Shown piece by piece: positions 1 to 49,029 of a DNA stretch of 49,029 nucleotides. A program made the position numbers and the translations under genes. The notes under the pieces were generated by a model. The model was given only the letters and a program-made list of their open reading frames with translations, was not told where the DNA came from and did no database searches. The first letter of the stretch is position 1, and every line of letters begins with the position of its first letter. Source of the DNA: a virus; the IMG/VR virus record IMGVR_UViG_3300042565_002113, positions 1-49,029 of that record. One strand, given 5' to 3'.

Positions 1-175
1 GGTAATGAGAGATTATCAGATTTGTTTTGTTGTTGTGATCATCTTGTCCTTTACGTACCATCAAGGTTACTGAACAACTAACTCCCTACTGTGGGGTGAA
101 TGATCTATTATAAATATAATCATCTTTTATAAAAAACATATTGTCTAATCAATTTATTTTTCTTATACTTGTATT

Positions 176-313
176 ATGAAAAGTAGTATTGAAGTAATCA
201 TTGTTATGTTCTCCCTGATATTTGGGATGTCATTGTTTAATTGGATCCATAACTTCTCCCCCTCGTTTGGTGTGATTAGAGAAATAGAAATTGTAAAAGA
301 AGAAGAGGAATGA
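176..313 (+). CDS. Small single-span membrane protein (45 aa)
   Basis: Reading frame of 45 codons starting MKSSIEVIIVMFSLIFGM. Residues 4-23 are a hydrophobic segment that should span the membrane once, followed by a short charged tail ending in four Glu. Its TGA overlaps the ATG of the next small gene (ATGA), which argues for translational coupling and that both frames are real. I do not recognise a family. It is one of few plus-strand genes in the window and sits ahead of a plus-strand terminator at 543-570. Confidence 0.5.
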   Translation: MKSSIEVIIVMFSLIFGMSLFNWIHNFSPSFGVIREIEIVKEEEE

Positions 314-477
314 CTATAATCTTAACCATCCTCTTCACTGTTATCAGCATAGTTGTGTTGATACTGTTGTTCGCGTGTGTTTGTTACTACACACTTATCC
401 ACCGTCCCGAATCTAAATTATCAAATTGGATTCGTAAACATATTATTACCGATCACGATCTGGATCCCCCTCGTTGA
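310..477 (+). CDS. Small single-span membrane protein (55 aa)
   Basis: A 55-codon frame beginning MTIILTILFTVISIVVLILL; residues 2-27 form a strong transmembrane helix, followed by a short basic tail (Arg32, Lys36, Arg42). It overlaps the preceding small gene by ATGA. A rho-independent terminator lies about 65 nt downstream on the same strand. The family is unknown; a role at the host inner membrane (lysis accessory or exclusion) is possible but unsupported. Confidence 0.5.
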   Translation: MTIILTILFTVISIVVLILLFACVCYYTLIHRPESKLSNWIRKHIITDHDLDPPR

Positions 478-482
478 AAAGG

Positions 483-779
483 TTAATTTGATATCACCAT
501 TTCGTATGAATGATCCCTGATCAATTTATTGATCAACATTAAATCCTCACTTGTTAGTGGGGATTTTTTGTGTATGAACTCTATCACATCCCCCATCTCA
601 CAATTCACCAAGATCAATACTCTCTGTCTTATCGGTTTGTTTACTCCTGTAATTATCTTCTCCTCATATTCACACACTCCTGAGAAGTGGGGGAAAGTGG
701 GATGACAATATGTCACAGTTTTGGTACCATTAATTTCTTGTACCTCAGTTTTGAATTCCTTGAATATCTCTATCATCAT
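483..779 (-). CDS. Hypothetical protein (98 aa)
   Basis: A 98-residue soluble acidic protein with no family I recognise. The start has two adjacent ATG codons (777-779 and 774-776). It is convergent with the two small plus-strand genes, and its 3' coding part contains their terminator hairpin. Upstream lies the non-coding region 780-1584, so its promoter must be there. The protein has two Cys-containing stretches but no metal-binding pattern. Confidence 0.5.
   Translation of the reverse strand: MMIEIFKEFKTEVQEINGTKTVTYCHPTFPHFSGVCEYEEKIITGVNKPIRQRVLILVNCEMGDVIEFIHKKSPLTSEDLMLINKLIRDHSYEMVISN
543..570 (+). terminator. Rho-independent terminator, plus strand
   Basis: Stem ATCCTCAC (543-550), 6-nt loop, stem GTGGGGAT (557-564, one G-T wobble), then a T run. 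It ends the two small plus-strand membrane genes and lies inside the 3' part of the convergent gene 483-779. Confidence 0.6.
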
Positions 780-1151
780 GGGGGTTTTTGTTAATAAATA
801 TTTGTTAATTTACTTGATTATGTCAAAATGTCATGTCTGCTTTGTAATGGGGATAGTCCCTTCACAGGGTTTTGGTTCCCCACCTGTATACTAATTCCCC
901 CCACTTTGTTCCACCATTATGGTTCTGTTGCTATGGTGAGGACCAATAAATTCCCTCTCCTGATACCTACAGGACCACTTTTTTTACTATATGTAAAGTC
1001 CAGCGAAAAATATAGGGTTACAGTACAAGAGCCGTGGACAGTCCTTTAGGACGTTAGTAGATCACTTATAGATCATTAAATAGATAACTTCAACGACCCG
1101 TCAGGGATCCATTCAACCTCAGACCCCCTAATAATAGACATACTTTTAAAC

Positions 1152-1164
1152 AAGTAAATTACTT
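1152..1164. repeat. 13-bp palindrome
   Basis: AAGTAA-A-TTACTT, a perfect inverted repeat with a single central base in the non-coding region. A possible dimeric-protein binding site. Confidence 0.4.
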
Positions 1165-1183
1165 ACAAGTATATCACTATTGT

Positions 1184-1196
1184 CAGGTGAAACCTG
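1184..1196. repeat. Short hairpin CAGGT-GAA-ACCTG
   Basis: Perfect 5-bp stem with GAA loop in the non-coding region. On either strand it would form a small stable hairpin, but there is no T run, so it is not a terminator. Confidence 0.35.
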
Positions 1197-1257
1197 TTCT
1201 GAATGATATAAATTATAAGTAACTTTATGATCTACTTAACGTTCATTATTTTCTCTT

Positions 1258-1300
1258 GTTCAGTGTCGTAGACCGACACGCCAGTGGAGTGTAACTGAAC
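1258..1300. other. Nested stem-loop element
   Basis: An outer stem GTTCAGT (1258-1264) pairs with ACTGAAC (1294-1300). Inside it GTGTCG (1263-1268) pairs with CGACAC (1274-1279) around a 5-nt loop; one base is shared by the two stems, so they would coexist only with one pair open. This is a candidate structured RNA or protein-recognised DNA structure. Confidence 0.4.
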
Positions 1301-1390
1301 ATCCTCTAATAGTGAACACCTCATCAGATTACTGATCGTTTACCACAATGTCTGTATGTAAGTGGGGGTCTTGTATTAAATGGGGGGAAT

Positions 1391-1500
1391 TGTTTACACT
1401 AAGTAGTTTACTGTAAACGAAATGTGTATTACTGTAATCCCCATTACGATACTGACGGTAAATAACCTACATTTTACCGTATGATCTGAATATGACGGTA
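1391..1500. repeat. Cluster of short inverted and direct repeats
   Basis: Contains TGTTTACA (1391-1398), the perfect palindrome GTTTAC-T-GTAAAC (1406-1418), ACGGTAAA (1455-1462) inverted to TTTACCGT (1473-1480), and a direct repeat TGACGGTA at 1453-1460 and 1493-1500, 40 bp apart. The spacing resembles clustered operator or iteron-like sites. Confidence 0.45.
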
Positions 1501-1584
1501 TAAGAGTGTAGGATAAAATTATGAATGAAATCCGTAGTGAGTTTACGAACGGGAGGATTGAGTGAATGATTTGATCGTATACTC

Positions 1585-2082
1585 TTATAATATCTTATCA
1601 CCCTTTAATAAATTTTCTGTTTTCCACAATGGTTGTAGATTGGTGTAGTGACATAACTTTACAACCTCATCTTCCGTCTTTCCTGACGATATTGGAATAA
1701 TATGATCTATGTGCCACTCTCCGTGATTATCCCACGTCATCCCCTCTTTAAATAGAGATTCCATATGTGATTTAACCACCGACCATTCAGCTCCGAGTAT
1801 TTCATATGCTCTTGATTTCTTTGTGTATCCTCTTCTACTTAAACCTTTTCTTACACATACTCTCATGATCTGAATGAATCCCGTCATAGGGTCTTCCTTT
1901 TCCTTTCTTCTCTTTCTTTGTACGTCAAATGATCTCCACCACGAAGCGAACTCAGGATCTGTTTGTTTTCTTATTTTGTTCTTCTGATACCTAATCTTAT
2001 TCTCACAGGTCTTACATTGATTCCTGTTTCTAAAATCGGACGCCGGCTTCGCCGTGTTACAAGTGTTACAAACTTTTTCCAT
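1585..2082 (-). CDS. HNH endonuclease with N-terminal zinc ribbon
   Basis: 165-residue HNH nuclease, a family that nicks or cuts DNA and often acts as a phage homing or packaging enzyme. From the chosen ATG at 2082, CxxC pairs at residues 5/8 and 23/26 form a zinc knuckle. A Lys/Arg-rich stretch follows at 32-62. The HNH core is WHIDHIIP at 123-130, with Asn148 and the ENLLKGDK tail near 157-163. The frame is open 16 codons further upstream, but the ATG at 2082 puts the CxxC at the N-terminus and lies just after a host-like promoter box. It is probably a free-standing mobile gene. Confidence 0.85.
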   Translation of the reverse strand: MEKVCNTCNTAKPASDFRNRNQCKTCENKIRYQKNKIRKQTDPEFASWWRSFDVQRKRRKEKEDPMTGFIQIMRVCVRKGLSRRGYTKKSRAYEILGAEWSVVKSHMESLFKEGMTWDNHGEWHIDHIIPISSGKTEDEVVKLCHYTNLQPLWKTENLLKGDKIL

Positions 2083-2086
2083 ACCA

Positions 2087-2094
2087 CAAAGATA
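2087..2094 (-). promoter_or_regulatory. Host-like -7 promoter box TATCTTTG
   Basis: On the minus strand TATCTTTG matches the Bacteroidota TAnnTTTG element, with the ATG of the HNH gene only 4 nt beyond it. The message would be almost leaderless. Confidence 0.4.
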
Positions 2095-2114
2095 TAAATA
2101 ATTTTCATATAAAC

Positions 2115-2141
2115 AAAAAATCCCCCACATTTGTGAAGGAT
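2115..2141 (-). terminator. Rho-independent terminator, minus strand
   Basis: A 9-bp stem: plus-strand ATCCCCCAC (2120-2128) pairs with GTGAAGGAT (2133-2141), including two wobbles, followed on the minus strand by a T run. It ends the transcript of gene 2162-2545 and is nearly identical to the terminator at 2579-2606. Confidence 0.75.
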
Positions 2142-2161
2142 CCTTATTATTTCTTATATTA

Positions 2162-2545
2162 TTATCTAACGGATAATCCTGATATTAAACTTTCGTAGTT
2201 AGTTCCGTTAAAGAAGCTGGCTATGTATCCTCTTTCTTCTTCATTAAAATAAATACGTAACCTATAATGATCACCCGATTTCTGTATTAAACTATCAAAC
2301 AACATAAATTTCTCATTCACGTCTGAATGTTTAATTAATACCTCACCATCACTCATCTCTATCATTATTATTCTCTCACCATATTTGTTTGTGAACTCTT
2401 CTTTTTTAACAATATCCTCTTCATTGATATCCTCATCGTCAATTAAAACTATATCATTATTCATACTTTCGTTGATACTGTCTTTAACCACTCTCTTAAT
2501 CATACGAACCAAATCGGATTCAGTTAATCTTATAATCTTTTTCAT
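2162..2545 (-). CDS. Leader-bearing putative internal head protein (127 aa)
   Basis: The N-terminus MKKIIRLTESDLVRMIKRVV is one of the leader types of this array. It contains LTE at residues 7-9 and a second site INE at about 24-26, both fitting the (I/L)-x-E cleavage rule of T4-type prohead proteases. The remaining ~100 residues are acidic then mixed beta, with no known domain. It has its own promoter-like ATAAATAT box (plus-strand 2563-2570) and terminators on both sides, so it is a single-gene transcript. The internal-head assignment is inference from the leader. Confidence 0.7.
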   Translation of the reverse strand: MKKIIRLTESDLVRMIKRVVKDSINESMNNDIVLIDDEDINEEDIVKKEEFTNKYGERIIMIEMSDGEVLIKHSDVNEKFMLFDSLIQKSGDHYRLRIYFNEEERGYIASFFNGTNYESLISGLSVR

Positions 2546-2562
2546 AATATATTTTGTTTATT

Positions 2563-2570
2563 ATAAATAT
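2563..2570 (-). promoter_or_regulatory. Late-type box ATATTTAT
   Basis: Minus-strand ATATTTAT about 17 nt upstream of the ATG of gene 2162-2545. It is a member of the recurring RTATTTAT family described in the findings. Confidence 0.4.
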
Positions 2571-2578
2571 ATCACAAA

Positions 2579-2606
2579 CAAAAAATCCCCCACTTTTGTG
2601 AAGGAT
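2579..2606 (-). terminator. Rho-independent terminator, minus strand
   Basis: Stem ATCCCCCAC (2585-2593) with GTGAAGGAT (2598-2606), T run beyond on the minus strand. It follows gene 2609-2953 directly and repeats the 2115-2141 terminator almost exactly. Confidence 0.75.
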
Positions 2607-2608
2607 CT

Positions 2609-2953
2609 TTATTCTCTCTTTAATGTTTTGTACATTTGTTTTATTCTTTTTTGATAATGTTTTGATAATGCATCCACCGAATTCTCATACCATTCCACGT
2701 TATCAGGAAAATAACGTCTCAATTCAATTATTGATATTAAATCAACAATAACCGCTCTTATGAATTCTTTTTCCGATAAGTTGCTTGATTTTGCTTTGTA
2801 TTGCTTAACAAACATATTTGATATATAATACAATGACGATTTGAAATCACCTTCTAAATTATATAATTTATCTGGTGGTAACCTACGTGTTATCATTCTA
2901 AGGTAATTCGTTTCCTCTTGTAATACTTTTCTTATGTGTTCTTGTAGGTTCAT
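2609..2953 (-). CDS. Leader-bearing protein with RRI-type module (114 aa)
   Basis: Starts MNLQEHIRKVLQEE, with a predicted cleavage after LQE (11-13). The rest begins with a basic TRRLPPDKL stretch that resembles the FFRRRIDHHKF and FFHRRIDLDEV starts of modules in 14913-16523 and 6803-7129. It is an all-alpha domain of about 90 residues that recurs in this array. No enzyme motif is visible. It is 1 nt from the next upstream gene (2955-3386), so the two are probably co-transcribed, and it ends at a terminator. Confidence 0.75.
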   Translation of the reverse strand: MNLQEHIRKVLQEETNYLRMITRRLPPDKLYNLEGDFKSSLYYISNMFVKQYKAKSSNLSEKEFIRAVIVDLISIIELRRYFPDNVEWYENSVDALSKHYQKRIKQMYKTLKRE

Positions 2954-2954
2954 A

Positions 2955-3386
2955 TTACCAAATACTTTCTCCCGTTCCTTTATGGATTAATTTTATACAG
3001 TTAGGTGATATATTCTCAAATGTTACAATATGATGTTCATAATCCCCACCTTCGAAGTGTGCGTCTCTATACCAAGTAACTTTAGCACATTCTGTGTCTA
3101 TTAACCATATGTCATCATTATAACCACTATCGAACATATCTTCTTTATTCATTGAATCTGTGGCGAAAATTGCTGGTTGACATTCCGTATACCATTCACC
3201 ATATAAATCCATTGCGTGATTCTCATAACATTCCCCTACCGATGTCAGCAAACCATTAAGTCGTATACTCTTTCTCCATTTTGGATTTGATTGATGCGCT
3301 ACAAACTTATTAGGTGTCATTTCAGTTCCACTTGGTGAGTATACCTCCTCCTTTAGTATTTTTCTTATATGTTCTTTTAGGTTCAT
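2955..3386 (-). CDS. Leader-bearing protein, possible ADP-ribosyltransferase fold (143 aa)
   Basis: Leader MNLKEHIRKILKEE with cleavage expected after LKE (11-13). The body has FVAHQSNPKWRKSIRLNGLL at 28-47 (His31, Ser33, then I-x-x-N-G-L), then AIFATDS at 72-78 and IWLIDT at 93-98. This order (H-x-S, I---GL, I/Y-x-A) recalls small ADP-ribosyltransferase or KptA/RES-like folds. The comparison is suggestive because T4 Alt is an injected ADP-ribosyltransferase with a leader of the same kind. The catalytic Glu is not clear, so the enzyme call is tentative. A late-type box precedes it at 3391-3398. Confidence 0.5.
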   Translation of the reverse strand: MNLKEHIRKILKEEVYSPSGTEMTPNKFVAHQSNPKWRKSIRLNGLLTSVGECYENHAMDLYGEWYTECQPAIFATDSMNKEDMFDSGYNDDIWLIDTECAKVTWYRDAHFEGGDYEHHIVTFENISPNCIKLIHKGTGESIW

Positions 3387-3390
3387 ATAA

Positions 3391-3398
3391 ATAAATAC
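3391..3398 (-). promoter_or_regulatory. Late-type box GTATTTAT-like
   Basis: Plus-strand ATAAATAC, read on minus as GTATTTAT, 4 nt before the ATG of gene 2955-3386. Confidence 0.45.
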
Positions 3399-3453
3399 TT
3401 TAATAAATTAAACAAATATTATTTTTTGTTTGAATGAATTATTTTAAAATCAT

Positions 3454-3461
3454 ATATTTAT
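3454..3461 (+). promoter_or_regulatory. Late-type box ATATTTAT, plus strand
   Basis: ATATTTAT 4 nt before the ATG at 3466. It has the same orientation relative to its gene as the minus-strand copies, which supports a directional element. Confidence 0.45.
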
Positions 3462-3465
3462 TTAT

Positions 3466-4185
3466 ATGATAAAAGAAGGAAACCATAAAAAGTTAGTCGA
3501 TACTATTAAAAATTTAAAAAAATACAAGAAGGTTTTATTTTTAACTTGTTCTAATAGATATCAAAAACTACTTGAGAAACAAACACCTAAGTCCACAATT
3601 TTAGCCAAAGTAATTTCAAAAAAATTAGATAACTGTACAATACTAAATGTTCCTGATTTAAATATATACCCATGTGAGGGTAATGTTTCTAGAGAAGATG
3701 GTAATCAGTGTGGTATAAAAGCGGCATTATTAAAAGATAAAACTAAAAATCCGTCGGGTAATCATAGATGTTGGGCATCATTACATAACCCAGACGATGA
3801 ATTATGGAAAATATCTAAAGAACTTTTTGAATCTGATTGTGTTGTTTTTTTTACGTCGGTAAGGTGGGGTAGTGCCAATATGTTTTATCAAAAAATTATT
3901 GAAAGGTTAAATTGGATAAATAATAGATATATCCCTCTTGGCGAAAGTAATTTATTAAAAGACATTTCATCTGGTTTTATTTGTATTGGTCAACACGACG
4001 ACGCCGAGAAAGTATGTGCGGTACAAATGGATTGTCATGATTATTATGGTTTTGATGTAAATGAAAAATTATATTGGTATTGGATGGCTGAAGACATTGA
4101 GTTTGATGAGGAAACTCTTAAAGGATATTTAGATAGTTACCCTGAGTTTTATGAACATTTTAAAATAAAGAAATCATTCAAATAA
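3466..4185 (+). CDS. Flavodoxin-like NAD(P)H-dependent FMN reductase
   Basis: 239 residues resembling the FMN_red/flavodoxin-like oxidoreductase family, which binds FMN and passes electrons from NAD(P)H. Visible marks are the N-terminal strand and loop VLFLTCSNRYQ (23-33), a Cys-rich central insert (IYPCEGN, QCGIK, HRCWAS), and the later strand-helix VVFFTSVRWGSANMFYQKII (127-146). That last segment is the usual flavin/dimer-contact region of the family. It is one of the few plus-strand genes and carries no cleavage leader, yet a late-type box stands before it. Its role in infection is unknown; the substrate cannot be told. Confidence 0.7.
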   Translation: MIKEGNHKKLVDTIKNLKKYKKVLFLTCSNRYQKLLEKQTPKSTILAKVISKKLDNCTILNVPDLNIYPCEGNVSREDGNQCGIKAALLKDKTKNPSGNHRCWASLHNPDDELWKISKELFESDCVVFFTSVRWGSANMFYQKIIERLNWINNRYIPLGESNLLKDISSGFICIGQHDDAEKVCAVQMDCHDYYGFDVNEKLYWYWMAEDIEFDEETLKGYLDSYPEFYEHFKIKKSFK

Positions 4186-4274
4186 TAATTAGGGTCATAA
4201 ATAACATTATAATCCGATTCATTAATAAACCCCATCATTGATTATATTCTTCTTATTTGTTCTTGTAAATTCAT
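4186..4274 (-). pseudogene. Decayed leader gene with in-frame stop (ParB-like paralogue remnant)
   Basis: From the ATG at 4274 (overlapping the TAA of the upstream gene) the frame reads MNLQEQIRRI then TAA at 4242-4244. In the same frame it continues SMMGFINESDYNVIYDPN up to the convergent plus-strand gene. This aligns with the start of gene 7771-8208 (MNLQEQISRIQSMMGMITES...GIIYEPE), with CAA changed to TAA. I read it as a truncated paralogue; alternatively the 10-residue leader peptide is itself made (compare 9674-9721). Confidence 0.6.
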
Positions 4275-4975
4275 TACATTTGGTTTTGGGTAATATCATA
4301 TCCCGAATTGGATAATATTATATAAATTTTATCTCTTTCCTCTTTGGATAATTTGTTTAACGTAAGTTTTATCGAACCATCGTCACCATCCATAAAATAG
4401 TTATGAATATTATTCCGATTTAGAATTTTTCCAATTCTGTTCATCTCTTGACTATAGGTTAATTTATGTCCATGATTTGGCGACAACAATACGTCATAGT
4501 TTTGGGTATTTTTTTGAACCTTATCAACAACTTCTTGAGGTATTTCTGTATCATTACTTATAGGTTCTTCTTGTATTATCTGAAAACCATTTTTTGTTAA
4601 AAAATCACGAATTTTATCTTCATATAAGAAATAGTTATTTAATCTAATCTCATAACCAAATCCCATTCCCAAACCCATAAAAATATCATTAACTTCTGAT
4701 TTGATCCCTTCATTTCTAAAAAGACGCTCAATAATTTTTTTGACCATTTGAGGATTATAGTTTTTATTATATACAACAACAATTTTGTAATCGTAGTTTT
4801 CAGTTTCTTGAGGTATATCTGTTTTGTTTAAACTATATAAGAATGTTTTCTCTCTATTGTTTAATGAGCCCATTCCTTTGGCACTAATCTTATCTAAGAT
4901 TTGATTTAATCTATCTTCATCTTCATTCAGATTCATAACCTGTTTAATTCTTAATATTTGTTCTTGTAGATTCAT
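4274..4975 (-). CDS. Leader-bearing hypothetical protein (233 aa)
   Basis: Leader of the second type, MNLQEQILRIKQVMNLNED, with cleavage expected after LNE (16-18). The body looks like two related halves: YDYKIVVVYNKNYNPQMVKK (~60-80) and YDVLLSPNHGHKLTYSQEMN (~160-180) each open a beta-alpha unit and are followed by a strand ending in NGF or SGY (FLTKNGFQI, ILSNSGYDI). This suggests a duplicated ~80-residue domain. No known family is recognised. A late-type box lies at plus-strand 4980-4987, and its stop overlaps the start of the decayed gene downstream. Confidence 0.7.
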   Translation of the reverse strand: MNLQEQILRIKQVMNLNEDEDRLNQILDKISAKGMGSLNNREKTFLYSLNKTDIPQETENYDYKIVVVYNKNYNPQMVKKIIERLFRNEGIKSEVNDIFMGLGMGFGYEIRLNNYFLYEDKIRDFLTKNGFQIIQEEPISNDTEIPQEVVDKVQKNTQNYDVLLSPNHGHKLTYSQEMNRIGKILNRNNIHNYFMDGDDGSIKLTLNKLSKEERDKIYIILSNSGYDITQNQM

Positions 4976-4979
4976 ATTG

Positions 4980-4987
4980 ATAAATAT
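4980..4987 (-). promoter_or_regulatory. Late-type box ATATTTAT
   Basis: Minus-strand ATATTTAT 4 nt before the ATG at 4975. Confidence 0.45.
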
Positions 4988-4989
4988 CC

Positions 4990-5892
4990 TTATTCACAAT
5001 TATCAAGTGACTCATAAAAAAAATCCCTAACTTTACGGTCGTAGTTTAATTCTAATAGAAGACCGTATGTTATATCAAAAATTCTCCCCCATTCATCACT
5101 ATTATCAAGACCATAGTTTCTAACATTAAAAATTTTATTTGTTATATATCTTGTAATTTCACCTATTGTTTCGTTTACATAAAGATTTACCTCATCTGTT
5201 ACCCAATAATCACATACATCCTTTGGATTTAAATTATCTTCAAGATATTCATCCGCAATATATAATAATCTTCTACCTGTTAACCTATCATCGTTCTCAT
5301 TTATATTTTCTTTAATAAGATTGTTATTAACCAAATAATTAAACAATGCCGTTGCCAATTTCTTACCGAACTTTATATCTGATGGATAATGTGCTTTGGC
5401 CATTTGTCTTGAATACATAATGTCTTCCGCAATCTTAATGAAATCTTTCTTATATTTGGGATACATTTTACCTAACACCATGCTAACCAAATTGGATTGT
5501 GTTGAGTGTCCTGATGGATAAGAATAACCTGTGGTTGATTTTAATGCCGGATCCTTAAATGTTTTATCTAATTTAAAAGGTCTTGGTCTTTTATAGTGAT
5601 CTTTTAATAATAAAATAATATCTTTGGAGTTATTAATCAATTTCTTTAAGAGTTTCTTATCATACTTAATTTCTTTCTCATCCAAAAAATCTGTGAAGTT
5701 TTCCAAGATATCATCTTTATCCTTAAAGAATTTATTATTTAATTTAATTGATCGTAAGTATTTTATTTCTTTTTTGGTTTCCTCACTTTCGTTATCTGGC
5801 GGATCCTGATTCTTAAATTTTGATACATCAAACCTTTTAAACATATTTGTTTCAGTTTCTTCCCTTAAAATTAATCTTATTAAATCTTTCAT
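4990..5892 (-). CDS. Leader-bearing PAP2-superfamily acid phosphatase
   Basis: Type 2 phosphatidic acid phosphatase / vanadium haloperoxidase fold, which removes phosphate through a phospho-histidine. From the ATG at 5892 all three signatures are present: K97-x6-R104-P105, PSGH at 126-129, and S161-R162-x5-H168-x3-D172. There are no membrane helices, so it is a soluble form. The leader MKDLIRLILREE is cleavable after LRE (9-11). A second possible site, INE at 197-199, separates the enzyme from a ~100-residue C-terminal helical domain starting RLTGRRLLYIADEYL. The frame extends 12 codons upstream, but the ATG at 5892 gives the standard leader and avoids overlap with the neighbour. Packaging in the head is inference. 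Confidence 0.85.
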   Translation of the reverse strand: MKDLIRLILREETETNMFKRFDVSKFKNQDPPDNESEETKKEIKYLRSIKLNNKFFKDKDDILENFTDFLDEKEIKYDKKLLKKLINNSKDIILLLKDHYKRPRPFKLDKTFKDPALKSTTGYSYPSGHSTQSNLVSMVLGKMYPKYKKDFIKIAEDIMYSRQMAKAHYPSDIKFGKKLATALFNYLVNNNLIKENINENDDRLTGRRLLYIADEYLEDNLNPKDVCDYWVTDEVNLYVNETIGEITRYITNKIFNVRNYGLDNSDEWGRIFDITYGLLLELNYDRKVRDFFYESLDNCE

Positions 5893-5893
5893 A

Positions 5894-6313
5894 TTATGAT
5901 AAGTATCTATACCCTTCAACTCTATCAACCTTTTTTTTATATAACCTTGTAAACAGTTGCCCTATCATCTTGCTATCTAAATGTAAAAGATCTTTGTGTG
6001 GAAACATTTTATGTATTTTTTCAGCAAACCCCCATGTATATTCTAACCTTTTAAATTCAGGATAATATTTCATTACAGTACTGTTACCATCACTATTAAA
6101 ACTTATCACACTAATTGTCTTATGACCTTCAGAGTTTGTATTTTTGTGTGATTGTAATTTAAACATTGGGATGAGGTATCTTACAATAAGATCTATTCTT
6201 TTCTCTTCAGTTGTGAGTTCTTTCTTTGGAAATAGTTTTCGTAATCTGTCAATGAGTCCAACTTCTTCTCTTAATACTTTCTTTATGTGTTCTTGTAGTA
6301 TATTAGTTTTCAT
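5894..6313 (-). CDS. Leader-bearing hypothetical protein (139 aa)
   Basis: Leader MKTNILQEHIKKVLREE, with the usual LQEHIKKVLRE preceded by four extra residues; cleavage expected after LRE (14-16). The body is basic (LRKLFPKKELTTEEKRIDL) with alpha and beta segments and no recognised motif. It overlaps the 3' end of 6303-6806 by 11 nt, so the two are probably translated in series. The leader DNA is almost identical to that of the next gene, which suggests duplication. Confidence 0.7.
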   Translation of the reverse strand: MKTNILQEHIKKVLREEVGLIDRLRKLFPKKELTTEEKRIDLIVRYLIPMFKLQSHKNTNSEGHKTISVISFNSDGNSTVMKYYPEFKRLEYTWGFAEKIHKMFPHKDLLHLDSKMIGQLFTRLYKKKVDRVEGYRYLS

Positions 6314-6806
6314 AATGAAAAAATCTCCCTTCTATATCAACTTCCCGTACCTCAAGACCTGAGTTATACTCAAACCATCTTTTAAATACAGGAATCCATT
6401 TATCACCAAATAACGATGTTAATTCATTTACAACCCATCTATTTATGGATAATAAATATAAATAATCATACCCATCCCATTCACCAAAATAAGAATATGC
6501 GTCTTTATCATAATCAACAAAAAAACTTTGAATTCCGTAACTTTTAAGATTTCTCTTAAACTGTTGTTTTTGTGGGATATTTTCAGGTCCCCAATCATGT
6601 TCAGGTGATAGATTTTCCGTTAGATATTGGTATATAAATTCATCAAGCTCTTCACCATCAAGATTTAATATATTTATTAATCTTTTACCACCACCAACGG
6701 CCTTTGCGGCATTTTTAAATCCATAAACATCAATCATATTTCTCAGGTTATTCTTAATTGATGATTCTTCCCTTAATACTTTCTTTATGTGTTCTTGTAG
6801 GTTCAT
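6303..6806 (-). CDS. Leader-bearing protein with LRNMID-GG module (167 aa)
   Basis: Leader MNLQEHIKKVLREE, cleavage expected after LRE (11-13). Residues 19-55 (NLRNMIDVYGFKNAAKAVGG...ILNL) are a ~40-residue module shared with 10185-10871, 10873-12111 and the C-terminal part of 17672-19060. It is apparently a helix-turn-helix-sized domain ending in VGG. The C-terminal part is rich in aromatic residues and looks like a mixed alpha/beta domain. The function is unknown; the shared module may be a DNA- or scaffold-binding unit. Confidence 0.75.
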   Translation of the reverse strand: MNLQEHIKKVLREESSIKNNLRNMIDVYGFKNAAKAVGGGKRLINILNLDGEELDEFIYQYLTENLSPEHDWGPENIPQKQQFKRNLKSYGIQSFFVDYDKDAYSYFGEWDGYDYLYLLSINRWVVNELTSLFGDKWIPVFKRWFEYNSGLEVREVDIEGRFFHYEN

Positions 6807-7129
6807 AGTTCACCACGGATATTTTTATATAAATCTATAATTATGTCCTCAAACATATCTGATACTTCTGTAACAAAATCTATTTCTTCTTGTTCAGGTA
6901 AATCTTCCCACCCAATTTCATATTCATTCCACATAATTGATTCCACCGCTCTTAATGTTAACTCATATTTAAATTGTTTAAAACTTTCTGTTTCATAAAA
7001 TACTTGTTTTGCATTAACGGGAAGTAACGATTTAACCTCATCTAAATCAATTCTTCTATGAAAGAATTTTGATTCATTAATGGTACCCATCATTGATTGG
7101 ATCCTTGATATTTGTTCTTGTAGGTTCAT
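6803..7129 (-). CDS. Leader-bearing protein with RRI-type module (108 aa)
   Basis: Leader MNLQEQISRIQSMMGTINES, cleavage expected after INE (17-19). The remainder (FFHRRIDLDEVKSLL...FKQFKYELTLRAVES...EIGWEDLPEQEEIDFV) is clearly related to residues 10-85 of 14913-16523 (FFRRRIDHHKFEKMM...EEFKWKLVQVTLENY...EIDLDTVPEDEVTDFI). This is the most complete stand-alone copy of that acidic helical module. Overlaps 6303-6806 by 4 nt. A late-type box is at plus-strand 7136-7143, inside the end of the upstream gene. Confidence 0.75.
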   Translation of the reverse strand: MNLQEQISRIQSMMGTINESKFFHRRIDLDEVKSLLPVNAKQVFYETESFKQFKYELTLRAVESIMWNEYEIGWEDLPEQEEIDFVTEVSDMFEDIIIDLYKNIRGEL

Positions 7130-7130
7130 A

Positions 7131-7769
7131 TTATGATAAATATTTAGTAAGTTGTCTTATCGTGTCATTATTATTTCTATGTAATATTCCAACACCACCT
7201 TTTCTAACCCATTTATCAATATTCTCAGGTGAATCATCTATTAATATTTTATTTGGCCCTGAATAGTTTTGTTTATCAGTACCTTTGATAACAAAATAAA
7301 CTTTATCATCTGTTAAACCTAATATATTTGTTACCTGATTTAATTTGTTTTGTCTTTTTTGTTCTTGATTTGTCGATCCAATTGATGTTAGAATATTAGG
7401 ATTAAACCCTTTAATATAATTCCACAATGTATCTCCAATAAAATTTACGTTTTGAGAATTGGTTGACATTTTATTTGGGTATGATCTTTTATATTCTTCA
7501 CCATACTTTACCCAAGCATTACTTGTATTTTTACCCCACTTTCCATCAGCACCGTATTTTCCAAGTATTTGATTATCTTTTTTGGTATTAATAACCCAAC
7601 TTTGGAATCCCATGACATCTGTCGGTTTTTCTGTGGTTCCCGCTTGTACTTCATCATTACTTGATGAAAGAAACAATACACCACCCATATCAACATAAAT
7701 TTGATAGGTTGTATTTTCATTCAACCTCATCATTGTTTTCATTCTTGATATTTGTTCTTGTAGATTCAT
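7131..7769 (-). CDS. Leader-bearing HAD-superfamily (5'-nucleotidase-like) protein
   Basis: After the leader MNLQEQISRMKTMMRLNEN (cleavage after LNE, 16-18) the protein has HAD landmarks: nucleophile strand YVDMGGVLF at 25-33 (Asp27), a motif II-like TSIGS at 128-132, and the acidic motif LIDDSPENIDKW at 176-187, as in 5'(3')-deoxyribonucleotidases. The second motif-I aspartate, normally DxD, is Gly29, so phosphatase activity may be lost or changed. The cap region contains LGKYGADGKWGKNTSNAW (69-86), which resembles the repeat of peptidoglycan-binding domains. The next upstream gene starts 1 nt away. Confidence 0.7.
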   Translation of the reverse strand: MNLQEQISRMKTMMRLNENTTYQIYVDMGGVLFLSSSNDEVQAGTTEKPTDVMGFQSWVINTKKDNQILGKYGADGKWGKNTSNAWVKYGEEYKRSYPNKMSTNSQNVNFIGDTLWNYIKGFNPNILTSIGSTNQEQKRQNKLNQVTNILGLTDDKVYFVIKGTDKQNYSGPNKILIDDSPENIDKWVRKGGVGILHRNNNDTIRQLTKYLS

Positions 7770-7770
7770 A

Positions 7771-8208
7771 TTAACAATCTCCTATACCATAAAAAATGCA
7801 GTCAATAAGTTCTGCATCATTTTTATCCCATATGTAAACCATAGAATCATTATCATTCATTCTATCCCTACATAATCTATGGTGTCCATCTATTACAATT
7901 AGTTTTCCCTTGTGTTTGTATAAATGAATATCTTTTTTATCATATGTTTCATCGGACATATCATTTACGTAGTCCATATTAATATCCTTTTGAACACTAT
8001 AAACTTTCTTTGTTGGTGACAATCTTTGTTTTTTTGGGTTAAGTGTGTGTATTAATTCATTACTATCATTTACCACCATATCAAAAATGTTTGTGGATTC
8101 TAAATCTTTTTTTAATTCAGGTTCGTATATAATTCCACAATCTTTATGACTTTCGGTTATCATCCCCATCATTGATTGTATTCTTGATATTTGTTCTTGT
8201 AGGTTCAT
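7771..8208 (-). CDS. Leader-bearing ParB/sulfiredoxin-like domain protein
   Basis: Leader MNLQEQISRIQSMMGMITES with cleavage after ITE (17-19). The body contains LIVIDGHHRLCRDRM at 103-117; the DGHHR core (107-111) is the nucleotide-binding or nuclease motif of ParB-like/sulfiredoxin-fold proteins. The preceding text (VYSVQKDINMDYVNDM) fits the usual strand before it. Phage ParB-like proteins include DNA nucleases and DNA-binding regulators; which applies here is not visible. A decayed paralogue lies at 4186-4274. The promoter-like box is at plus-strand 8213-8220. Confidence 0.7.
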   Translation of the reverse strand: MNLQEQISRIQSMMGMITESHKDCGIIYEPELKKDLESTNIFDMVVNDSNELIHTLNPKKQRLSPTKKVYSVQKDINMDYVNDMSDETYDKKDIHLYKHKGKLIVIDGHHRLCRDRMNDNDSMVYIWDKNDAELIDCIFYGIGDC

Positions 8209-8212
8209 AGTA

Positions 8213-8220
8213 ATAAATAC
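8213..8220 (-). promoter_or_regulatory. Late-type box GTATTTAT
   Basis: Minus-strand GTATTTAT 4 nt before the ATG at 8208; it separates the leader genes from the upstream pair 8224-9656. Confidence 0.45.
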
Positions 8221-8223
8221 TAT

Positions 8224-8937
8224 TTATACGTAAATAATTTTCCACTTACCATCAAAATCTTCTACAAGACAAGTTGAGTTCTCACAAAAGTCCCCACTAT
8301 TCATATAGTCCACATCTAACTTTGGTTGATGGATGTGCCCACATACCGCAACATCACATTTTTTCTCCTTTGTTAAACCTTTCGCATTTTCCTCAAAGTC
8401 AGATACAAAATTGATTGCACCTTTTACAGATTGTTTTATATCATTCGCTAATGAATGGTACGGTAAATTAAACTTTCTCCTGATATAATTATAAAAAGTA
8501 TTTAATCTAATAACTAAATCATATGACCAACCACCAAGAACAGCTAACCATCTTACTTTCATAATAACAAAGTCCAAGACATCACCGTGAAAACAGTAAT
8601 ACTTTCTTCCATCTGCTCCGATGTGTGTGTATTTCCTAACAATCTCAATATTGTTAATTAAAAATGGAACAAAAGGTTTTAAAAAATCATCGTGATTTCC
8701 CCTAATATAAACTACCTTTGTACCATCTTCCGATCTCTTCATGAAACGTCTGAATATCTTTGAACATTCTTTCTTCCATTTCCCACCACTCTTTAATGCC
8801 CATCCATCAATAATGTCTCCATTTAATATTAATGTTTCGGATTCGTTTTCTTCTAAGAATTTAAGTATTTTTTGTGTTTGTGATTGTCTGGCACCTAAGT
8901 GTAAATCACTCATTATTATTGTTCTCCACTTTTTCAT
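8224..8937 (-). CDS. Metallophosphoesterase, UDP-diacylglucosamine hydrolase-like
   Basis: Calcineurin-like phosphoesterase with the full metal-binding set: MSDLHLG at 9-15, NGDIIDGW (~38-45), RGNHDD (~76-81), FHGDVLDF (~110-118) and CGHIHQP (~195-201). The order and spacing match the LpxH-type UDP-2,3-diacylglucosamine diphosphatase group of Bacteroidota, although phage versions may act on other phosphodiesters. The frame also opens at a TTG at 8943, but the ATG at 8937 overlaps the TGA of the upstream glycosyltransferase (ATGA) and is preferred. It has no cleavage leader, unlike its neighbours. Confidence 0.85.
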   Translation of the reverse strand: MKKWRTIIMSDLHLGARQSQTQKILKFLEENESETLILNGDIIDGWALKSGGKWKKECSKIFRRFMKRSEDGTKVVYIRGNHDDFLKPFVPFLINNIEIVRKYTHIGADGRKYYCFHGDVLDFVIMKVRWLAVLGGWSYDLVIRLNTFYNYIRRKFNLPYHSLANDIKQSVKGAINFVSDFEENAKGLTKEKKCDVAVCGHIHQPKLDVDYMNSGDFCENSTCLVEDFDGKWKIIYV

Positions 8938-9656
8938 TTCCAATAACCTTTATCGTTTGTAAAGTATGTTTTATTATTTTGGTTGAAGAATGATGACATC
9001 ATTAACCTCAACATATACATTACACCTTTATTTTCAAATCTTCTTGGTGGTGTAAATACAATATTATTTATTCTCCCGAACTTCTTTGGTTTGATTTGTT
9101 TAGAGAATATGTAATCCTCAGCAACTTTTATTTCTTCATCAAAACCTCCAATCGTTTTAAATGTCTCTGATCGAACTAACATATACCCACCTAAACAAAA
9201 CGGTGTTGACCACTTAGAAATACTCTGTATAATGTCAAATGCTTTATACACATAGTTATATTCACCATTGTCAGAACGGAACTTTGTTGTTACAAGATCT
9301 AAATTGTATTTTTGTATCTTTATAACTGATCTTATTATTACCTTTGGGTCTAATAGAAATACATCAGCATCCATAAATAACACGTATGGTGTTGTTACAA
9401 GTTTAAATCCATTGTTTCTTGCTTTTGCCGGAAGACCTCCTTCCATTATATATAGATCAAATATATCAGAATTGTTATCATACTCCAATCTATTTAATAA
9501 ATCAATTTTTGTAATCCCATCATTTGATGCATCACAAACAATAACCTTTACATCATATATATCTTTTTGATAATTTAAAAGATCTAACGTTTTTAATATA
9601 ATATCCTTTTCGTTTTTACAGGGTATTACAATCGTTACTAAGTTTTTTAAATCCAT
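8934..9656 (-). CDS. Family 2 glycosyltransferase
   Basis: 240-residue GT-A fold enzyme that would transfer a sugar from a nucleotide donor. VTIVIPCKNEKDI (7-19) is the donor-binding start, DASNDGIT (~42-49) follows, ARNNGF (~79-84) is typical, and YVLFMDADVFL (~91-101) holds the DxD metal motif. GGYMLVRSETFKTIGGFDEE and the acidic AEDY near 188 complete the acceptor side. No membrane segment. Coupled to the metallophosphoesterase by ATGA, so they probably act together, perhaps modifying host surface glycans or phage DNA. A late-type box is at plus-strand 9662-9669. Confidence 0.88.
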   Translation of the reverse strand: MDLKNLVTIVIPCKNEKDIILKTLDLLNYQKDIYDVKVIVCDASNDGITKIDLLNRLEYDNNSDIFDLYIMEGGLPAKARNNGFKLVTTPYVLFMDADVFLLDPKVIIRSVIKIQKYNLDLVTTKFRSDNGEYNYVYKAFDIIQSISKWSTPFCLGGYMLVRSETFKTIGGFDEEIKVAEDYIFSKQIKPKKFGRINNIVFTPPRRFENKGVMYMLRLMMSSFFNQNNKTYFTNDKGYWK

Positions 9657-9661
9657 ATATA

Positions 9662-9669
9662 ATAAATAT
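9662..9669 (-). promoter_or_regulatory. Late-type box ATATTTAT
   Basis: Minus-strand ATATTTAT 5 nt before the ATG at 9656. Confidence 0.45.
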
Positions 9670-9673
9670 TACT

Positions 9674-9721
9674 TTAGATCTTCATTTCTCTAATTCTTTG
9701 TATGTTTTCTTGTAGGTTCAT
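9674..9721 (-). CDS. Leader-only mini-gene (15 aa)
   Basis: ATG at 9721 followed by MNLQENIQRIREMKI and TAA at 9674-9676. It matches the leader of neighbouring genes, including an (I/L)-x-E site (IRE, 10-12), but nothing follows it. It sits exactly 1 nt after the stop of gene 9723-10178, the standard junction in this array. It is either a remnant of a deleted gene or a real peptide. Not detectable by normal gene finders. Confidence 0.45.
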   Translation of the reverse strand: MNLQENIQRIREMKI

Positions 9722-9722
9722 A

Positions 9723-10178
9723 TTATTTCTTTATTTTTACACAATTTGGATATCTTTTACCAAACATAGTTTTCATTCCCTTCTGAGTGTACCCTTTCCA
9801 ACATCTTTCTGTTAATTCGGTATTCTCATATAATTCATCTTCAGTATTATTCCTATAATATTTAACGATCATACCCCCATATTCATCTTGAATATAAGTA
9901 AGGAAATCATCGTACATTTCATTATATCCTCTATCTTCAGGCATTATATGATTTTCATCAAAAAAGTAATCTGTCACCTTAAATATTACCTCATCAGCAA
10001 ATGAATCTTCATTTGAATAATCTTCTAAATACAAATCATTCATAACAACACTTATGACTTTTCTAACCTCAAGTTCATCCAATCCTTCCTTAAATCTTCT
10101 TCTTAAAGCAATGTTATCACGGATCTCTTTTATGACCCTAATAAGTTCTGATTCCGTTAATCTTATTTTCTTTTTCAT
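9723..10178 (-). CDS. Leader-bearing protein with releasable Cys/basic C-terminal peptide (151 aa)
   Basis: Leader MKKKIRLTESELIRVIKEIR, cleavage expected after LTE (7-9). The middle (LRRRFKEGLDELEVRKVISV...) resembles the RRI-type helical module. At the C-terminus a second LTE (122-124) is followed by RCWKGYTQKGMKTMFGKR (125-142) and a last Cys at 146. This compact, very basic two-Cys tail would be freed as a ~27-residue peptide if the site is cut. I have the impression that this tail motif recurs in other phage proteins; its function is unknown. Confidence 0.7.
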   Translation of the reverse strand: MKKKIRLTESELIRVIKEIRDNIALRRRFKEGLDELEVRKVISVVMNDLYLEDYSNEDSFADEVIFKVTDYFFDENHIMPEDRGYNEMYDDFLTYIQDEYGGMIVKYYRNNTEDELYENTELTERCWKGYTQKGMKTMFGKRYPNCVKIKK

Positions 10179-10184
10179 ATTAAT

Positions 10185-10871
10185 TTATCTATTGTATGGT
10201 CTAAACCTCATCGGGTTAGCATTAATTACTGATTTGGGAAATCTTAATCCCGCACCTTGTTGTCTTGCATTTTTTAATGTTCTTGAGTATTCATCAATCT
10301 CATTCTTTTTACGTCTACCCGCACAGTGAGCCTTCTGACTGAAACCTTTTGGATTACTACAGTTAATGGATTTTTTATATTTCTCCGACCATTTTTCCGT
10401 TAGTTCTTCCTCTTCATCTGTTTCCATATCCTCATCAACAACTTTAGCGTCTAAAAATATTTTAGTACCTTTTGCTGCAAAAACAGGATGCCAAGATGGT
10501 TGTACTCTAAAAGGAAATAATTCTTTATTAAGATAATCACATATCACATTTACATACCAACTCGTTACATTTGCCGCAGTGTCATCAGTTTTAAAATTAA
10601 CGGTAAGAAGCTTCCCACTCACAGATGGTCTAACATCAACAGATTGAACGTCAATCTCATCAACTTTAGTATGTTCAATAAAATTTTTAACTAACATTAA
10701 TTGAGTATCTATGTCATCTAAATCAAGATTTAATATCTTAGCAACATTTTTCATTCCACCAACCGCAGTTGATGCTACGTCAATACCTTTGGTATCAATC
10801 ATATTTCGGAGTTTTGATTGTAAGGAAGTTTCTTCCTTTAATATTCTTTTTATGTTTTCTTTTAAGTTCAT
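10185..10871 (-). CDS. Leader-bearing protein with LRNMID-GG module and basic C-terminal peptide (228 aa)
   Basis: Leader MNLKENIKRILKEE, cleavage after LKE (11-13). Residues 20-50 (KLRNMIDTKGIDVASTAVGG) are the shared LRNMID-GG module. A mixed alpha/beta domain follows. The acidic run EDMETDEEEE leads to LTE (157-159), then a basic tail with CSNPKGFSQKAHCAGRRKK (171-189), a two-Cys motif known to me from other phage proteins. The frame extends 10 codons upstream, but the ATG at 10871 restores the standard leader and a 1-nt junction. Both C-terminal and N-terminal cleavage are inferred. Confidence 0.75.
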   Translation of the reverse strand: MNLKENIKRILKEETSLQSKLRNMIDTKGIDVASTAVGGMKNVAKILNLDLDDIDTQLMLVKNFIEHTKVDEIDVQSVDVRPSVSGKLLTVNFKTDDTAANVTSWYVNVICDYLNKELFPFRVQPSWHPVFAAKGTKIFLDAKVVDEDMETDEEEELTEKWSEKYKKSINCSNPKGFSQKAHCAGRRKKNEIDEYSRTLKNARQQGAGLRFPKSVINANPMRFRPYNR

Positions 10872-10872
10872 T

Positions 10873-12111
10873 TTAATGTCGGTAAATTGATATATGTCCA
10901 CCTCTTAATCTTTGATTACTATTGAATTTGATTTCTTTAGGTAAATGTTTATCTAAATATAAATATGAGGCCATCTCAACGAGGTCATCTCTCCATCCTT
11001 CGTCTTTTATTAATTTTATTAATTTATCTTTGAAATTATGATCAATATGAACCTCCCCATCTCTTTTTGATATCATATATGCTATTTCATCAGCATCTTC
11101 ATCAACATGAAGAATATAATCTTTTAATATCTCCGTTAATATAAGATGATTAGCGATCAAATAATTATATACCAACCTCACATTCATCTGATCTCTTTTT
11201 GGTAGTTCATTAAATTCCTCACCCGTTCTTCTTGAAGTTATTTCCTCCATTAAAATATCATTTTCATTATTGTATTCAACATACTTGTCCATAATATAAT
11301 CGTGAAATAATTGATGTAATCCATTATGAATACCATCATAATCAAAATCAAGATTACCACTATCAGATAGAATTGAATGGAAGTCATCCATTGTAGCATC
11401 TAAAACAATACGTTCAAATGTATCACCTTCCATTTCTTCTCTATCTCTAAATCCATTCACAAATCTAATTGATCTTTTTATGGCGTTAACTATTTCGTCA
11501 TGATTAATTCTTCTTTTTAAGTAATTTAATGCGGAGTTACTTTTACTTTCTTGAATATTATTTGATTCACCATAAAGTTTATGATGTACACGTTTAATGT
11601 CATCTTCATCAAAATCAACAAAAAAATCATCGAGAAAATCAATATATTCTCCATTCATTTGTGAAATTTGGTAATAATCTGTATTAAATAATTTTGAGTT
11701 TTTTTTACTTAACTTTCCAATGGTATTGTCATTTACTATTGTACTAATTATAGATTTTAAAATTTCAGTGTCATTATCGTTCAATTTACTTTTATCAAAA
11801 ATAATATTCAGTTCAGGCCAACTATTGGTTTTCCATACGTTATTTTGATCCCCAATTATTTCATAATCAAAAGCAAATGTAAATGGGTTTTTGTCTCCAT
11901 AATGACTATAGTATTCAAGATTTACCGTTCCAGTTAAATCATCAAGTATTGAAATAATCTCAGGGTCATTGTTAAATATTTTTTTAAAAGGTCTGATCCC
12001 TCCCAATAATTTCATAACAAAAATAACTCCTTTCTCATCAATTAAATTTCTGAGACGTTCTTTAAAATCTTTGGTTTCTTCTCTTAATATATGTCTAATC
12101 AATTCTTTCAT
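10873..12111 (-). CDS. Leader-bearing two-module protein (412 aa)
   Basis: Leader MKELIRHILREE, cleavage after LRE (8-10 or the following residue). Module one starts RLRNLIDEKGVIFVMKLLGG (19-38), the shared LRNMID-GG type. A site IQE at 186-188 precedes module two, YLKRRINHDEIVNAIKRSI (197-215), of the RRI type, which continues with long acidic helices. So it looks like two array proteins joined with a protease site kept at the joint. Late-type box at plus-strand 12116-12123, directly before the ATG. No enzyme motif seen. Confidence 0.75.
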   Translation of the reverse strand: MKELIRHILREETKDFKERLRNLIDEKGVIFVMKLLGGIRPFKKIFNNDPEIISILDDLTGTVNLEYYSHYGDKNPFTFAFDYEIIGDQNNVWKTNSWPELNIIFDKSKLNDNDTEILKSIISTIVNDNTIGKLSKKNSKLFNTDYYQISQMNGEYIDFLDDFFVDFDEDDIKRVHHKLYGESNNIQESKSNSALNYLKRRINHDEIVNAIKRSIRFVNGFRDREEMEGDTFERIVLDATMDDFHSILSDSGNLDFDYDGIHNGLHQLFHDYIMDKYVEYNNENDILMEEITSRRTGEEFNELPKRDQMNVRLVYNYLIANHLILTEILKDYILHVDEDADEIAYMISKRDGEVHIDHNFKDKLIKLIKDEGWRDDLVEMASYLYLDKHLPKEIKFNSNQRLRGGHISIYRH

Positions 12112-12115
12112 AATG

Positions 12116-12123
12116 ATAAATAT
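12116..12123 (-). promoter_or_regulatory. Late-type box ATATTTAT
   Basis: Minus-strand ATATTTAT 4 nt before the ATG at 12111. Confidence 0.45.
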
Positions 12124-12134
12124 CCTACTTAATC

Positions 12135-12266
12135 TTATTGGTATGGGACTATTGTATAATTAATTATATTACCATATGTGTTTATCCAATCAATACATTC
12201 CTGTTGTGTTGCGTTTTCCAACATGATATCTCCTGTTGATATTTCTATTACGTTATAAGTTTCCAT
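12135..12266 (-). CDS. Small hypothetical protein (43 aa)
   Basis: ATG at 12264-12266, reading METYNVIEISTGDIMLENAT... and ending with TAA at 12135-12137. It starts 1 nt after the stop of the surface-protein gene 12268-13278, the same packing seen throughout. It is soluble, with one Cys and one Trp. Possibly a small accessory protein of the surface protein (chaperone or tip subunit). No family recognised. Confidence 0.55.
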   Translation of the reverse strand: METYNVIEISTGDIMLENATQQECIDWINTYGNIINYTIVPYQ

Positions 12267-12267
12267 A

Positions 12268-13278
12268 TTAACTAAATGTTAAAGTTATTGTTTGTGATGG
12301 AGCACCAACCGTAGATTGATTTGTTCCACCCCAGTTTGCATTATTAATCATTGGTCTAAGAGCATATGTGCTACTCGCAGTACAACTACCAACATTTGAG
12401 AACTCAACAGCAACACCACCAATTTTAGGAGTACCACAACCCGTCCCAACAAACCAAACATTGGCTCCGATTGTAACATTTCCAACAGTTGCCGTTCTTA
12501 AGTTATTTGCAAGAGTTTGTACTTTTGTTGCATCGGAAACCGTTATTGAACTTCCATTGGTACTTGACCAAACAAATTGGGTGTATGTAGTACCAGTTAA
12601 TCGACTTCTAAATGTATTCCAAGCAGTTTCTACCGCTGATGTTGGAGCTACGCTTTGTACAAATGATTGTGAGAATGTAATTCCTGTAGTTGGTAATGGA
12701 CTTTTTGTAGGCGTTAAAGTATTTGTTGGCGTAATTGTATTAGTTGGAGTTATTGTTGGTGTTATAGTAGGTGTTTGAGTATTGGTTGGGGTTACTGTTG
12801 GAGTTTGGGTTGGTGTGTTGGTATTTGTTGGTGTCACAGATGGTGTCACAGATGTCGTTACAGATGGTGTGTAAGTATTGGTTGGCGTTATCGTATTTGT
12901 TGGTGTAGGAGTAGGAGTTAAATCAACCCAAGAATTCCAATATCCATTACTATCTAAATAACTTTTACATTGATTACCTGAAGTAAATGATTGATTAAAT
13001 ACTACATTTGTCAAACTAATAAAAGATTCTTCTGTTTTTAATTTTGACCTTAAAAATCTAATGTAAGCAGGATCGTTGTCAGGATTTGGTTGGTTACCAT
13101 TTAAGTTTGGTCTACATATTATATAACCCAAATCTTCATCGGGACCATTCCACCATCTTACACCTCCAACACCACCAGTGTAATCCAACGGATCTACACC
13201 TATGGCAAGATCACCTAATTGTATTGTCCCCGATATTGTGGATCCTGTATTATATGCAAATGGTCTTGATGTTGACAA
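12268..13278 (-). CDS. Virion surface or adhesin-like protein with PT-rich linker
   Basis: 336 residues. The N-terminal domain opens SRPFAYNTGSTISGTIQLGD, a start I associate with phage virion surface proteins. Residues ~120-200 are a long Pro/Thr linker built from repeats such as TPTNTITPTNTYTPSVT, which would be extended and exposed. The C-terminal ~130 residues are Ser/Thr/Gly-rich beta structure. A fibre or decoration protein is likely. The start is a TTG (13276-13278), with an ATT just before it and then the in-frame TAA of the upstream gene; there is no ATG option. No cleavage leader. Confidence 0.65.
   Translation of the reverse strand: MSTSRPFAYNTGSTISGTIQLGDLAIGVDPLDYTGGVGGVRWWNGPDEDLGYIICRPNLNGNQPNPDNDPAYIRFLRSKLKTEESFISLTNVVFNQSFTSGNQCKSYLDSNGYWNSWVDLTPTPTPTNTITPTNTYTPSVTTSVTPSVTPTNTNTPTQTPTVTPTNTQTPTITPTITPTNTITPTNTLTPTKSPLPTTGITFSQSFVQSVAPTSAVETAWNTFRSRLTGTTYTQFVWSSTNGSSITVSDATKVQTLANNLRTATVGNVTIGANVWFVGTGCGTPKIGGVAVEFSNVGSCTASSTYALRPMINNANWGGTNQSTVGAPSQTITLTFS
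12718..12918 (-). repeat. Degenerate PT-linker coding repeat
   Basis: Short tandem units coding TPT(N/V/I)T-type pentapeptides inside the surface protein gene. The plus strand shows many copies of GTTGGTGT/GTTGGAGT-like words. Such repeats change length easily by slippage. Confidence 0.65.
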
Positions 13279-13281
13279 AAT

Positions 13282-13647
13282 TTATGGATTATAGTTTTTA
13301 TTAGGGATCAGAAAGAATTTTTTATTGTGGTCATCATTATTTAATAATCTTTCTAAATTTTCCTCACAAGTTTTCTCATCAGTAAAAAAACTTGTTACAT
13401 AAATATTATTTGTGTTAAACACTTTTTTAATTTCCGATTGAATTTTTTCTTCAAAAGTATTAGCCATTACTCTATTATATCGGAACATTACAATTATTAT
13501 ATTTTCAGATAATACAATAGATGTAAAGCAAACAGAATCCGGTAAAGATCTCATCGCAATATATTTTTTTAAAGGATTTAAATACCTTTCTATATTTGTA
13601 TTTTTCTCAACCTCTTCCCTTAATATGTTTCTTATTAGATCTTTCAT
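13282..13647 (-). CDS. Leader-bearing hypothetical protein (121 aa)
   Basis: Leader MKDLIRNILREEVEKN, cleavage expected after LRE (9-11). The body is a small alpha/beta domain (CFTSIVLSENIIIVMFRYN, then IYVTSFFTDEKTCEENLERL) of unknown family. Its TAA is in frame with, and 3 nt before, the TTG start of the downstream surface protein. So the surface protein is translated by re-initiation or from its own message. A late-type box is at plus-strand 13653-13660. Confidence 0.7.
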   Translation of the reverse strand: MKDLIRNILREEVEKNTNIERYLNPLKKYIAMRSLPDSVCFTSIVLSENIIIVMFRYNRVMANTFEEKIQSEIKKVFNTNNIYVTSFFTDEKTCEENLERLLNNDDHNKKFFLIPNKNYNP

Positions 13648-13652
13648 CTAAT

Positions 13653-13660
13653 ATAAATAT
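13653..13660 (-). promoter_or_regulatory. Late-type box ATATTTAT
   Basis: Minus-strand ATATTTAT 5 nt before the ATG at 13647; it is back to back with the host-like promoter at 13672-13703 on the other strand. Confidence 0.45.
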
Positions 13661-13671
13661 ACGAAAACAAA

Positions 13672-13703
13672 TTTGTTTGTTTATGAAAAAATAACTATAT
13701 TTG
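13672..13703 (+). promoter_or_regulatory. Host-type promoter TTTG-N16/20-TATATTTG
   Basis: TTTG at 13672-13675 and again 13676-13679, then TATATTTG at 13696-13703. This matches the Bacteroidota -33/-7 pattern. The ATG of the next gene is only 4 nt further, so the message would be nearly leaderless. Confidence 0.6.
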
Positions 13704-13707
13704 TCCC

Positions 13708-14034
13708 ATGGAAAGAAAATTATTTGAACATATTGTTATGTCCGTATGTAAATCGGAATCCAAAACAAAAGCGGTTATGAACATTGTTTATGGTAAATTA
13801 ACACACCAAGACAAAGAAATTGGTTCGTTTAAAAGATGTCAAAATAAACATTTCTATCGTAAAGAATTAACAGAGTGTCCTTATTGTGAACCTATAGTAA
13901 TAGAATCTAAGGAAGTATCTAAAAAACAAGAGCTTATTGACTCTTTGGATTACCTTAAGAAAAAAGAACATAAAACGGATAAGGATAAGGAATCTATATC
14001 TGTTATACAGGCAATTTTAAATGGAATGAAATGA
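13708..14034 (+). CDS. Hypothetical protein with zinc-finger-like CxxxH...CxxC (108 aa)
   Basis: RCQNKHFYRKELTECPYC (45-62) carries Cys46, His50, Cys59 and Cys62, a plausible single zinc-binding site. The C-terminal half is a Lys/Glu-rich helix. It lies on the plus strand under a host-type promoter, opposite to the leader array, and overlaps the next gene by ATGA. Timing and place suggest an early regulatory or adaptor protein, but nothing in the sequence names its partner. Confidence 0.65.
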   Translation: MERKLFEHIVMSVCKSESKTKAVMNIVYGKLTHQDKEIGSFKRCQNKHFYRKELTECPYCEPIVIESKEVSKKQELIDSLDYLKKKEHKTDKDKESISVIQAILNGMK

Positions 14035-14351
14035 TATCAGAGAACTTAAAGAAATCATTTCTATCTTTCCTTAAAATGGTTAGTGATGGTCGCATTATTT
14101 CCATTGAATCTATGATCCTTGAATATCCTGAACGAAATATGAGGTCTTTTAAATACGCACTAAGAATAGACGATAAGATAATTTTCAATGAATGTAATTC
14201 TATGGTAACAATAAAAGTAAAGAGTTTATACCCTATTCATACAGATGAACTTGTGGACATTAGTCATAAGTTTCGTTCCACATTCAAACCTCAATTACAC
14301 GATTGTGGTATTAAAATTGAGTGTGATATGGTATCTGGTTATATTTCTTAG
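14031..14351 (+). CDS. Hypothetical protein (106 aa)
   Basis: ATG at 14031 overlaps the TGA of the zinc-finger-like gene, so it is the second gene of a two-gene early-type operon. It is a mixed alpha/beta protein with four Cys scattered without pattern; no family recognised. Its TAG overlaps the TAA of the convergent leader gene 14348-14911, with no terminator between them. Confidence 0.65.
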   Translation: MISENLKKSFLSFLKMVSDGRIISIESMILEYPERNMRSFKYALRIDDKIIFNECNSMVTIKVKSLYPIHTDELVDISHKFRSTFKPQLHDCGIKIECDMVSGYIS

Positions 14352-14911
14352 TTTACTTTATATTCTCTAATATCAATATAGTTTAACATTATCCCAAATT
14401 TTCTAGCTATTCCAACAACAAAGTCACTAATACCTTCACCTATTTCATACTGTAGATCAAAATAAGTTCCCATATCATCAATTTCATTTTGACCAGTAAT
14501 AACACTATATCTTTCTCCCGAATCTTGATCATACCAAGTTCCTTGAATAATAAAAAAAGAACCTTTTAATTCTCTTTTAAGATTAATATCCACATTATAC
14601 AGTTTAAACTTAAAATCAAAGTTTACTCTTTCCTGAATGTCTTTACTTTCAGTAGAACTAAAAACTTTACTTTCTAAATACTCAAGAAATTCTTTAGTTT
14701 GATTTTCTTTACCTCCCATGTAATCAACATAATATTTCCATATACGATGTCTATTTTCTTGTGGTTCGTAAAATCCTAATTTTTTAAGAAGTTTTTCATC
14801 ATAGAACGCAACACCTTGTTTTTCCTTTTGTTGGTCCCATAATTTGAAGAAGAAGTTTTTTAACCTGTCTTCCGTTTCTTCCTTTAATATTTTTCTAATT
14901 AAACTTTTCAT
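14348..14911 (-). CDS. Leader-bearing protein with FFFKLWD module (187 aa)
   Basis: Leader MKSLIRKILKEETED, cleavage after LKE (9-11). The mature part (LKNFFFKLWDQQKEKQG...LLKKLGFY...YYVDYMGGKE...) is a close paralogue of the last ~175 residues of 14913-16523 (LKSFFFKLWDTKMGQGQ...LQKLGLL...YYIEYMGGQE). Here the module stands alone behind its own leader; in the neighbour it is fused behind an INE site. This is direct evidence that the site marks a module boundary. It is 1 nt from the upstream gene. Function unknown. Confidence 0.78.
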   Translation of the reverse strand: MKSLIRKILKEETEDRLKNFFFKLWDQQKEKQGVAFYDEKLLKKLGFYEPQENRHRIWKYYVDYMGGKENQTKEFLEYLESKVFSSTESKDIQERVNFDFKFKLYNVDINLKRELKGSFFIIQGTWYDQDSGERYSVITGQNEIDDMGTYFDLQYEIGEGISDFVVGIARKFGIMLNYIDIREYKVN

Positions 14912-14912
14912 A

Positions 14913-16523
14913 CTATCCCCACTCTAAATATATTTGATTAACATAAATACCAAAAGAACTAATGATTTCATACATGAAATCTTGTATCAAATCTTTTATT
15001 TCTAGATCTAATTCCCACCAAAGATTATCATCAATTGAGTCGTGATTCATTAAATCATATTCTTCACCTGAAAATACAGTCACATTTCCTTCAACAATAT
15101 CAAACGATGCGTAAAGTTCAAGTTCTCCATTACCTAACATATTTGTTTGTTCAAATGACATATCAACCATTTTAAAAACAAAATCATAATTACCAACATT
15201 TATACGTTGATCCATAATATCCTGAGTTGTGAAAGTTTGACCAACAAAATAGTTTTTAATATTTCTTTCTAACTCTTCTTGACCACCCATGTACTCTATA
15301 TAATAATTACGGATCTCATCTTCTCTTTTTAATAATCCTAATTTTTGAAGTGTCTTTAGATCAAATGTTGGTGTTTGACCTTGTCCCATTTTGGTATCCC
15401 ATAATTTAAAAAAGAAACTTTTAAGTTTGTTTTCCTCACTTTCATTTATTTTTTCTTTTTTCCTTCTAATGATATATTTTTGGGCGTATGGGTATATGTA
15501 TTTAATGACAGACCAAAAGTCCTTAAAATCGTTCTCAAACCCACCAATTTCTTCAACATCTTTTATGTTATATTCCCAATCTTTTGTTTCGTGTCTTATA
15601 ACACTTTCCATCTTCATATTTTGATCAAACTGAATCCACCAAGTTAATTCTATATTGGTATTACTCCTTATTACAACTTCAAATATTTTTGCAAAGTTAT
15701 CCCAATATATAGATTCAATTTCCGTATTTTTTAACCAAGGATCTTCAAATTTTCTGGTAACTTTATAATAATTCTCTTCAATCTCATGTTTAAGTTTCCA
15801 CATATACATTTGTATATCGGTCATTTCTTCTCTTAGAACATTTTTAATAAGTGGTTTTAATGATCCCTCCATTTGACGGTCGTGGAGATTGTTTTGTTCC
15901 ATCACTGTAAAAACAAGGAAAATTTTATACTTCTTTTTTATGTGATCAGTAATCATTGATAATTCCTCATCAAAGTCCACCGAACTAATCGCACTATTAT
16001 AATCAATGTCTATCTCAACATCAAACATTGGAAGATTACTCAATTTTTTAATTGGTGTGATTTTTTTTACTGTAATTTTATGAATTAAATCAATAAAACC
16101 ACAATCCTCAAGTGATAAATAATCAGGGAACGTTTCATCATCAAAATCATTACACACATCAAGTAATTCTTTTACGGAAGAGTTGATCATTCTTTGTATT
16201 GTATTATCCATGGTACCTTCGTTAACGGGTCCTTTACCTTTCCTTCTTGCACTATAATAATAGCTTTTTAATAACGGATCATAAACATCAATCATATATT
16301 TAATGAAATCAGTCACCTCATCTTCAGGTACAGTATCTAAATCAATTTCGTATTTGTAGTGGAGATAGTTTTCTAAAGTCACTTGGACCAATTTCCATTT
16401 GAACTCTTCTAAACTTTTGGAATCATAATACATATACATAATACCCTCTCTCATCATTTTTTCAAATTTATGATGATCTATTCTTCTTCTAAAGAATGGT
16501 GGAATATTATGGGCATTACTCAT
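14913..16523 (-). CDS. Putative internal head polyprotein, four modules (536 aa)
   Basis: It lacks an N-terminal leader (starts MSNAHNIPPFFRRRIDHHKF), but is divided by protease-type sites. Module 1 (1-102, RRI type) ends at VNE. Module 2 (103-232) ends in a complete internal leader KPLIKNVLREE (223-233) preceded by Met218. Module 3 (233-361) ends at INE. Module 4 (362-536) is the FFFKLWD module, which is paralogous to the separate gene 14348-14911. Modules 1 and 4 each exist elsewhere as single proteins. The simplest reading is a fusion of several array genes that keeps the cutting sites. No enzymatic motif is visible. Late-type box at plus-strand 16531-16538. Confidence 0.75.
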   Translation of the reverse strand: MSNAHNIPPFFRRRIDHHKFEKMMREGIMYMYYDSKSLEEFKWKLVQVTLENYLHYKYEIDLDTVPEDEVTDFIKYMIDVYDPLLKSYYYSARRKGKGPVNEGTMDNTIQRMINSSVKELLDVCNDFDDETFPDYLSLEDCGFIDLIHKITVKKITPIKKLSNLPMFDVEIDIDYNSAISSVDFDEELSMITDHIKKKYKIFLVFTVMEQNNLHDRQMEGSLKPLIKNVLREEMTDIQMYMWKLKHEIEENYYKVTRKFEDPWLKNTEIESIYWDNFAKIFEVVIRSNTNIELTWWIQFDQNMKMESVIRHETKDWEYNIKDVEEIGGFENDFKDFWSVIKYIYPYAQKYIIRRKKEKINESEENKLKSFFFKLWDTKMGQGQTPTFDLKTLQKLGLLKREDEIRNYYIEYMGGQEELERNIKNYFVGQTFTTQDIMDQRINVGNYDFVFKMVDMSFEQTNMLGNGELELYASFDIVEGNVTVFSGEEYDLMNHDSIDDNLWWELDLEIKDLIQDFMYEIISSFGIYVNQIYLEWG

Positions 16524-16530
16524 ACAGTAT

Positions 16531-16538
16531 ATAAATAC
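16531..16538 (-). promoter_or_regulatory. Late-type box GTATTTAT
   Basis: Minus-strand GTATTTAT 7 nt before the ATG at 16523. Confidence 0.45.
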
Positions 16539-16558
16539 TTTGAGTAGTGAAAAGTGAA

Positions 16559-16672
16559 CTACTTTTGTGTGGTTTTACTTACAGATCCGTAAGCATCACA
16601 ATTAGTGTTCTTTGATGACTTACAACTAACTATCGTAATCATAAGTAATAGTATTATAATTATTTTTTTCAT
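16559..16672 (-). CDS. Small lipoprotein (37 aa)
   Basis: ATG at 16672 overlaps the TGA of the upstream gene (ATGA). It reads MKKIIIILLLMITIVSCKSS: a signal peptide with lipobox IVSC (14-17), leaving a 21-residue lipidated peptide with a second Cys in NTNCDAYG. Small lipoproteins of this form are common in flavobacteria. In a phage it could be an outer-spanin-like lysis factor or a superinfection-exclusion lipoprotein; no motif decides. Confidence 0.7.
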   Translation of the reverse strand: MKKIIIILLLMITIVSCKSSKNTNCDAYGSVSKTTQK

Positions 16673-16911
16673 TCTGATCTTAAAAATACAAATGGTTCAT
16701 AAGTTTCCTTGTAATAGTTACCTTTCATGCGTCGGTTACTTTCTTTATCCATATATCCAACCATATATGTTCTGTTAATTAATTCCGACTCATGTTTTTT
16801 AAGATTAATAATTTCTTCTTTTAGTTCAATTAAATGATCTTTAATCTCATTAGGTAATAGACCTTCTTTTTCTTCAATGAGTTTAATAATTTTTTTAGTA
16901 ATAGTTCCCAT
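16669..16911 (-). CDS. Hypothetical protein (80 aa)
   Basis: Begins MGTITKKIIKLIEEKEGLLP at the ATG 16909-16911. A longer form would need a GTG at 16956 overlapping the upstream gene. Mostly two charged helices, with a coiled-coil-like stretch ENEIKDHLIELKEEIINLKK-like at ~20-40. A late-type box lies at plus-strand 16928-16935, which fits the shorter start. Coupled by ATGA to the lipoprotein gene. No family recognised. Confidence 0.6.
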   Translation of the reverse strand: MGTITKKIIKLIEEKEGLLPNEIKDHLIELKEEIINLKKHESELINRTYMVGYMDKESNRRMKGNYYKETYEPFVFLRSE

Positions 16912-16936
16912 ATGATTAGATTTATAAATAAATACA

Positions 16937-17446
16937 CTATAATAAAGTATCTTCACACCAGATAGGAGTTTTTTCTCCTACGTAAGATCCAACGACATTA
17001 TAATAATAATGTTCTAAAGCATCTTCCACATCCATTCCTTCGTTCACAAATATTTCAATACATTTTGTCTTTGAATATATAAGTCGGTATGATCCCTCAT
17101 CAATACCAATAACAGCATCATCAAGTCCATCGGCCTTTAGGATTTCCTCATCAGGATAATTTTCAACAATTGAATCTAACATCGGGTAACTTGATACAGG
17201 AGAAGAAGATGGTAATAACTTAGCAACATCACAATCCATTATATCAAATTCACTATCTCCAATGGCAATTGTTTCAATTACAAACTCCACTTCTTTTCCG
17301 TGAACAAGACCTTCACCATCTTTACTTGAAGGATGTAAAGGGAGATCAAAAAATATTGGTTTAAATGAGTTGACTGTGTCAGCAAATCTAACAACAAAAC
17401 TACCATCAGGTAATTGTTTTAAGTATCCTGTTAATAATTCCAACAT
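16937..17446 (-). CDS. Hypothetical acidic protein (169 aa)
   Basis: Begins MLELLTGYLKQLPDGSFVVR. The first ~100 residues look like an all-beta domain (GEGLVHGKEVEFVIETIAIGDSEF-like strands), the rest alpha/beta. No leader, no signal peptide and no known motif. The small membrane gene 17450-17629 lies 3 nt upstream, suggesting one transcript. Confidence 0.65.
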   Translation of the reverse strand: MLELLTGYLKQLPDGSFVVRFADTVNSFKPIFFDLPLHPSSKDGEGLVHGKEVEFVIETIAIGDSEFDIMDCDVAKLLPSSSPVSSYPMLDSIVENYPDEEILKADGLDDAVIGIDEGSYRLIYSKTKCIEIFVNEGMDVEDALEHYYYNVVGSYVGEKTPIWCEDTLL

Positions 17447-17449
17447 GAC

Positions 17450-17629
17450 TTATCGTTTTGATTTAAAAACAATTGATACAATTAAAATTACAAGTATCGC
17501 ACTAATCCATAATGGCGAAGTAACCCACCACCAAGACCAATCAATATAATTTGTAAGTTTTAAAACTAAAAAGATTAAAAATAAGATGGTTGCTAAACTA
17601 AGACCTCCACTATTACTGTTATCACTCAT
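17450..17629 (-). CDS. Small two-span membrane protein (59 aa)
   Basis: ATG at 17627-17629, TAA at 17450-17452. After a polar MSDNSNSGG start come two hydrophobic helices, the first ending before YIDWSWWWVTSPLWISAILV. The WSWWWV-x-x-PLWI signature is familiar from small membrane proteins found in many bacteria and phages, sometimes labelled transmembrane Fragile-X-F protein. Function unknown. Its stop is 3 nt from the next ATG. Confidence 0.7.
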   Translation of the reverse strand: MSDNSNSGGLSLATILFLIFLVLKLTNYIDWSWWWVTSPLWISAILVILIVSIVFKSKR

Positions 17630-17671
17630 GTTATATATTTTAGTTAAGAATAAACATTTCTTTTTAATAAA

Positions 17672-19060
17672 TCAACTATCAGAATCACTTCTATTATCTT
17701 CAAACCAATCATACATTTCTTCTCTAGCAAAACGTAATGCTTTTTTAGAGTAGTATTTAATCACAGAAAAATAGTTTTCATTATAGAAATCAACTAACTG
17801 TTGGATTGTTTTAAATTTTTGATCTATTGTCATATAATCATTAAATTCAAATTCACTCTCATATTCTTCCGTTTCATTTCTATAAAAATCTATTGATATT
17901 GGCAGTTCTTTGTTATCATCCCAAAACATTGTGGCATAACCCGTAATTGCCTCAGATTCATTTTTATCAAAATAAATTGTAAAATTCCAAGTACCAACAA
18001 ACGAATCAAATGAAAGATGTATTTTAACTTCATCATCCTCATAATATGACGGTAGTGATTTTTTATTAAAAATATAATATTCTAATATTTCTCTACACTG
18101 ATAAGTCGAAAACGATTTTATTTTTTCTAAACTTAACTGATGATCACCAGGTAAAATAACACCTGGTTCAATGAGCTTGCCCGCAGCCTTAACTGATAAT
18201 CCAAACTTTTTTATTGTATCAACAATTCCAATACGATCAACAGATTTTGCAATCATCTCTTTTGTTTTCTCAAAACTATTTTCAGATAATATACCTATTT
18301 TATTTTTTAAGGATTTTATTTCCTTGATATAACCAGCCAACGGATTTTTTATATCCATTGGTGAATTCTCAATCATTTCCTCAATCTCAAAAAATCGTTT
18401 TAAAATCTGATTAACCGATTCATCCATAAATTCTTTTGGTACTGTTGGGCTTTCAGTTATCAAATCATTATTGTATGATAATTTTTCGGTAATCTGTTTG
18501 TTGGCTAACCTGTAAATGTGTTCAAATAATTCATCCCCACCTTCTTCAAATGATAATGGGATTTCAAATCTTAATCCAATTGCATATCTGTATCTTGGAT
18601 CTTCATTTCTTGGTCCACCCATTTTGTGTTCATAATAATAAAGTTCAAGAACAGTATTATAATTTGTGAATTTTAATATTGTTGGCGGATCTGTTTTATA
18701 ACTAACAAATTCAACATTTTTATTGTAAGTAACATTTTGGAATTGTATTCTAAGATCATCATCTCTTTCATCAGTAACAGATGTTTCAAGGTATTTCAAA
18801 AAAGGAATTCTTTTTTTAAGGTATTCTTCAGTTACTTTAATTTCACTGTCTTTAATCTCGTTGATTGTATTATAATTCTTCCAAAACTTTTTTAGTTCAG
18901 TTTTATTGTACTTATTTTCTTTTGAATCCCATCCACATGAATGACAAAGATTTGGGTGTTCATCATCTTTTTCTTTACCCCAAGAATGGTCACATTTAGG
19001 ACATTTTATTTTACCCTCAACGAGTAATTTTGCTTGAGTTTCAGTTATTATGATTTTCAT
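17672..19060 (-). CDS. Leader-bearing zinc-ribbon multi-module protein (462 aa)
   Basis: Short leader MKIIITETQAKLLVEGK (ITE at 5-7). A zinc ribbon follows with Cys20/23 (CPKC) and Cys39/42 (CHSC). Site INE (66-68) is followed by a module starting EYLKKRIPFLKYLETSV (79-95). ITE sites stand at 190-192 and 201-203; LSE (258-260) precedes a copy of the LRNMID-GG-like module (MIAKSVDRIGIVDTIKKFG...). The C-terminal ~150 residues are beta-rich with an acidic end. It looks like another internal-head polyprotein. Its start overlaps the stop of the upstream nuclease-like gene. Confidence 0.72.
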   Translation of the reverse strand: MKIIITETQAKLLVEGKIKCPKCDHSWGKEKDDEHPNLCHSCGWDSKENKYNKTELKKFWKNYNTINEIKDSEIKVTEEYLKKRIPFLKYLETSVTDERDDDLRIQFQNVTYNKNVEFVSYKTDPPTILKFTNYNTVLELYYYEHKMGGPRNEDPRYRYAIGLRFEIPLSFEEGGDELFEHIYRLANKQITEKLSYNNDLITESPTVPKEFMDESVNQILKRFFEIEEMIENSPMDIKNPLAGYIKEIKSLKNKIGILSENSFEKTKEMIAKSVDRIGIVDTIKKFGLSVKAAGKLIEPGVILPGDHQLSLEKIKSFSTYQCREILEYYIFNKKSLPSYYEDDEVKIHLSFDSFVGTWNFTIYFDKNESEAITGYATMFWDDNKELPISIDFYRNETEEYESEFEFNDYMTIDQKFKTIQQLVDFYNENYFSVIKYYSKKALRFAREEMYDWFEDNRSDSDS

Positions 19061-19899
19061 TTATCAATTTCTTTGGTTACTTTATCTTTCACCATAAATA
19101 TCTTGTATTTTGTATTTGCCGGATATATCAATAAATCAACCTCTTTATATTTCCCCTTCCCAATATCGTTTATGAATTTATCAACCTGATTTTGGGTTGT
19201 CTTTGATTGTACGGTATAAACCTTATCTTTTCCTTTTATGATAAAGTCAATTGAATAGACCATGTCAATATAATCACCATTACCACCTTGATAAATAACC
19301 TCATAACCAATGTCCGTTAATCTTTTCACTATATCATCTTCCAACTTTTCACCCATTGTACTAGTTCGTTGGATGGCATTTGTAAATTTCAATAGTTCCT
19401 GTGGAGATTTTAGATAGTCGTTAAATAACTGAGGTAACTTATGTTTATGTTTAAGTAAAACATTTTTAGTTTCAATATCAGATGATTTACCCACTAAACT
19501 TTGGATTATTCTTTTACTAACAACACTATTGTTATTTAATGATCTTATAAGTAATTCCGTTAATAACTCGGCTAAATCGTAATAATTGGTATTTAACTTA
19601 TTAACGTAGTGCCATTTACCCTTTGGGTCAATGTTTCCATTCTCATCGGTATATATTAATGTTCTACTTGATAACTTATCAATAAAATTATTATATTGAA
19701 TTTCTGTTATCTTTCCATTAGATCTTAAAACATTCGCACCAAAAATATGTTTATTTTTTTCTTCCTCAGTGAGTTTAGTTTCAAGTGGTGTGAGTATGTC
19801 ATCAATTACTTTTTGTAACCCTAACCCTTCAATGTCGTACAACCAATATGTAAAACTACTCAATCGGTTTTTTATTTGTTCTCTGTATTTTTCTACCAT
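19057..19899 (-). CDS. PD-(D/E)XK nuclease-like protein
   Basis: 280 residues. The C-terminal third has the restriction-endonuclease-fold pattern: GEKLEDDIVKRLTDIGYEV (183-201) with the first acidic residue Glu184, then DFIIKGKD (218-225) giving the catalytic Asp218, and VYTVQSKT (227-234) giving Q231-S-K233. The usual Glu of ExK is Gln here, a known variant in some families. The N-terminal ~170 residues are helical and of unknown type. It would cut DNA or a branched intermediate. A host-like box CAAATATA is at 19918-19925. Confidence 0.65.
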   Translation of the reverse strand: MVEKYREQIKNRLSSFTYWLYDIEGLGLQKVIDDILTPLETKLTEEEKNKHIFGANVLRSNGKITEIQYNNFIDKLSSRTLIYTDENGNIDPKGKWHYVNKLNTNYYDLAELLTELLIRSLNNNSVVSKRIIQSLVGKSSDIETKNVLLKHKHKLPQLFNDYLKSPQELLKFTNAIQRTSTMGEKLEDDIVKRLTDIGYEVIYQGGNGDYIDMVYSIDFIIKGKDKVYTVQSKTTQNQVDKFINDIGKGKYKEVDLLIYPANTKYKIFMVKDKVTKEIDK

Positions 19900-19917
19900 T
19901 AGATTATTTTAAGAAGA

Positions 19918-19925
19918 CAAATATA
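19918..19925 (-). promoter_or_regulatory. Host-like -7 box TATATTTG
   Basis: Minus-strand TATATTTG 18 nt before the ATG at 19899 and directly after the terminator hairpin, so it starts a new transcription unit for the nuclease-like gene. Confidence 0.45.
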
Positions 19926-19944
19926 TAAATAAAATTCCAATAAA

Positions 19945-19983
19945 AAAACAAAACCCCCAATCTTTTTTTAAAATTGGAGGTTT
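19945..19983 (-). terminator. Rho-independent terminator, minus strand
   Basis: Plus-strand AAACCCCCAAT (19951-19961) pairs with ATTGGAGGTTT (19973-19983) with one wobble; a T-rich tail follows on the minus strand. It ends the L,D-transpeptidase-like gene. Confidence 0.8.
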
Positions 19984-20001
19984 AATGAATTGTTATTACA
20001 C

Positions 20002-20598
20002 TTATTTAATGTCCGAAGATTCAATTAAAGTATATGTAAATGAGTTTCCATGAATGTCTCTCGCCTTTCTACAGATCTTCATAAATGCCTCAAAATCAGC
20101 AGCCTTTTTGAATACTTGACATCCTTCAGACCAATTCTCAACATATGTTGAATCAGCACCTGCTTTGTGAATGTTAATACCAAATACACCTTCAGCGATT
20201 TTATCTTCATTATATGTCAAATCACGATTTGCATCACGATAAACTTTAACGTTTTTAGCTTGTCTTAATGCCTCATATTTACCTTGATGTAAACCAATTC
20301 CGTGTGATCCACGATATTGACCTTCAACCAATCTTGCAACACCAGCTTTGTTGTGATATTCCATAACACCTTTCTTACCTGGATCCGTTGTTGCCGGCCA
20401 AGAATGAGTTTTCCATTCACCGTTTTCCTTGTAGGAAACTGTTAAATGATCATCAAATGCATTTGTAACTTTATCACCCGTTGCAGAGTTTCTAATACCA
20501 ACGATGTTTACATCGTATCCTTTGTTGTTTGCGTCCTCAAACCAAACATAACCTTTAGCCTTTACGGCCGCTTCAATTTGTTCTTTTGTATATCCCAT
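20002..20598 (-). CDS. L,D-transpeptidase (YkuD)-like cell-wall enzyme
   Basis: The catalytic pattern INIHKAG (141-147, His144) followed by NWSEGCQVF (155-163, Ser157-Gly159-Cys160) matches the H-x(13-16)-S-x-G-C motif of YkuD-fold transpeptidases and related peptidoglycan enzymes. The N-terminal part (GYVWFEDANNKGYDVNIVGI) precedes the catalytic fold. No signal peptide, so it would act from inside at lysis or from the virion. In a phage it may cleave or remodel cross-links. Single-gene transcript with late-type box (20615-20622) and terminator. Confidence 0.65.
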   Translation of the reverse strand: MGYTKEQIEAAVKAKGYVWFEDANNKGYDVNIVGIRNSATGDKVTNAFDDHLTVSYKENGEWKTHSWPATTDPGKKGVMEYHNKAGVARLVEGQYRGSHGIGLHQGKYEALRQAKNVKVYRDANRDLTYNEDKIAEGVFGINIHKAGADSTYVENWSEGCQVFKKAADFEAFMKICRKARDIHGNSFTYTLIESSDIK

Positions 20599-20614
20599 AT
20601 TTATTTGTTTTATA

Positions 20615-20622
20615 ATAAATAT
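20615..20622 (-). promoter_or_regulatory. Late-type box ATATTTAT
   Basis: Minus-strand ATATTTAT 16 nt before the ATG of the L,D-transpeptidase-like gene. Confidence 0.4.
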
Positions 20623-20634
20623 GTCTTTACTTTA

Positions 20635-21306
20635 CTAATTCACACTTAAAGTTTTTTCAAATCCTGTCCAACCCCATTCTTTGTTTCTAAAGTTACAAAT
20701 AATTGTAATCTTATCACCTTTCACATATATTGTACCATACGAACCTTCATCAGAATCCCAACTGTAAAAATTCTCATCAAGTAAATCCTTAAAAAAACGA
20801 TAATATGGGTTAACTAATCCAGGTACCACATTTTTATCACCTCTAACATAAGAAATATCAAATTCGCTATCACCCCAAGATCCCCAAAAATCAAACTCAA
20901 AATACTTAACCTCATCTTCAATCATATCCTCCATCAATCGTTCACTATTTTTAAAAACTTTTACCTTTTCTTCCTCAACAATATAATTCGCATAATCACG
21001 AATATTTATTTTTTTTTCATTAGGATAAATAGTGATTGTTGGGGAATGAAATTCATCATCATATTCACTATCTAAGTGTCTAATCATTTCATCACCATAC
21101 GATTCTAACACTTCTTTTACTGTATTTTTGAACATTGATATCATCGGCATCACTGGAACGTTATTTCCTTCATCATTAGTTTTACTAATATACTTATATA
21201 TTGAACTAACATTCCTAAGATCCATCTCCGCAGTAATAATACATTTACCAATGTTTTTTGTGTAAACAAATAATGGTTTTAATTTATTTAATAGGTCTTT
21301 TTCCAT
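20635..21306 (-). CDS. Hypothetical protein, paralogue of 21307-21978 (223 aa)
   Basis: It has the same length and plan as its upstream neighbour. The N-terminal helix KPLFVYTKNIG matches EALLVYMRNLG. A middle acidic section follows, and the end GWTGFEKTLSVN compares with DWVGSDLRIEITE. Both show a late SDEGSYGTIYVKGDKITII versus NEGSSGKFIINSQTMVI segment, so they arose by tandem duplication. The fold is unknown, soluble and acidic, with no leader. Confidence 0.7.
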   Translation of the reverse strand: MEKDLLNKLKPLFVYTKNIGKCIITAEMDLRNVSSIYKYISKTNDEGNNVPVMPMISMFKNTVKEVLESYGDEMIRHLDSEYDDEFHSPTITIYPNEKKINIRDYANYIVEEEKVKVFKNSERLMEDMIEDEVKYFEFDFWGSWGDSEFDISYVRGDKNVVPGLVNPYYRFFKDLLDENFYSWDSDEGSYGTIYVKGDKITIICNFRNKEWGWTGFEKTLSVN

Positions 21307-21978
21307 TTAATCTAAATCTTTTTCTGTTATCTCAATTCTTAAATCACTACCAACCCAATCGTTTTCGTACCATTCATGCTCAATCACCATAGTTTGGCTA
21401 TTAATAATAAATTTACCACTAGATCCTTCATTTATTTCCCAACCACCAAAAGAATTATTTAGTTTTGAATATAAATAATTTTCTAAATCATCCGATAACC
21501 TGTACTGATTACCTTCATCATCATATCCATCATCTTCAATATAACCATCGTCACCTCCACCAGAATAACTAACTTCAAAATCATCTATTTCATTTTCATC
21601 TAAAAAGGACTGAACTGAAGGAACCTCAATAACATCATATTCATCTGATGAACCATCAGTTGTTTGTTCTTCAATATCACTAGTAATGATTATTTTTCTT
21701 TCAGATAACGAAACATTAATATCAACTCTGTAATGTTCAGAATCCCATTCATTCTGTGATCCGTCCCATATTTCTTGACCATATTTCTCAACCAATGTAT
21801 CAAATAATTTTATAAATTGTTTGGGCATACCAATTTTTTTGTAATCACCATTTTTTGTTGCTTGGAATTCTTGATCCCAATAATCCACGTGACTTCCATC
21901 CATTGTCATTTCGGTCCACACTCTATCAACCCCCAAATTTCTCATATAAACCAATAAGGCCTCAAAATATTTTTTCAT
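21307..21978 (-). CDS. Hypothetical acidic protein, tandem paralogue (223 aa)
   Basis: Starts MKKYFEALLVYMRNLGVDRV; stop is immediately next to the ATG of its paralogue. The central part is extremely acidic and Gly-rich (SYSGGGDDGYIEDDGYDDEG at ~147-166), unlike the copy downstream, so the linker has diverged fast. No enzyme motif. Late-type box at plus-strand 21993-22000 would serve both copies. Confidence 0.7.
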   Translation of the reverse strand: MKKYFEALLVYMRNLGVDRVWTEMTMDGSHVDYWDQEFQATKNGDYKKIGMPKQFIKLFDTLVEKYGQEIWDGSQNEWDSEHYRVDINVSLSERKIIITSDIEEQTTDGSSDEYDVIEVPSVQSFLDENEIDDFEVSYSGGGDDGYIEDDGYDDEGNQYRLSDDLENYLYSKLNNSFGGWEINEGSSGKFIINSQTMVIEHEWYENDWVGSDLRIEITEKDLD

Positions 21979-21992
21979 AAGTTTTTTATTAT

Positions 21993-22000
21993 ATAAATAT
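21993..22000 (-). promoter_or_regulatory. Late-type box ATATTTAT
   Basis: Minus-strand ATATTTAT 14 nt before the ATG at 21978. Confidence 0.4.
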
Positions 22001-22001
22001 G

Positions 22002-22355
22002 TTAATCATCAAATTTAAGATCCAAAGTTCTTGTCACCCACATAGGTTTTTCTTTACTTTGGATGGCTAGTATCCATTCTCTCGCACTTGGGATGTAATC
22101 AAAGCAATCTTCTTTGACGTGCTGTTCTCCCACATATCTTGTGTAAACAACTTTATCATCACTATTGATGAATGATGGTCCAAATATTTTTTCCATCTCA
22201 AATATTCCCTCAGAATGGTGTCTAAACATCCTATGATAAGAATGTCCAACCCATGCCTTTGTTTCATCCATCCAATTATGTAAGTGAATATAATCTTCAA
22301 CTTTTCCCCCAAACTTTTTGACGGAACTTCTTGCGTGTAATAATGGGTGTGCCAT
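22002..22355 (-). CDS. Conserved protein, probable DUF6915-type (117 aa)
   Basis: MAHPLLHARSSVKKFGGKVE and the later HRMFRHHSEGIFEMEKIFG and VGEQHVKEDCFDYIPSAREW stretches are features of a small His-rich family found in bacteria and phages, which I believe is DUF6915. The many conserved His (5, 7, 38, 41, 45, 46) suggest metal binding, but no function is established that I know of. Divergent from the plus-strand leader gene at 22441. Confidence 0.65.
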   Translation of the reverse strand: MAHPLLHARSSVKKFGGKVEDYIHLHNWMDETKAWVGHSYHRMFRHHSEGIFEMEKIFGPSFINSDDKVVYTRYVGEQHVKEDCFDYIPSAREWILAIQSKEKPMWVTRTLDLKFDD

Positions 22356-22427
22356 AAAAATATTATTTACCTTAATTATAAAAATAATTACTTAATACTA
22401 AAGAAATGATATTTTTTAATTGGTTAA

Positions 22428-22435
22428 GTATTTAT
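22428..22435 (+). promoter_or_regulatory. Late-type box GTATTTAT, plus strand
   Basis: GTATTTAT 5 nt before the ATG at 22441. Together with 3454-3461 it shows that the element keeps its orientation to the gene on both strands. Confidence 0.5.
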
Positions 22436-22440
22436 ATATT

Positions 22441-23406
22441 ATGAGAGATTTTTTACGAAAATTATTAAAAGAGTATGAAGAGGAAAATGCTTTTACAAAA
22501 AAGGAATCATTATTCTTCAAGTTTTTAAATAACTATAGAAAAGCATCCGATGCAACGTCATCAAAACTTGGTAATTTCATGTTAACAAATATGAAATCCT
22601 TTGGTCTTGATCCAGATGAACATACACATTATTTTAATTTATATACTCAAAACTATAGAGAAGATGGTAGATATGACTTAACTAAAAAAAGTGAATTAAA
22701 TCAATACCATAAATTAAAATCTCAAAGAACCTCCAATCAAAGAGCGGGGGATTTAGTTGCAGAATTAAAACCATTTAAAGGATCTAACTTAAAAGCTCAA
22801 TGGGAACAAGACAATAAAGGTGATTGGGCGTATGTTGTTTATTCTTGGGATTGGTACCCTGTATTTATGTATAAATATAGAAGATGGTTTGAGGTTGATA
22901 ATAAATATTCCTCATCAACCAGTAAACAAATGTCTCAATCTAACCCAAGAAGATATAATAATTCAATTGGTAAAACAATGATTATTGTATCAAGAAATGA
23001 TATGAAAGAACTTTTAAATGGTAATGAAACTGTAGATAAAGTTATTACAAATAAAAATGATAAATTTGTTGCCACTATTGAAAGAGAACTTAATGAGTTC
23101 AAACAGGTTAGATTAGGTTGGGATCCAAGAGTTAGGGTTTCATTTAATTTTACTAGTGTTGATATTGAAGATGGTCATCCTGTTGTAGATGTTAACATAG
23201 TAAAAGTAGATAAAATGAATGGACTTAAAATCGATAAAGAAGCCGGTAATTTCTTTAGAAATGAAATGATCGGAGTAACAAGAGAATACGTTACAGATCA
23301 AATGAAAGATTATGTATCAAGATATTCATCAGCATTATTAGGTAGAGATGTTTCAAGAGACATTGTTGTTGATGTCTCATACCTTGACAACCCATATATT
23401 AATTAA
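22441..23406 (+). CDS. Leader-bearing hypothetical protein, plus strand (321 aa)
   Basis: The ATG at 22441 gives the leader MRDFLRKLLKEYEEEN, cleavage expected after LKE (9-11). An in-frame upstream start at 22420 would bury the leader and sit inside the promoter-like box. The body has no known domain: an N-terminal helical part, a Trp-rich stretch (DWAYVVYSWDWYP, ~130-142), and an alpha/beta C-terminal half. It is the only leader gene on the plus strand and ends in a bidirectional terminator. Confidence 0.75.
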   Translation: MRDFLRKLLKEYEEENAFTKKESLFFKFLNNYRKASDATSSKLGNFMLTNMKSFGLDPDEHTHYFNLYTQNYREDGRYDLTKKSELNQYHKLKSQRTSNQRAGDLVAELKPFKGSNLKAQWEQDNKGDWAYVVYSWDWYPVFMYKYRRWFEVDNKYSSSTSKQMSQSNPRRYNNSIGKTMIIVSRNDMKELLNGNETVDKVITNKNDKFVATIERELNEFKQVRLGWDPRVRVSFNFTSVDIEDGHPVVDVNIVKVDKMNGLKIDKEAGNFFRNEMIGVTREYVTDQMKDYVSRYSSALLGRDVSRDIVVDVSYLDNPYIN

Positions 23407-23411
23407 ATAAA

Positions 23412-23435
23412 AAAGTCGGACTTTCATCCGACTTT
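23412..23435. terminator. Bidirectional rho-independent terminator
   Basis: Perfect 9-bp stem AAAGTCGGA (23412-23420) and TCCGACTTT (23427-23435), loop of 6, between two convergent genes, with A and T tracts on the two flanks. Confidence 0.85.
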
Positions 23436-23439
23436 CTTG

Positions 23440-23655
23440 TTATTTAGTTGTTAACACCTTTGCTCGTTCAACGGCAATATCTTTGGTTTTAAAACCTTTA
23501 TCAACTAATTTCTTTGCATGATAAATATTATACACCGTAGAAGCCACTTCTTTATTGTCCCCTCTTCCTGGTTTTTTTCTCATTGAATCCGCAGCATAGA
23601 TGTCATAAAATCCTACTTTACAAATGTAACGACCTTTTGTTGTTCCTTTTCCCAT
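23440..23655 (-). CDS. Small basic protein (71 aa)
   Basis: MGKGTTKGRYICKVGFYDIY...: very basic (many Lys/Arg), with a short beta start and one helix (VERAKVL). Could bind nucleic acid, but no family is recognised. A single gene between a strong host-type promoter (23685-23716) and the bidirectional terminator, so probably expressed early by the host polymerase. Confidence 0.65.
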   Translation of the reverse strand: MGKGTTKGRYICKVGFYDIYAADSMRKKPGRGDNKEVASTVYNIYHAKKLVDKGFKTKDIAVERAKVLTTK

Positions 23656-23684
23656 TTTTTAAATTAATTTAATTAATACTTCAA

Positions 23685-23716
23685 CAAAGATAATAATTTA
23701 TTTTGAATTGGTCAAA
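23685..23716 (-). promoter_or_regulatory. Host-type promoter TTTG-N20-TATCTTTG
   Basis: Minus strand: TTTG (plus 23713-23716), 20-nt spacer, TATCTTTG (plus 23685-23692). Best full match in the window to the Bacteroidota -33/-7 promoter; the ATG of the basic-protein gene follows after ~29 nt. Confidence 0.65.
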
Positions 23717-23727
23717 CAAAAAATAAA

Positions 23728-24225
23728 TTATTTTAAAAATTTAAGTTTGTATACCGTAGAGTTAATCAATTCCTGTACAGTATCAATTTGATTTTGGATA
23801 TAAGAATCTTCTACTGATTCTCTATTCTCATCAATTACTTTTAATAATTCTGTAAAATACCCAATCGTTTTTTTCCCGTTTGAATATTGTTCCATATCAT
23901 ATGATTTGTAATTAGTAATAAGACCGTACTTACCTTGGTATGACTCTATAATCCCGTCAACTAACGCATCAATACCTTCGTAGTATCCTTGTAAAGCTTT
24001 GTGTTCAGAGTATGATTTAGTTTGTAAGTGAAATACGTGTACTTGAGTTTGAGAATGTAATAAACGACAAACCATTTCACAGAACTCATCATTTGTTTCA
24101 GTGTCTTGAGTATCGTTTTCTTCATCGTCATTATCGTCTTCATCTTCTAAAGTATCGTCTTGTTCATACAATCCACGTCTCTTTAGTTCTTCAAAAACTT
24201 TTCTAGTTAGATCTTTTTCTTCCAT
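23728..24225 (-). CDS. Hypothetical acidic protein (165 aa)
   Basis: The first 50 residues hold a strongly acidic stretch (DDTLEDEDDNDDEENDTQD), followed by a helical domain (MVCRLLHSQTQVHVFHLQTK, SYSEHKALQGYYEGIDALVD) to the end. The helical part has the look of a ferritin-like or Dps-like four-helix protein (His/Glu spaced on helices), but this is only an impression. A late-type box lies at plus-strand 24243-24250. Confidence 0.6.
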   Translation of the reverse strand: MEEKDLTRKVFEELKRRGLYEQDDTLEDEDDNDDEENDTQDTETNDEFCEMVCRLLHSQTQVHVFHLQTKSYSEHKALQGYYEGIDALVDGIIESYQGKYGLITNYKSYDMEQYSNGKKTIGYFTELLKVIDENRESVEDSYIQNQIDTVQELINSTVYKLKFLK

Positions 24226-24242
24226 AATATTTATTTTTATTT

Positions 24243-24250
24243 ATAAATAT
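24243..24250 (-). promoter_or_regulatory. Late-type box ATATTTAT
   Basis: Minus-strand ATATTTAT 17 nt before the ATG at 24225. Confidence 0.4.
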
Positions 24251-24260
24251 CAACCAATAG

Positions 24261-24758
24261 TTATTTTTCTATCAAATCTTTGTTTTCAATAATGATCTTA
24301 TCATTATCAAAAGTTGTATCTAACTTCTTTATTTGTCTCTCAATTTCAGGATAAGATAACCAAACTACCACACCTTCGTTCTCAGGACTATAATCATTAT
24401 CAACCAAATATTGAACCACAGTATCTTTTTCAAGTGTGATAAATCCATGAGCAAAGTATCGTGGTACATATACCTCATCACCCTCATTCATTTCAAAGAA
24501 GAATACTTTATTATAATCTTCCGATACGGTCCTCATATCAACCACAAAGTCCAATATCTTACCTGAGATGACTTTAATTAACTTGGCTTGAGCGTATTCA
24601 TTCTTTTGAAAATGTAATCCTCTGAGTGTAAATTTTTGGGGATTTGTACTAATATTACTTTGGACCCAATTTTTATCAAGTTTAGCCAGATCTAAAGGAC
24701 TAAATGTTCCTCTTTTATCTCTAAAAATTCTGTTCTCAATAAAATGTGCCTTTTCCAT
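24261..24758 (-). CDS. rmlC: dTDP-4-dehydrorhamnose 3,5-epimerase-like (RmlC family)
   Basis: Cupin epimerase that acts on dTDP-4-keto-6-deoxy sugars in making dTDP-L-rhamnose or related sugars. Visible family marks: FRDKRGTFSPLD (13-24), FTLRGLHFQKNEYAQAKLIK (~43-62), ILDFVVDMRTVS (~67-78), and VYVPRYFAHGFITLE (~94-108). Length 165 is close to normal (~180). Its stop overlaps the next gene's territory by 1 nt with the metallophosphoesterase start side. No RmlA, B or D lies in the window, so it would act on host-made sugar nucleotides or with genes elsewhere. Confidence 0.85.
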   Translation of the reverse strand: MEKAHFIENRIFRDKRGTFSPLDLAKLDKNWVQSNISTNPQKFTLRGLHFQKNEYAQAKLIKVISGKILDFVVDMRTVSEDYNKVFFFEMNEGDEVYVPRYFAHGFITLEKDTVVQYLVDNDYSPENEGVVVWLSYPEIERQIKKLDTTFDNDKIIIENKDLIEK

Positions 24759-25450
24759 TATAAAAATTTAATTTCATTAGTTATTGGATCCCAATCAATA
24801 TTCCATGGTGTATGTGAATAAAGGTATCGTTCGTTCAACACAGATGCATTGAAGTAGTGTGTATGTCCGTCATAATAGTGTCCGTGACCTGAGTGAATAT
24901 GACCACAAATATGAATCTTAGGTTTAATTTGTTTAATACGTTCCGCAAGTAACTCACAACCTAAGTGTTGTCCTCTACGACCTTCAACATCATCTAAGAA
25001 ACCCCAAGCAGGCCCATGAGTGATTAAGATGTCAATACCTTCAGGTATCATATCCCAAACCGCCTTTAACTCCTCACCATTTCGTGGTAAGTTAAATGCC
25101 CAATTGTAGAACTCAGGTTGCCAAGGACTACCCCAAATCTTAACTTCAGGTCCATCACCATCTTGTATGGTTATTAATTCGTCTTGGATATACTCAATAG
25201 TTTTATATCCCGTTAACAATCCTTTTATTTTTTCTTCATTGTTTTGGAACCCCCAATCGTGATTACCAGCAATGAATACTTTATGACCATAAGTAACAAT
25301 CTTATCATACCAAGCAGCAAACTCACGTATCTCGTGTTCATAACCCATAGAACTTATGTCACCTGCGTGTAATAACAAATCACCACCAGGTAAATCATGA
25401 TGTACAAACTTGTGTTTGTTGTGTGTGTCAGATATTATACTTATTTTCAT
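24758..25450 (-). CDS. Metallophosphoesterase
   Basis: Calcineurin-like phosphoesterase. Metal motifs in order: IISDTHNKH (4-12), LHAGDISS (~27-34), AGNHDWGF (~61-68), ITHGPAW (~140-146) and CGHIHSGHGHYY (~184-195). Shorter than the 8224-8937 enzyme and of a different subfamily, similar to small bacterial Icc/YfcE-like esterases that hydrolyse cyclic or nucleotide phosphodiesters. Overlaps the epimerase gene by 1 nt, so they share a transcript. Host-like promoter box at 25455-25462. Confidence 0.85.
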   Translation of the reverse strand: MKISIISDTHNKHKFVHHDLPGGDLLLHAGDISSMGYEHEIREFAAWYDKIVTYGHKVFIAGNHDWGFQNNEEKIKGLLTGYKTIEYIQDELITIQDGDGPEVKIWGSPWQPEFYNWAFNLPRNGEELKAVWDMIPEGIDILITHGPAWGFLDDVEGRRGQHLGCELLAERIKQIKPKIHICGHIHSGHGHYYDGHTHYFNASVLNERYLYSHTPWNIDWDPITNEIKFL

Positions 25451-25454
25451 ATTA

Positions 25455-25462
25455 CAAATATA
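25455..25462 (-). promoter_or_regulatory. Host-like -7 box TATATTTG
   Basis: Minus-strand TATATTTG with the ATG at 25450 only 4 nt beyond; a nearly leaderless message is expected. Confidence 0.5.
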
Positions 25463-25466
25463 CTAA

Positions 25467-25610
25467 TTATTTACCTATTCTTACTTCAATATAAAAATTA
25501 AAACATAAAAATGTTCCCAATCCCATTAGATAGTTATCGTAAACTCCAAATGTGAGTCCAAATCCAATACCTTTAAATGTGTCTACGAAAAATCCAAATC
25601 TATCACTCAT
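25467..25610 (-). CDS. Small hydrophobic protein (47 aa)
   Basis: ATG 25608-25610 overlaps the TGA of the gene upstream (ATGA). Reads MSDRFGFFVDTFKGIGFGLT...: Gly/Phe-rich, with two weak membrane segments (~14-24 and 29-41). Family unknown. The coupled start supports it being real. Confidence 0.6.
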   Translation of the reverse strand: MSDRFGFFVDTFKGIGFGLTFGVYDNYLMGLGTFLCFNFYIEVRIGK

Positions 25611-25984
25611 AACTTAATCCACTTATTATCATAGTTTAATGTAAATGAACCAATGTGTTCTCTACTCCATTGGTTCGGTTCTATTAATGATAGAAACGTT
25701 GATCCATTTTGTCCATAGTATAAATGATAAGTTTCACCAACTACTGGTTCAAAATTAAACTTAGAATTATAAACGATTTCATTCCATTTAAACTCTTCTA
25801 GTAATTCATCGTATTGTTTCTTTAAAGATTCGTATCTATTATTAAATTCCTTATTTACCTTGATTACTTTGGAGTTTTTCCAACTTTCAATGTTATCAAC
25901 TTTTATTGACGGAGCACCTACATTTGATCCATACGGTAATAACCCAGGGTTATCCGCAACATTATCAGGTTTCTCACTCATCAC
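25607..25984 (-). CDS. DUF2452-type conserved protein (125 aa)
   Basis: KPDNVADNPGLLPYGSNVGA (5-24), a coiled-coil-like middle (RYESLKKQYDELLEEFK) and FEPVVGETYHLYYGQ ... FLSLIEPNQW ... IGSFTLNYDNKW are the three conserved blocks of what I recall as DUF2452, a family found in Bacteroidota and proteobacteria without known function. It looks captured from a bacterial host. Two ATGs at the start (25984, 25981) overlap the stop of the previous gene. Confidence 0.7.
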   Translation of the reverse strand: MMSEKPDNVADNPGLLPYGSNVGAPSIKVDNIESWKNSKVIKVNKEFNNRYESLKKQYDELLEEFKWNEIVYNSKFNFEPVVGETYHLYYGQNGSTFLSLIEPNQWSREHIGSFTLNYDNKWIKL

Positions 25985-26304
25985 AAAGTTTCTAACTTAT
26001 CTTTAATTTTTTTAATTATAGTTTCATCTGTGATTTGTTCTGTAAGTAATATTTCTTTAAATAAGTTTTCAGTTTCTAATTTTCCTTTAACCTTAACTCT
26101 ATGAGTCGCATTTAACTCAACCTCATATAAACGATAAGCAACCTCATCAACTTTTTTAAGTTTAGTAATATACTTTTCAATACGTTGATCTAACTTACGT
26201 CTTCTTTCCATATTGGTTACGGTTGGGATTGCTTTGTATAATTCATCCAAACGACCTTTGAGATATTGTATCTCACCAAATTTAAGTATTTCTTGCTCCG
26301 TCAT
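25981..26304 (-). CDS. Hypothetical helical protein (107 aa)
   Basis: From the ATG at 26302-26304 it reads MTEQEILKFGEIQYLKGRLD, then basic helices (NMERRRKLDQRIEKYITKLKK) and an acidic C-terminus. The frame is open 21 codons further up, but that would overlap the neighbour's end. The ATG chosen is 1 nt from that stop. Likely an all-helical coiled-coil protein; no family recognised. Confidence 0.65.
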   Translation of the reverse strand: MTEQEILKFGEIQYLKGRLDELYKAIPTVTNMERRRKLDQRIEKYITKLKKVDEVAYRLYEVELNATHRVKVKGKLETENLFKEILLTEQITDETIIKKIKDKLETL

Positions 26305-26305
26305 A

Positions 26306-26578
26306 TTAATTATTATGTATTGGGTTTGTACAATTTCCTTTATGTGAACCCCAAGCACAATCTCCATAACCTACTTTAATGTATTCACAACCTCCATATG
26401 TGAATTCTGTTACATTTTTGTAACGAACGTCAGATTTCTGTCTTAACCCTATGGGTTCTTCTATTGTTTGTGGTTTTTGTCCATCACAAGAGATTAAAAA
26501 CAAACCTAATGCAATACCCAATATTAAAACAATTAATAGTTCGGGACTATTATTTTCGTTAATGTTATTTTTTTCCAT
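26306..26578 (-). CDS. Membrane-anchored or lipoprotein with GDC/SHKGNC tail (90 aa)
   Basis: After a polar start MEKNNINENNSPELL comes one hydrophobic helix LLIVLILGIALGLFLISCDG. It ends in a lipobox-like LISC, but its n-region lacks Lys/Arg, so lipidation is uncertain. The C-terminal domain CEYIKVGYGDCAWGSHKGNC (Cys-rich) ends NPIHNN, a small domain I have seen in other phage and bacterial proteins. Alternative starts at 26590 and 26605 overlap the upstream gene. Confidence 0.6.
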   Translation of the reverse strand: MEKNNINENNSPELLIVLILGIALGLFLISCDGQKPQTIEEPIGLRQKSDVRYKNVTEFTYGGCEYIKVGYGDCAWGSHKGNCTNPIHNN

Positions 26579-26582
26579 ATTC

Positions 26583-26810
26583 TTAATCATCAAAACTAAT
26601 TCCATCTTTATTTAAAATACTATATATCTTATCTCTAATTTCACAATAAGCATCGTATTTTTCTTGTGATAATGCCTCCGAATTATATTTTGTTTCAGAT
26701 CTTAACCATTGTTCAAGTTCCCACATCGCACTGGACCATTTTGATCCATCTAACGCCATTTTAAATTCGTGGGTATCATCAGGTAAATTAAATTTTAAAA
26801 TTGCTTCCAT
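26583..26810 (-). CDS. Conserved small phage protein (75 aa)
   Basis: MEAILKFNLPDDTHEFKMAL...WELEQWLRSETKY...: this short Trp-containing protein, with the FNLPDD-x-HEF start and WxLxQWLR middle, is familiar from many large phages, where it has no known function. It starts the run of genes downstream towards 24758. Upstream 26811-26862 is AT-rich spacer. Confidence 0.7.
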   Translation of the reverse strand: MEAILKFNLPDDTHEFKMALDGSKWSSAMWELEQWLRSETKYNSEALSQEKYDAYCEIRDKIYSILNKDGISFDD

Positions 26811-26862
26811 ATTATATATAATTTTACTTTAAAAAGTTAAACAAATAAAATAATAAAATCAA

Positions 26863-27318
26863 CTACCCTTTTGAATAATATTTTATTTTACTCGTGGCAT
26901 TTTCAATCAACCAAGGTTCAACATTTGGGACTTTGTATAGGAAATTTAATTCATACACATAACAAATAGTTTCTTCTCTATTTGGATTAATTTTAGCATA
27001 TAACTGTTTGATAAACAGATGCATGGATTCATGGACTAATATTGCGGCAATATTATTTATACTCTCATTATTAATGTCTTTGGTAGATATTAAAATGACA
27101 GAATCCCCCTCAGTAGTTGAGAAGGATTCATTCCAATATCCAATAAGAGTACAAGTTTCAAGGATTACATTATATTTTTCAATATCATACGTTTGAATTA
27201 TCTTTAACGCACTATCAACTTTATTTTTCCACCCATCACCTACATCAGTGATTTTTAATTGCCCAAATGAATGTATTGAAATAAATAAAAATAATAAAAC
27301 TGATAATAATTTTTTCAT
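26863..27318 (-). CDS. Secreted HExxH metallopeptidase-like protein
   Basis: A signal peptide MKKLLSVLLFLFISIHSFG is cut before Gln20. The mature protein has AAILVHESMHLFIKQ (91-105) with zinc motif H96-E97-x-x-H100; Glu residues further on (REETICYVYELNF, ~115-127) could be the third ligand. Small for a peptidase (131 mature residues), like minimal gluzincin-type domains. Overlaps the upstream exported protein by 4 nt and is the last gene of the export locus. Target unknown, possibly host surface proteins. Confidence 0.65.
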   Translation of the reverse strand: MKKLLSVLLFLFISIHSFGQLKITDVGDGWKNKVDSALKIIQTYDIEKYNVILETCTLIGYWNESFSTTEGDSVILISTKDINNESINNIAAILVHESMHLFIKQLYAKINPNREETICYVYELNFLYKVPNVEPWLIENATSKIKYYSKG

Positions 27319-27764
27319 AATTTAATTGCCGCTTCGTGTATCGCTTTTTTTAATGATGACGATACTGTCATTTTTTCAAACGGTATGGATCCTTCTTGAA
27401 CTTCAATCATAATTGCTCTGATTTCAGTATCTGACTCACCAATACCTTCATACTTAACTCCTTTATAATGTAAACGTACACCAACCTGTGTTATTGTATT
27501 AGTTTTTTCAACTCCAGCAACTCTTATTGTTGTTTTTGGAAGTCCAAAGTAAAACACCTCAACTTTAATTGGTTCACCATCATCTGATAAACAAAACTTT
27601 TGAGAAAGTTCTTCTTCCACTATTTGTTTTATTCCAAATCTAATGTCTCTTGATCCAAGTTCTCTTAGTTTTGCCGTTACAAATACCGTATCAACTTTAA
27701 CACACTCTTGTGAAAAAATAAAAAACGGAAATAGCATAATCAAGGTAAATAATAATTTTTTCAT
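27315..27764 (-). CDS. Secreted hypothetical protein (149 aa)
   Basis: Signal peptide MKKLLFTLIMLFPFFIFSQ, then ECVKVDTVFVTAKLRELGSR. Two Cys (20, ~56) could form a disulfide. The fold looks alpha/beta (ELSQKFCLSDDGEPIKVEVF, GVRLHYKGVKYEGIGESDTE), somewhat like the periplasmic domain of curli-type CsgG or DUF4410 proteins, which would fit the CsgG-like gene nearby. Overlaps both neighbours by 4 nt. Confidence 0.6.
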   Translation of the reverse strand: MKKLLFTLIMLFPFFIFSQECVKVDTVFVTAKLRELGSRDIRFGIKQIVEEELSQKFCLSDDGEPIKVEVFYFGLPKTTIRVAGVEKTNTITQVGVRLHYKGVKYEGIGESDTEIRAIMIEVQEGSIPFEKMTVSSSLKKAIHEAAIKL

Positions 27765-28348
27765 TTTATTTTGTATTTTGTATAATCGGTTGATAATGGT
27801 TTCTCATTCTTAAAGTAATATCTTTCCATTGTTTTACCATATTTTATTGTTTTATAATATCCATCAGGAATTGTAGCACCTGAAGGTAAAACAATTGATT
27901 TAGACGTAAATACGCATCGGATTTCAACCGTTACCGTCTGTGTCTTTGCTAATTCTCTTTCTCTCGCTTCTAATAATCTCCACGTAGTTCTATTAAGATT
28001 TTCTTGCTGTAAAGAACAATTCAAATACGTAAAAGTCCTATACATCATATCTTTTGTACAACTAAAGTTTGCCGCTGGAGCTAAATGACCTTTGTCGTAT
28101 GGATTATTTTCATAATCCTTATTATCTGAAGTAAGGATTGAATCACAAACATAAAAATCCATCCCTTTTCTTGAAGCAGTCCCATTAGGACATGGAACGC
28201 TATAACGTATGAATTTAGGTTGTTGTAATTTTTCAGAATAAACAATCTCAAACATATCAGTTTTGATGTAAATTGAATCTCTTAATGTTTTCTGACTGAA
28301 TACGAATAATGGTAATGTTAATAATAACGTTAGTAATAAATTTTTCAT
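27761..28348 (-). CDS. Secreted Serratia-type DNA/RNA non-specific endonuclease
   Basis: A signal peptide MKNLLLTLLLTLPLFVFSQ leads to a betabetaalpha-Me nuclease: YDKGHLAPAANFSC at 84-97 with catalytic His88, then TYLNCSLQQENLNRTTW (107-123) with metal-ligand Asn119 and Trp123, and Glu127. These correspond to the DRGH, N---Q---N---W block of the NucA/EndA family. It would degrade nucleic acid outside the cytoplasm. In a phage this could digest competing DNA, lower lysate viscosity or release nucleotides. Coupled with neighbours by 1-4 nt. Confidence 0.88.
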   Translation of the reverse strand: MKNLLLTLLLTLPLFVFSQKTLRDSIYIKTDMFEIVYSEKLQQPKFIRYSVPCPNGTASRKGMDFYVCDSILTSDNKDYENNPYDKGHLAPAANFSCTKDMMYRTFTYLNCSLQQENLNRTTWRLLEARERELAKTQTVTVEIRCVFTSKSIVLPSGATIPDGYYKTIKYGKTMERYYFKNEKPLSTDYTKYKIK

Positions 28349-28349
28349 T

Positions 28350-30038
28350 TTAATAATTTACGGTTGTTTTATACCCAGGAGCAATCAGATAGTAGTTTTG
28401 TGATCCCCCACTTACAGGTGAGTTTATTGTTATAGATGATACACCAGGAATTGATATTCTCATGTCTGATGTATTTGTTGTTAATGTTGTATATTGGATA
28501 GGTGTGAATAATCTAGAAGGTGTCATTGTAATCCATCCTAATTTAAAACCATAACGTCTTAGATTAATATAATTTTCATCAGCCACATTTATTTTACCAT
28601 CATAATTAACATCATATCTATGATAGTGAATACTTTTAATTGCAGTTGTTCCCAAAACCAATTTAGAAACTTCAACCATATCCGTTACTTGTAATGTAGT
28701 TACTGGTGTCATTGCATCGTATTGTATGTACCATTCTGTTGCTGGGTTTGTTGGTTGTGAAAAACTATAATAACCGGATGAATTAGTATAAACCGTTTGG
28801 TGTAGTACCCAAGGTGTAAAGTCGTTAATATAATCAAATTCTATAACATAAGGTAAAGATGAGTTCGCCAAATCATTCCACATACCACCACCAACAAATT
28901 GTGTATAATCTTCATTACTTGAGTTATTTGGTTCACCTGGATTCCAATTAGCATATTGATTTGTTCTGTATCTATAAGCATATAAATTAAATGTTCTATC
29001 AATTTCATCTACGGTAATTGCTCGGTCAAAGAATTGGATGACACCTAATCTAAATGACCCGAACGCACCTGAACCCATATTGGTTGCATCACTCAACCCA
29101 AATGCAAAATGTTGTTGTCCATTTCCTCCATGAATAAATGCAGCTTGACGAGAAAAGTTTACACTTCCAAAACTTACGTTATTTAAATAACCTCTCATTG
29201 TCGTTCCATCATAAGTAAGACAAACCATATTCCATGTGTTTAATGTAATTGGTGTACTTAATTGTGTAATACCTATACCATTCCAAAATCCTACTCGTAA
29301 AGTATTTGACCCTGTAATTTCCATAATTGATTCGTGCCAACCCGATGATGTACTTGGAACATTTAATTCAGATGCAATCACACCATTTCCTGTTGGGTAA
29401 ACCCAAGCAACTACCGATATTGCAGTTGAAGAAAATTGTGATGCCAAATTATTAGTTATTGCATATTGATTAGATCCATTGAATGTTAAATATTTGCCTC
29501 CCGTACTTGAGTAGATAGGGGAATTATATAATGTCGCGTTTACCGATGATTTAATATCAACTAAAGTTGGGCTTGATGTATAAGATGAGACATCATAGTC
29601 AGCACCTAAACCACTTGTGACCTTAGTTTCTGTCCATCTATATCCACCCAATGGTTCGGAGTAAGTATATCCCGCAACTCTATCTTGGTAATATCCAATC
29701 CAACCCGATGGCCAAGTATTAAATAAAAAGTTATTTTCAGCGGCGTTTGAAACTGTTGCCAAATGTCCACCCATATTTTCACAAGCAGTTTTTGCACTTG
29801 TCCAAGTCATTGATCCTGTTGAACGATAATATGAATGTCCGTTGTAATTTGTTTGAGACGTAAACCCCGCCAATGTAGGTGTAGTTCTTTTATATAACTT
29901 AACAGGTACATTAACCGCACCTGTTCCATCCGCATTATAAATGTATCCCGAATATGTAAAATTCTGAGACATTCCAATAAATGAAAATAATAATAACGTT
30001 ATTGTTATTACTGTCCTACTAACATTCTTGCTCCACAC
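28350..30038 (-). CDS. Exported C-type lectin with nested LamG-like domain and dockerin-like end
   Basis: The likely start is a GTG at 30036-30038 giving signal peptide MWSKNVSRTVITITLLLFSF cut near MSQ-N; a TTG at 30077 is the other option. After a short beta unit, a C-type lectin fold begins (WTSAKTACENMGGHLATVSN). It is interrupted by ~200 residues of a concanavalin/LamG-like domain (LTFNGSNQYAITNN ... WNMVCLTYDGTTMRGYLNNV). It then resumes with YANWNPGEPNNSSNEDY and MWNDLANSSLPYVIEFDY. A dockerin-like segment follows (DVNYDGKINVADENYINLRR). No type IX sorting domain is seen. It probably binds glycans at the surface. Confidence 0.75.
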   Translation of the reverse strand: MWSKNVSRTVITITLLLFSFIGMSQNFTYSGYIYNADGTGAVNVPVKLYKRTTPTLAGFTSQTNYNGHSYYRSTGSMTWTSAKTACENMGGHLATVSNAAENNFLFNTWPSGWIGYYQDRVAGYTYSEPLGGYRWTETKVTSGLGADYDVSSYTSSPTLVDIKSSVNATLYNSPIYSSTGGKYLTFNGSNQYAITNNLASQFSSTAISVVAWVYPTGNGVIASELNVPSTSSGWHESIMEITGSNTLRVGFWNGIGITQLSTPITLNTWNMVCLTYDGTTMRGYLNNVSFGSVNFSRQAAFIHGGNGQQHFAFGLSDATNMGSGAFGSFRLGVIQFFDRAITVDEIDRTFNLYAYRYRTNQYANWNPGEPNNSSNEDYTQFVGGGMWNDLANSSLPYVIEFDYINDFTPWVLHQTVYTNSSGYYSFSQPTNPATEWYIQYDAMTPVTTLQVTDMVEVSKLVLGTTAIKSIHYHRYDVNYDGKINVADENYINLRRYGFKLGWITMTPSRLFTPIQYTTLTTNTSDMRISIPGVSSITINSPVSGGSQNYYLIAPGYKTTVNY

Positions 30039-31603
30039 GTTACTGTATAATTTAAAGCACTTGTTTTCAAATCCCAAGCACCACCGGCGTTTATGTTAAA
30101 TTTAAACTTTTTAGTTAATTTTATGTTTGTCCCAATACTTGGTAACATTACATAAGGTGATTTTAATACAACATCATTATAATAACTAACATAAGGTGCG
30201 TAAACCAGTAAGTTCATTAATTTAATATCTAATCGTTTTCCGATCTTCAAATCATAAGTTGCTCCCGCAATTAATGCGGTACCTAAAAAAGATTCTCTAT
30301 ATACTTGACCATAAGATACCGTACCCATATATAATAGTTTAAGTGATTTAGGTTTTTTAAATGAAAACATTTGACCTACCGCTATTGTACCATATAATGA
30401 TTTATTCCCCTCAAATCCAATAGTTAAAGTACCTGACCCTATCACAATTGATTTAGATCTAATAAAGGCATAGAAAGCAGTTATATTGGGACCTCTAAGA
30501 GCGGATGTGTAATCCCCCAAAATACCTGAACTTCTTTTACCATCCCATCTCATTGCGGTGTAACCACCTGTAACCTTTAAACCTGTGTTAACCTCAGAAT
30601 TCCTAAAGTTAAAACCAACAAAATCACCACTTGCAACGATAGTAGGTTTCCCACCTTCCTTACTTGTTGGGGACGCTTTAACCGTTGTGGTTGCTCCACC
30701 CGTTATATTTGTTTGTCCACCTTCTTCCGTTCCTTCAGTTGTCGTATTACCTTCTTCCGTCTGATTATTTCCTGAACCAGACCCATTACCCCCATTACCA
30801 CCATTACTCCCATTATTAGGGACACTAGGATTGCTACCATTATTTCCATTTTCAGTTGTTGTTTGATTATTTATTGGTGTTTCAGATGTTTCACCATTTA
30901 CAGTCGTGTTAGACGATGTATTTCCATTTTCATTTGATCCACCTTGAGTTGTAGTTCCTCCTGCTTGTGTTGGATTTTGAGTTCCAACATTTTGATTAGG
31001 GGTTCCATTTCCTCCGTTTGAACTTGTTTCATTTGTTCCAGAAGTGGTTGTACTTCCTTCATTAGTGTTACCTGTTCCATTTGTTTGATTTTGATTATTA
31101 TTGGTTGTGGTGTTATTAGTATTTGTTGTATTATTACCACTTCCATTTTGGGAATTATTCCCTCCTTTGTTATTTTTAGAATTATTATTCCCACCCGTAT
31201 TATTAATGGTAGTTACAGATCCACCTATTAAATTGGTAGATCCGCCAGCTAAATCAGAAATTGATGAGAGTGAATTAAGAATTCCAATGACATTTAAGGC
31301 AGTACCTTGAGTCACATTAACCGCAGTCCCTAACCCCACTATTTCAGAGCAAGGACTATTCGTACCATATTGTGAAAATATGTTATTAGTCCAAGCATCA
31401 AATGTTCCGTTTGTAAAATCGTTTTGACTAAACGACCCGATTGATCCGTAGTACGAAACTGTTACGTTTCCATTAATTGGTACTACTATCGTTTTAACAT
31501 TCCCTGTACAGGGATCAGAGTAACTATAATTGTAAGTTTGCGCGTTCAGGTTTAGGAACCCAAACACGCAAAAGAACAATAGTATGAATACATTTAATCT
31601 CAA
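30008..31603 (-). CDS. Exported Asn/Gly/Thr-rich protein with beta-barrel-like C-terminus (531 aa)
   Basis: Start is a TTG overlapping the TGA of the CsgG-like gene (TTGA). Signal peptide MRLNVFILLFFCVFGFLNLN, cut after NAQ. Residues ~25-135 are an N-terminal domain with two Cys. Residues ~135-310 are a low-complexity linker made almost only of Asn, Gly, Thr, Ser, Gln and Glu. The last ~200 residues show amphipathic strands (KVTGGYTAMRW, LTIGFEGNKSLYGTIAVGQM, LLYMGTVSYGQVYRESF) typical of an outer-membrane barrel. It may be an anchor or pore at the host surface. Family not recognised. Confidence 0.65.
   Translation of the reverse strand: MRLNVFILLFFCVFGFLNLNAQTYNYSYSDPCTGNVKTIVVPINGNVTVSYYGSIGSFSQNDFTNGTFDAWTNNIFSQYGTNSPCSEIVGLGTAVNVTQGTALNVIGILNSLSSISDLAGGSTNLIGGSVTTINNTGGNNNSKNNKGGNNSQNGSGNNTTNTNNTTTNNNQNQTNGTGNTNEGSTTTSGTNETSSNGGNGTPNQNVGTQNPTQAGGTTTQGGSNENGNTSSNTTVNGETSETPINNQTTTENGNNGSNPSVPNNGSNGGNGGNGSGSGNNQTEEGNTTTEGTEEGGQTNITGGATTTVKASPTSKEGGKPTIVASGDFVGFNFRNSEVNTGLKVTGGYTAMRWDGKRSSGILGDYTSALRGPNITAFYAFIRSKSIVIGSGTLTIGFEGNKSLYGTIAVGQMFSFKKPKSLKLLYMGTVSYGQVYRESFLGTALIAGATYDLKIGKRLDIKLMNLLVYAPYVSYYNDVVLKSPYVMLPSIGTNIKLTKKFKFNINAGGAWDLKTSALNYTVTCGARMLVGQ
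30664..31201 (-). repeat. Low-complexity Asn/Gly/Thr/Ser coding tract
   Basis: About 540 bp coding a linker with no hydrophobic core residues. Composition differs sharply from flanking coding DNA and is prone to slippage. Confidence 0.7.
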
Positions 31604-32343
31604 TTTTTAAAGACACCTTTTGTAATAAGTCGTGTCACTACCCTTGAAGATGCGGTTTCCAACGCCTTCTTTGTTGTTATACCAATTGTTGATTGGTTGA
31701 ATTTAACATCGTCTGAGATGTCCCCCAAGATAGTTGAGGTTTTTACTGTACTTGCCTCACCTAATCCAGATCCAACGATCACTTGACTTGTCTCAGCATC
31801 TACAAATTTAATTTGTAATCCTAATCTTGTTGTTTGTGTTGTTGTCTGCTGCCCATTAACTTTTACCACTTCATCTTCCGAAACACTAAAGTCATAAACC
31901 TCAATATACACAAAATATTTTGCTAAAATTACATTTCCTTTCACATCAATTTTATTAACCGAAATTCCTTTGTCAGATGCTTTGTCCTGAGCAATCATTC
32001 GTTGTTTGATGTCCTCCTTTTCTTCGGTAAATACAAATCTACCCGTATACTCCAAATACTCAATTACAATGTTTGTTACCCCCAAACCAACTCGTTTGTC
32101 TTTAAGTTCAGGATATAACTCATACAATTCTTCGTTAATACCAATCTTTAACAATTGGATAGGAACTTGTATTGTATCAGTGTATTCGGCAACATCTGTA
32201 ATTGATTGTTTCTTTTCAAATTCAGCTTGATATTGTTCAGTTTTTACAGAACCAATACCCCCACTGTTTTGTGGGGGCTGGGCTTGTAAAGTTTTACAAC
32301 TAAATAATGTGAATATTGAAAGTATGAATACTATTCTTTTCAT
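31600..32343 (-). CDS. CsgG-like outer-membrane lipoprotein
   Basis: Lipoprotein signal MKRIVFILSIFTLFSCKTLQ (lipobox LFSC, 13-16), then a CsgG-type domain: RVGLGVTNIVIEYLEYTGRF (~85-104), FVFTEEKEDIKQRMIAQD, KYFVYIEVYDFSVSEDEV, then RLGLQIKFVDAETSQVIVGS and GLGEAS. CsgG forms the outer-membrane pore that exports curli subunits. Phage homologues are unusual; here it sits within an operon of exported proteins, so it may build an export channel or stabilise the outer membrane. Coupled to 30008-31603 by TTGA. Confidence 0.8.
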   Translation of the reverse strand: MKRIVFILSIFTLFSCKTLQAQPPQNSGGIGSVKTEQYQAEFEKKQSITDVAEYTDTIQVPIQLLKIGINEELYELYPELKDKRVGLGVTNIVIEYLEYTGRFVFTEEKEDIKQRMIAQDKASDKGISVNKIDVKGNVILAKYFVYIEVYDFSVSEDEVVKVNGQQTTTQTTRLGLQIKFVDAETSQVIVGSGLGEASTVKTSTILGDISDDVKFNQSTIGITTKKALETASSRVVTRLITKGVFKN

Positions 32344-32344
32344 A

Positions 32345-32707
32345 TTAGATTTCTGTTACATCAGATTCAGATGAGTTATCTTCCTCGTCCATTTTTTGAA
32401 CTAACATTTTATCTCTATCCTCATTAGAGAACCAATAGTCAATTACTTTGTTTAAGTTACCAACGAATGCACCTAAAAGTAACAATAACAATTCTTTCCA
32501 AGATTCTTGGATCGATGCTTTAAACATAACCGATAACACAATACCGAAGATGATAAAGAAAAATGTTAATAAGATGATAAGTGTGATCTTCCATCTGTTT
32601 GATTGCATTTGTTGTAACATAAAGTTAAAACGTTGTGAGTTTTCTACTTTCGTAAACTCATTTGATCCACTGTTTAATAAATTTTTTAAGAATGACATTT
32701 TTTTCAT
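32345..32707 (-). CDS. Holin-like membrane protein (120 aa)
   Basis: Two hydrophobic segments (KITLIILLTFFFIIFGIVLS, ~39-58, and LLLLLLGAFVGNLNKVIDYW, ~73-92) with a polar N-terminus and a charged C-terminal tail FSNEDRDKMLVQKMDEEDNS. This matches the plan of the small 2-3 TM phage holin-like family. It would form pores in the inner membrane to time lysis. Lies between the CsgG-like gene and a single-span protein. An alternative start Met4 exists. Confidence 0.6.
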   Translation of the reverse strand: MKKMSFLKNLLNSGSNEFTKVENSQRFNFMLQQMQSNRWKITLIILLTFFFIIFGIVLSVMFKASIQESWKELLLLLLGAFVGNLNKVIDYWFSNEDRDKMLVQKMDEEDNSSESDVTEI

Positions 32708-32724
32708 TTTATTTTAATTGTTTA

Positions 32725-33063
32725 TTACCAAGATTCTTCCTCAACCTTTTTTGGTTTTTCAGGTTGTGCTTGCGGTTGTTGTGCCGGTCTTTCGATAATT
32801 CTCTCACGAACTACACCACCACCGTTATTGTTCTCAGTTTTTTGTTTATTTTCTTGATTTTGCTGTACATTAAGATTAATTACAGGTTGACTTGCAGGTT
32901 GTTCTGTTTTTGTTTCTTCAGCAGGTTCATCTCCCCCACCAAATATTAACGTACTAACCCATACTCCACCACCAGCAATTACAGTTGTTAATGTTCCAAT
33001 GATTGTTTTTTTCAATCCTGACCAAGTTCCGTCGTTCGTTTCTTGTGTTTGTTCTTCTGACAT
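32725..33063 (-). CDS. Single-span membrane protein with proline/glutamine-rich tail (112 aa)
   Basis: Residues ~20-44 (TIIGTLTTVIAGGGVWVSTLIF) form one membrane segment after a short cytoplasmic start. The rest is a disordered tail rich in Pro, Gln, Glu and Asn (ERIIERPAQQPQAQPEKPKK). Together with the holin-like gene next to it, it may be a spanin-like or anti-holin component, but this rests only on position and topology. Confidence 0.55.
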   Translation of the reverse strand: MSEEQTQETNDGTWSGLKKTIIGTLTTVIAGGGVWVSTLIFGGGDEPAEETKTEQPASQPVINLNVQQNQENKQKTENNNGGGVVRERIIERPAQQPQAQPEKPKKVEEESW

Positions 33064-33081
33064 TTTTGTTATTTTATTTGT

Positions 33082-34992
33082 TTATTGTTTTACTATTCTC
33101 TCAAATGATGGTGTTCCATTTTCAACAGAAAGTTTCACTATATATACACCAGGTTTTAATTCCCCTAAATTTTTAGTGTAGTTATAAATTCCATCAGGTA
33201 TTTGTGTATCTAAGATTGTAACTAATTTTCTACCAACCAAATCATACACAGATAATGTAGCATTTGTTGTTTCTTCAACTTTAAATGTGATTGTAACTTC
33301 ATCTTGATATGGGTTAGGATATACCTCCATATTATTACCACTTAATATTTCACCACCTTCCATTTTTAATACTTGAAGAATTCCATTTGTCGGAGTCAAT
33401 GTTAAATCACTTGAGTATGTATTTCCGGCAAATTTTCTTGTGGTATATAAAGGACTTGCTTCCCATAAATTTTGTGGCTGTAACGCTATGAATTGTAATG
33501 TAACTACTTGATCACCATCTTTTAATGTATTAGTGTTATTTGTAGGATCAAAACCACCCCAATCAACTTCACTATCATTAGGGTTAATGTATGTCAACCA
33601 TTTCATTGCTCCCGCAGATGAAATAACACCTTTAAATTGTAATAAGGTATCATCATATTTTAAACCAAATTGTAATGAACTTAATTCAATACCATTAGTT
33701 TTAAGAGTCACAGGAAGTTCAACTAAGTTACCTGCTTGTACTGAAATGTTTGGTACATTTACTTCAATAGATTGTGTTGGAAAATCATATTCTACTTTTG
33801 TGTCAATAACATTATAGATTTGATTTTGTAATCCAGGTGCTGGTCCAACCAATACTTCAATTGGAGTTACACGAGCCATGTTATAACCTGTTCCATTCGC
33901 ATCACCCGGTACCATTACATAATATGTTACAGAGGATGGTTGACCCGGTAAAATTTCAAATGTGAAGTTAGTTACACCTGCGATAGTTGACGTGTAGTTG
34001 GTTGCTGAACCGTTGATTGTTGTGTATTCAGAAGCCGTGAAGAATTTAACATCTTCTATGTTGTTAGGCCATTGTGTAAATCTACCCGATACTCTACCAA
34101 ACACACCCCATACATCAGAGATAGTTGTGTTGTTTGAACCATTAACATCTGCAGTATAGTAGTCAAATCCTGTCATATTACCGTTACCCAATACCCATTG
34201 ATTGATTAACTGAGCATCTGTTGATGAGATAATGTTTCCAACTCCCATAGTGTCTCCTTTAACCGCTAAACGCACATCCCAATAAGTAGTATCTAAAGGA
34301 ACTGAAATAGCAAAGGCGCCGTTGTTATCTGTAACATATGTGGAGTGTTGTGTCCAAGTATTCCCACCGAATGGTCTTCTTTCCAAAGCCAAGTGTAATG
34401 TTTTTGCTGCCGTACCAGTTACGTTTGTAAATGTTCCGTTGTAAGCAAAGTTTACAGGAGTGAATACACCACCGTAGTTATGAACACTTAACGTAGTGTC
34501 CATACCATCTTGTTTTGCCGCATATGGTGTGAATGTTTGAACCCCTGTCCATGTTAAGTTACTGATGGAAGCTAAGTTGTTGAACGTAGCGGCAGGTGCG
34601 TGAGTAAAAGTGATTAAAAATCTTTCACCATTTGCAATTGTGTACGTTGCACTTGGACCTGTATAACTTAAAGTAACAGTTATATAACCATTTGCAGTAT
34701 TGGTTATAGATTGAAGATCTAAGTTAGTTGTTGAACCTATCAACGATACAGTTGCGTTTGTAAAGGCAACTTTATCGTAGAAGACCCTGAATTGGACCCC
34801 CGCAAATTTTGTAAGGGTCGTATTTTGTAATGTAATTTTGGCTGTAGTAGTTCCTTGAGCCGTTGTTCCGACTTGATATTGTGATGCAATAATTCCCCAT
34901 AAACCATTAGATGGTGCTGCAGGAACTTGTGAAAACACAAATAACGGAGATAATAAAAATAAAGTAAATAATACTTTTAATAATTTAGACAT
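33082..34992 (-). CDS. Type IX-secreted protein with cohesin- and dockerin-like domains (636 aa)
   Basis: Signal peptide MSKLLKVLFTLFLLSPLFVFS. Residues ~30-150 form a cohesin-like beta domain (ITLQNTTLTKFAGVQFRVFY...). A beta-sandwich unit lies at ~175-250. A dockerin-like segment follows at ~255-310 (ISSTDAQLINQWVLGNG, YYTADVNGSNNTTISDVWGV). A second cohesin-like domain is at ~405-540 (LVELPVTLKTNGIELSSLQF...). The last ~85 residues are a type A sorting domain of the type IX system: VYPNPYQDEVTITFKVEE, LSVYDLVGRKL, GELKPGVYIVKLSVENG, ending RIVKQ. That system exists only in Bacteroidota, so this exported protein uses host machinery. First gene of the export operon. Confidence 0.82.
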   Translation of the reverse strand: MSKLLKVLFTLFLLSPLFVFSQVPAAPSNGLWGIIASQYQVGTTAQGTTTAKITLQNTTLTKFAGVQFRVFYDKVAFTNATVSLIGSTTNLDLQSITNTANGYITVTLSYTGPSATYTIANGERFLITFTHAPAATFNNLASISNLTWTGVQTFTPYAAKQDGMDTTLSVHNYGGVFTPVNFAYNGTFTNVTGTAAKTLHLALERRPFGGNTWTQHSTYVTDNNGAFAISVPLDTTYWDVRLAVKGDTMGVGNIISSTDAQLINQWVLGNGNMTGFDYYTADVNGSNNTTISDVWGVFGRVSGRFTQWPNNIEDVKFFTASEYTTINGSATNYTSTIAGVTNFTFEILPGQPSSVTYYVMVPGDANGTGYNMARVTPIEVLVGPAPGLQNQIYNVIDTKVEYDFPTQSIEVNVPNISVQAGNLVELPVTLKTNGIELSSLQFGLKYDDTLLQFKGVISSAGAMKWLTYINPNDSEVDWGGFDPTNNTNTLKDGDQVVTLQFIALQPQNLWEASPLYTTRKFAGNTYSSDLTLTPTNGILQVLKMEGGEILSGNNMEVYPNPYQDEVTITFKVEETTNATLSVYDLVGRKLVTILDTQIPDGIYNYTKNLGELKPGVYIVKLSVENGTPSFERIVKQ

Positions 34993-35024
34993 TAATATTG
35001 TTTTTAAAGGTTAATTTGATATTC

Positions 35025-35032
35025 ATAAATAT
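35025..35032 (-). promoter_or_regulatory. Late-type box ATATTTAT upstream of the export operon
   Basis: Minus-strand ATATTTAT about 32 nt before the ATG at 34992, the only plausible start signal for the nine-gene exported operon. Confidence 0.35.
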
Positions 35033-35086
35033 CATAAAAAACCCAAAGACAATAAAATTTATTAATTTTTTATTTACTTTTTATTT

Positions 35087-35389
35087 TTACTTATTATCTT
35101 CCCAAGTCCAACCTAAAAATAATTTCATACATTTTCTATGTAACCAATTTGGTTTTTTATCCAAATAAATAGAAAACTTTTTCCCTCCACCGATTGAATA
35201 TCTACCAACTGTGTTAGTCATTTTAAAATCATTTTGAGCAACAAATGGTTTTTCAGAATTTTGAATTTCGTGATTTAAATCACCATCCTCTTTTTTCTTT
35301 CTAGGTTTATAATATTTTTTCTTAGGGGTTTTATCAACCTGAACTTTTTCTTTACTTACCGTTTCTTTTAATATAATTTTTTCACTCAT
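35087..35389 (-). CDS. Hypothetical basic protein (100 aa)
   Basis: Very Lys-rich N-terminal half (KVQVDKTPKKKYYKPRKKKE), then a short folded part with Trp (LDKKPNWLHRKCMKLFLGWT). No known family. Its start overlaps the previous stop by a single A. Last gene of the ClpP group; downstream is ~95 nt of AT-rich spacer with no clear terminator. Confidence 0.6.
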   Translation of the reverse strand: MSEKIILKETVSKEKVQVDKTPKKKYYKPRKKKEDGDLNHEIQNSEKPFVAQNDFKMTNTVGRYSIGGGKKFSIYLDKKPNWLHRKCMKLFLGWTWEDNK

Positions 35390-35628
35390 TATTTATTACT
35401 ATTAATATAGTTTATTGCCTCCTCACTTAATTTGGAGACCATTAATTGTTTATTCCAATGGTCAAACATACGATAGAATACCATCGCATTGTCTGACACA
35501 TTTTCTATTGAATTTACTCTTTTAATTTTTTCTGTTGCATATCCAAATCTATTATCACAATCTCTCCAAATTGAGATTGCGGCTTTTCTCATTTCATTGA
35601 ATATTTCTTGGGTTGGTTCCATAATCAT
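35389..35628 (-). CDS. Hypothetical protein (79 aa)
   Basis: Starts at the ATG overlapping the TGA of the ClpP gene (ATGA), reading MIMEPTQEIFNEMRKAAISI; a second ATG is at residue 3. Mostly helical with an aromatic centre (DNRFGYATEKIKRVNSIENV). No motif recognised. Possible partner or regulator of ClpP by position only. Confidence 0.6.
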   Translation of the reverse strand: MIMEPTQEIFNEMRKAAISIWRDCDNRFGYATEKIKRVNSIENVSDNAMVFYRMFDHWNKQLMVSKLSEEAINYINSNK

Positions 35629-36347
35629 TTAGTCATTACTTCTTTTTGGTAGTAATCATCAAATCCTTCTAACATTTGTGTTATAGATTTATTTTTATCC
35701 GCTCCAATAACTTCATCAACTAAACCGAATGCCAATGCTTCATCAGAATTGTACCAACGATCTCGTCTTGAAAACTCCAACACTTCTTCAAAAGATTTAC
35801 CGCAATTTTCAGCAATCATTTTGAATAATACATAATTGTACTTCTCCGCTTCCATTTGATTAATACGTGTATCCTGAACATTACCTTGCGTACCATGACT
35901 CACTTGGTGTGTCATTACTTTTGAATAAATCAAAGATGATCGTTTTCCTTTTGCTCCCGCAGATAATAATACCGATCCCATTGATGCACACATCCCAATG
36001 TTTGTTGTCGCCACATCTGAATTTACAAAGTTCATAAGATCAACAATTCCTAACCCACATAACACAGATCCACCAGGTGAATTAATGTATAATGTGATAT
36101 CTTTTTTCTCAACAGAATCAAGAAACAATAATTGAGCCTGAACAATATCAGACATATATTGATTAACAGGTCCTGATACCCATAAGATACGATCACGCAT
36201 CAATCTGGAGAAAATATCCATTTGCGTTGCTCTCATTTCTCGTTCTTCCAAAATGTATGGTGTTAAACCATTTTCAAACTGATCTAATACCAGTGAATTA
36301 ATTCCTTTGCTCTTTGCAAAACTTCTAAACTCTTTTCCGTAATCCAT
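35625..36347 (-). CDS. clpP: ClpP-like serine protease
   Basis: Clp protease proteolytic subunit fold. The catalytic triad is visible: Ser122 in IGMCASMGSVLL (117-128), His147 in KVMTHQVSHGTQG (143-155), Asp196 in RRDRWYNSDEAL (194-205). The Gly-rich YINSPGGSVLCGLGI (87-101) forms the oxyanion region. The N-terminal ~45 residues are longer than in bacterial ClpP. Phage ClpP proteins may degrade host proteins with host Clp ATPases; in some phages related proteins mature capsids, but the leader-type site is not expected for ClpP. Starts 1 nt from the upstream gene's stop. Confidence 0.9.
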   Translation of the reverse strand: MDYGKEFRSFAKSKGINSLVLDQFENGLTPYILEEREMRATQMDIFSRLMRDRILWVSGPVNQYMSDIVQAQLLFLDSVEKKDITLYINSPGGSVLCGLGIVDLMNFVNSDVATTNIGMCASMGSVLLSAGAKGKRSSLIYSKVMTHQVSHGTQGNVQDTRINQMEAEKYNYVLFKMIAENCGKSFEEVLEFSRRDRWYNSDEALAFGLVDEVIGADKNKSITQMLEGFDDYYQKEVMTK

Positions 36348-36348
36348 C

Positions 36349-36582
36349 TTAATTTGTTTTTTCTAATTGTTCTTCGTTAAAAATATGTAATAATCCGTAT
36401 TCATCCATCTCACCTACAACTCGTACATTTCCTTCCACTGTTTGGAATACCGATACGATTGTACATGGGAACTTATACCCTTTTACTTTAATTGCTTTGT
36501 CCCCAACTCTAAACTTAGGTTGGTTTGACGGGAAATCTCCGTCTGATAATTGTGGGTCATCCCACGGTGTGTTTGTTCTCAT
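36349..36582 (-). CDS. Hypothetical SH3/KOW-like small protein (77 aa)
   Basis: FRVGDKAIKVKGYKFPCTIV...NVRVVGEMDEYGLLHIFNEEQL: alternating strands with a GDKA-x-K start resemble a small SH3-like barrel used for nucleic-acid or protein binding. Length and turns fit, but the call rests only on pattern. It lies between ThyA and ClpP in the same operon (4 nt after ThyA's stop side). Confidence 0.55.
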   Translation of the reverse strand: MRTNTPWDDPQLSDGDFPSNQPKFRVGDKAIKVKGYKFPCTIVSVFQTVEGNVRVVGEMDEYGLLHIFNEEQLEKTN

Positions 36583-36586
36583 AATT

Positions 36587-37720
36587 TTAATTTGATAGTG
36601 GTGCTTTAATAGAGGGGTGTGATTGATAATCTTTTAGTGTAAAATCACCAACAACATAAGATTCAATACTTGGTCTTGATCCTTCATAAGTTGGGAACTG
36701 ATTTAGTGTTGGTAACTCAAATGGTTCTCTACCAATCTGTTCTTTTGCCTGTTCAATATGATTTAAGTATAAATGAGTATCACCCAAGTTTCCAATCAAT
36801 TGGTCAGGAACCATATTCACTTCTTTTGCCAAGATTGTAAGTAATAATCCGTAAGACGCGATGTTGAATGGTAAACCAAGGAAAGTATCTACTGAACGTT
36901 GATTCCACATTAAAGAGATTGCTCGTTGTGGTAATAATTTAGGATAGAATGGAGTTCCCATATGTTTTAATTCTAATGGTGTTCCATTTATTTCTATATT
37001 TAGTCCTGATTTAGTATATTGTTCCCATTTCTCATTCAAACTCAACTCTCTTGTATAAACTTGAAATCCATAATGACAAGGTGGAAGAGTCATTTGGTCC
37101 ATCTCTCCAACATTCCAAGCATTTACCATCAAACGTCTACTGTCTGGGTTTGTTTTAAGGTCGTTGATTAGGTTTGCGATTTGGTCTATGTAGGTTTCCG
37201 TATATTCTCCATTGCTGTATCTGTACCCTCCAGGTATTTTTCGATTAGGATCTAACTCGTCATTTGTGGATACCGTCCAATGTCTCCATTGCTTACCATA
37301 CACAGGACCTAATTCACCCCACTTCTTTGCAAATTCATCATCTGTTTTGATTTTGTTGATGAACTTATCTTTGTTAATAATAAATTCTGCTTCACCATTT
37401 TCAGGTAATGAATCTACATATTTAGAAAAATTTCTAATGTAATTGGCAAAGCAATCACCATCCCAAATGTGACAACCATTGTCAACTAAAAACTTAATGT
37501 TGGTATCTCCTCTTAAAAACCATAATAATTCAGTTACAATTTGTTTCCAAGCCATTTTCTTGGTTGTAAGAACTGGAAATCCATCTTGCATATTATGACG
37601 AATGGTATAACCAAAAATACTTTTGGTTCCTGTACCTGTTCTGTCTTTCTTTTCAACTCCGTAATCCAATATGGTTTGGAGTAATTCTTGGTATTGTTTA
37701 TCTAGTTTGTTCATCTTCAT
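36587..37720 (-). CDS. thyA: Thymidylate synthase (ThyA)
   Basis: Makes dTMP from dUMP with methylene-tetrahydrofolate. DRTGTGTKSIFG (26-37), the folate and dUMP contacts WFLRGDTNIKFL (67-78), catalytic Cys215 in LPPCHYGFQ (212-220), RSVDTFLGLPFNIASYGLLL and GDTHLYLNH are all intact. At 377 aa it is longer than E. coli's (264 aa), mainly from an insert at ~95-175, a known feature of many ThyA forms. It supports phage DNA synthesis. ATGs at 37720 and 37714 are both possible. Overlaps the small gene upstream by 23 nt. Confidence 0.95.
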   Translation of the reverse strand: MKMNKLDKQYQELLQTILDYGVEKKDRTGTGTKSIFGYTIRHNMQDGFPVLTTKKMAWKQIVTELLWFLRGDTNIKFLVDNGCHIWDGDCFANYIRNFSKYVDSLPENGEAEFIINKDKFINKIKTDDEFAKKWGELGPVYGKQWRHWTVSTNDELDPNRKIPGGYRYSNGEYTETYIDQIANLINDLKTNPDSRRLMVNAWNVGEMDQMTLPPCHYGFQVYTRELSLNEKWEQYTKSGLNIEINGTPLELKHMGTPFYPKLLPQRAISLMWNQRSVDTFLGLPFNIASYGLLLTILAKEVNMVPDQLIGNLGDTHLYLNHIEQAKEQIGREPFELPTLNQFPTYEGSRPSIESYVVGDFTLKDYQSHPSIKAPLSN

Positions 37721-37844
37721 CTTTGTTTAATAATTTACATCCTTCTTCCCAAATGTGTGACCCATACATATAAGGATGTTCAATAACCTCTTCAAGAAAT
37801 TCCTCAAGTTCTTTTATTCTGTTATCCTTTTCTTCTTCCGTCAT
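37698..37844 (-). CDS. Small acidic protein (48 aa)
   Basis: ATG 37842-37844 overlaps the TGA of the tiny gene upstream (ATGA). Reads MTEEEKDNRIKELEEFLEEV..., a helix followed by a small Cys/Trp-containing end (SHIWEEGCKLLNKDEDEQTR), running 23 nt into the thyA reading frame. Acidic and helical. Family unknown. Confidence 0.55.
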   Translation of the reverse strand: MTEEEKDNRIKELEEFLEEVIEHPYMYGSHIWEEGCKLLNKDEDEQTR

Positions 37845-37927
37845 CTTTCAAATTTTGATTTAATTTTCATCCAAACTATTTCAGGGTAATTCCATACCCA
37901 CCAAAAAAATATATAAATTTTTTTCAT
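37841..37927 (-). CDS. Tiny Trp-rich peptide gene (28 aa)
   Basis: ATG at 37925-37927 overlaps the TGA of 37924-38100, and its own TGA overlaps the next ATG: two ATGA junctions in a row. It reads MKKIYIFFWWVWNYPEIVWM... with five Trp in 28 residues, amphipathic or membrane-interfacial. The double coupling is the main support for translation. Confidence 0.5.
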   Translation of the reverse strand: MKKIYIFFWWVWNYPEIVWMKIKSKFER

Positions 37928-38100
37928 CGTTTCTTACTTCTTAATTCATTTAATCTTTCAAGATCACCAACTTTATCATACCCTTGAGTTACAACATATT
38001 CAAGTGTGATTAATTCTCTATATTCTTCGTTTGTTAAATTACCACGGGAACTCTCAACAATCTCATTATAGATTTCCTCAAATGTACTACTCATATTCAT
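37924..38100 (-). CDS. Hypothetical protein (58 aa)
   Basis: From the ATG at 38098-38100 it reads MNMSSTFEEIYNEIVESSRG; the frame's further upstream start would be a TTG. Helical and acidic, with a basic C-terminus. Overlaps the previous gene's end by 14 nt. Part of a run of five very small overlapping genes feeding into thyA. No family recognised. Confidence 0.55.
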   Translation of the reverse strand: MNMSSTFEEIYNEIVESSRGNLTNEEYRELITLEYVVTQGYDKVGDLERLNELRSKKR

Positions 38101-38329
38101 TGATCGCAATTTCAGTTTCTATTTCATGAATTTTATTTTTCACATAGTTCTCCAACTCTTTACTCACTCTGAGATATTCATTTCTTAAATCGTGAAATTT
38201 ATCATCCTCAATTTCTTCAAAACTTGAGTAACTTTCAAAACAATAATGAAATCCTTCAGCACCCATTCGGTATCTAACGCTTTCAAAATCTTCTAATTGA
38301 TTGTGTAACTTATTTAATTTTTCCTCCAT
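38087..38329 (-). CDS. Hypothetical coiled-coil protein (80 aa)
   Basis: MEEKLNKLHNQLEDFESVRY... with heptad-like Leu/Ile spacing at both ends and a Phe/Tyr/Ser centre (FHYCFESYSSFEEIEDDKF). Overlaps neighbours on both sides by 14-20 nt. No family recognised. Confidence 0.6.
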   Translation of the reverse strand: MEEKLNKLHNQLEDFESVRYRMGAEGFHYCFESYSSFEEIEDDKFHDLRNEYLRVSKELENYVKNKIHEIETEIAINEYE

Positions 38330-38498
38330 CTCCTATTTTATTTTTATTAATTCTTCTTTCTACTATTTCAATAAGATCATCATTTATTTTATTCTCCTGA
38401 TCATCATCTAAACTATCATACCACTCACTAAAACCCTGATTTTCGTATAGTTTATCCAACATCTCATAAACAAGTTTATAATAATCAATTTTTTTCAT
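38310..38498 (-). CDS. Hypothetical protein (62 aa)
   Basis: MKKIDYYKLVYEMLDKLYEN..., a helical acidic protein with a basic C-terminus; shares 1 nt with the upstream stop and overlaps the downstream start by 20 nt. No motif. Position suggests the same message as its neighbours. Confidence 0.55.
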   Translation of the reverse strand: MKKIDYYKLVYEMLDKLYENQGFSEWYDSLDDDQENKINDDLIEIVERRINKNKIGDGGKIK

Positions 38499-38803
38499 TA
38501 TATCAACCCCAATTCTTTTCTGTATTGTTTTATTTTATTTCTAACAGGTTGGTATTCATCTTGATTTGTTGGTTGATGACCACCCATAACCGCACTATTA
38601 ATCATTGCCTCATTTTTTAAAATGAATGATAGTTTTTCCTGATTAGTTAATTCATATGGAACCACCTCAACTCGTATAAACTCTCTAATCATAGCACGGA
38701 TCTTATCAATCTGTTTTGTTGGATCTGCTTTTGTTCCGTGAGACATGACAGATGTTTGATAGATAGTTCTACTTAATTCCATTATTTTTTTATCAAATCC
38801 CAT
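38498..38803 (-). CDS. Hypothetical protein (101 aa)
   Basis: MGFDKKIMELSRTIYQTSVM..., mostly helical, with a middle EVVPYELTNQEKLSFILKNE and a polar Asn/Gln/Pro turn. No recognised family. Starts 1 nt after the repeat-protein gene's stop, so the two are co-transcribed. Confidence 0.6.
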   Translation of the reverse strand: MGFDKKIMELSRTIYQTSVMSHGTKADPTKQIDKIRAMIREFIRVEVVPYELTNQEKLSFILKNEAMINSAVMGGHQPTNQDEYQPVRNKIKQYRKELGLI

Positions 38804-38804
38804 C

Positions 38805-39869
38805 TTAATCTAATTTTTCCCCAACTCTAATTATACCTTCAACTCTTGCAATGTTATTTGAACAATCTTGGTGAGTTTCTTTTACACCATCTTTTATTGT
38901 TACAACAACTTCTCTTGTTCTGTGATGATTTTCTTCAATAACTTCTTTAACACCAAATCTAATTGCTTCATCAAGATATTCATTAAATGGTTTTGTCCTA
39001 TCTTCTTTTCCGCGATAGTAATTACCCCAATCCATATTACCATCTTGTGCCGGTAGTGGTTGTAGTTCTTTAACACCATACTCCATTACACCTTCAACAA
39101 TACTTTCAGCATTTACCCACTCATCCATTGGTTTGGTATCCTTAACACCATTTTGAATGGTATCTTCAACTGAAAACGTTTGGTATGACATCGAGGTTTT
39201 GGTGTCCTTCACCCCATTTTGAATTGCCTCATCAACGGCAGCAAAATTTGTAGGATTAGTTTCTTTCACACCATTTTGAATGGTATCTTCAATAGCGAAT
39301 GAATCGGCAATTGATTCAGGTACGGTGCGTTTAACTCCATTTTGGATGGTGTCTTCAACATATTGGTTATATCCATCGTAATAAAAACTGGTGTTCTTCA
39401 CCCCATTTTCAATGGTGTCTTCAACCGCGAAGTGTTTATTTGCAGCAAATTGCCGGGTGTGTTTCACCCCATTTTCAATGGTGTCTTCAACAGATTCTTC
39501 TATTTTCAAATTTAGTGTTTTGGTGCGTTTCACCCCATTTTGAATGGTGTCTTCAACACCAGGTGGATTAGGATTTGACACATCTAAAATGTGTTTTACC
39601 CTATTCATATTCAAAAATCTTGACTCAAACCATTCGGTAACATATTCATTTTTATCATTAATATCTAAAGAAACAAATTTAAAGGCAGATCTAAAAAAAT
39701 TATAATTAAACCACAATGTTCGTTCTTTTGTGTACTCAACGATCCATTTTCTATCATCAGTATGAATTAACCATAAAGATCCATTATTATGATAAACATC
39801 AGCGTCTTTACTCATTTTATCAATTATTTCAAATAATAACCTCTTTACAATTTTCTCTTTGTTATTCAT
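38805..39869 (-). CDS. Repeat protein with eleven VEDTIQNGVK units (354 aa)
   Basis: Residues 1-104 form an N-terminal domain with Trp/Phe-rich strands (WFNYNFFRSAFKFV). From residue 105 to the end the protein is a tandem array of 22-residue units. Each has a fixed core VEDTIQNGVKxT (starts at 105, 127, 149, 171, 193, 212, 234) and a free ~10-residue linker; four decayed units close the protein. The period suits a helix-turn solenoid. No family name is known to me. It may be a ligand-binding array whose linkers vary. Confidence 0.75.
   Translation of the reverse strand: MNNKEKIVKRLLFEIIDKMSKDADVYHNNGSLWLIHTDDRKWIVEYTKERTLWFNYNFFRSAFKFVSLDINDKNEYVTEWFESRFLNMNRVKHILDVSNPNPPGVEDTIQNGVKRTKTLNLKIEESVEDTIENGVKHTRQFAANKHFAVEDTIENGVKNTSFYYDGYNQYVEDTIQNGVKRTVPESIADSFAIEDTIQNGVKETNPTNFAAVDEAIQNGVKDTKTSMSYQTFSVEDTIQNGVKDTKPMDEWVNAESIVEGVMEYGVKELQPLPAQDGNMDWGNYYRGKEDRTKPFNEYLDEAIRFGVKEVIEENHHRTREVVVTIKDGVKETHQDCSNNIARVEGIIRVGEKLD
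38808..39557 (-). repeat. Tandem 66-bp coding repeats
   Basis: Eleven units; period 66 bp (once 57 bp). The conserved DNA core reads ACCATTTTGAATGGT on the plus strand, a perfect inverted repeat (6-bp arms, TTG centre) in the best copies, followed by a TCTTCAAC segment. Linker DNA between cores is unrelated from unit to unit. Confidence 0.8.
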
Positions 39870-40296
39870 TATTTTGTTTTTTCAAATAGTATTTTTCAAA
39901 GATACTAATATTTTCAATACCAACATCAATTATATTATCTAATACTTCATCAACGGTTAAATTTTTTTCTAAAAAGTATTCAATTTTATCTAATAACTCT
40001 TCGGTTAATACAGTATCATCTTTTAACAATTCTTCAGTTAAATCCTCAATAACGTATTCAATATTATATTTAAAAAGTACATTACTAATCTTTTCCTCCA
40101 ATTTTGTTTCAAGAAAGAACATATCCCAAGCAGGATATTGATCACCTGAAGAAGAATCATTCACACCTTCCAAAGTTAGTTTAACCGCCCATCTAGTTTC
40201 CTCAAAATTCATTTTATCCCATAACTGAATTGTTAATTCCTCATTAGATAAAACGTAATTATATTTTATGATTTTATAATCTTTTAGATTTATCAT
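39862..40296 (-). CDS. Hypothetical acidic protein (144 aa)
   Basis: First half alpha/beta (YVLSNEELTIQLWDKMNFEE...), second half strongly acidic helices (DLTEELLKDDTVLTEELLDK). Overlaps the repeat-protein gene by 8 nt and the GT9-like gene by 4 nt. No family recognised; it may serve the repeat protein. Confidence 0.6.
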   Translation of the reverse strand: MINLKDYKIIKYNYVLSNEELTIQLWDKMNFEETRWAVKLTLEGVNDSSSGDQYPAWDMFFLETKLEEKISNVLFKYNIEYVIEDLTEELLKDDTVLTEELLDKIEYFLEKNLTVDEVLDNIIDVGIENISIFEKYYLKKQNNE

Positions 40297-41216
40297 TTAT
40301 TTTTCATTTTTAAAAACTCTAAAACCCCATTAAAAGCAGCATTAACTGATGTGTGACATTCATATGTTGGTTTTTTTTCATAACAAGCCGGTGCTGCAAA
40401 ACTATTCCATCTTGTAATTTTTTGATCTCCAATCACATTATATTTCATATCTGACTGACAAAATAATTTACAAGAACCCCCAACAAATTTGTGTTTATAT
40501 TCCTGCGATCCATTCCTAAATGGGGATCTATATGCCGGATTAATTGCTCCCCCTAATTCCAAAATATTTACATCTGTAGTCCCAGCAAAAGGTAATAAAC
40601 CAGCATTCATAGTTATGGTAACCAAACTATTATTAACCAAATGCCATAACTGAGACAAATTTAATTTATTTATCAAATTTATCACATTAGGATTGTCAAT
40701 TTCTATAGAGCTTTTTATATCATCACCATAACTTATATCTTTACCAGTAACAACAACTTTTATCCCTAACTTTAAAATCATTTCAGTTAACTTTTCCCAT
40801 TTTTCTTTGTCCCACGTTCTACATTCCCAAGTTTTTGACGGACTTATTACAATGTAATCACCTTCAGGTAAGTCAATGTCAATTGGATCCGGATAAAAAT
40901 TAATTGTTTTTTCTTCTGGCGTTAAAATAAAACCCAAATGAGTTGACCAATAATCGGTGAGATGCATTTTTCTAATTTGTTTTTGAACATCCTCAAAATT
41001 ATGACCATTACAATCATAAAATTCTTGACCACCAGGTAAAAATTCATTTTGGTTAGTGTCATATATTTTACCAACATATGGGTTGTTCTTAAAGATAATT
41101 GGGAAATTAGTTTCAACATCTATCTTATCATTATGACACACACTCAAATATCTTAACACAGGTGTTGAATATAACACATCACCAAAACAACCTTCTATTT
41201 TAAATCCGTATCTCAT
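40293..41216 (-). CDS. GT9-like (heptosyltransferase-type) glycosyltransferase, copy 2
   Basis: The N-terminal FGDVLYSTPVLRYLS (~14-28) and the donor-side strand YIVISPSKTWECRTWDKEKW (~119-138), VVVTGKD, then SLVTITMNAGLLPFAGTTDV (~205-224) follow the plan of family 9 transferases (heptosyltransferases). The Gly-rich site before the final domain is changed. It is ~50% identical by eye to the next gene, a tandem duplication. It may add sugars to LPS, proteins or DNA bases. Catalytic Asp is not clear. Confidence 0.7.
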   Translation of the reverse strand: MRYGFKIEGCFGDVLYSTPVLRYLSVCHNDKIDVETNFPIIFKNNPYVGKIYDTNQNEFLPGGQEFYDCNGHNFEDVQKQIRKMHLTDYWSTHLGFILTPEEKTINFYPDPIDIDLPEGDYIVISPSKTWECRTWDKEKWEKLTEMILKLGIKVVVTGKDISYGDDIKSSIEIDNPNVINLINKLNLSQLWHLVNNSLVTITMNAGLLPFAGTTDVNILELGGAINPAYRSPFRNGSQEYKHKFVGGSCKLFCQSDMKYNVIGDQKITRWNSFAAPACYEKKPTYECHTSVNAAFNGVLEFLKMKNK

Positions 41217-41218
41217 TA

Positions 41219-42136
41219 TTAATTTTTATTTTCAAGTAAATTTAAAAATGTTTTAAATACATTTTCTGGCGTTGGATGGCACTCATAAGTTGGTTTATTT
41301 TCAAAACATTTTGCTATTGGAAAACCTCCAGTAACTTTAATATCCCCACTTGAATTATACTTCATGTCAGTATGACAAAATATTTTACATTCACCCCCAA
41401 CAAAATAATGTTTATAATCTTGTCTACCATGTCTGTATGGTGCCCGATAATAAGGATTAATTGTACTTCCCATTGCAATTATGTTGGCATCTGTTGTACC
41501 TGCGAACGGCCATAATCCTGCGTTCATCGTAAATATCACTAAACTATTCTCAATTATATGCCATAACTGTGAGGTATTTAATTTATTGATTAGATCAATA
41601 ACTTTATCACCACCAACACGCATAACACCTCTGTTAAATTCATGGTCGTAATTTATTTCTTTACCAACAACAACAACTTTTGTACCCGTACTGATGATCA
41701 TATCTATTAATGTTTCCCATTTCTCTTTATCCCATGTACGACAAGTAGTTGTAACGGAAGGATTTATAACAACATATCTTCCTTCAGGTAACTCCATATC
41801 CAATTCATCAGGATAATATAATAAAGTTTTTTCTTCAGGCGCTAAAATAAATCCAAGATTACTTGAATAAAAGTCAATTGAATGCATTTTTCTTTGCCTA
41901 AACATATCCCCTTCAAATATTCGTTTCGCTTCATAAACGATTATATCTTCAGGAAAAAATTCACCATTTTTGGTGTTATATACTTTTTCCACATAAGGAT
42001 TGTTTTTGAATAGATCAGGAAACATTGTCTCAACATGAAACTTTTTATTATGACACCTGCTCATGTAAGCAATTACAGGTGTCATATATATCGTATCTCC
42101 AAATGTCTCAGAAACTTTTATTCCAAATTCTCCCAT
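41219..42136 (-). CDS. GT9-like (heptosyltransferase-type) glycosyltransferase, copy 1
   Basis: Same architecture as its downstream paralogue: FGDTIYMTPVIAYMSRCHNK, YVVINPSVTTTCRTWDKEKW, VVVVGKEINYDHEF, SLVIFTMNAGLWPFAGTTDA, and a Cys/His-rich end (GECKIFCHTDMKYN, KCFENKPTYECHP). The shared C-terminal Cys set may bind metal. The stop overlaps nothing and is 2 nt from the next ATG; its ATG shares one base with the methyltransferase stop. With the methyltransferase it forms a likely glycan-decoration cassette. Confidence 0.72.
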   Translation of the reverse strand: MGEFGIKVSETFGDTIYMTPVIAYMSRCHNKKFHVETMFPDLFKNNPYVEKVYNTKNGEFFPEDIIVYEAKRIFEGDMFRQRKMHSIDFYSSNLGFILAPEEKTLLYYPDELDMELPEGRYVVINPSVTTTCRTWDKEKWETLIDMIISTGTKVVVVGKEINYDHEFNRGVMRVGGDKVIDLINKLNTSQLWHIIENSLVIFTMNAGLWPFAGTTDANIIAMGSTINPYYRAPYRHGRQDYKHYFVGGECKIFCHTDMKYNSSGDIKVTGGFPIAKCFENKPTYECHPTPENVFKTFLNLLENKN

Positions 42137-42762
42137 TATTTTCTTTTCTTAAAGATACAAGTTAAAATGTTAGGATATTCTTCACCAGAAACTCTTATTA
42201 AATCTTCAACATTTGAATAATCAACCATGTCATACCCCATTTCATTGAAGAAGTTTTCAATTGACTTTTCATTAAAATGCCACAAATGTTCATCAGGTCT
42301 TCTGTGTTTCCAATTCATAAACCATTCTTCACTAAAGTTGTGACACCAAGGTAAACTAATGTAGACGTAATTACAATCCAAATCTTTTACGAAATCAATT
42401 TCCTCAAAATGTTCCAATACATCAAAGAATGAGATCACCTCGTAATGTTTATCAAATATATTATCAGTGTATGTAACACCTTCAGGTACAGGATATCCTG
42501 AAACATCATTACCATATGACTCAATAACACCTTTACAGACCTTTAAGAAATCACCATTACCATATCCAATATCTAGTATGGATTGTGGCCAGTAACCTAA
42601 AGTCCCAACTAAATATCCAAGTCGAATACCAGCCATTTGAGGTCCTTTTTCACCGTATTGATTATATCTTTCATCCACATATTTTGTATCATACGTTTGG
42701 ATCTTATTAACGATAGATTTTTGTTTTATTAAACCATTTTCAAGTATTTCGTAATTTTCCAT
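42136..42762 (-). CDS. SAM-dependent methyltransferase (class I)
   Basis: A Rossmann-type methyltransferase: SILDIGYGNGDFLKVCKG (~60-77) is the SAM-binding loop, VISFFDVLEHFEEID (~110-124) is motif II/III, YVYISLPWCHNFSEEWFMNW follows, and HLWHFNEKSIENFFNEMGYD is typical of Methyltransf_23-type enzymes acting on glycans or small molecules. Adjacent to the two GT9-like genes, so it probably methylates a sugar. Confidence 0.82.
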   Translation of the reverse strand: MENYEILENGLIKQKSIVNKIQTYDTKYVDERYNQYGEKGPQMAGIRLGYLVGTLGYWPQSILDIGYGNGDFLKVCKGVIESYGNDVSGYPVPEGVTYTDNIFDKHYEVISFFDVLEHFEEIDFVKDLDCNYVYISLPWCHNFSEEWFMNWKHRRPDEHLWHFNEKSIENFFNEMGYDMVDYSNVEDLIRVSGEEYPNILTCIFKKRK

Positions 42763-42776
42763 TAATTTTTTATTTA

Positions 42777-43022
42777 TTATTTTATTGTGGCAACTAATGC
42801 GTGTTTAGCAGTATTTGTTTCCTCATCATAATGACAATCACAAATTACCACAAAATCAACATCAATTTTTTTTGGTGGATTATTTTCTTTAATCCATTTC
42901 ACACTTTCATCAGAAAGTGAGAATATATTATTATAAGGTTTTTCAGTAGGTATCTGTATCACCCAATTACCTTTATAACCTGTTTCTTCATCAGGTTCAA
43001 AATATATTAACGTACCTTTCAT
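42777..43022 (-). CDS. Hypothetical protein (81 aa)
   Basis: All-beta start (KGTLIYFEPDEETGYKGNWV) and a later VDFVVICDCHYDEETNTAKH with two close Cys. Small beta-barrel shape likely. No family recognised. Its start directly abuts the small membrane-anchored gene upstream. Confidence 0.6.
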   Translation of the reverse strand: MKGTLIYFEPDEETGYKGNWVIQIPTEKPYNNIFSLSDESVKWIKENNPPKKIDVDFVVICDCHYDEETNTAKHALVATIK

Positions 43023-43196
43023 TTACTGACCATCGTTTTGCTCTTCATAGAGCATATCTCTCAACATTTTATTTTCTTCAACAAGTAGTTCACATTTTTT
43101 AGCTTCCTTCAACATTGAGTACGACATGATACTACCTAAAACACAACCAATAACAATTCCAATTGCTATCGCGATCTTATCTATTTTATTTTCCAT
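43023..43196 (-). CDS. Small membrane-anchored coiled-coil protein (57 aa)
   Basis: ATG 43194-43196, TAA 43023-43025. MENKIDKIAIAIGIVIGCVL... has one membrane span (~8-27) followed by a charged helix (LKEAKKCELLVEENKMLRDM). The topology resembles inner-membrane spanin-like or accessory lysis proteins, without a proof. Abuts gene 42777-43022. Confidence 0.6.
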   Translation of the reverse strand: MENKIDKIAIAIGIVIGCVLGSIMSYSMLKEAKKCELLVEENKMLRDMLYEEQNDGQ

Positions 43197-43209
43197 ATTG
43201 TTTTATTTT

Positions 43210-43443
43210 TTATGATTCTAAATATTTTCCTTGTATTGCCTGAACTTTGTAACTAATCACGTCACGTAAATAATGTCCTATAGTATAAAGAATACCACTA
43301 TCTACTTTATTTCTAATCATTTGTTTTTCAAAATTCCAAACTAAAACTCTTGCTGAACGAGTTTGTTCATATGTCTCACAAGAGTCAATAACTTTCTCAA
43401 TCCATTTTTGTACGTCTCCGTAGTGTGTACTTCTTTTTTCCAT
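43210..43443 (-). CDS. Hypothetical protein (77 aa)
   Basis: MEKRSTHYGDVQKWIEKVID...ARVLVWNFEKQMIRNKVDSG..., basic and helical. No family. It directly follows a host-like -7 box (43448-43455), 4 nt before the ATG, so it is probably expressed by the host polymerase. Confidence 0.6.
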   Translation of the reverse strand: MEKRSTHYGDVQKWIEKVIDSCETYEQTRSARVLVWNFEKQMIRNKVDSGILYTIGHYLRDVISYKVQAIQGKYLES

Positions 43444-43447
43444 AATA

Positions 43448-43455
43448 CAAATATA
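43448..43455 (-). promoter_or_regulatory. Host-like -7 box TATATTTG
   Basis: Minus-strand TATATTTG 4 nt before the ATG at 43443; it lies immediately after the SPFH-gene terminator. Confidence 0.5.
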
Positions 43456-43472
43456 ATAAAAGTTTTTTAAAT

Positions 43473-43504
43473 AAAAAACCCCACCTGTAAAAAAGATGGG
43501 GTTT
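43473..43504 (-). terminator. Rho-independent terminator, minus strand
   Basis: AAACCCCA (43476-43483) pairs with TGGGGTTT (43497-43504), with a further T run on the minus strand. It ends the SPFH-protein gene. Confidence 0.78.
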
Positions 43505-43522
43505 AATTATAATATTAGTGAA

Positions 43523-44425
43523 TTACTTAATGTTTAATAAAGTTCCTGATCCACCAGCCACTGTTGTAGGAAGTTTCCCATCCCAAGCATTCCACTTAAC
43601 ATATTCAATATACAATGGAGACAATTGGTTTTGTTTAATTTTGATTGCCAATGCCGCCGCTTGTGCGTTGATGATAGTTTCTGCCGAGTCAGCTCGTGCC
43701 ACAGCCACCTTACGTCTACCTTCAGAGATCGCAGCGATCGCTTGTTGCTCTGATGCTTCCGCTTGTTGGATTGCCTTTGTTTTTGCTATAATAGATTCTT
43801 GTAATGCATCAGGTGGGATAATATTAGTTCGTAATTGAGACACATTAAACCACTTAGATAAACGTACATTACATTCGGTTACAATAGCCGCCTCAAATGC
43901 TTGTCGGTGATTAAAGATACTATCTACTTCCCATGTATTAGCAACATCATTAACCGCTCCGATAATGGCATTTTTCAACCAACCTTGTTCAATCTCTTTG
44001 ATATCTTTTCTTAAGTTAACAAACATATCTCCAATCGCATCTTCACGTAATGAATAGTTGAACGTTGGTTTAATAGTCGCAGAGAACCCACCTTTTAGGA
44101 TCACACCTTGATCTTCGTATTCAATATGTTGTTGGTATGTTGGGAACTCTAAAACTTGTTCTGTCCAACTATTATAAAAAACCCAACCTGTCTTATATTG
44201 ATAACTTGACACTCCTCGTTGATTACCAATCAAATTAATTTTTAATCCTTTGTGACCCGAATCAATTTTTTCAATTGAATATGGTTGGAATATTGTAACC
44301 AAAATTCCAATCACCGCAACGGCAATTCCCATTATAGTTCTACGGTCATCGTCATTTGCACGACCTGATAAAAACATCATTGCCCCAATAGCAATAAACA
44401 CAATAAATAATACAATACTAATCAT
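43523..44425 (-). CDS. SPFH/prohibitin (Band 7) family membrane protein
   Basis: Two hydrophobic segments at the N-terminus (~2-20 and ~32-45) anchor it. Then comes the SPFH domain (GHKGLKINLIGNQRGV..., ILKGGFSATIKPTFNYSL) and a long alanine-rich coiled coil (AKTKAIQQAEASEQQAIAAI ... ADSAETIINAQAAALAIKIK), as in prohibitins and HflK/C. Such proteins form rings at membranes and control proteases. Phage copies are known but without a clear role. It overlaps the small membrane gene 44418-44639 by 8 nt. Confidence 0.85.
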   Translation of the reverse strand: MISIVLFIVFIAIGAMMFLSGRANDDDRRTIMGIAVAVIGILVTIFQPYSIEKIDSGHKGLKINLIGNQRGVSSYQYKTGWVFYNSWTEQVLEFPTYQQHIEYEDQGVILKGGFSATIKPTFNYSLREDAIGDMFVNLRKDIKEIEQGWLKNAIIGAVNDVANTWEVDSIFNHRQAFEAAIVTECNVRLSKWFNVSQLRTNIIPPDALQESIIAKTKAIQQAEASEQQAIAAISEGRRKVAVARADSAETIINAQAAALAIKIKQNQLSPLYIEYVKWNAWDGKLPTTVAGGSGTLLNIK

Positions 44426-44639
44426 TTTTTTCTTCTTTTTTAAATAAACTAACTGCCTTTTTTACTATTAATTTTACTTGAAAAATTGTGTAAGCCAAGG
44501 CTACTAAACTTACAACAATTTGGATTTCACTTGCCACCTCTCTACTAAGGATATATTCAAAATATAAATTGATTAGATAGAGATAGATCGTTGTTAGTAT
44601 TATGACTCCCCATAGTCCTAACTTTTCTGTTTTAAACAT
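44418..44639 (-). CDS. Small two-span membrane protein (73 aa)
   Basis: Hydrophobic segments ~8-28 (LWGVIILTTIYLYLINLYF) and ~38-58 (IQIVVSLVALAYTIFQVKLI) and a Lys-rich end. Overlaps the SPFH gene start by 8 nt, so likely co-translated and perhaps its partner. Family unknown. Confidence 0.6.
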   Translation of the reverse strand: MFKTEKLGLWGVIILTTIYLYLINLYFEYILSREVASEIQIVVSLVALAYTIFQVKLIVKKAVSLFKKEEKND

Positions 44640-44682
44640 TTACTTCATTTATTTTATATGATTTAACTTGTGAATGACAAAT

Positions 44683-45576
44683 CTACACATTAATTTTAGA
44701 TTTACCAAATAAATCTTCTGTTTTTTTACTTAAAGTTTGAATTACTTTTTCCAATTCATCTTTTCCTTCTATTTTCCCACTTTCTCCGTATTTCTCCAAC
44801 AAATTAACTTGTCGTAAAAATTCATCTAAATTAACTGATTTCAGAACATTAACAGTTTTTTCAACATCAGTTTTAGCCTTTTCAATTATATACTTTTCAT
44901 AAGTATAAACTCTTATTTTAGCCATTATTTCAAATAGTTCAAACATAGTCCAATCATTCAAAATAACTTTTTGCTCATTAACTTCAGTATCAATTTGATT
45001 ATAAATTGTATAATATGTGGTCAAGTGTTCATTTTTACTACGTGAATAAAATGCAACCTTATTATAATTTTTAGCTCTTTCTTTTTTTGAGATCAAATAA
45101 AACAAATAACCGTCTTTAGTGTAACTTGTAAACTGATAAGAACTTGATTTACTGGCGGTACACCATTTAGTATCCGCACCATATTTTAGGGATCCCTTTA
45201 AAGTTAAAGGACTAATTAAAAGATAATCATCATTTTCAATTAAAACATCAATATGATCTTCACGAATAAATTCATTTTCCTCTTTTAATGCTTTAGCATT
45301 TTCAACTATCCTAAATAACTGCATCATAGATTTATATTGACTACTATAAATGTCTTTATTTTGAATATATGGTAACAACTGATCAAACTCATTAATTATT
45401 TTAACATACTGAGGTGCCGATACTCCCTCAACTGGACGTTCATTTCTTGTTGACCACATCTTAAACATAAATTCAAGATATTTTTTGGTTGGTGTTTTAT
45501 CTCCCTCAAAAAATTTATCACCCGTAGATTTATTAACTTTTGGGTATTTTTTTCTTAGTTCATCAATTTTTGCCAT
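44683..45576 (-). CDS. Conserved phage protein with KYG-x-x-T-x-WCTA motif (297 aa)
   Basis: The central block LLISPLTLKGSLKYGADTKW (121-140) continued by CTASK, and GYLFYLISKK (~154-163), are characteristic of a protein family seen in many large phages whose function I do not know. The N-terminal ~70 residues are helical with a KYPKVNKSTGDKFFEGDKTP start; the C-terminal ~100 residues are long helices. No leader or signal. Overlaps the cytidylyltransferase gene's 3' end by 14 nt. Confidence 0.65.
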   Translation of the reverse strand: MAKIDELRKKYPKVNKSTGDKFFEGDKTPTKKYLEFMFKMWSTRNERPVEGVSAPQYVKIINEFDQLLPYIQNKDIYSSQYKSMMQLFRIVENAKALKEENEFIREDHIDVLIENDDYLLISPLTLKGSLKYGADTKWCTASKSSSYQFTSYTKDGYLFYLISKKERAKNYNKVAFYSRSKNEHLTTYYTIYNQIDTEVNEQKVILNDWTMFELFEIMAKIRVYTYEKYIIEKAKTDVEKTVNVLKSVNLDEFLRQVNLLEKYGESGKIEGKDELEKVIQTLSKKTEDLFGKSKINV

Positions 45577-45976
45577 TGTTTATTCTTTTTTTAAGTTCTG
45601 TACTTGAGAAATTGTGTTTTCTTTCATTGTAGTATAACACAATACTCCTATCTAAACATATTTGTTTTGCGGTGAAATCTTTACCCTTATAGTCCTCACC
45701 AATAATTCTAACATCTAATTTTAATGTGTTAAAAAGATCTTCTAAATCTTTTTCAGTTTCGTATGGTATGATCTCATCAACGAATTTACAACCTTTAAGT
45801 TGAATGTATCTTTCAACGACCGATTGTATTGGTTTGTTTTTTTCTGGTCTATCAATTGTTGGATCTGTTTGTAACGCAATAATTAAATAATCACATTGAG
45901 TTTTAGCTTCCTCCAACATCTTTACGTGTCCCGCATGAAATAAATCAAAACAGGAGCAAGTTATTCCTATCTTCAT
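45563..45976 (-). CDS. Cytidylyltransferase-like nucleotidyltransferase
   Basis: Small nucleotidyl transferase with GITCSCFDLFHAGHVKMLEE (4-23) holding the HAGH (14-17) motif, a middle RPEKNKPIQSVVERYIQLKG (R-x-x-x-Q region) and the end SSTELKKRI (~124-132), matching the ISSTxLR signature of glycerol-3-phosphate/heptose cytidylyl- or adenylyltransferases (TagD, RfaE N-terminal). It would activate a sugar-alcohol phosphate for transfer, fitting with the GT9-like genes. 137 aa is the normal length. ATGA-coupled to its neighbours. Confidence 0.85.
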   Translation of the reverse strand: MKIGITCSCFDLFHAGHVKMLEEAKTQCDYLIIALQTDPTIDRPEKNKPIQSVVERYIQLKGCKFVDEIIPYETEKDLEDLFNTLKLDVRIIGEDYKGKDFTAKQICLDRSIVLYYNERKHNFSSTELKKRINNGKN

Positions 45977-46215
45977 TTTGAATTATCTTTTAAAATATAC
46001 GGTGGATAAATTCTTACTTCAGACCCATCACTATTAAAATAATATAATGTGTCACCATCAAAACTAATTGTATCCGTATACCATATTGCATCATGCATTG
46101 GGTTCAACCCTGAGGTTGGGATATAAACTTTCCCGTGAATTTCATATTTATATTCTTTTCTCTTACAAGAAAACAATACTATCCCAACTAAAGTAATTAA
46201 TATTAACTTTTTCAT
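45973..46215 (-). CDS. Small lipoprotein (80 aa)
   Basis: Signal MKKLILITLVGIVLFSCKRKE with lipobox LFSC (14-17). The mature part is a small beta domain (YKYEIHGKVYIPTSGLNPMH, DTISFDGDTLYYFNSDGSEV). Typical Bacteroidota lipoprotein signal. It would sit in the periplasm or at the cell surface; a superinfection-exclusion role is possible but unproven. ATGA overlaps on both sides. Confidence 0.7.
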   Translation of the reverse strand: MKKLILITLVGIVLFSCKRKEYKYEIHGKVYIPTSGLNPMHDAIWYTDTISFDGDTLYYFNSDGSEVRIYPPYILKDNSK

Positions 46216-46448
46216 AGATTTTCTTCTTTTATTTTAAGGTGTTTTTCTTTAAATTGATTTAATAATTCAATGATCTCTTCAACAGTATCAAATGCCCATC
46301 TTTTTGTCTCAATGACATAAAAATCACCACCACCACCATTATCTGTTTTGATCGTTAAATATTGTTCCTCAGTTGTACAACAATCCGCCTCTTGGGTGTA
46401 TGTCATTTCCAAAGTTTGACTTAATAAATTTGCTTTGATTGGGTCCAT
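46212..46448 (-). CDS. Hypothetical protein (78 aa)
   Basis: MDPIKANLLSQTLEMTYTQE...CCTTEEQYLTIKTDNGGGGD...: a small beta domain with a CC pair and a Gly run, then a helix. No family recognised. It begins the transcription unit with lipoprotein and cytidylyltransferase, with a host-like box at 46466-46473. Confidence 0.6.
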   Translation of the reverse strand: MDPIKANLLSQTLEMTYTQEADCCTTEEQYLTIKTDNGGGGDFYVIETKRWAFDTVEEIIELLNQFKEKHLKIKEENL

Positions 46449-46465
46449 AAAATTATATTATTAGA

Positions 46466-46473
46466 CAAATATA
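46466..46473 (-). promoter_or_regulatory. Host-like -7 box TATATTTG
   Basis: Minus-strand TATATTTG 17 nt before the ATG at 46448. Confidence 0.4.
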
Positions 46474-46501
46474 GTAATTATTTTTTAAATAAAACAAATT
46501 T

Positions 46502-47056
46502 TTAATAAAATTCATTCTCTCTAATCCAAATTACCGCAATATACTTGTAACCACTTTTTACGGGTAATCCAGCATGAAGGCTATCGTAATCTAAAGAACC
46601 ATCATCTTTAATGTTGTCCCACAATACAAGTTTACCTTTTTTAGGATCAACTTTAATATTTAAATTTGGGAAATTTGTTTCTCCACCTTCAAAATCATCA
46701 TTTAAGTAAACCAAAGCCGTTTTTAATCTTTGTCCACCTCTATTTACCTCATCCTCATAGTATTCTTCACCAGGATGAAAAAAATCATGATGATCTTTAT
46801 ATTCTTCACCAACACTATATTTAACAACATGAATACTTTCCATATTAATTTTTGGTAGTTTGGTCGTCTCAGAAATAAGGTCTCTATATTTTATAACAAC
46901 ATCCCCATGTTCTTCATCTAACCAAGCCCCTTTTGCAACTCTATACCCTTCAATACTCTCACCAAGAACTCCAACTTCATCAAAAATATCTGAGGCTAAA
47001 CTTATTAAATTATCACATTCTTCGTACGATAAAAAATTATTAATTTCTATGACCAT
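46502..47056 (-). CDS. 2-oxoglutarate/Fe(II) oxygenase, prolyl 4-hydroxylase-like
   Basis: Double-stranded beta-helix dioxygenase: His89-x-Asp91 in YKDHHDFFHPGEE, distal His161 in SLHAGLPVKSGYKYIAVIWI with Lys167/Lys171 as the 2-oxoglutarate anchor, and the FEGGETNFPNLNIKVDPKKG strand pair typical of P4H-type enzymes. Residues 1-70 form the N-terminal helical part (INNFLSYEECDNLISL). It would hydroxylate a protein residue or a nucleobase. Common in large phages; substrate unknown. Confidence 0.87.
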   Translation of the reverse strand: MVIEINNFLSYEECDNLISLASDIFDEVGVLGESIEGYRVAKGAWLDEEHGDVVIKYRDLISETTKLPKINMESIHVVKYSVGEEYKDHHDFFHPGEEYYEDEVNRGGQRLKTALVYLNDDFEGGETNFPNLNIKVDPKKGKLVLWDNIKDDGSLDYDSLHAGLPVKSGYKYIAVIWIRENEFY

Positions 47057-47156
47057 ATTTTTTATTTTTATAGTTTTTTATAATCCAACATATTGGCATA
47101 ACAATAAGTAAAAAACCAATCCCAACCAAATGTAATATACCTTCTATTAACATCAT
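47040..47156 (-). CDS. Tiny single-span membrane protein (38 aa)
   Basis: ATG 47154-47156 overlaps the TGA of gene 47153-47455 (ATGA). It reads MMLIEGILHLVGIGFLLIVM... with a membrane helix at ~6-26 and a Lys/Asn-rich end. Overlaps the oxygenase gene by 17 nt. Family unknown. Confidence 0.5.
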   Translation of the reverse strand: MMLIEGILHLVGIGFLLIVMPICWIIKNYKNKKYGHRN

Positions 47157-47455
47157 ACCGTAGTAAATTTAAGTTCCGCACCATCAATTATAACATCACA
47201 TATACCACCATTCTCAATTATGGTATTGATTCTGGCTTCAGGTAATTTTACTTTATCAGGTTCACCAACCAACTTATAACTCTTAGTTAGAGTTAATTTT
47301 GGATCTTTTATTAAGGATAGTACCGTTTCGTTTTCACAAACAACTCTTGAAGGGTATTGATTGCCCACCGTTACAATTGCAACATCTCCTAATTGGATCT
47401 CTTCATCTGAAACCAAGTACGGTTCCTTTTCCATTATAATAATCTTATTCATCAT
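47153..47455 (-). CDS. Hypothetical protein (100 aa)
   Basis: Starts MMNKIIIMEKEPYLVSDEEI; Met8 at 47434 is an alternative, giving MEKEPYLVSDEEIQLGDVAI. Small beta-rich domain (GDVAIVTVGNQYPSRVVCEN) followed by LPEARINTIIENGGICDVII. It resembles phage proteins that begin LVSDEEI-x-x-GD, function unknown. Overlaps the gene upstream by 11 nt. Confidence 0.6.
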   Translation of the reverse strand: MMNKIIIMEKEPYLVSDEEIQLGDVAIVTVGNQYPSRVVCENETVLSLIKDPKLTLTKSYKLVGEPDKVKLPEARINTIIENGGICDVIIDGAELKFTTV

Positions 47456-47762
47456 TTTTATCTTTTTTTATATATATGTGATTATGGTTCCAATTACCAC
47501 ACTGATCGCAAGGTTCGTATTCTTTTGAGTTATCCACATCATATTCAAACTCATCACCACTATTAATAACCATCATTGTAATTTCAGTCCAATCACTCAT
47601 TCCCAAATTGTTTTTTAATGATTTTAATTTATCAATTAATTGATCTTGTAAATCACTAATCATCTCAGGATTTCTATTATCATACTCATGTATAAATAAT
47701 GACTCATCATCAATTTCAACATCAGGACCAAAACAATTTTCACTTAATCTTATCTTTTTCAT
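47445..47762 (-). CDS. Hypothetical protein with CxxC site (105 aa)
   Basis: MKKIRLSENCFGPDVEIDDE start, a helical middle, and a C-terminal EPCDQCGNWNHNHIYIKK with Cys-x-x-Cys and two His that could hold zinc. The start resembles the MKKIIRLTES leaders, with LSE at 6-8, but no other leader feature is present. No family recognised. Confidence 0.6.
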   Translation of the reverse strand: MKKIRLSENCFGPDVEIDDESLFIHEYDNRNPEMISDLQDQLIDKLKSLKNNLGMSDWTEITMMVINSGDEFEYDVDNSKEYEPCDQCGNWNHNHIYIKKDKNDE

Positions 47763-48070
47763 AACCCAAACTTGTATGTTCTATTTATATCCTCAATATA
47801 CTCTTTAAGGTTAGTGATAGATTTTTCAAAATCAACTCTCGGAGTTTCACCAAATCTAACAGAATCTTCCTCATCTTTGATTAGTTGCCGACAACTACTA
47901 TAGATTTCTTTAACCACGTTATGTAGGATTTCTTCTTTATCGTATTGTCTATTGATCTCCACTTCCATAACGTCTCCTTCTAATTCTCTACAATACTCTA
48001 TTAACTCCATAACTTCAGGTTCATCCATCAGGTGTCTATTATTTTTGAATATTTGATTTATATTTTTCAT
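47759..48070 (-). CDS. Hypothetical protein (103 aa)
   Basis: From ATG 48068-48070 it reads MKNINQIFKNNRHLMDEPEV; the longer frame would begin at a GTG at 48085. Helical and acidic (MELIEYCRELEGDVMEVEIN). Overlaps 48039-48437 at its 5' end and 47445-47762 by 4 nt. No family recognised. Confidence 0.6.
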   Translation of the reverse strand: MKNINQIFKNNRHLMDEPEVMELIEYCRELEGDVMEVEINRQYDKEEILHNVVKEIYSSCRQLIKDEEDSVRFGETPRVDFEKSITNLKEYIEDINRTYKFGL

Positions 48071-48437
48071 TGTAATGATTTTCACATAATGTACTATACC
48101 AACCTATATTTGTTCTTAACTCCCCTTTTTCACCGCAGATCTCACAGATTTCATAACTTTGATCTTCAGCAAGTCGGATTCTTTTATGTATTTCATCCGA
48201 TCCCTCATTAATGTAAAACCGTAATCCACCAAATTTTTCTTTAACCTGACACAATTGTTTATTCCATCCAAGTTTAATGAGATCTTCTATTAGATCTTTA
48301 ATGATTGGGTACCAACCCAAACCAACACTAAAAAAACCACTATCAGTAATTGGTGGTCTATCCGTAAAAAACCCACTCTCAAGTCCTCCAATGGACTCAA
48401 GATACTCATTCATTTCTTCTTCTATATTTTTAGTCAT
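48039..48437 (-). CDS. Zinc-ribbon-like hypothetical protein (132 aa)
   Basis: VKEKFGGLRFYINEGSDEIH (~62-81) and EICEICGEKGELRTNIGWYS (~96-115) plus LCENHYNEKYKS make up a known small phage pattern with Cys98, Cys101 and a final Cys/His pair that could bind zinc. The KEKFGGLRFY block recurs in phage and bacterial proteins of unknown function. Overlaps the HAD gene by 8 nt. Confidence 0.7.
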   Translation of the reverse strand: MTKNIEEEMNEYLESIGGLESGFFTDRPPITDSGFFSVGLGWYPIIKDLIEDLIKLGWNKQLCQVKEKFGGLRFYINEGSDEIHKRIRLAEDQSYEICEICGEKGELRTNIGWYSTLCENHYNEKYKSNIQK

Positions 48438-49014
48438 TTTTCAAAAACTTTAATATTTTTTCTTTAACTCCGCTCTGTTTTATTCCCTCATTTGATCTTG
48501 GCGTTAAAACAAAATTATCTATCGCCCATACATCTTTCCAATCCTCACCAATTTTACCCATATTTAAATCATCAACAGAAACCCAATGTGTAACCTCAGG
48601 ATGATCCTGAAGATATTGTCTGATTTCAATAGTTCGTGTTTGTTCTAAATCCCATCTTGGTGACCATATAAATAAATTACCATGAACTTTACAATCTTGT
48701 ATATTTGGTGTTAACGCAATTGGTTTTTTACTTATCCCATGTAATTCATAATATTCACCAAGTTCTTCAAGAGTTGCGTGTAGCTTCCAATCTGAACTTA
48801 CCACAATTTCACATCCTGTCTCTTCAACAATCTCATTAAGGATCTTAATTGCCTTTTGATCAAAGTCATCAAATCGTACAGACACCGGACCCTCTTTTAG
48901 ATTTGAGGAGGATTCAGGATTTTCAGAACGATATTTCGCCCATTTCTTTGTTCGTCCACCCCAATTATTGGAGAGACAAATTACACCATCATGATCTAAA
49001 AATAATACTTTCAT
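48430..49014 (-). CDS. HAD-superfamily domain protein (RNA-repair-associated type)
   Basis: Residues 1-12 (MKVLFLDHDGVI) give the HAD nucleophile motif DxDGV. CEIVVSSDWKLHATLEELGE (~69-88) has motif II, and HWVSVDDLNMGKIGEDWKDV (~142-161) the acidic motif. The VVSSDW-x-LH pattern is that of the HAD group called Swiss Army Knife RNA repair-like. It may remove phosphate from nucleic-acid ends. The start, ATG 49012-49014, is near the window edge; its promoter is not visible. Confidence 0.8.
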   Translation of the reverse strand: MKVLFLDHDGVICLSNNWGGRTKKWAKYRSENPESSSNLKEGPVSVRFDDFDQKAIKILNEIVEETGCEIVVSSDWKLHATLEELGEYYELHGISKKPIALTPNIQDCKVHGNLFIWSPRWDLEQTRTIEIRQYLQDHPEVTHWVSVDDLNMGKIGEDWKDVWAIDNFVLTPRSNEGIKQSGVKEKILKFLKND

Positions 49015-49029
49015 ACTTTATGTTATTGC

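Follow-up and report, generated by a model that had tools for sequence, protein, structure and literature searches.

The window, which is the whole 49,029-nucleotide stretch of virus record IMGVR_UViG_3300042565_002113, contains 17 proteins (that of 2162-2545 counted in) opening with one of four leader families that end in (I/L)-x-E, all but one of them encoded on the minus strand. Family A was found by leader HMM on ten proteins, with a long form (MNLQEHIRKVLQE↓E, where ↓ marks the leader end) and a short one (MKDLIRLILRE↓E), and a second E is conserved at P1'. The long form opens the genes at 2609-2953 (leader 2915-2953, MNLQEHIRKVLQE), 2955-3386 (3348-3386, MNLKEHIRKILKE), 5894-6313 (6266-6313, MKTNILQEHIKKVLRE), 6303-6806 (6768-6806, MNLQEHIKKVLRE) and 10185-10871 (10833-10871, MNLKENIKRILKE). 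The short form stands at 4990-5892 (5860-5892, MKDLIRLILRE), 10873-12111 (12079-12111, MKELIRHILRE), 13282-13647 (13615-13647, MKDLIRNILRE) and 14348-14911 (14879-14911, MKSLIRKILKE), and a short A-like version, MRDFLRKLLKE (22441-22473), begins the plus-strand gene at 22441-23406. Four proteins carry family B (MNLQEQISRIQSMMGTINE↓S), namely 4274-4975 (leader 4922-4975, MNLQEQILRIKQVMNLNE), 6803-7129 (7073-7129, MNLQEQISRIQSMMGTINE), 7131-7769 (7716-7769, MNLQEQISRMKTMMRLNE) and 7771-8208 (8152-8208, MNLQEQISRIQSMMGMITE). Family C (MKKIIRLTESDLVRMIKRVVKDSINE↓S) opens 2162-2545 (leader 2468-2545, MKKIIRLTESDLVRMIKRVVKDSINE, 47.9 bits) and 9723-10178 (10152-10178, MKKKIRLTE), and family D (MKIIITETQAKLLVE↓G) only 17672-19060 (19016-19060, MKIIITETQAKLLVE). 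Leaders of families C and D combine an early (I/L)TE with a late site, so that the cut position is ambiguous; in 9723-10178 only the early LTE, at residue 9, is present. Two further leader copies on the minus strand are decayed: a family B leader at 4216-4274 that reads MNLQEQIRRI, an in-frame stop and SMMGFINES and lacks a body gene, and a leader-only remnant at 9663-9721 (MNLQENIQRIREMKI followed by a stop) upstream of a glycosyltransferase gene. A first-pass annotation had listed 16 of these open reading frames, all of which exist and start as described, and had counted at least 18 otherwise unrelated proteins with leaders of 9-20 residues. The leaders are real, but the genuine number is 17 plus the two decayed copies, the measured length is 9-26 residues, and "unrelated" slightly overstates the case, as four pairs share body homology (6303/10185, 10185/10873, 6803/14913 and 14348/14913).

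Profiles of the four families were run against 1,483 N-termini, 3,603 internal segments and 4,449 shuffled N-termini from six genomes with a cut of at least 12 bits. Matches among N-termini, internal segments and shuffled N-termini numbered 48, 1 and 0 for family A, 39, 0 and 0 for family B, 49, 1 and 0 for family C, and 52, 1 and 0 for family D. Summed over the families this gives 188 N-terminal matches against 3 of the 3,603 internal segments, where one protein may match more than one family and the seeds are counted in. The families are thus specific to N-termini and lie far above the control levels. The earlier description of four leader classes with only the end rule in common holds, and when 73 leader proteins were aligned jointly, only MxLxExIxRILxE was kept. 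One profile match, 47445-47762, is a false positive. Profiling leaders collected from relatives, as had been proposed, also gave the expected boundary: information content collapsed just past P1, falling at P1', although E at P1 is 100% by construction since the leader end was set by the pattern, an end that most family members have. The motif count by itself was rejected as proof. (I/L)xE occurred in 22 of 34 open reading frames at 1-23.5 kb versus 13.8±2.5 in shuffled N-termini, and in 15 of 43 versus 13.6 at 23.5-49 kb, a modest enrichment that is gone outside the leader zone. Chance accounts for the match of some N-termini that are rich in E, and the motif was not clearly enriched in scaffold proteins.

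Behind the leaders lie diverse bodies. The body of 4990-5892 is a PAP2 phosphatase (Pfam PF01569, E 8.6e-11), that of 7131-7769, which begins YQIYVDMGG, is a HAD-type 5'(3')-deoxyribonucleotidase (phrog_2643, E 1.2e-13), and in 4274-4975 a DUF6576 body follows the leader directly. The predicted structure of 2955-3386 (pLDDT 65) tentatively resembles the KptA/Tpt1 ADP-ribosyltransferase fold, as the top 18 Foldseek matches were all KptA/Tpt1 (best E 0.0096). One single-body leader protein matched ART-PolyVal at E 6e-6, below the family cut-off, and PDB sequence searches with three cargo proteins returned no match. An anti-CBASS Acb1 assignment for the cargo of one relative (E 4.6e-4, below cut-off) is not claimed. 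Several bodies can also share one polypeptide. The minus-strand gene at 14913-16523 encodes a multi-body cargo polyprotein without an N-terminal leader, which has internal joints at VNE↓G (aa 102) and KINE↓S (aa 361) and a full internal leader, MEGSLKPLIKNVLRE↓E, at aa 218-232 (DNA 15828-15872). The product of 17672-19060 is probably a polyprotein as well, with candidate joints at INE (aa 68), ITE (192 and 203) and LSE (260). Eight of 14 internal joints carried (I/L)xE followed by S, E, N, T or A, compared with 10.4% of control windows (binomial p about 2e-5). Two small, basic, Cys-bearing C-terminal modules each begin just after such a joint, LTE↓RCWKGYTQKGMKT..PNCV at 9723-9806 in 9723-10178 and LTE↓KWSEKYKKSINC.. 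at about 10299-10394 in 10185-10871 (both minus strand), and one of the two is also found in cyanophages.

Leaders are exchanged between bodies. Homologous bodies bear quite different leaders with the joint exactly at (I/L)xE, as in MRKIISE↓SGIR versus MKNLIRRIIKEETTKLLNE↓SGIR, or in the series KLITE↓ALGVP, KVLKE↓AVGVP, NLIRE↓AVGVP and RIINE↓ALGVP. The DUF6576 body occurs behind leaders of families B, C and D, and the homologue of the 7131-7769 nucleotidase in Flavobacterium phage immuto bears another leader; immuto has leader groups of its own (MENFDLKKFLVENKLT.., MKKSQLRxIIKE.. and MKKQILSEQFRRMQ..GIITE↓S). At the DNA level, repeats of 35-60 nt lie at start codons, and the 7771-8208 cassette is 96.8% identical to another phage genome (G009) over 7750-8218.

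A gp21-type S77 prohead protease, the search for which had been suggested as a check, was absent from the 49-kb window but present (Peptidase_S77) in 23 of the 24 relatives whose records include a T4-type gp23; among related records that bear leaders, protease and gp23 occurred together in 10 of 30 and in 13 of 16. Examples of the S77 protease are the gene at 73940-74659 in one genome (G002) and immuto gene 201. All 24 capsid proteins of these relatives contain a conserved L-(I/L)-N-E↓(A/S), as in ASHLINEAAT, that aligns with the known T4 gp23 cut place, FLTE↓A, after residue 65 (PMC9958956), and its P3 and P1 residues are identical to those of the leaders. In the relatives examined, leader-bearing proteins also lie inside the head gene module, adjoining gp23. 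The window does encode a ClpP-like protein (35625-36347) that PHROGs calls a "head maturation protease", but it was set aside as the leader protease because the relatives carry S77 close to gp23.

The earlier proposal of a Bacteroidota host finds support in the closest annotated phages, where immuto, a phage of Flavobacterium sp. LMO8, and Rhodothermus phage RM378 are among the best, and in cellular homologues (Bacteroidales). Our literature search for virion proteomics of immuto or RM378 found no paper. T4, cyanophage S-SM2, pelagiphage HTVC008M and RM378 scored at background or close to it when tested for shared leaders, by a test that is too strict to detect T4's own 10-residue capsid-targeting sequence (CTS), so from sequence comparison the leader expansion looks lineage-specific. 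The same test returned signal peptides as a separate group (26863, 27315, 27761, 33082 and others) that is distinct from the leaders, and a cross-phylum test with the MFFSNLEQM family gave one uncultured match only.

We consider it likely that the locus belongs to a greatly expanded version of the T4 internal-protein system, in which the leaders would serve a T4-type head as capsid-targeting sequences. During prohead assembly, each cargo protein would dock on the scaffold core by a short N-terminal helix (families A and B) or a strand plus helix (C and D). A gp21-like S77 protease, whose gene would lie in another part of the genome, would then cut after (I/L)-x-E. It would have further targets in the (I/L)NE site of the capsid protein, in the internal joints of polyprotein cargo and in the scaffold, which it would degrade. 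Once released, the mature proteins would stay inside the head alongside the DNA and would probably be ejected into the Bacteroidota host as early takeover or anti-defence factors. In T4, the CTS of 10-19 residues is cut off by gp21 and is all that IP1-3 have in common (PMC9026906, PMC12373910), D at the last CTS position of IPIII stops processing (PMC9026906), and at least 10 internal proteins are known across T4 relatives (PMC12373910). The likeness extends to a short (I/L)xE leader on proteins with nothing else in common (as in IPI-IPIII and Alt), to the S77 protease and a gp23 with the equivalent site (here in related genomes), and to a tentatively assigned ADP-ribosyltransferase-type cargo. 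However, apart from the end rule and a helical nature, the leaders showed no sequence similarity to those of T4 as read from its genome (MKTYQEFIAE↓A in IPII/III and MKTFKEFTSTTTPVSTITE↓A in IPI), which share MKT(Y/F)xEF; the leaders of the window may thus work like the T4 CTS, with descent from it not implied by sequence. T4 has one leader family, three internal proteins and Alt, whereas the window has four families, multi-body polyproteins and, within about 21 kb, 17 cargo genes; HMM searches gave 30-37 leader proteins per related genome across diverged phages.

A variant whose first steps agree with this reading is that the proteins are packaged and cut but act only in the head or its assembly, by DNA condensation or core filling. 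It is suggested by the head morphogenesis role of T4 IPIII (PMC9026906) and by the small, basic Cys-bearing modules. We regard it as unlikely, since the enzyme bodies (ADP-ribosyltransferase-like, nucleotidase and PAP2) fit the host cell better. In T4, IP1-3 and Alt are moreover injected. It is clearly less probable that the leaders target the head core or another assembly uncut, with E as part of a docking helix, even though families A and C form amphipathic helices and the giant Salmonella phage SPN3US leaves some ejection proteins unprocessed (PMC5694885). The four families differ in sequence and length and have only the P3/P1 end in common, body homology restarts right past E, internal joints retain the site without the helix, and the site recurs in the capsid protein. 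The ClpP-like protease could instead hint that the leaders send proteins to some other destination or fate during infection (membrane, phage compartment or turnover) unrelated to the head, but this is very improbable given their strict association with relatives having T4-type gp23 and S77, their presence beside gp23, and the lack of both S77 and shared leaders in two non-T4-like phages, FL-1 and the crAss phage cr85_1. Functionless traces of recent duplication or recombination at repeated start regions, which would suit the start-codon repeats, decayed copies and near-identical cassette, can practically be dismissed, as leaders from separate families have arrived at a common end rule, leaders are exchanged on homologous bodies and the large sets are maintained over diverged phages.

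The expanded internal-protein system that we favour also touches other known systems. The ejection proteins of phiKZ and SPN3US are likewise numerous head proteins packaged with DNA and cut after x-x-E, which is here a prediction, but their P3 is S or A (PMC5694885) and their propeptides mostly exceed 100 residues, against I/L and 9-26 residues here. Polyvalent proteins (Iyer et al. 2017, PMC5512222) also combine several bodies in one polypeptide and have effector domains for which injection has been proposed; they are large and often have their own metallopeptidase domain (PMC5512222), whereas the bodies here are mostly encoded singly behind exchangeable leaders or joined by candidate prohead-protease sites. 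Packing of head cargo proteins by Bacteroidota phages, which the window's genes suggest, is reported for crassviruses (PMC10172136); crassviruses are not T4-like.

Whether Bacteroidota T4-like phages practise modular delivery, in which a gene would turn into capsid cargo by gaining one of several exchangeable leader cassettes, with repeat DNA as recombination anchor, and in which polyproteins diced by the prohead protease at (I/L)xE joints inside the head would help to supply dozens of separate effectors per virion, we judge to be about evenly balanced. If the interpretation holds, a genome-readable sequence rule would point to dozens of candidate injected effectors, most without a known domain, and would make of the "hypothetical" genes of a little-cultured phage group a set of anti-defence and takeover candidates open to testing. 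The leaders would offer short tags for loading proteins into Bacteroidota phage heads, and with the polyprotein joints a tailed phage would have a new means of loading several proteins per targeting event. The internal-protein trick of T4 would then have been expanded several-fold elsewhere.

An (I/L)xE triplet near the N-terminus is frequent by chance alone, occurring inside the first 26 residues in 22/34 ORFs of the leader zone (13.8±2.5 shuffled) and in 15/43 outside it (13.6 shuffled); our argument rests on the shape of conservation. Aligned at E (P1 of the proposed cut, ↓), leader families A, B and C showed strong conservation through P1 and near zero thereafter, except that family A retains E at P1'. 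Families A and B have L and I at P3, respectively, and family C has I/L/V (79/10/10%); a joint alignment of 73 leader proteins from relatives kept MxLxExIxRILxE and essentially nothing beyond. All leader ORFs proposed in the first-pass annotation were borne out when the window, probably a 49 kb fragment of a virus genome, was read gene by gene. Small profile HMMs, seeded from the window leaders and those of one relative, were searched against the N-termini of 1,483 ORFs from the window and five relatives, called with a simple script of our own that places starts approximately. At ≥12 bits the four families matched 48, 39, 49 and 52 N-termini, compared with 1, 0, 1 and 1 of 3,603 internal-segment controls and 0 of 4,449 shuffled N-termini for any family. 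Seventeen window proteins qualified, and a further match at 47445-47762 was judged a false positive; at a looser 6 bits, relatives gave 30-37 matches per genome.

Unrelated leaders were found on homologous bodies, with the junction in the same place. One phage's DHH-type protein begins MRKIISE↓SGIRNIKEL, and that of a second phage begins MKNLIRRIIKEETTKLLNE↓SGIRGIKDL. Another body, starting A(L/V)GVP, is preceded by KLITE, KVLKE, NLIRE or RIINE, and DUF6576 proteins carry leaders of family B, C or D. In the window, the nucleotidase body (7131-7769) follows MMRLNE↓NTTYQIYVDMGG; in Flavobacterium phage immuto it follows LADLLLEE..YQIYCDMDG. A family A leader can lead directly into a DUF2237 domain (residues 20-116, E 1.3e-36). 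Several cargo bodies were also strung in one polypeptide. The protein at 14913-16523 joins bodies homologous to 6803-7129 and 14348-14911 through VNE↓G, a full internal leader PLIKNVLRE↓E, and KINE↓S. A 1,018-residue string in the related phage G009 (243199-246255; L137:3199-6255) has (I/L/V)xE joints FLNE, VLNE↓N, LVE↓S, LME↓S, VINE↓S and NINE↓S, with the homologue of 2955-3386 lying behind VLNE↓N. (I/L)xE[SENTA] occurred at 8/14 internal joints located by homology versus 10.4% in the control. Two small Cys-bearing C-terminal modules (window 9723-9806 and 10299-10394) each lie behind an xxE site: (K/R)CWKGYTQKGMK..PNCV behind LTE, ITE, IQE or LKE in 12/12 copies and WSxKYKKSI(D/N)C..HC behind xxE in 13/14, the copies being homologous and not independent. 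In cyanophages (loci L390, L391 and L332) the latter can directly follow T4-like leaders (MKTFKQFQE↓GWSNKYKKSIDC, MKSFKQFQE↓SWSNKYKKSIDC), which links the two leader worlds.

The family A/B pattern matched 68 stretches in IMG/VR, and among 30 tested records Peptidase_S77, the T4 gp21-type prohead protease, was present in 10 and full gp23 in 11; in the one record with full gp23 but lacking S77, gp23 lies at the end of the contig. In a second set drawn separately via the family C pattern (n=16), S77 and gp23 were found in the same 13 records. Control phages crAss cr85_1 and FL-1 had neither S77 nor shared leaders. All 24 capsid proteins of relatives contain LYENQASxL(I/L)NE↓(A/S), aligning with FENQ..SFLTE↓A of T4 gp23, whose first 65 residues are removed at FLTE↓A (PMC9958956), and relatives' S77 proteases bear their own LIE or LVE close to the N-terminus, as T4 gp21 has LIE-9 (PMC9026906). 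Among annotated phages, the nearest capsid proteins include those of immuto and Rhodothermus phage RM378, and cellular relatives of the metallophosphatase at 8224-8937 were found only in Bacteroidales; the Bacteroidota host proposed earlier is thus likely, short of proof. Separately, 35625-36347 (minus strand) encodes a ClpP-like serine protease, not S77-type, listed in PHROGs as "head maturation protease" (phrog_94, E 6.8e-37).

Window cargo includes PAP2 (E 8.6e-11), deoxyribonucleotidase (E 1.2e-13) and DUF6576 domains; relatives' cargo includes phage lysozyme, M23, GH19 and DUF2237 domains and an ART-PolyVal match below cut-off (E 6e-6). The structure model of 2955-3386 (pLDDT 65, pTM 0.60) shows the leader forming its own helix, followed by a linker modelled at low confidence. 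Foldseek returned KptA/Tpt1 in all of matches 1-18 (best E 0.0096, probability 1.00), so the modelled body is tentatively KptA/Tpt1-like, of the ADP-ribosyltransferase superfamily, a possible parallel to T4 Alt. Elsewhere on the minus strand, 12268-13278 has two domains bridged by a long TPTxT (threonine-proline) repeat linker, 38805-39869 carries about a dozen degenerate VEDTIQNGVK-type repeats, and 26863-35000 is a block of secreted or lipoprotein-like genes with signal peptides, including lectin/cohesin-like and DNA/RNA endonuclease G-type proteins and several genes similar to those of immuto.

Leader DNA forms recurring direct repeats of 35-60 nt at start codons. Orphan copies lie on the minus strand at 4216-4274 (decayed, MNLQEQIRRI and SMMGFINES separated by an in-frame stop) and 9663-9721 (a leader-only ORF of 15 codons, MNLQENIQRIREMKI then stop). 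The stretch 7750-8218, gene 7771-8208 with short flanks, shares 96.8% DNA identity with G009, other matches being mostly 65-90%. Together, these repeats, orphans and the near-identical gene suggest that single cargo cassettes are exchanged between phages, 7750-8218 being a probable recent transfer; the repeats may drive this exchange.

The propeptides of T4 internal proteins (IPs), 10-19 residues long, are called capsid targeting sequences (CTS); ten residues are enough for packaging, and processing is governed by positions 8 and 10 (PMC9026906). In IP1-3 the leader is the only common part; these injected proteins inhibit type IV restriction enzymes, and the relatives of T4 together have at least 10 known IPs (PMC12373910). 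The window leaders would work in like manner, but their sequences differ from the T4 CTS, from which they need not descend. The comparative evidence is strong, and the leaders are probably of the prohead-protease type; by analogy with T4, we infer that their cargo would be ejected into the host.
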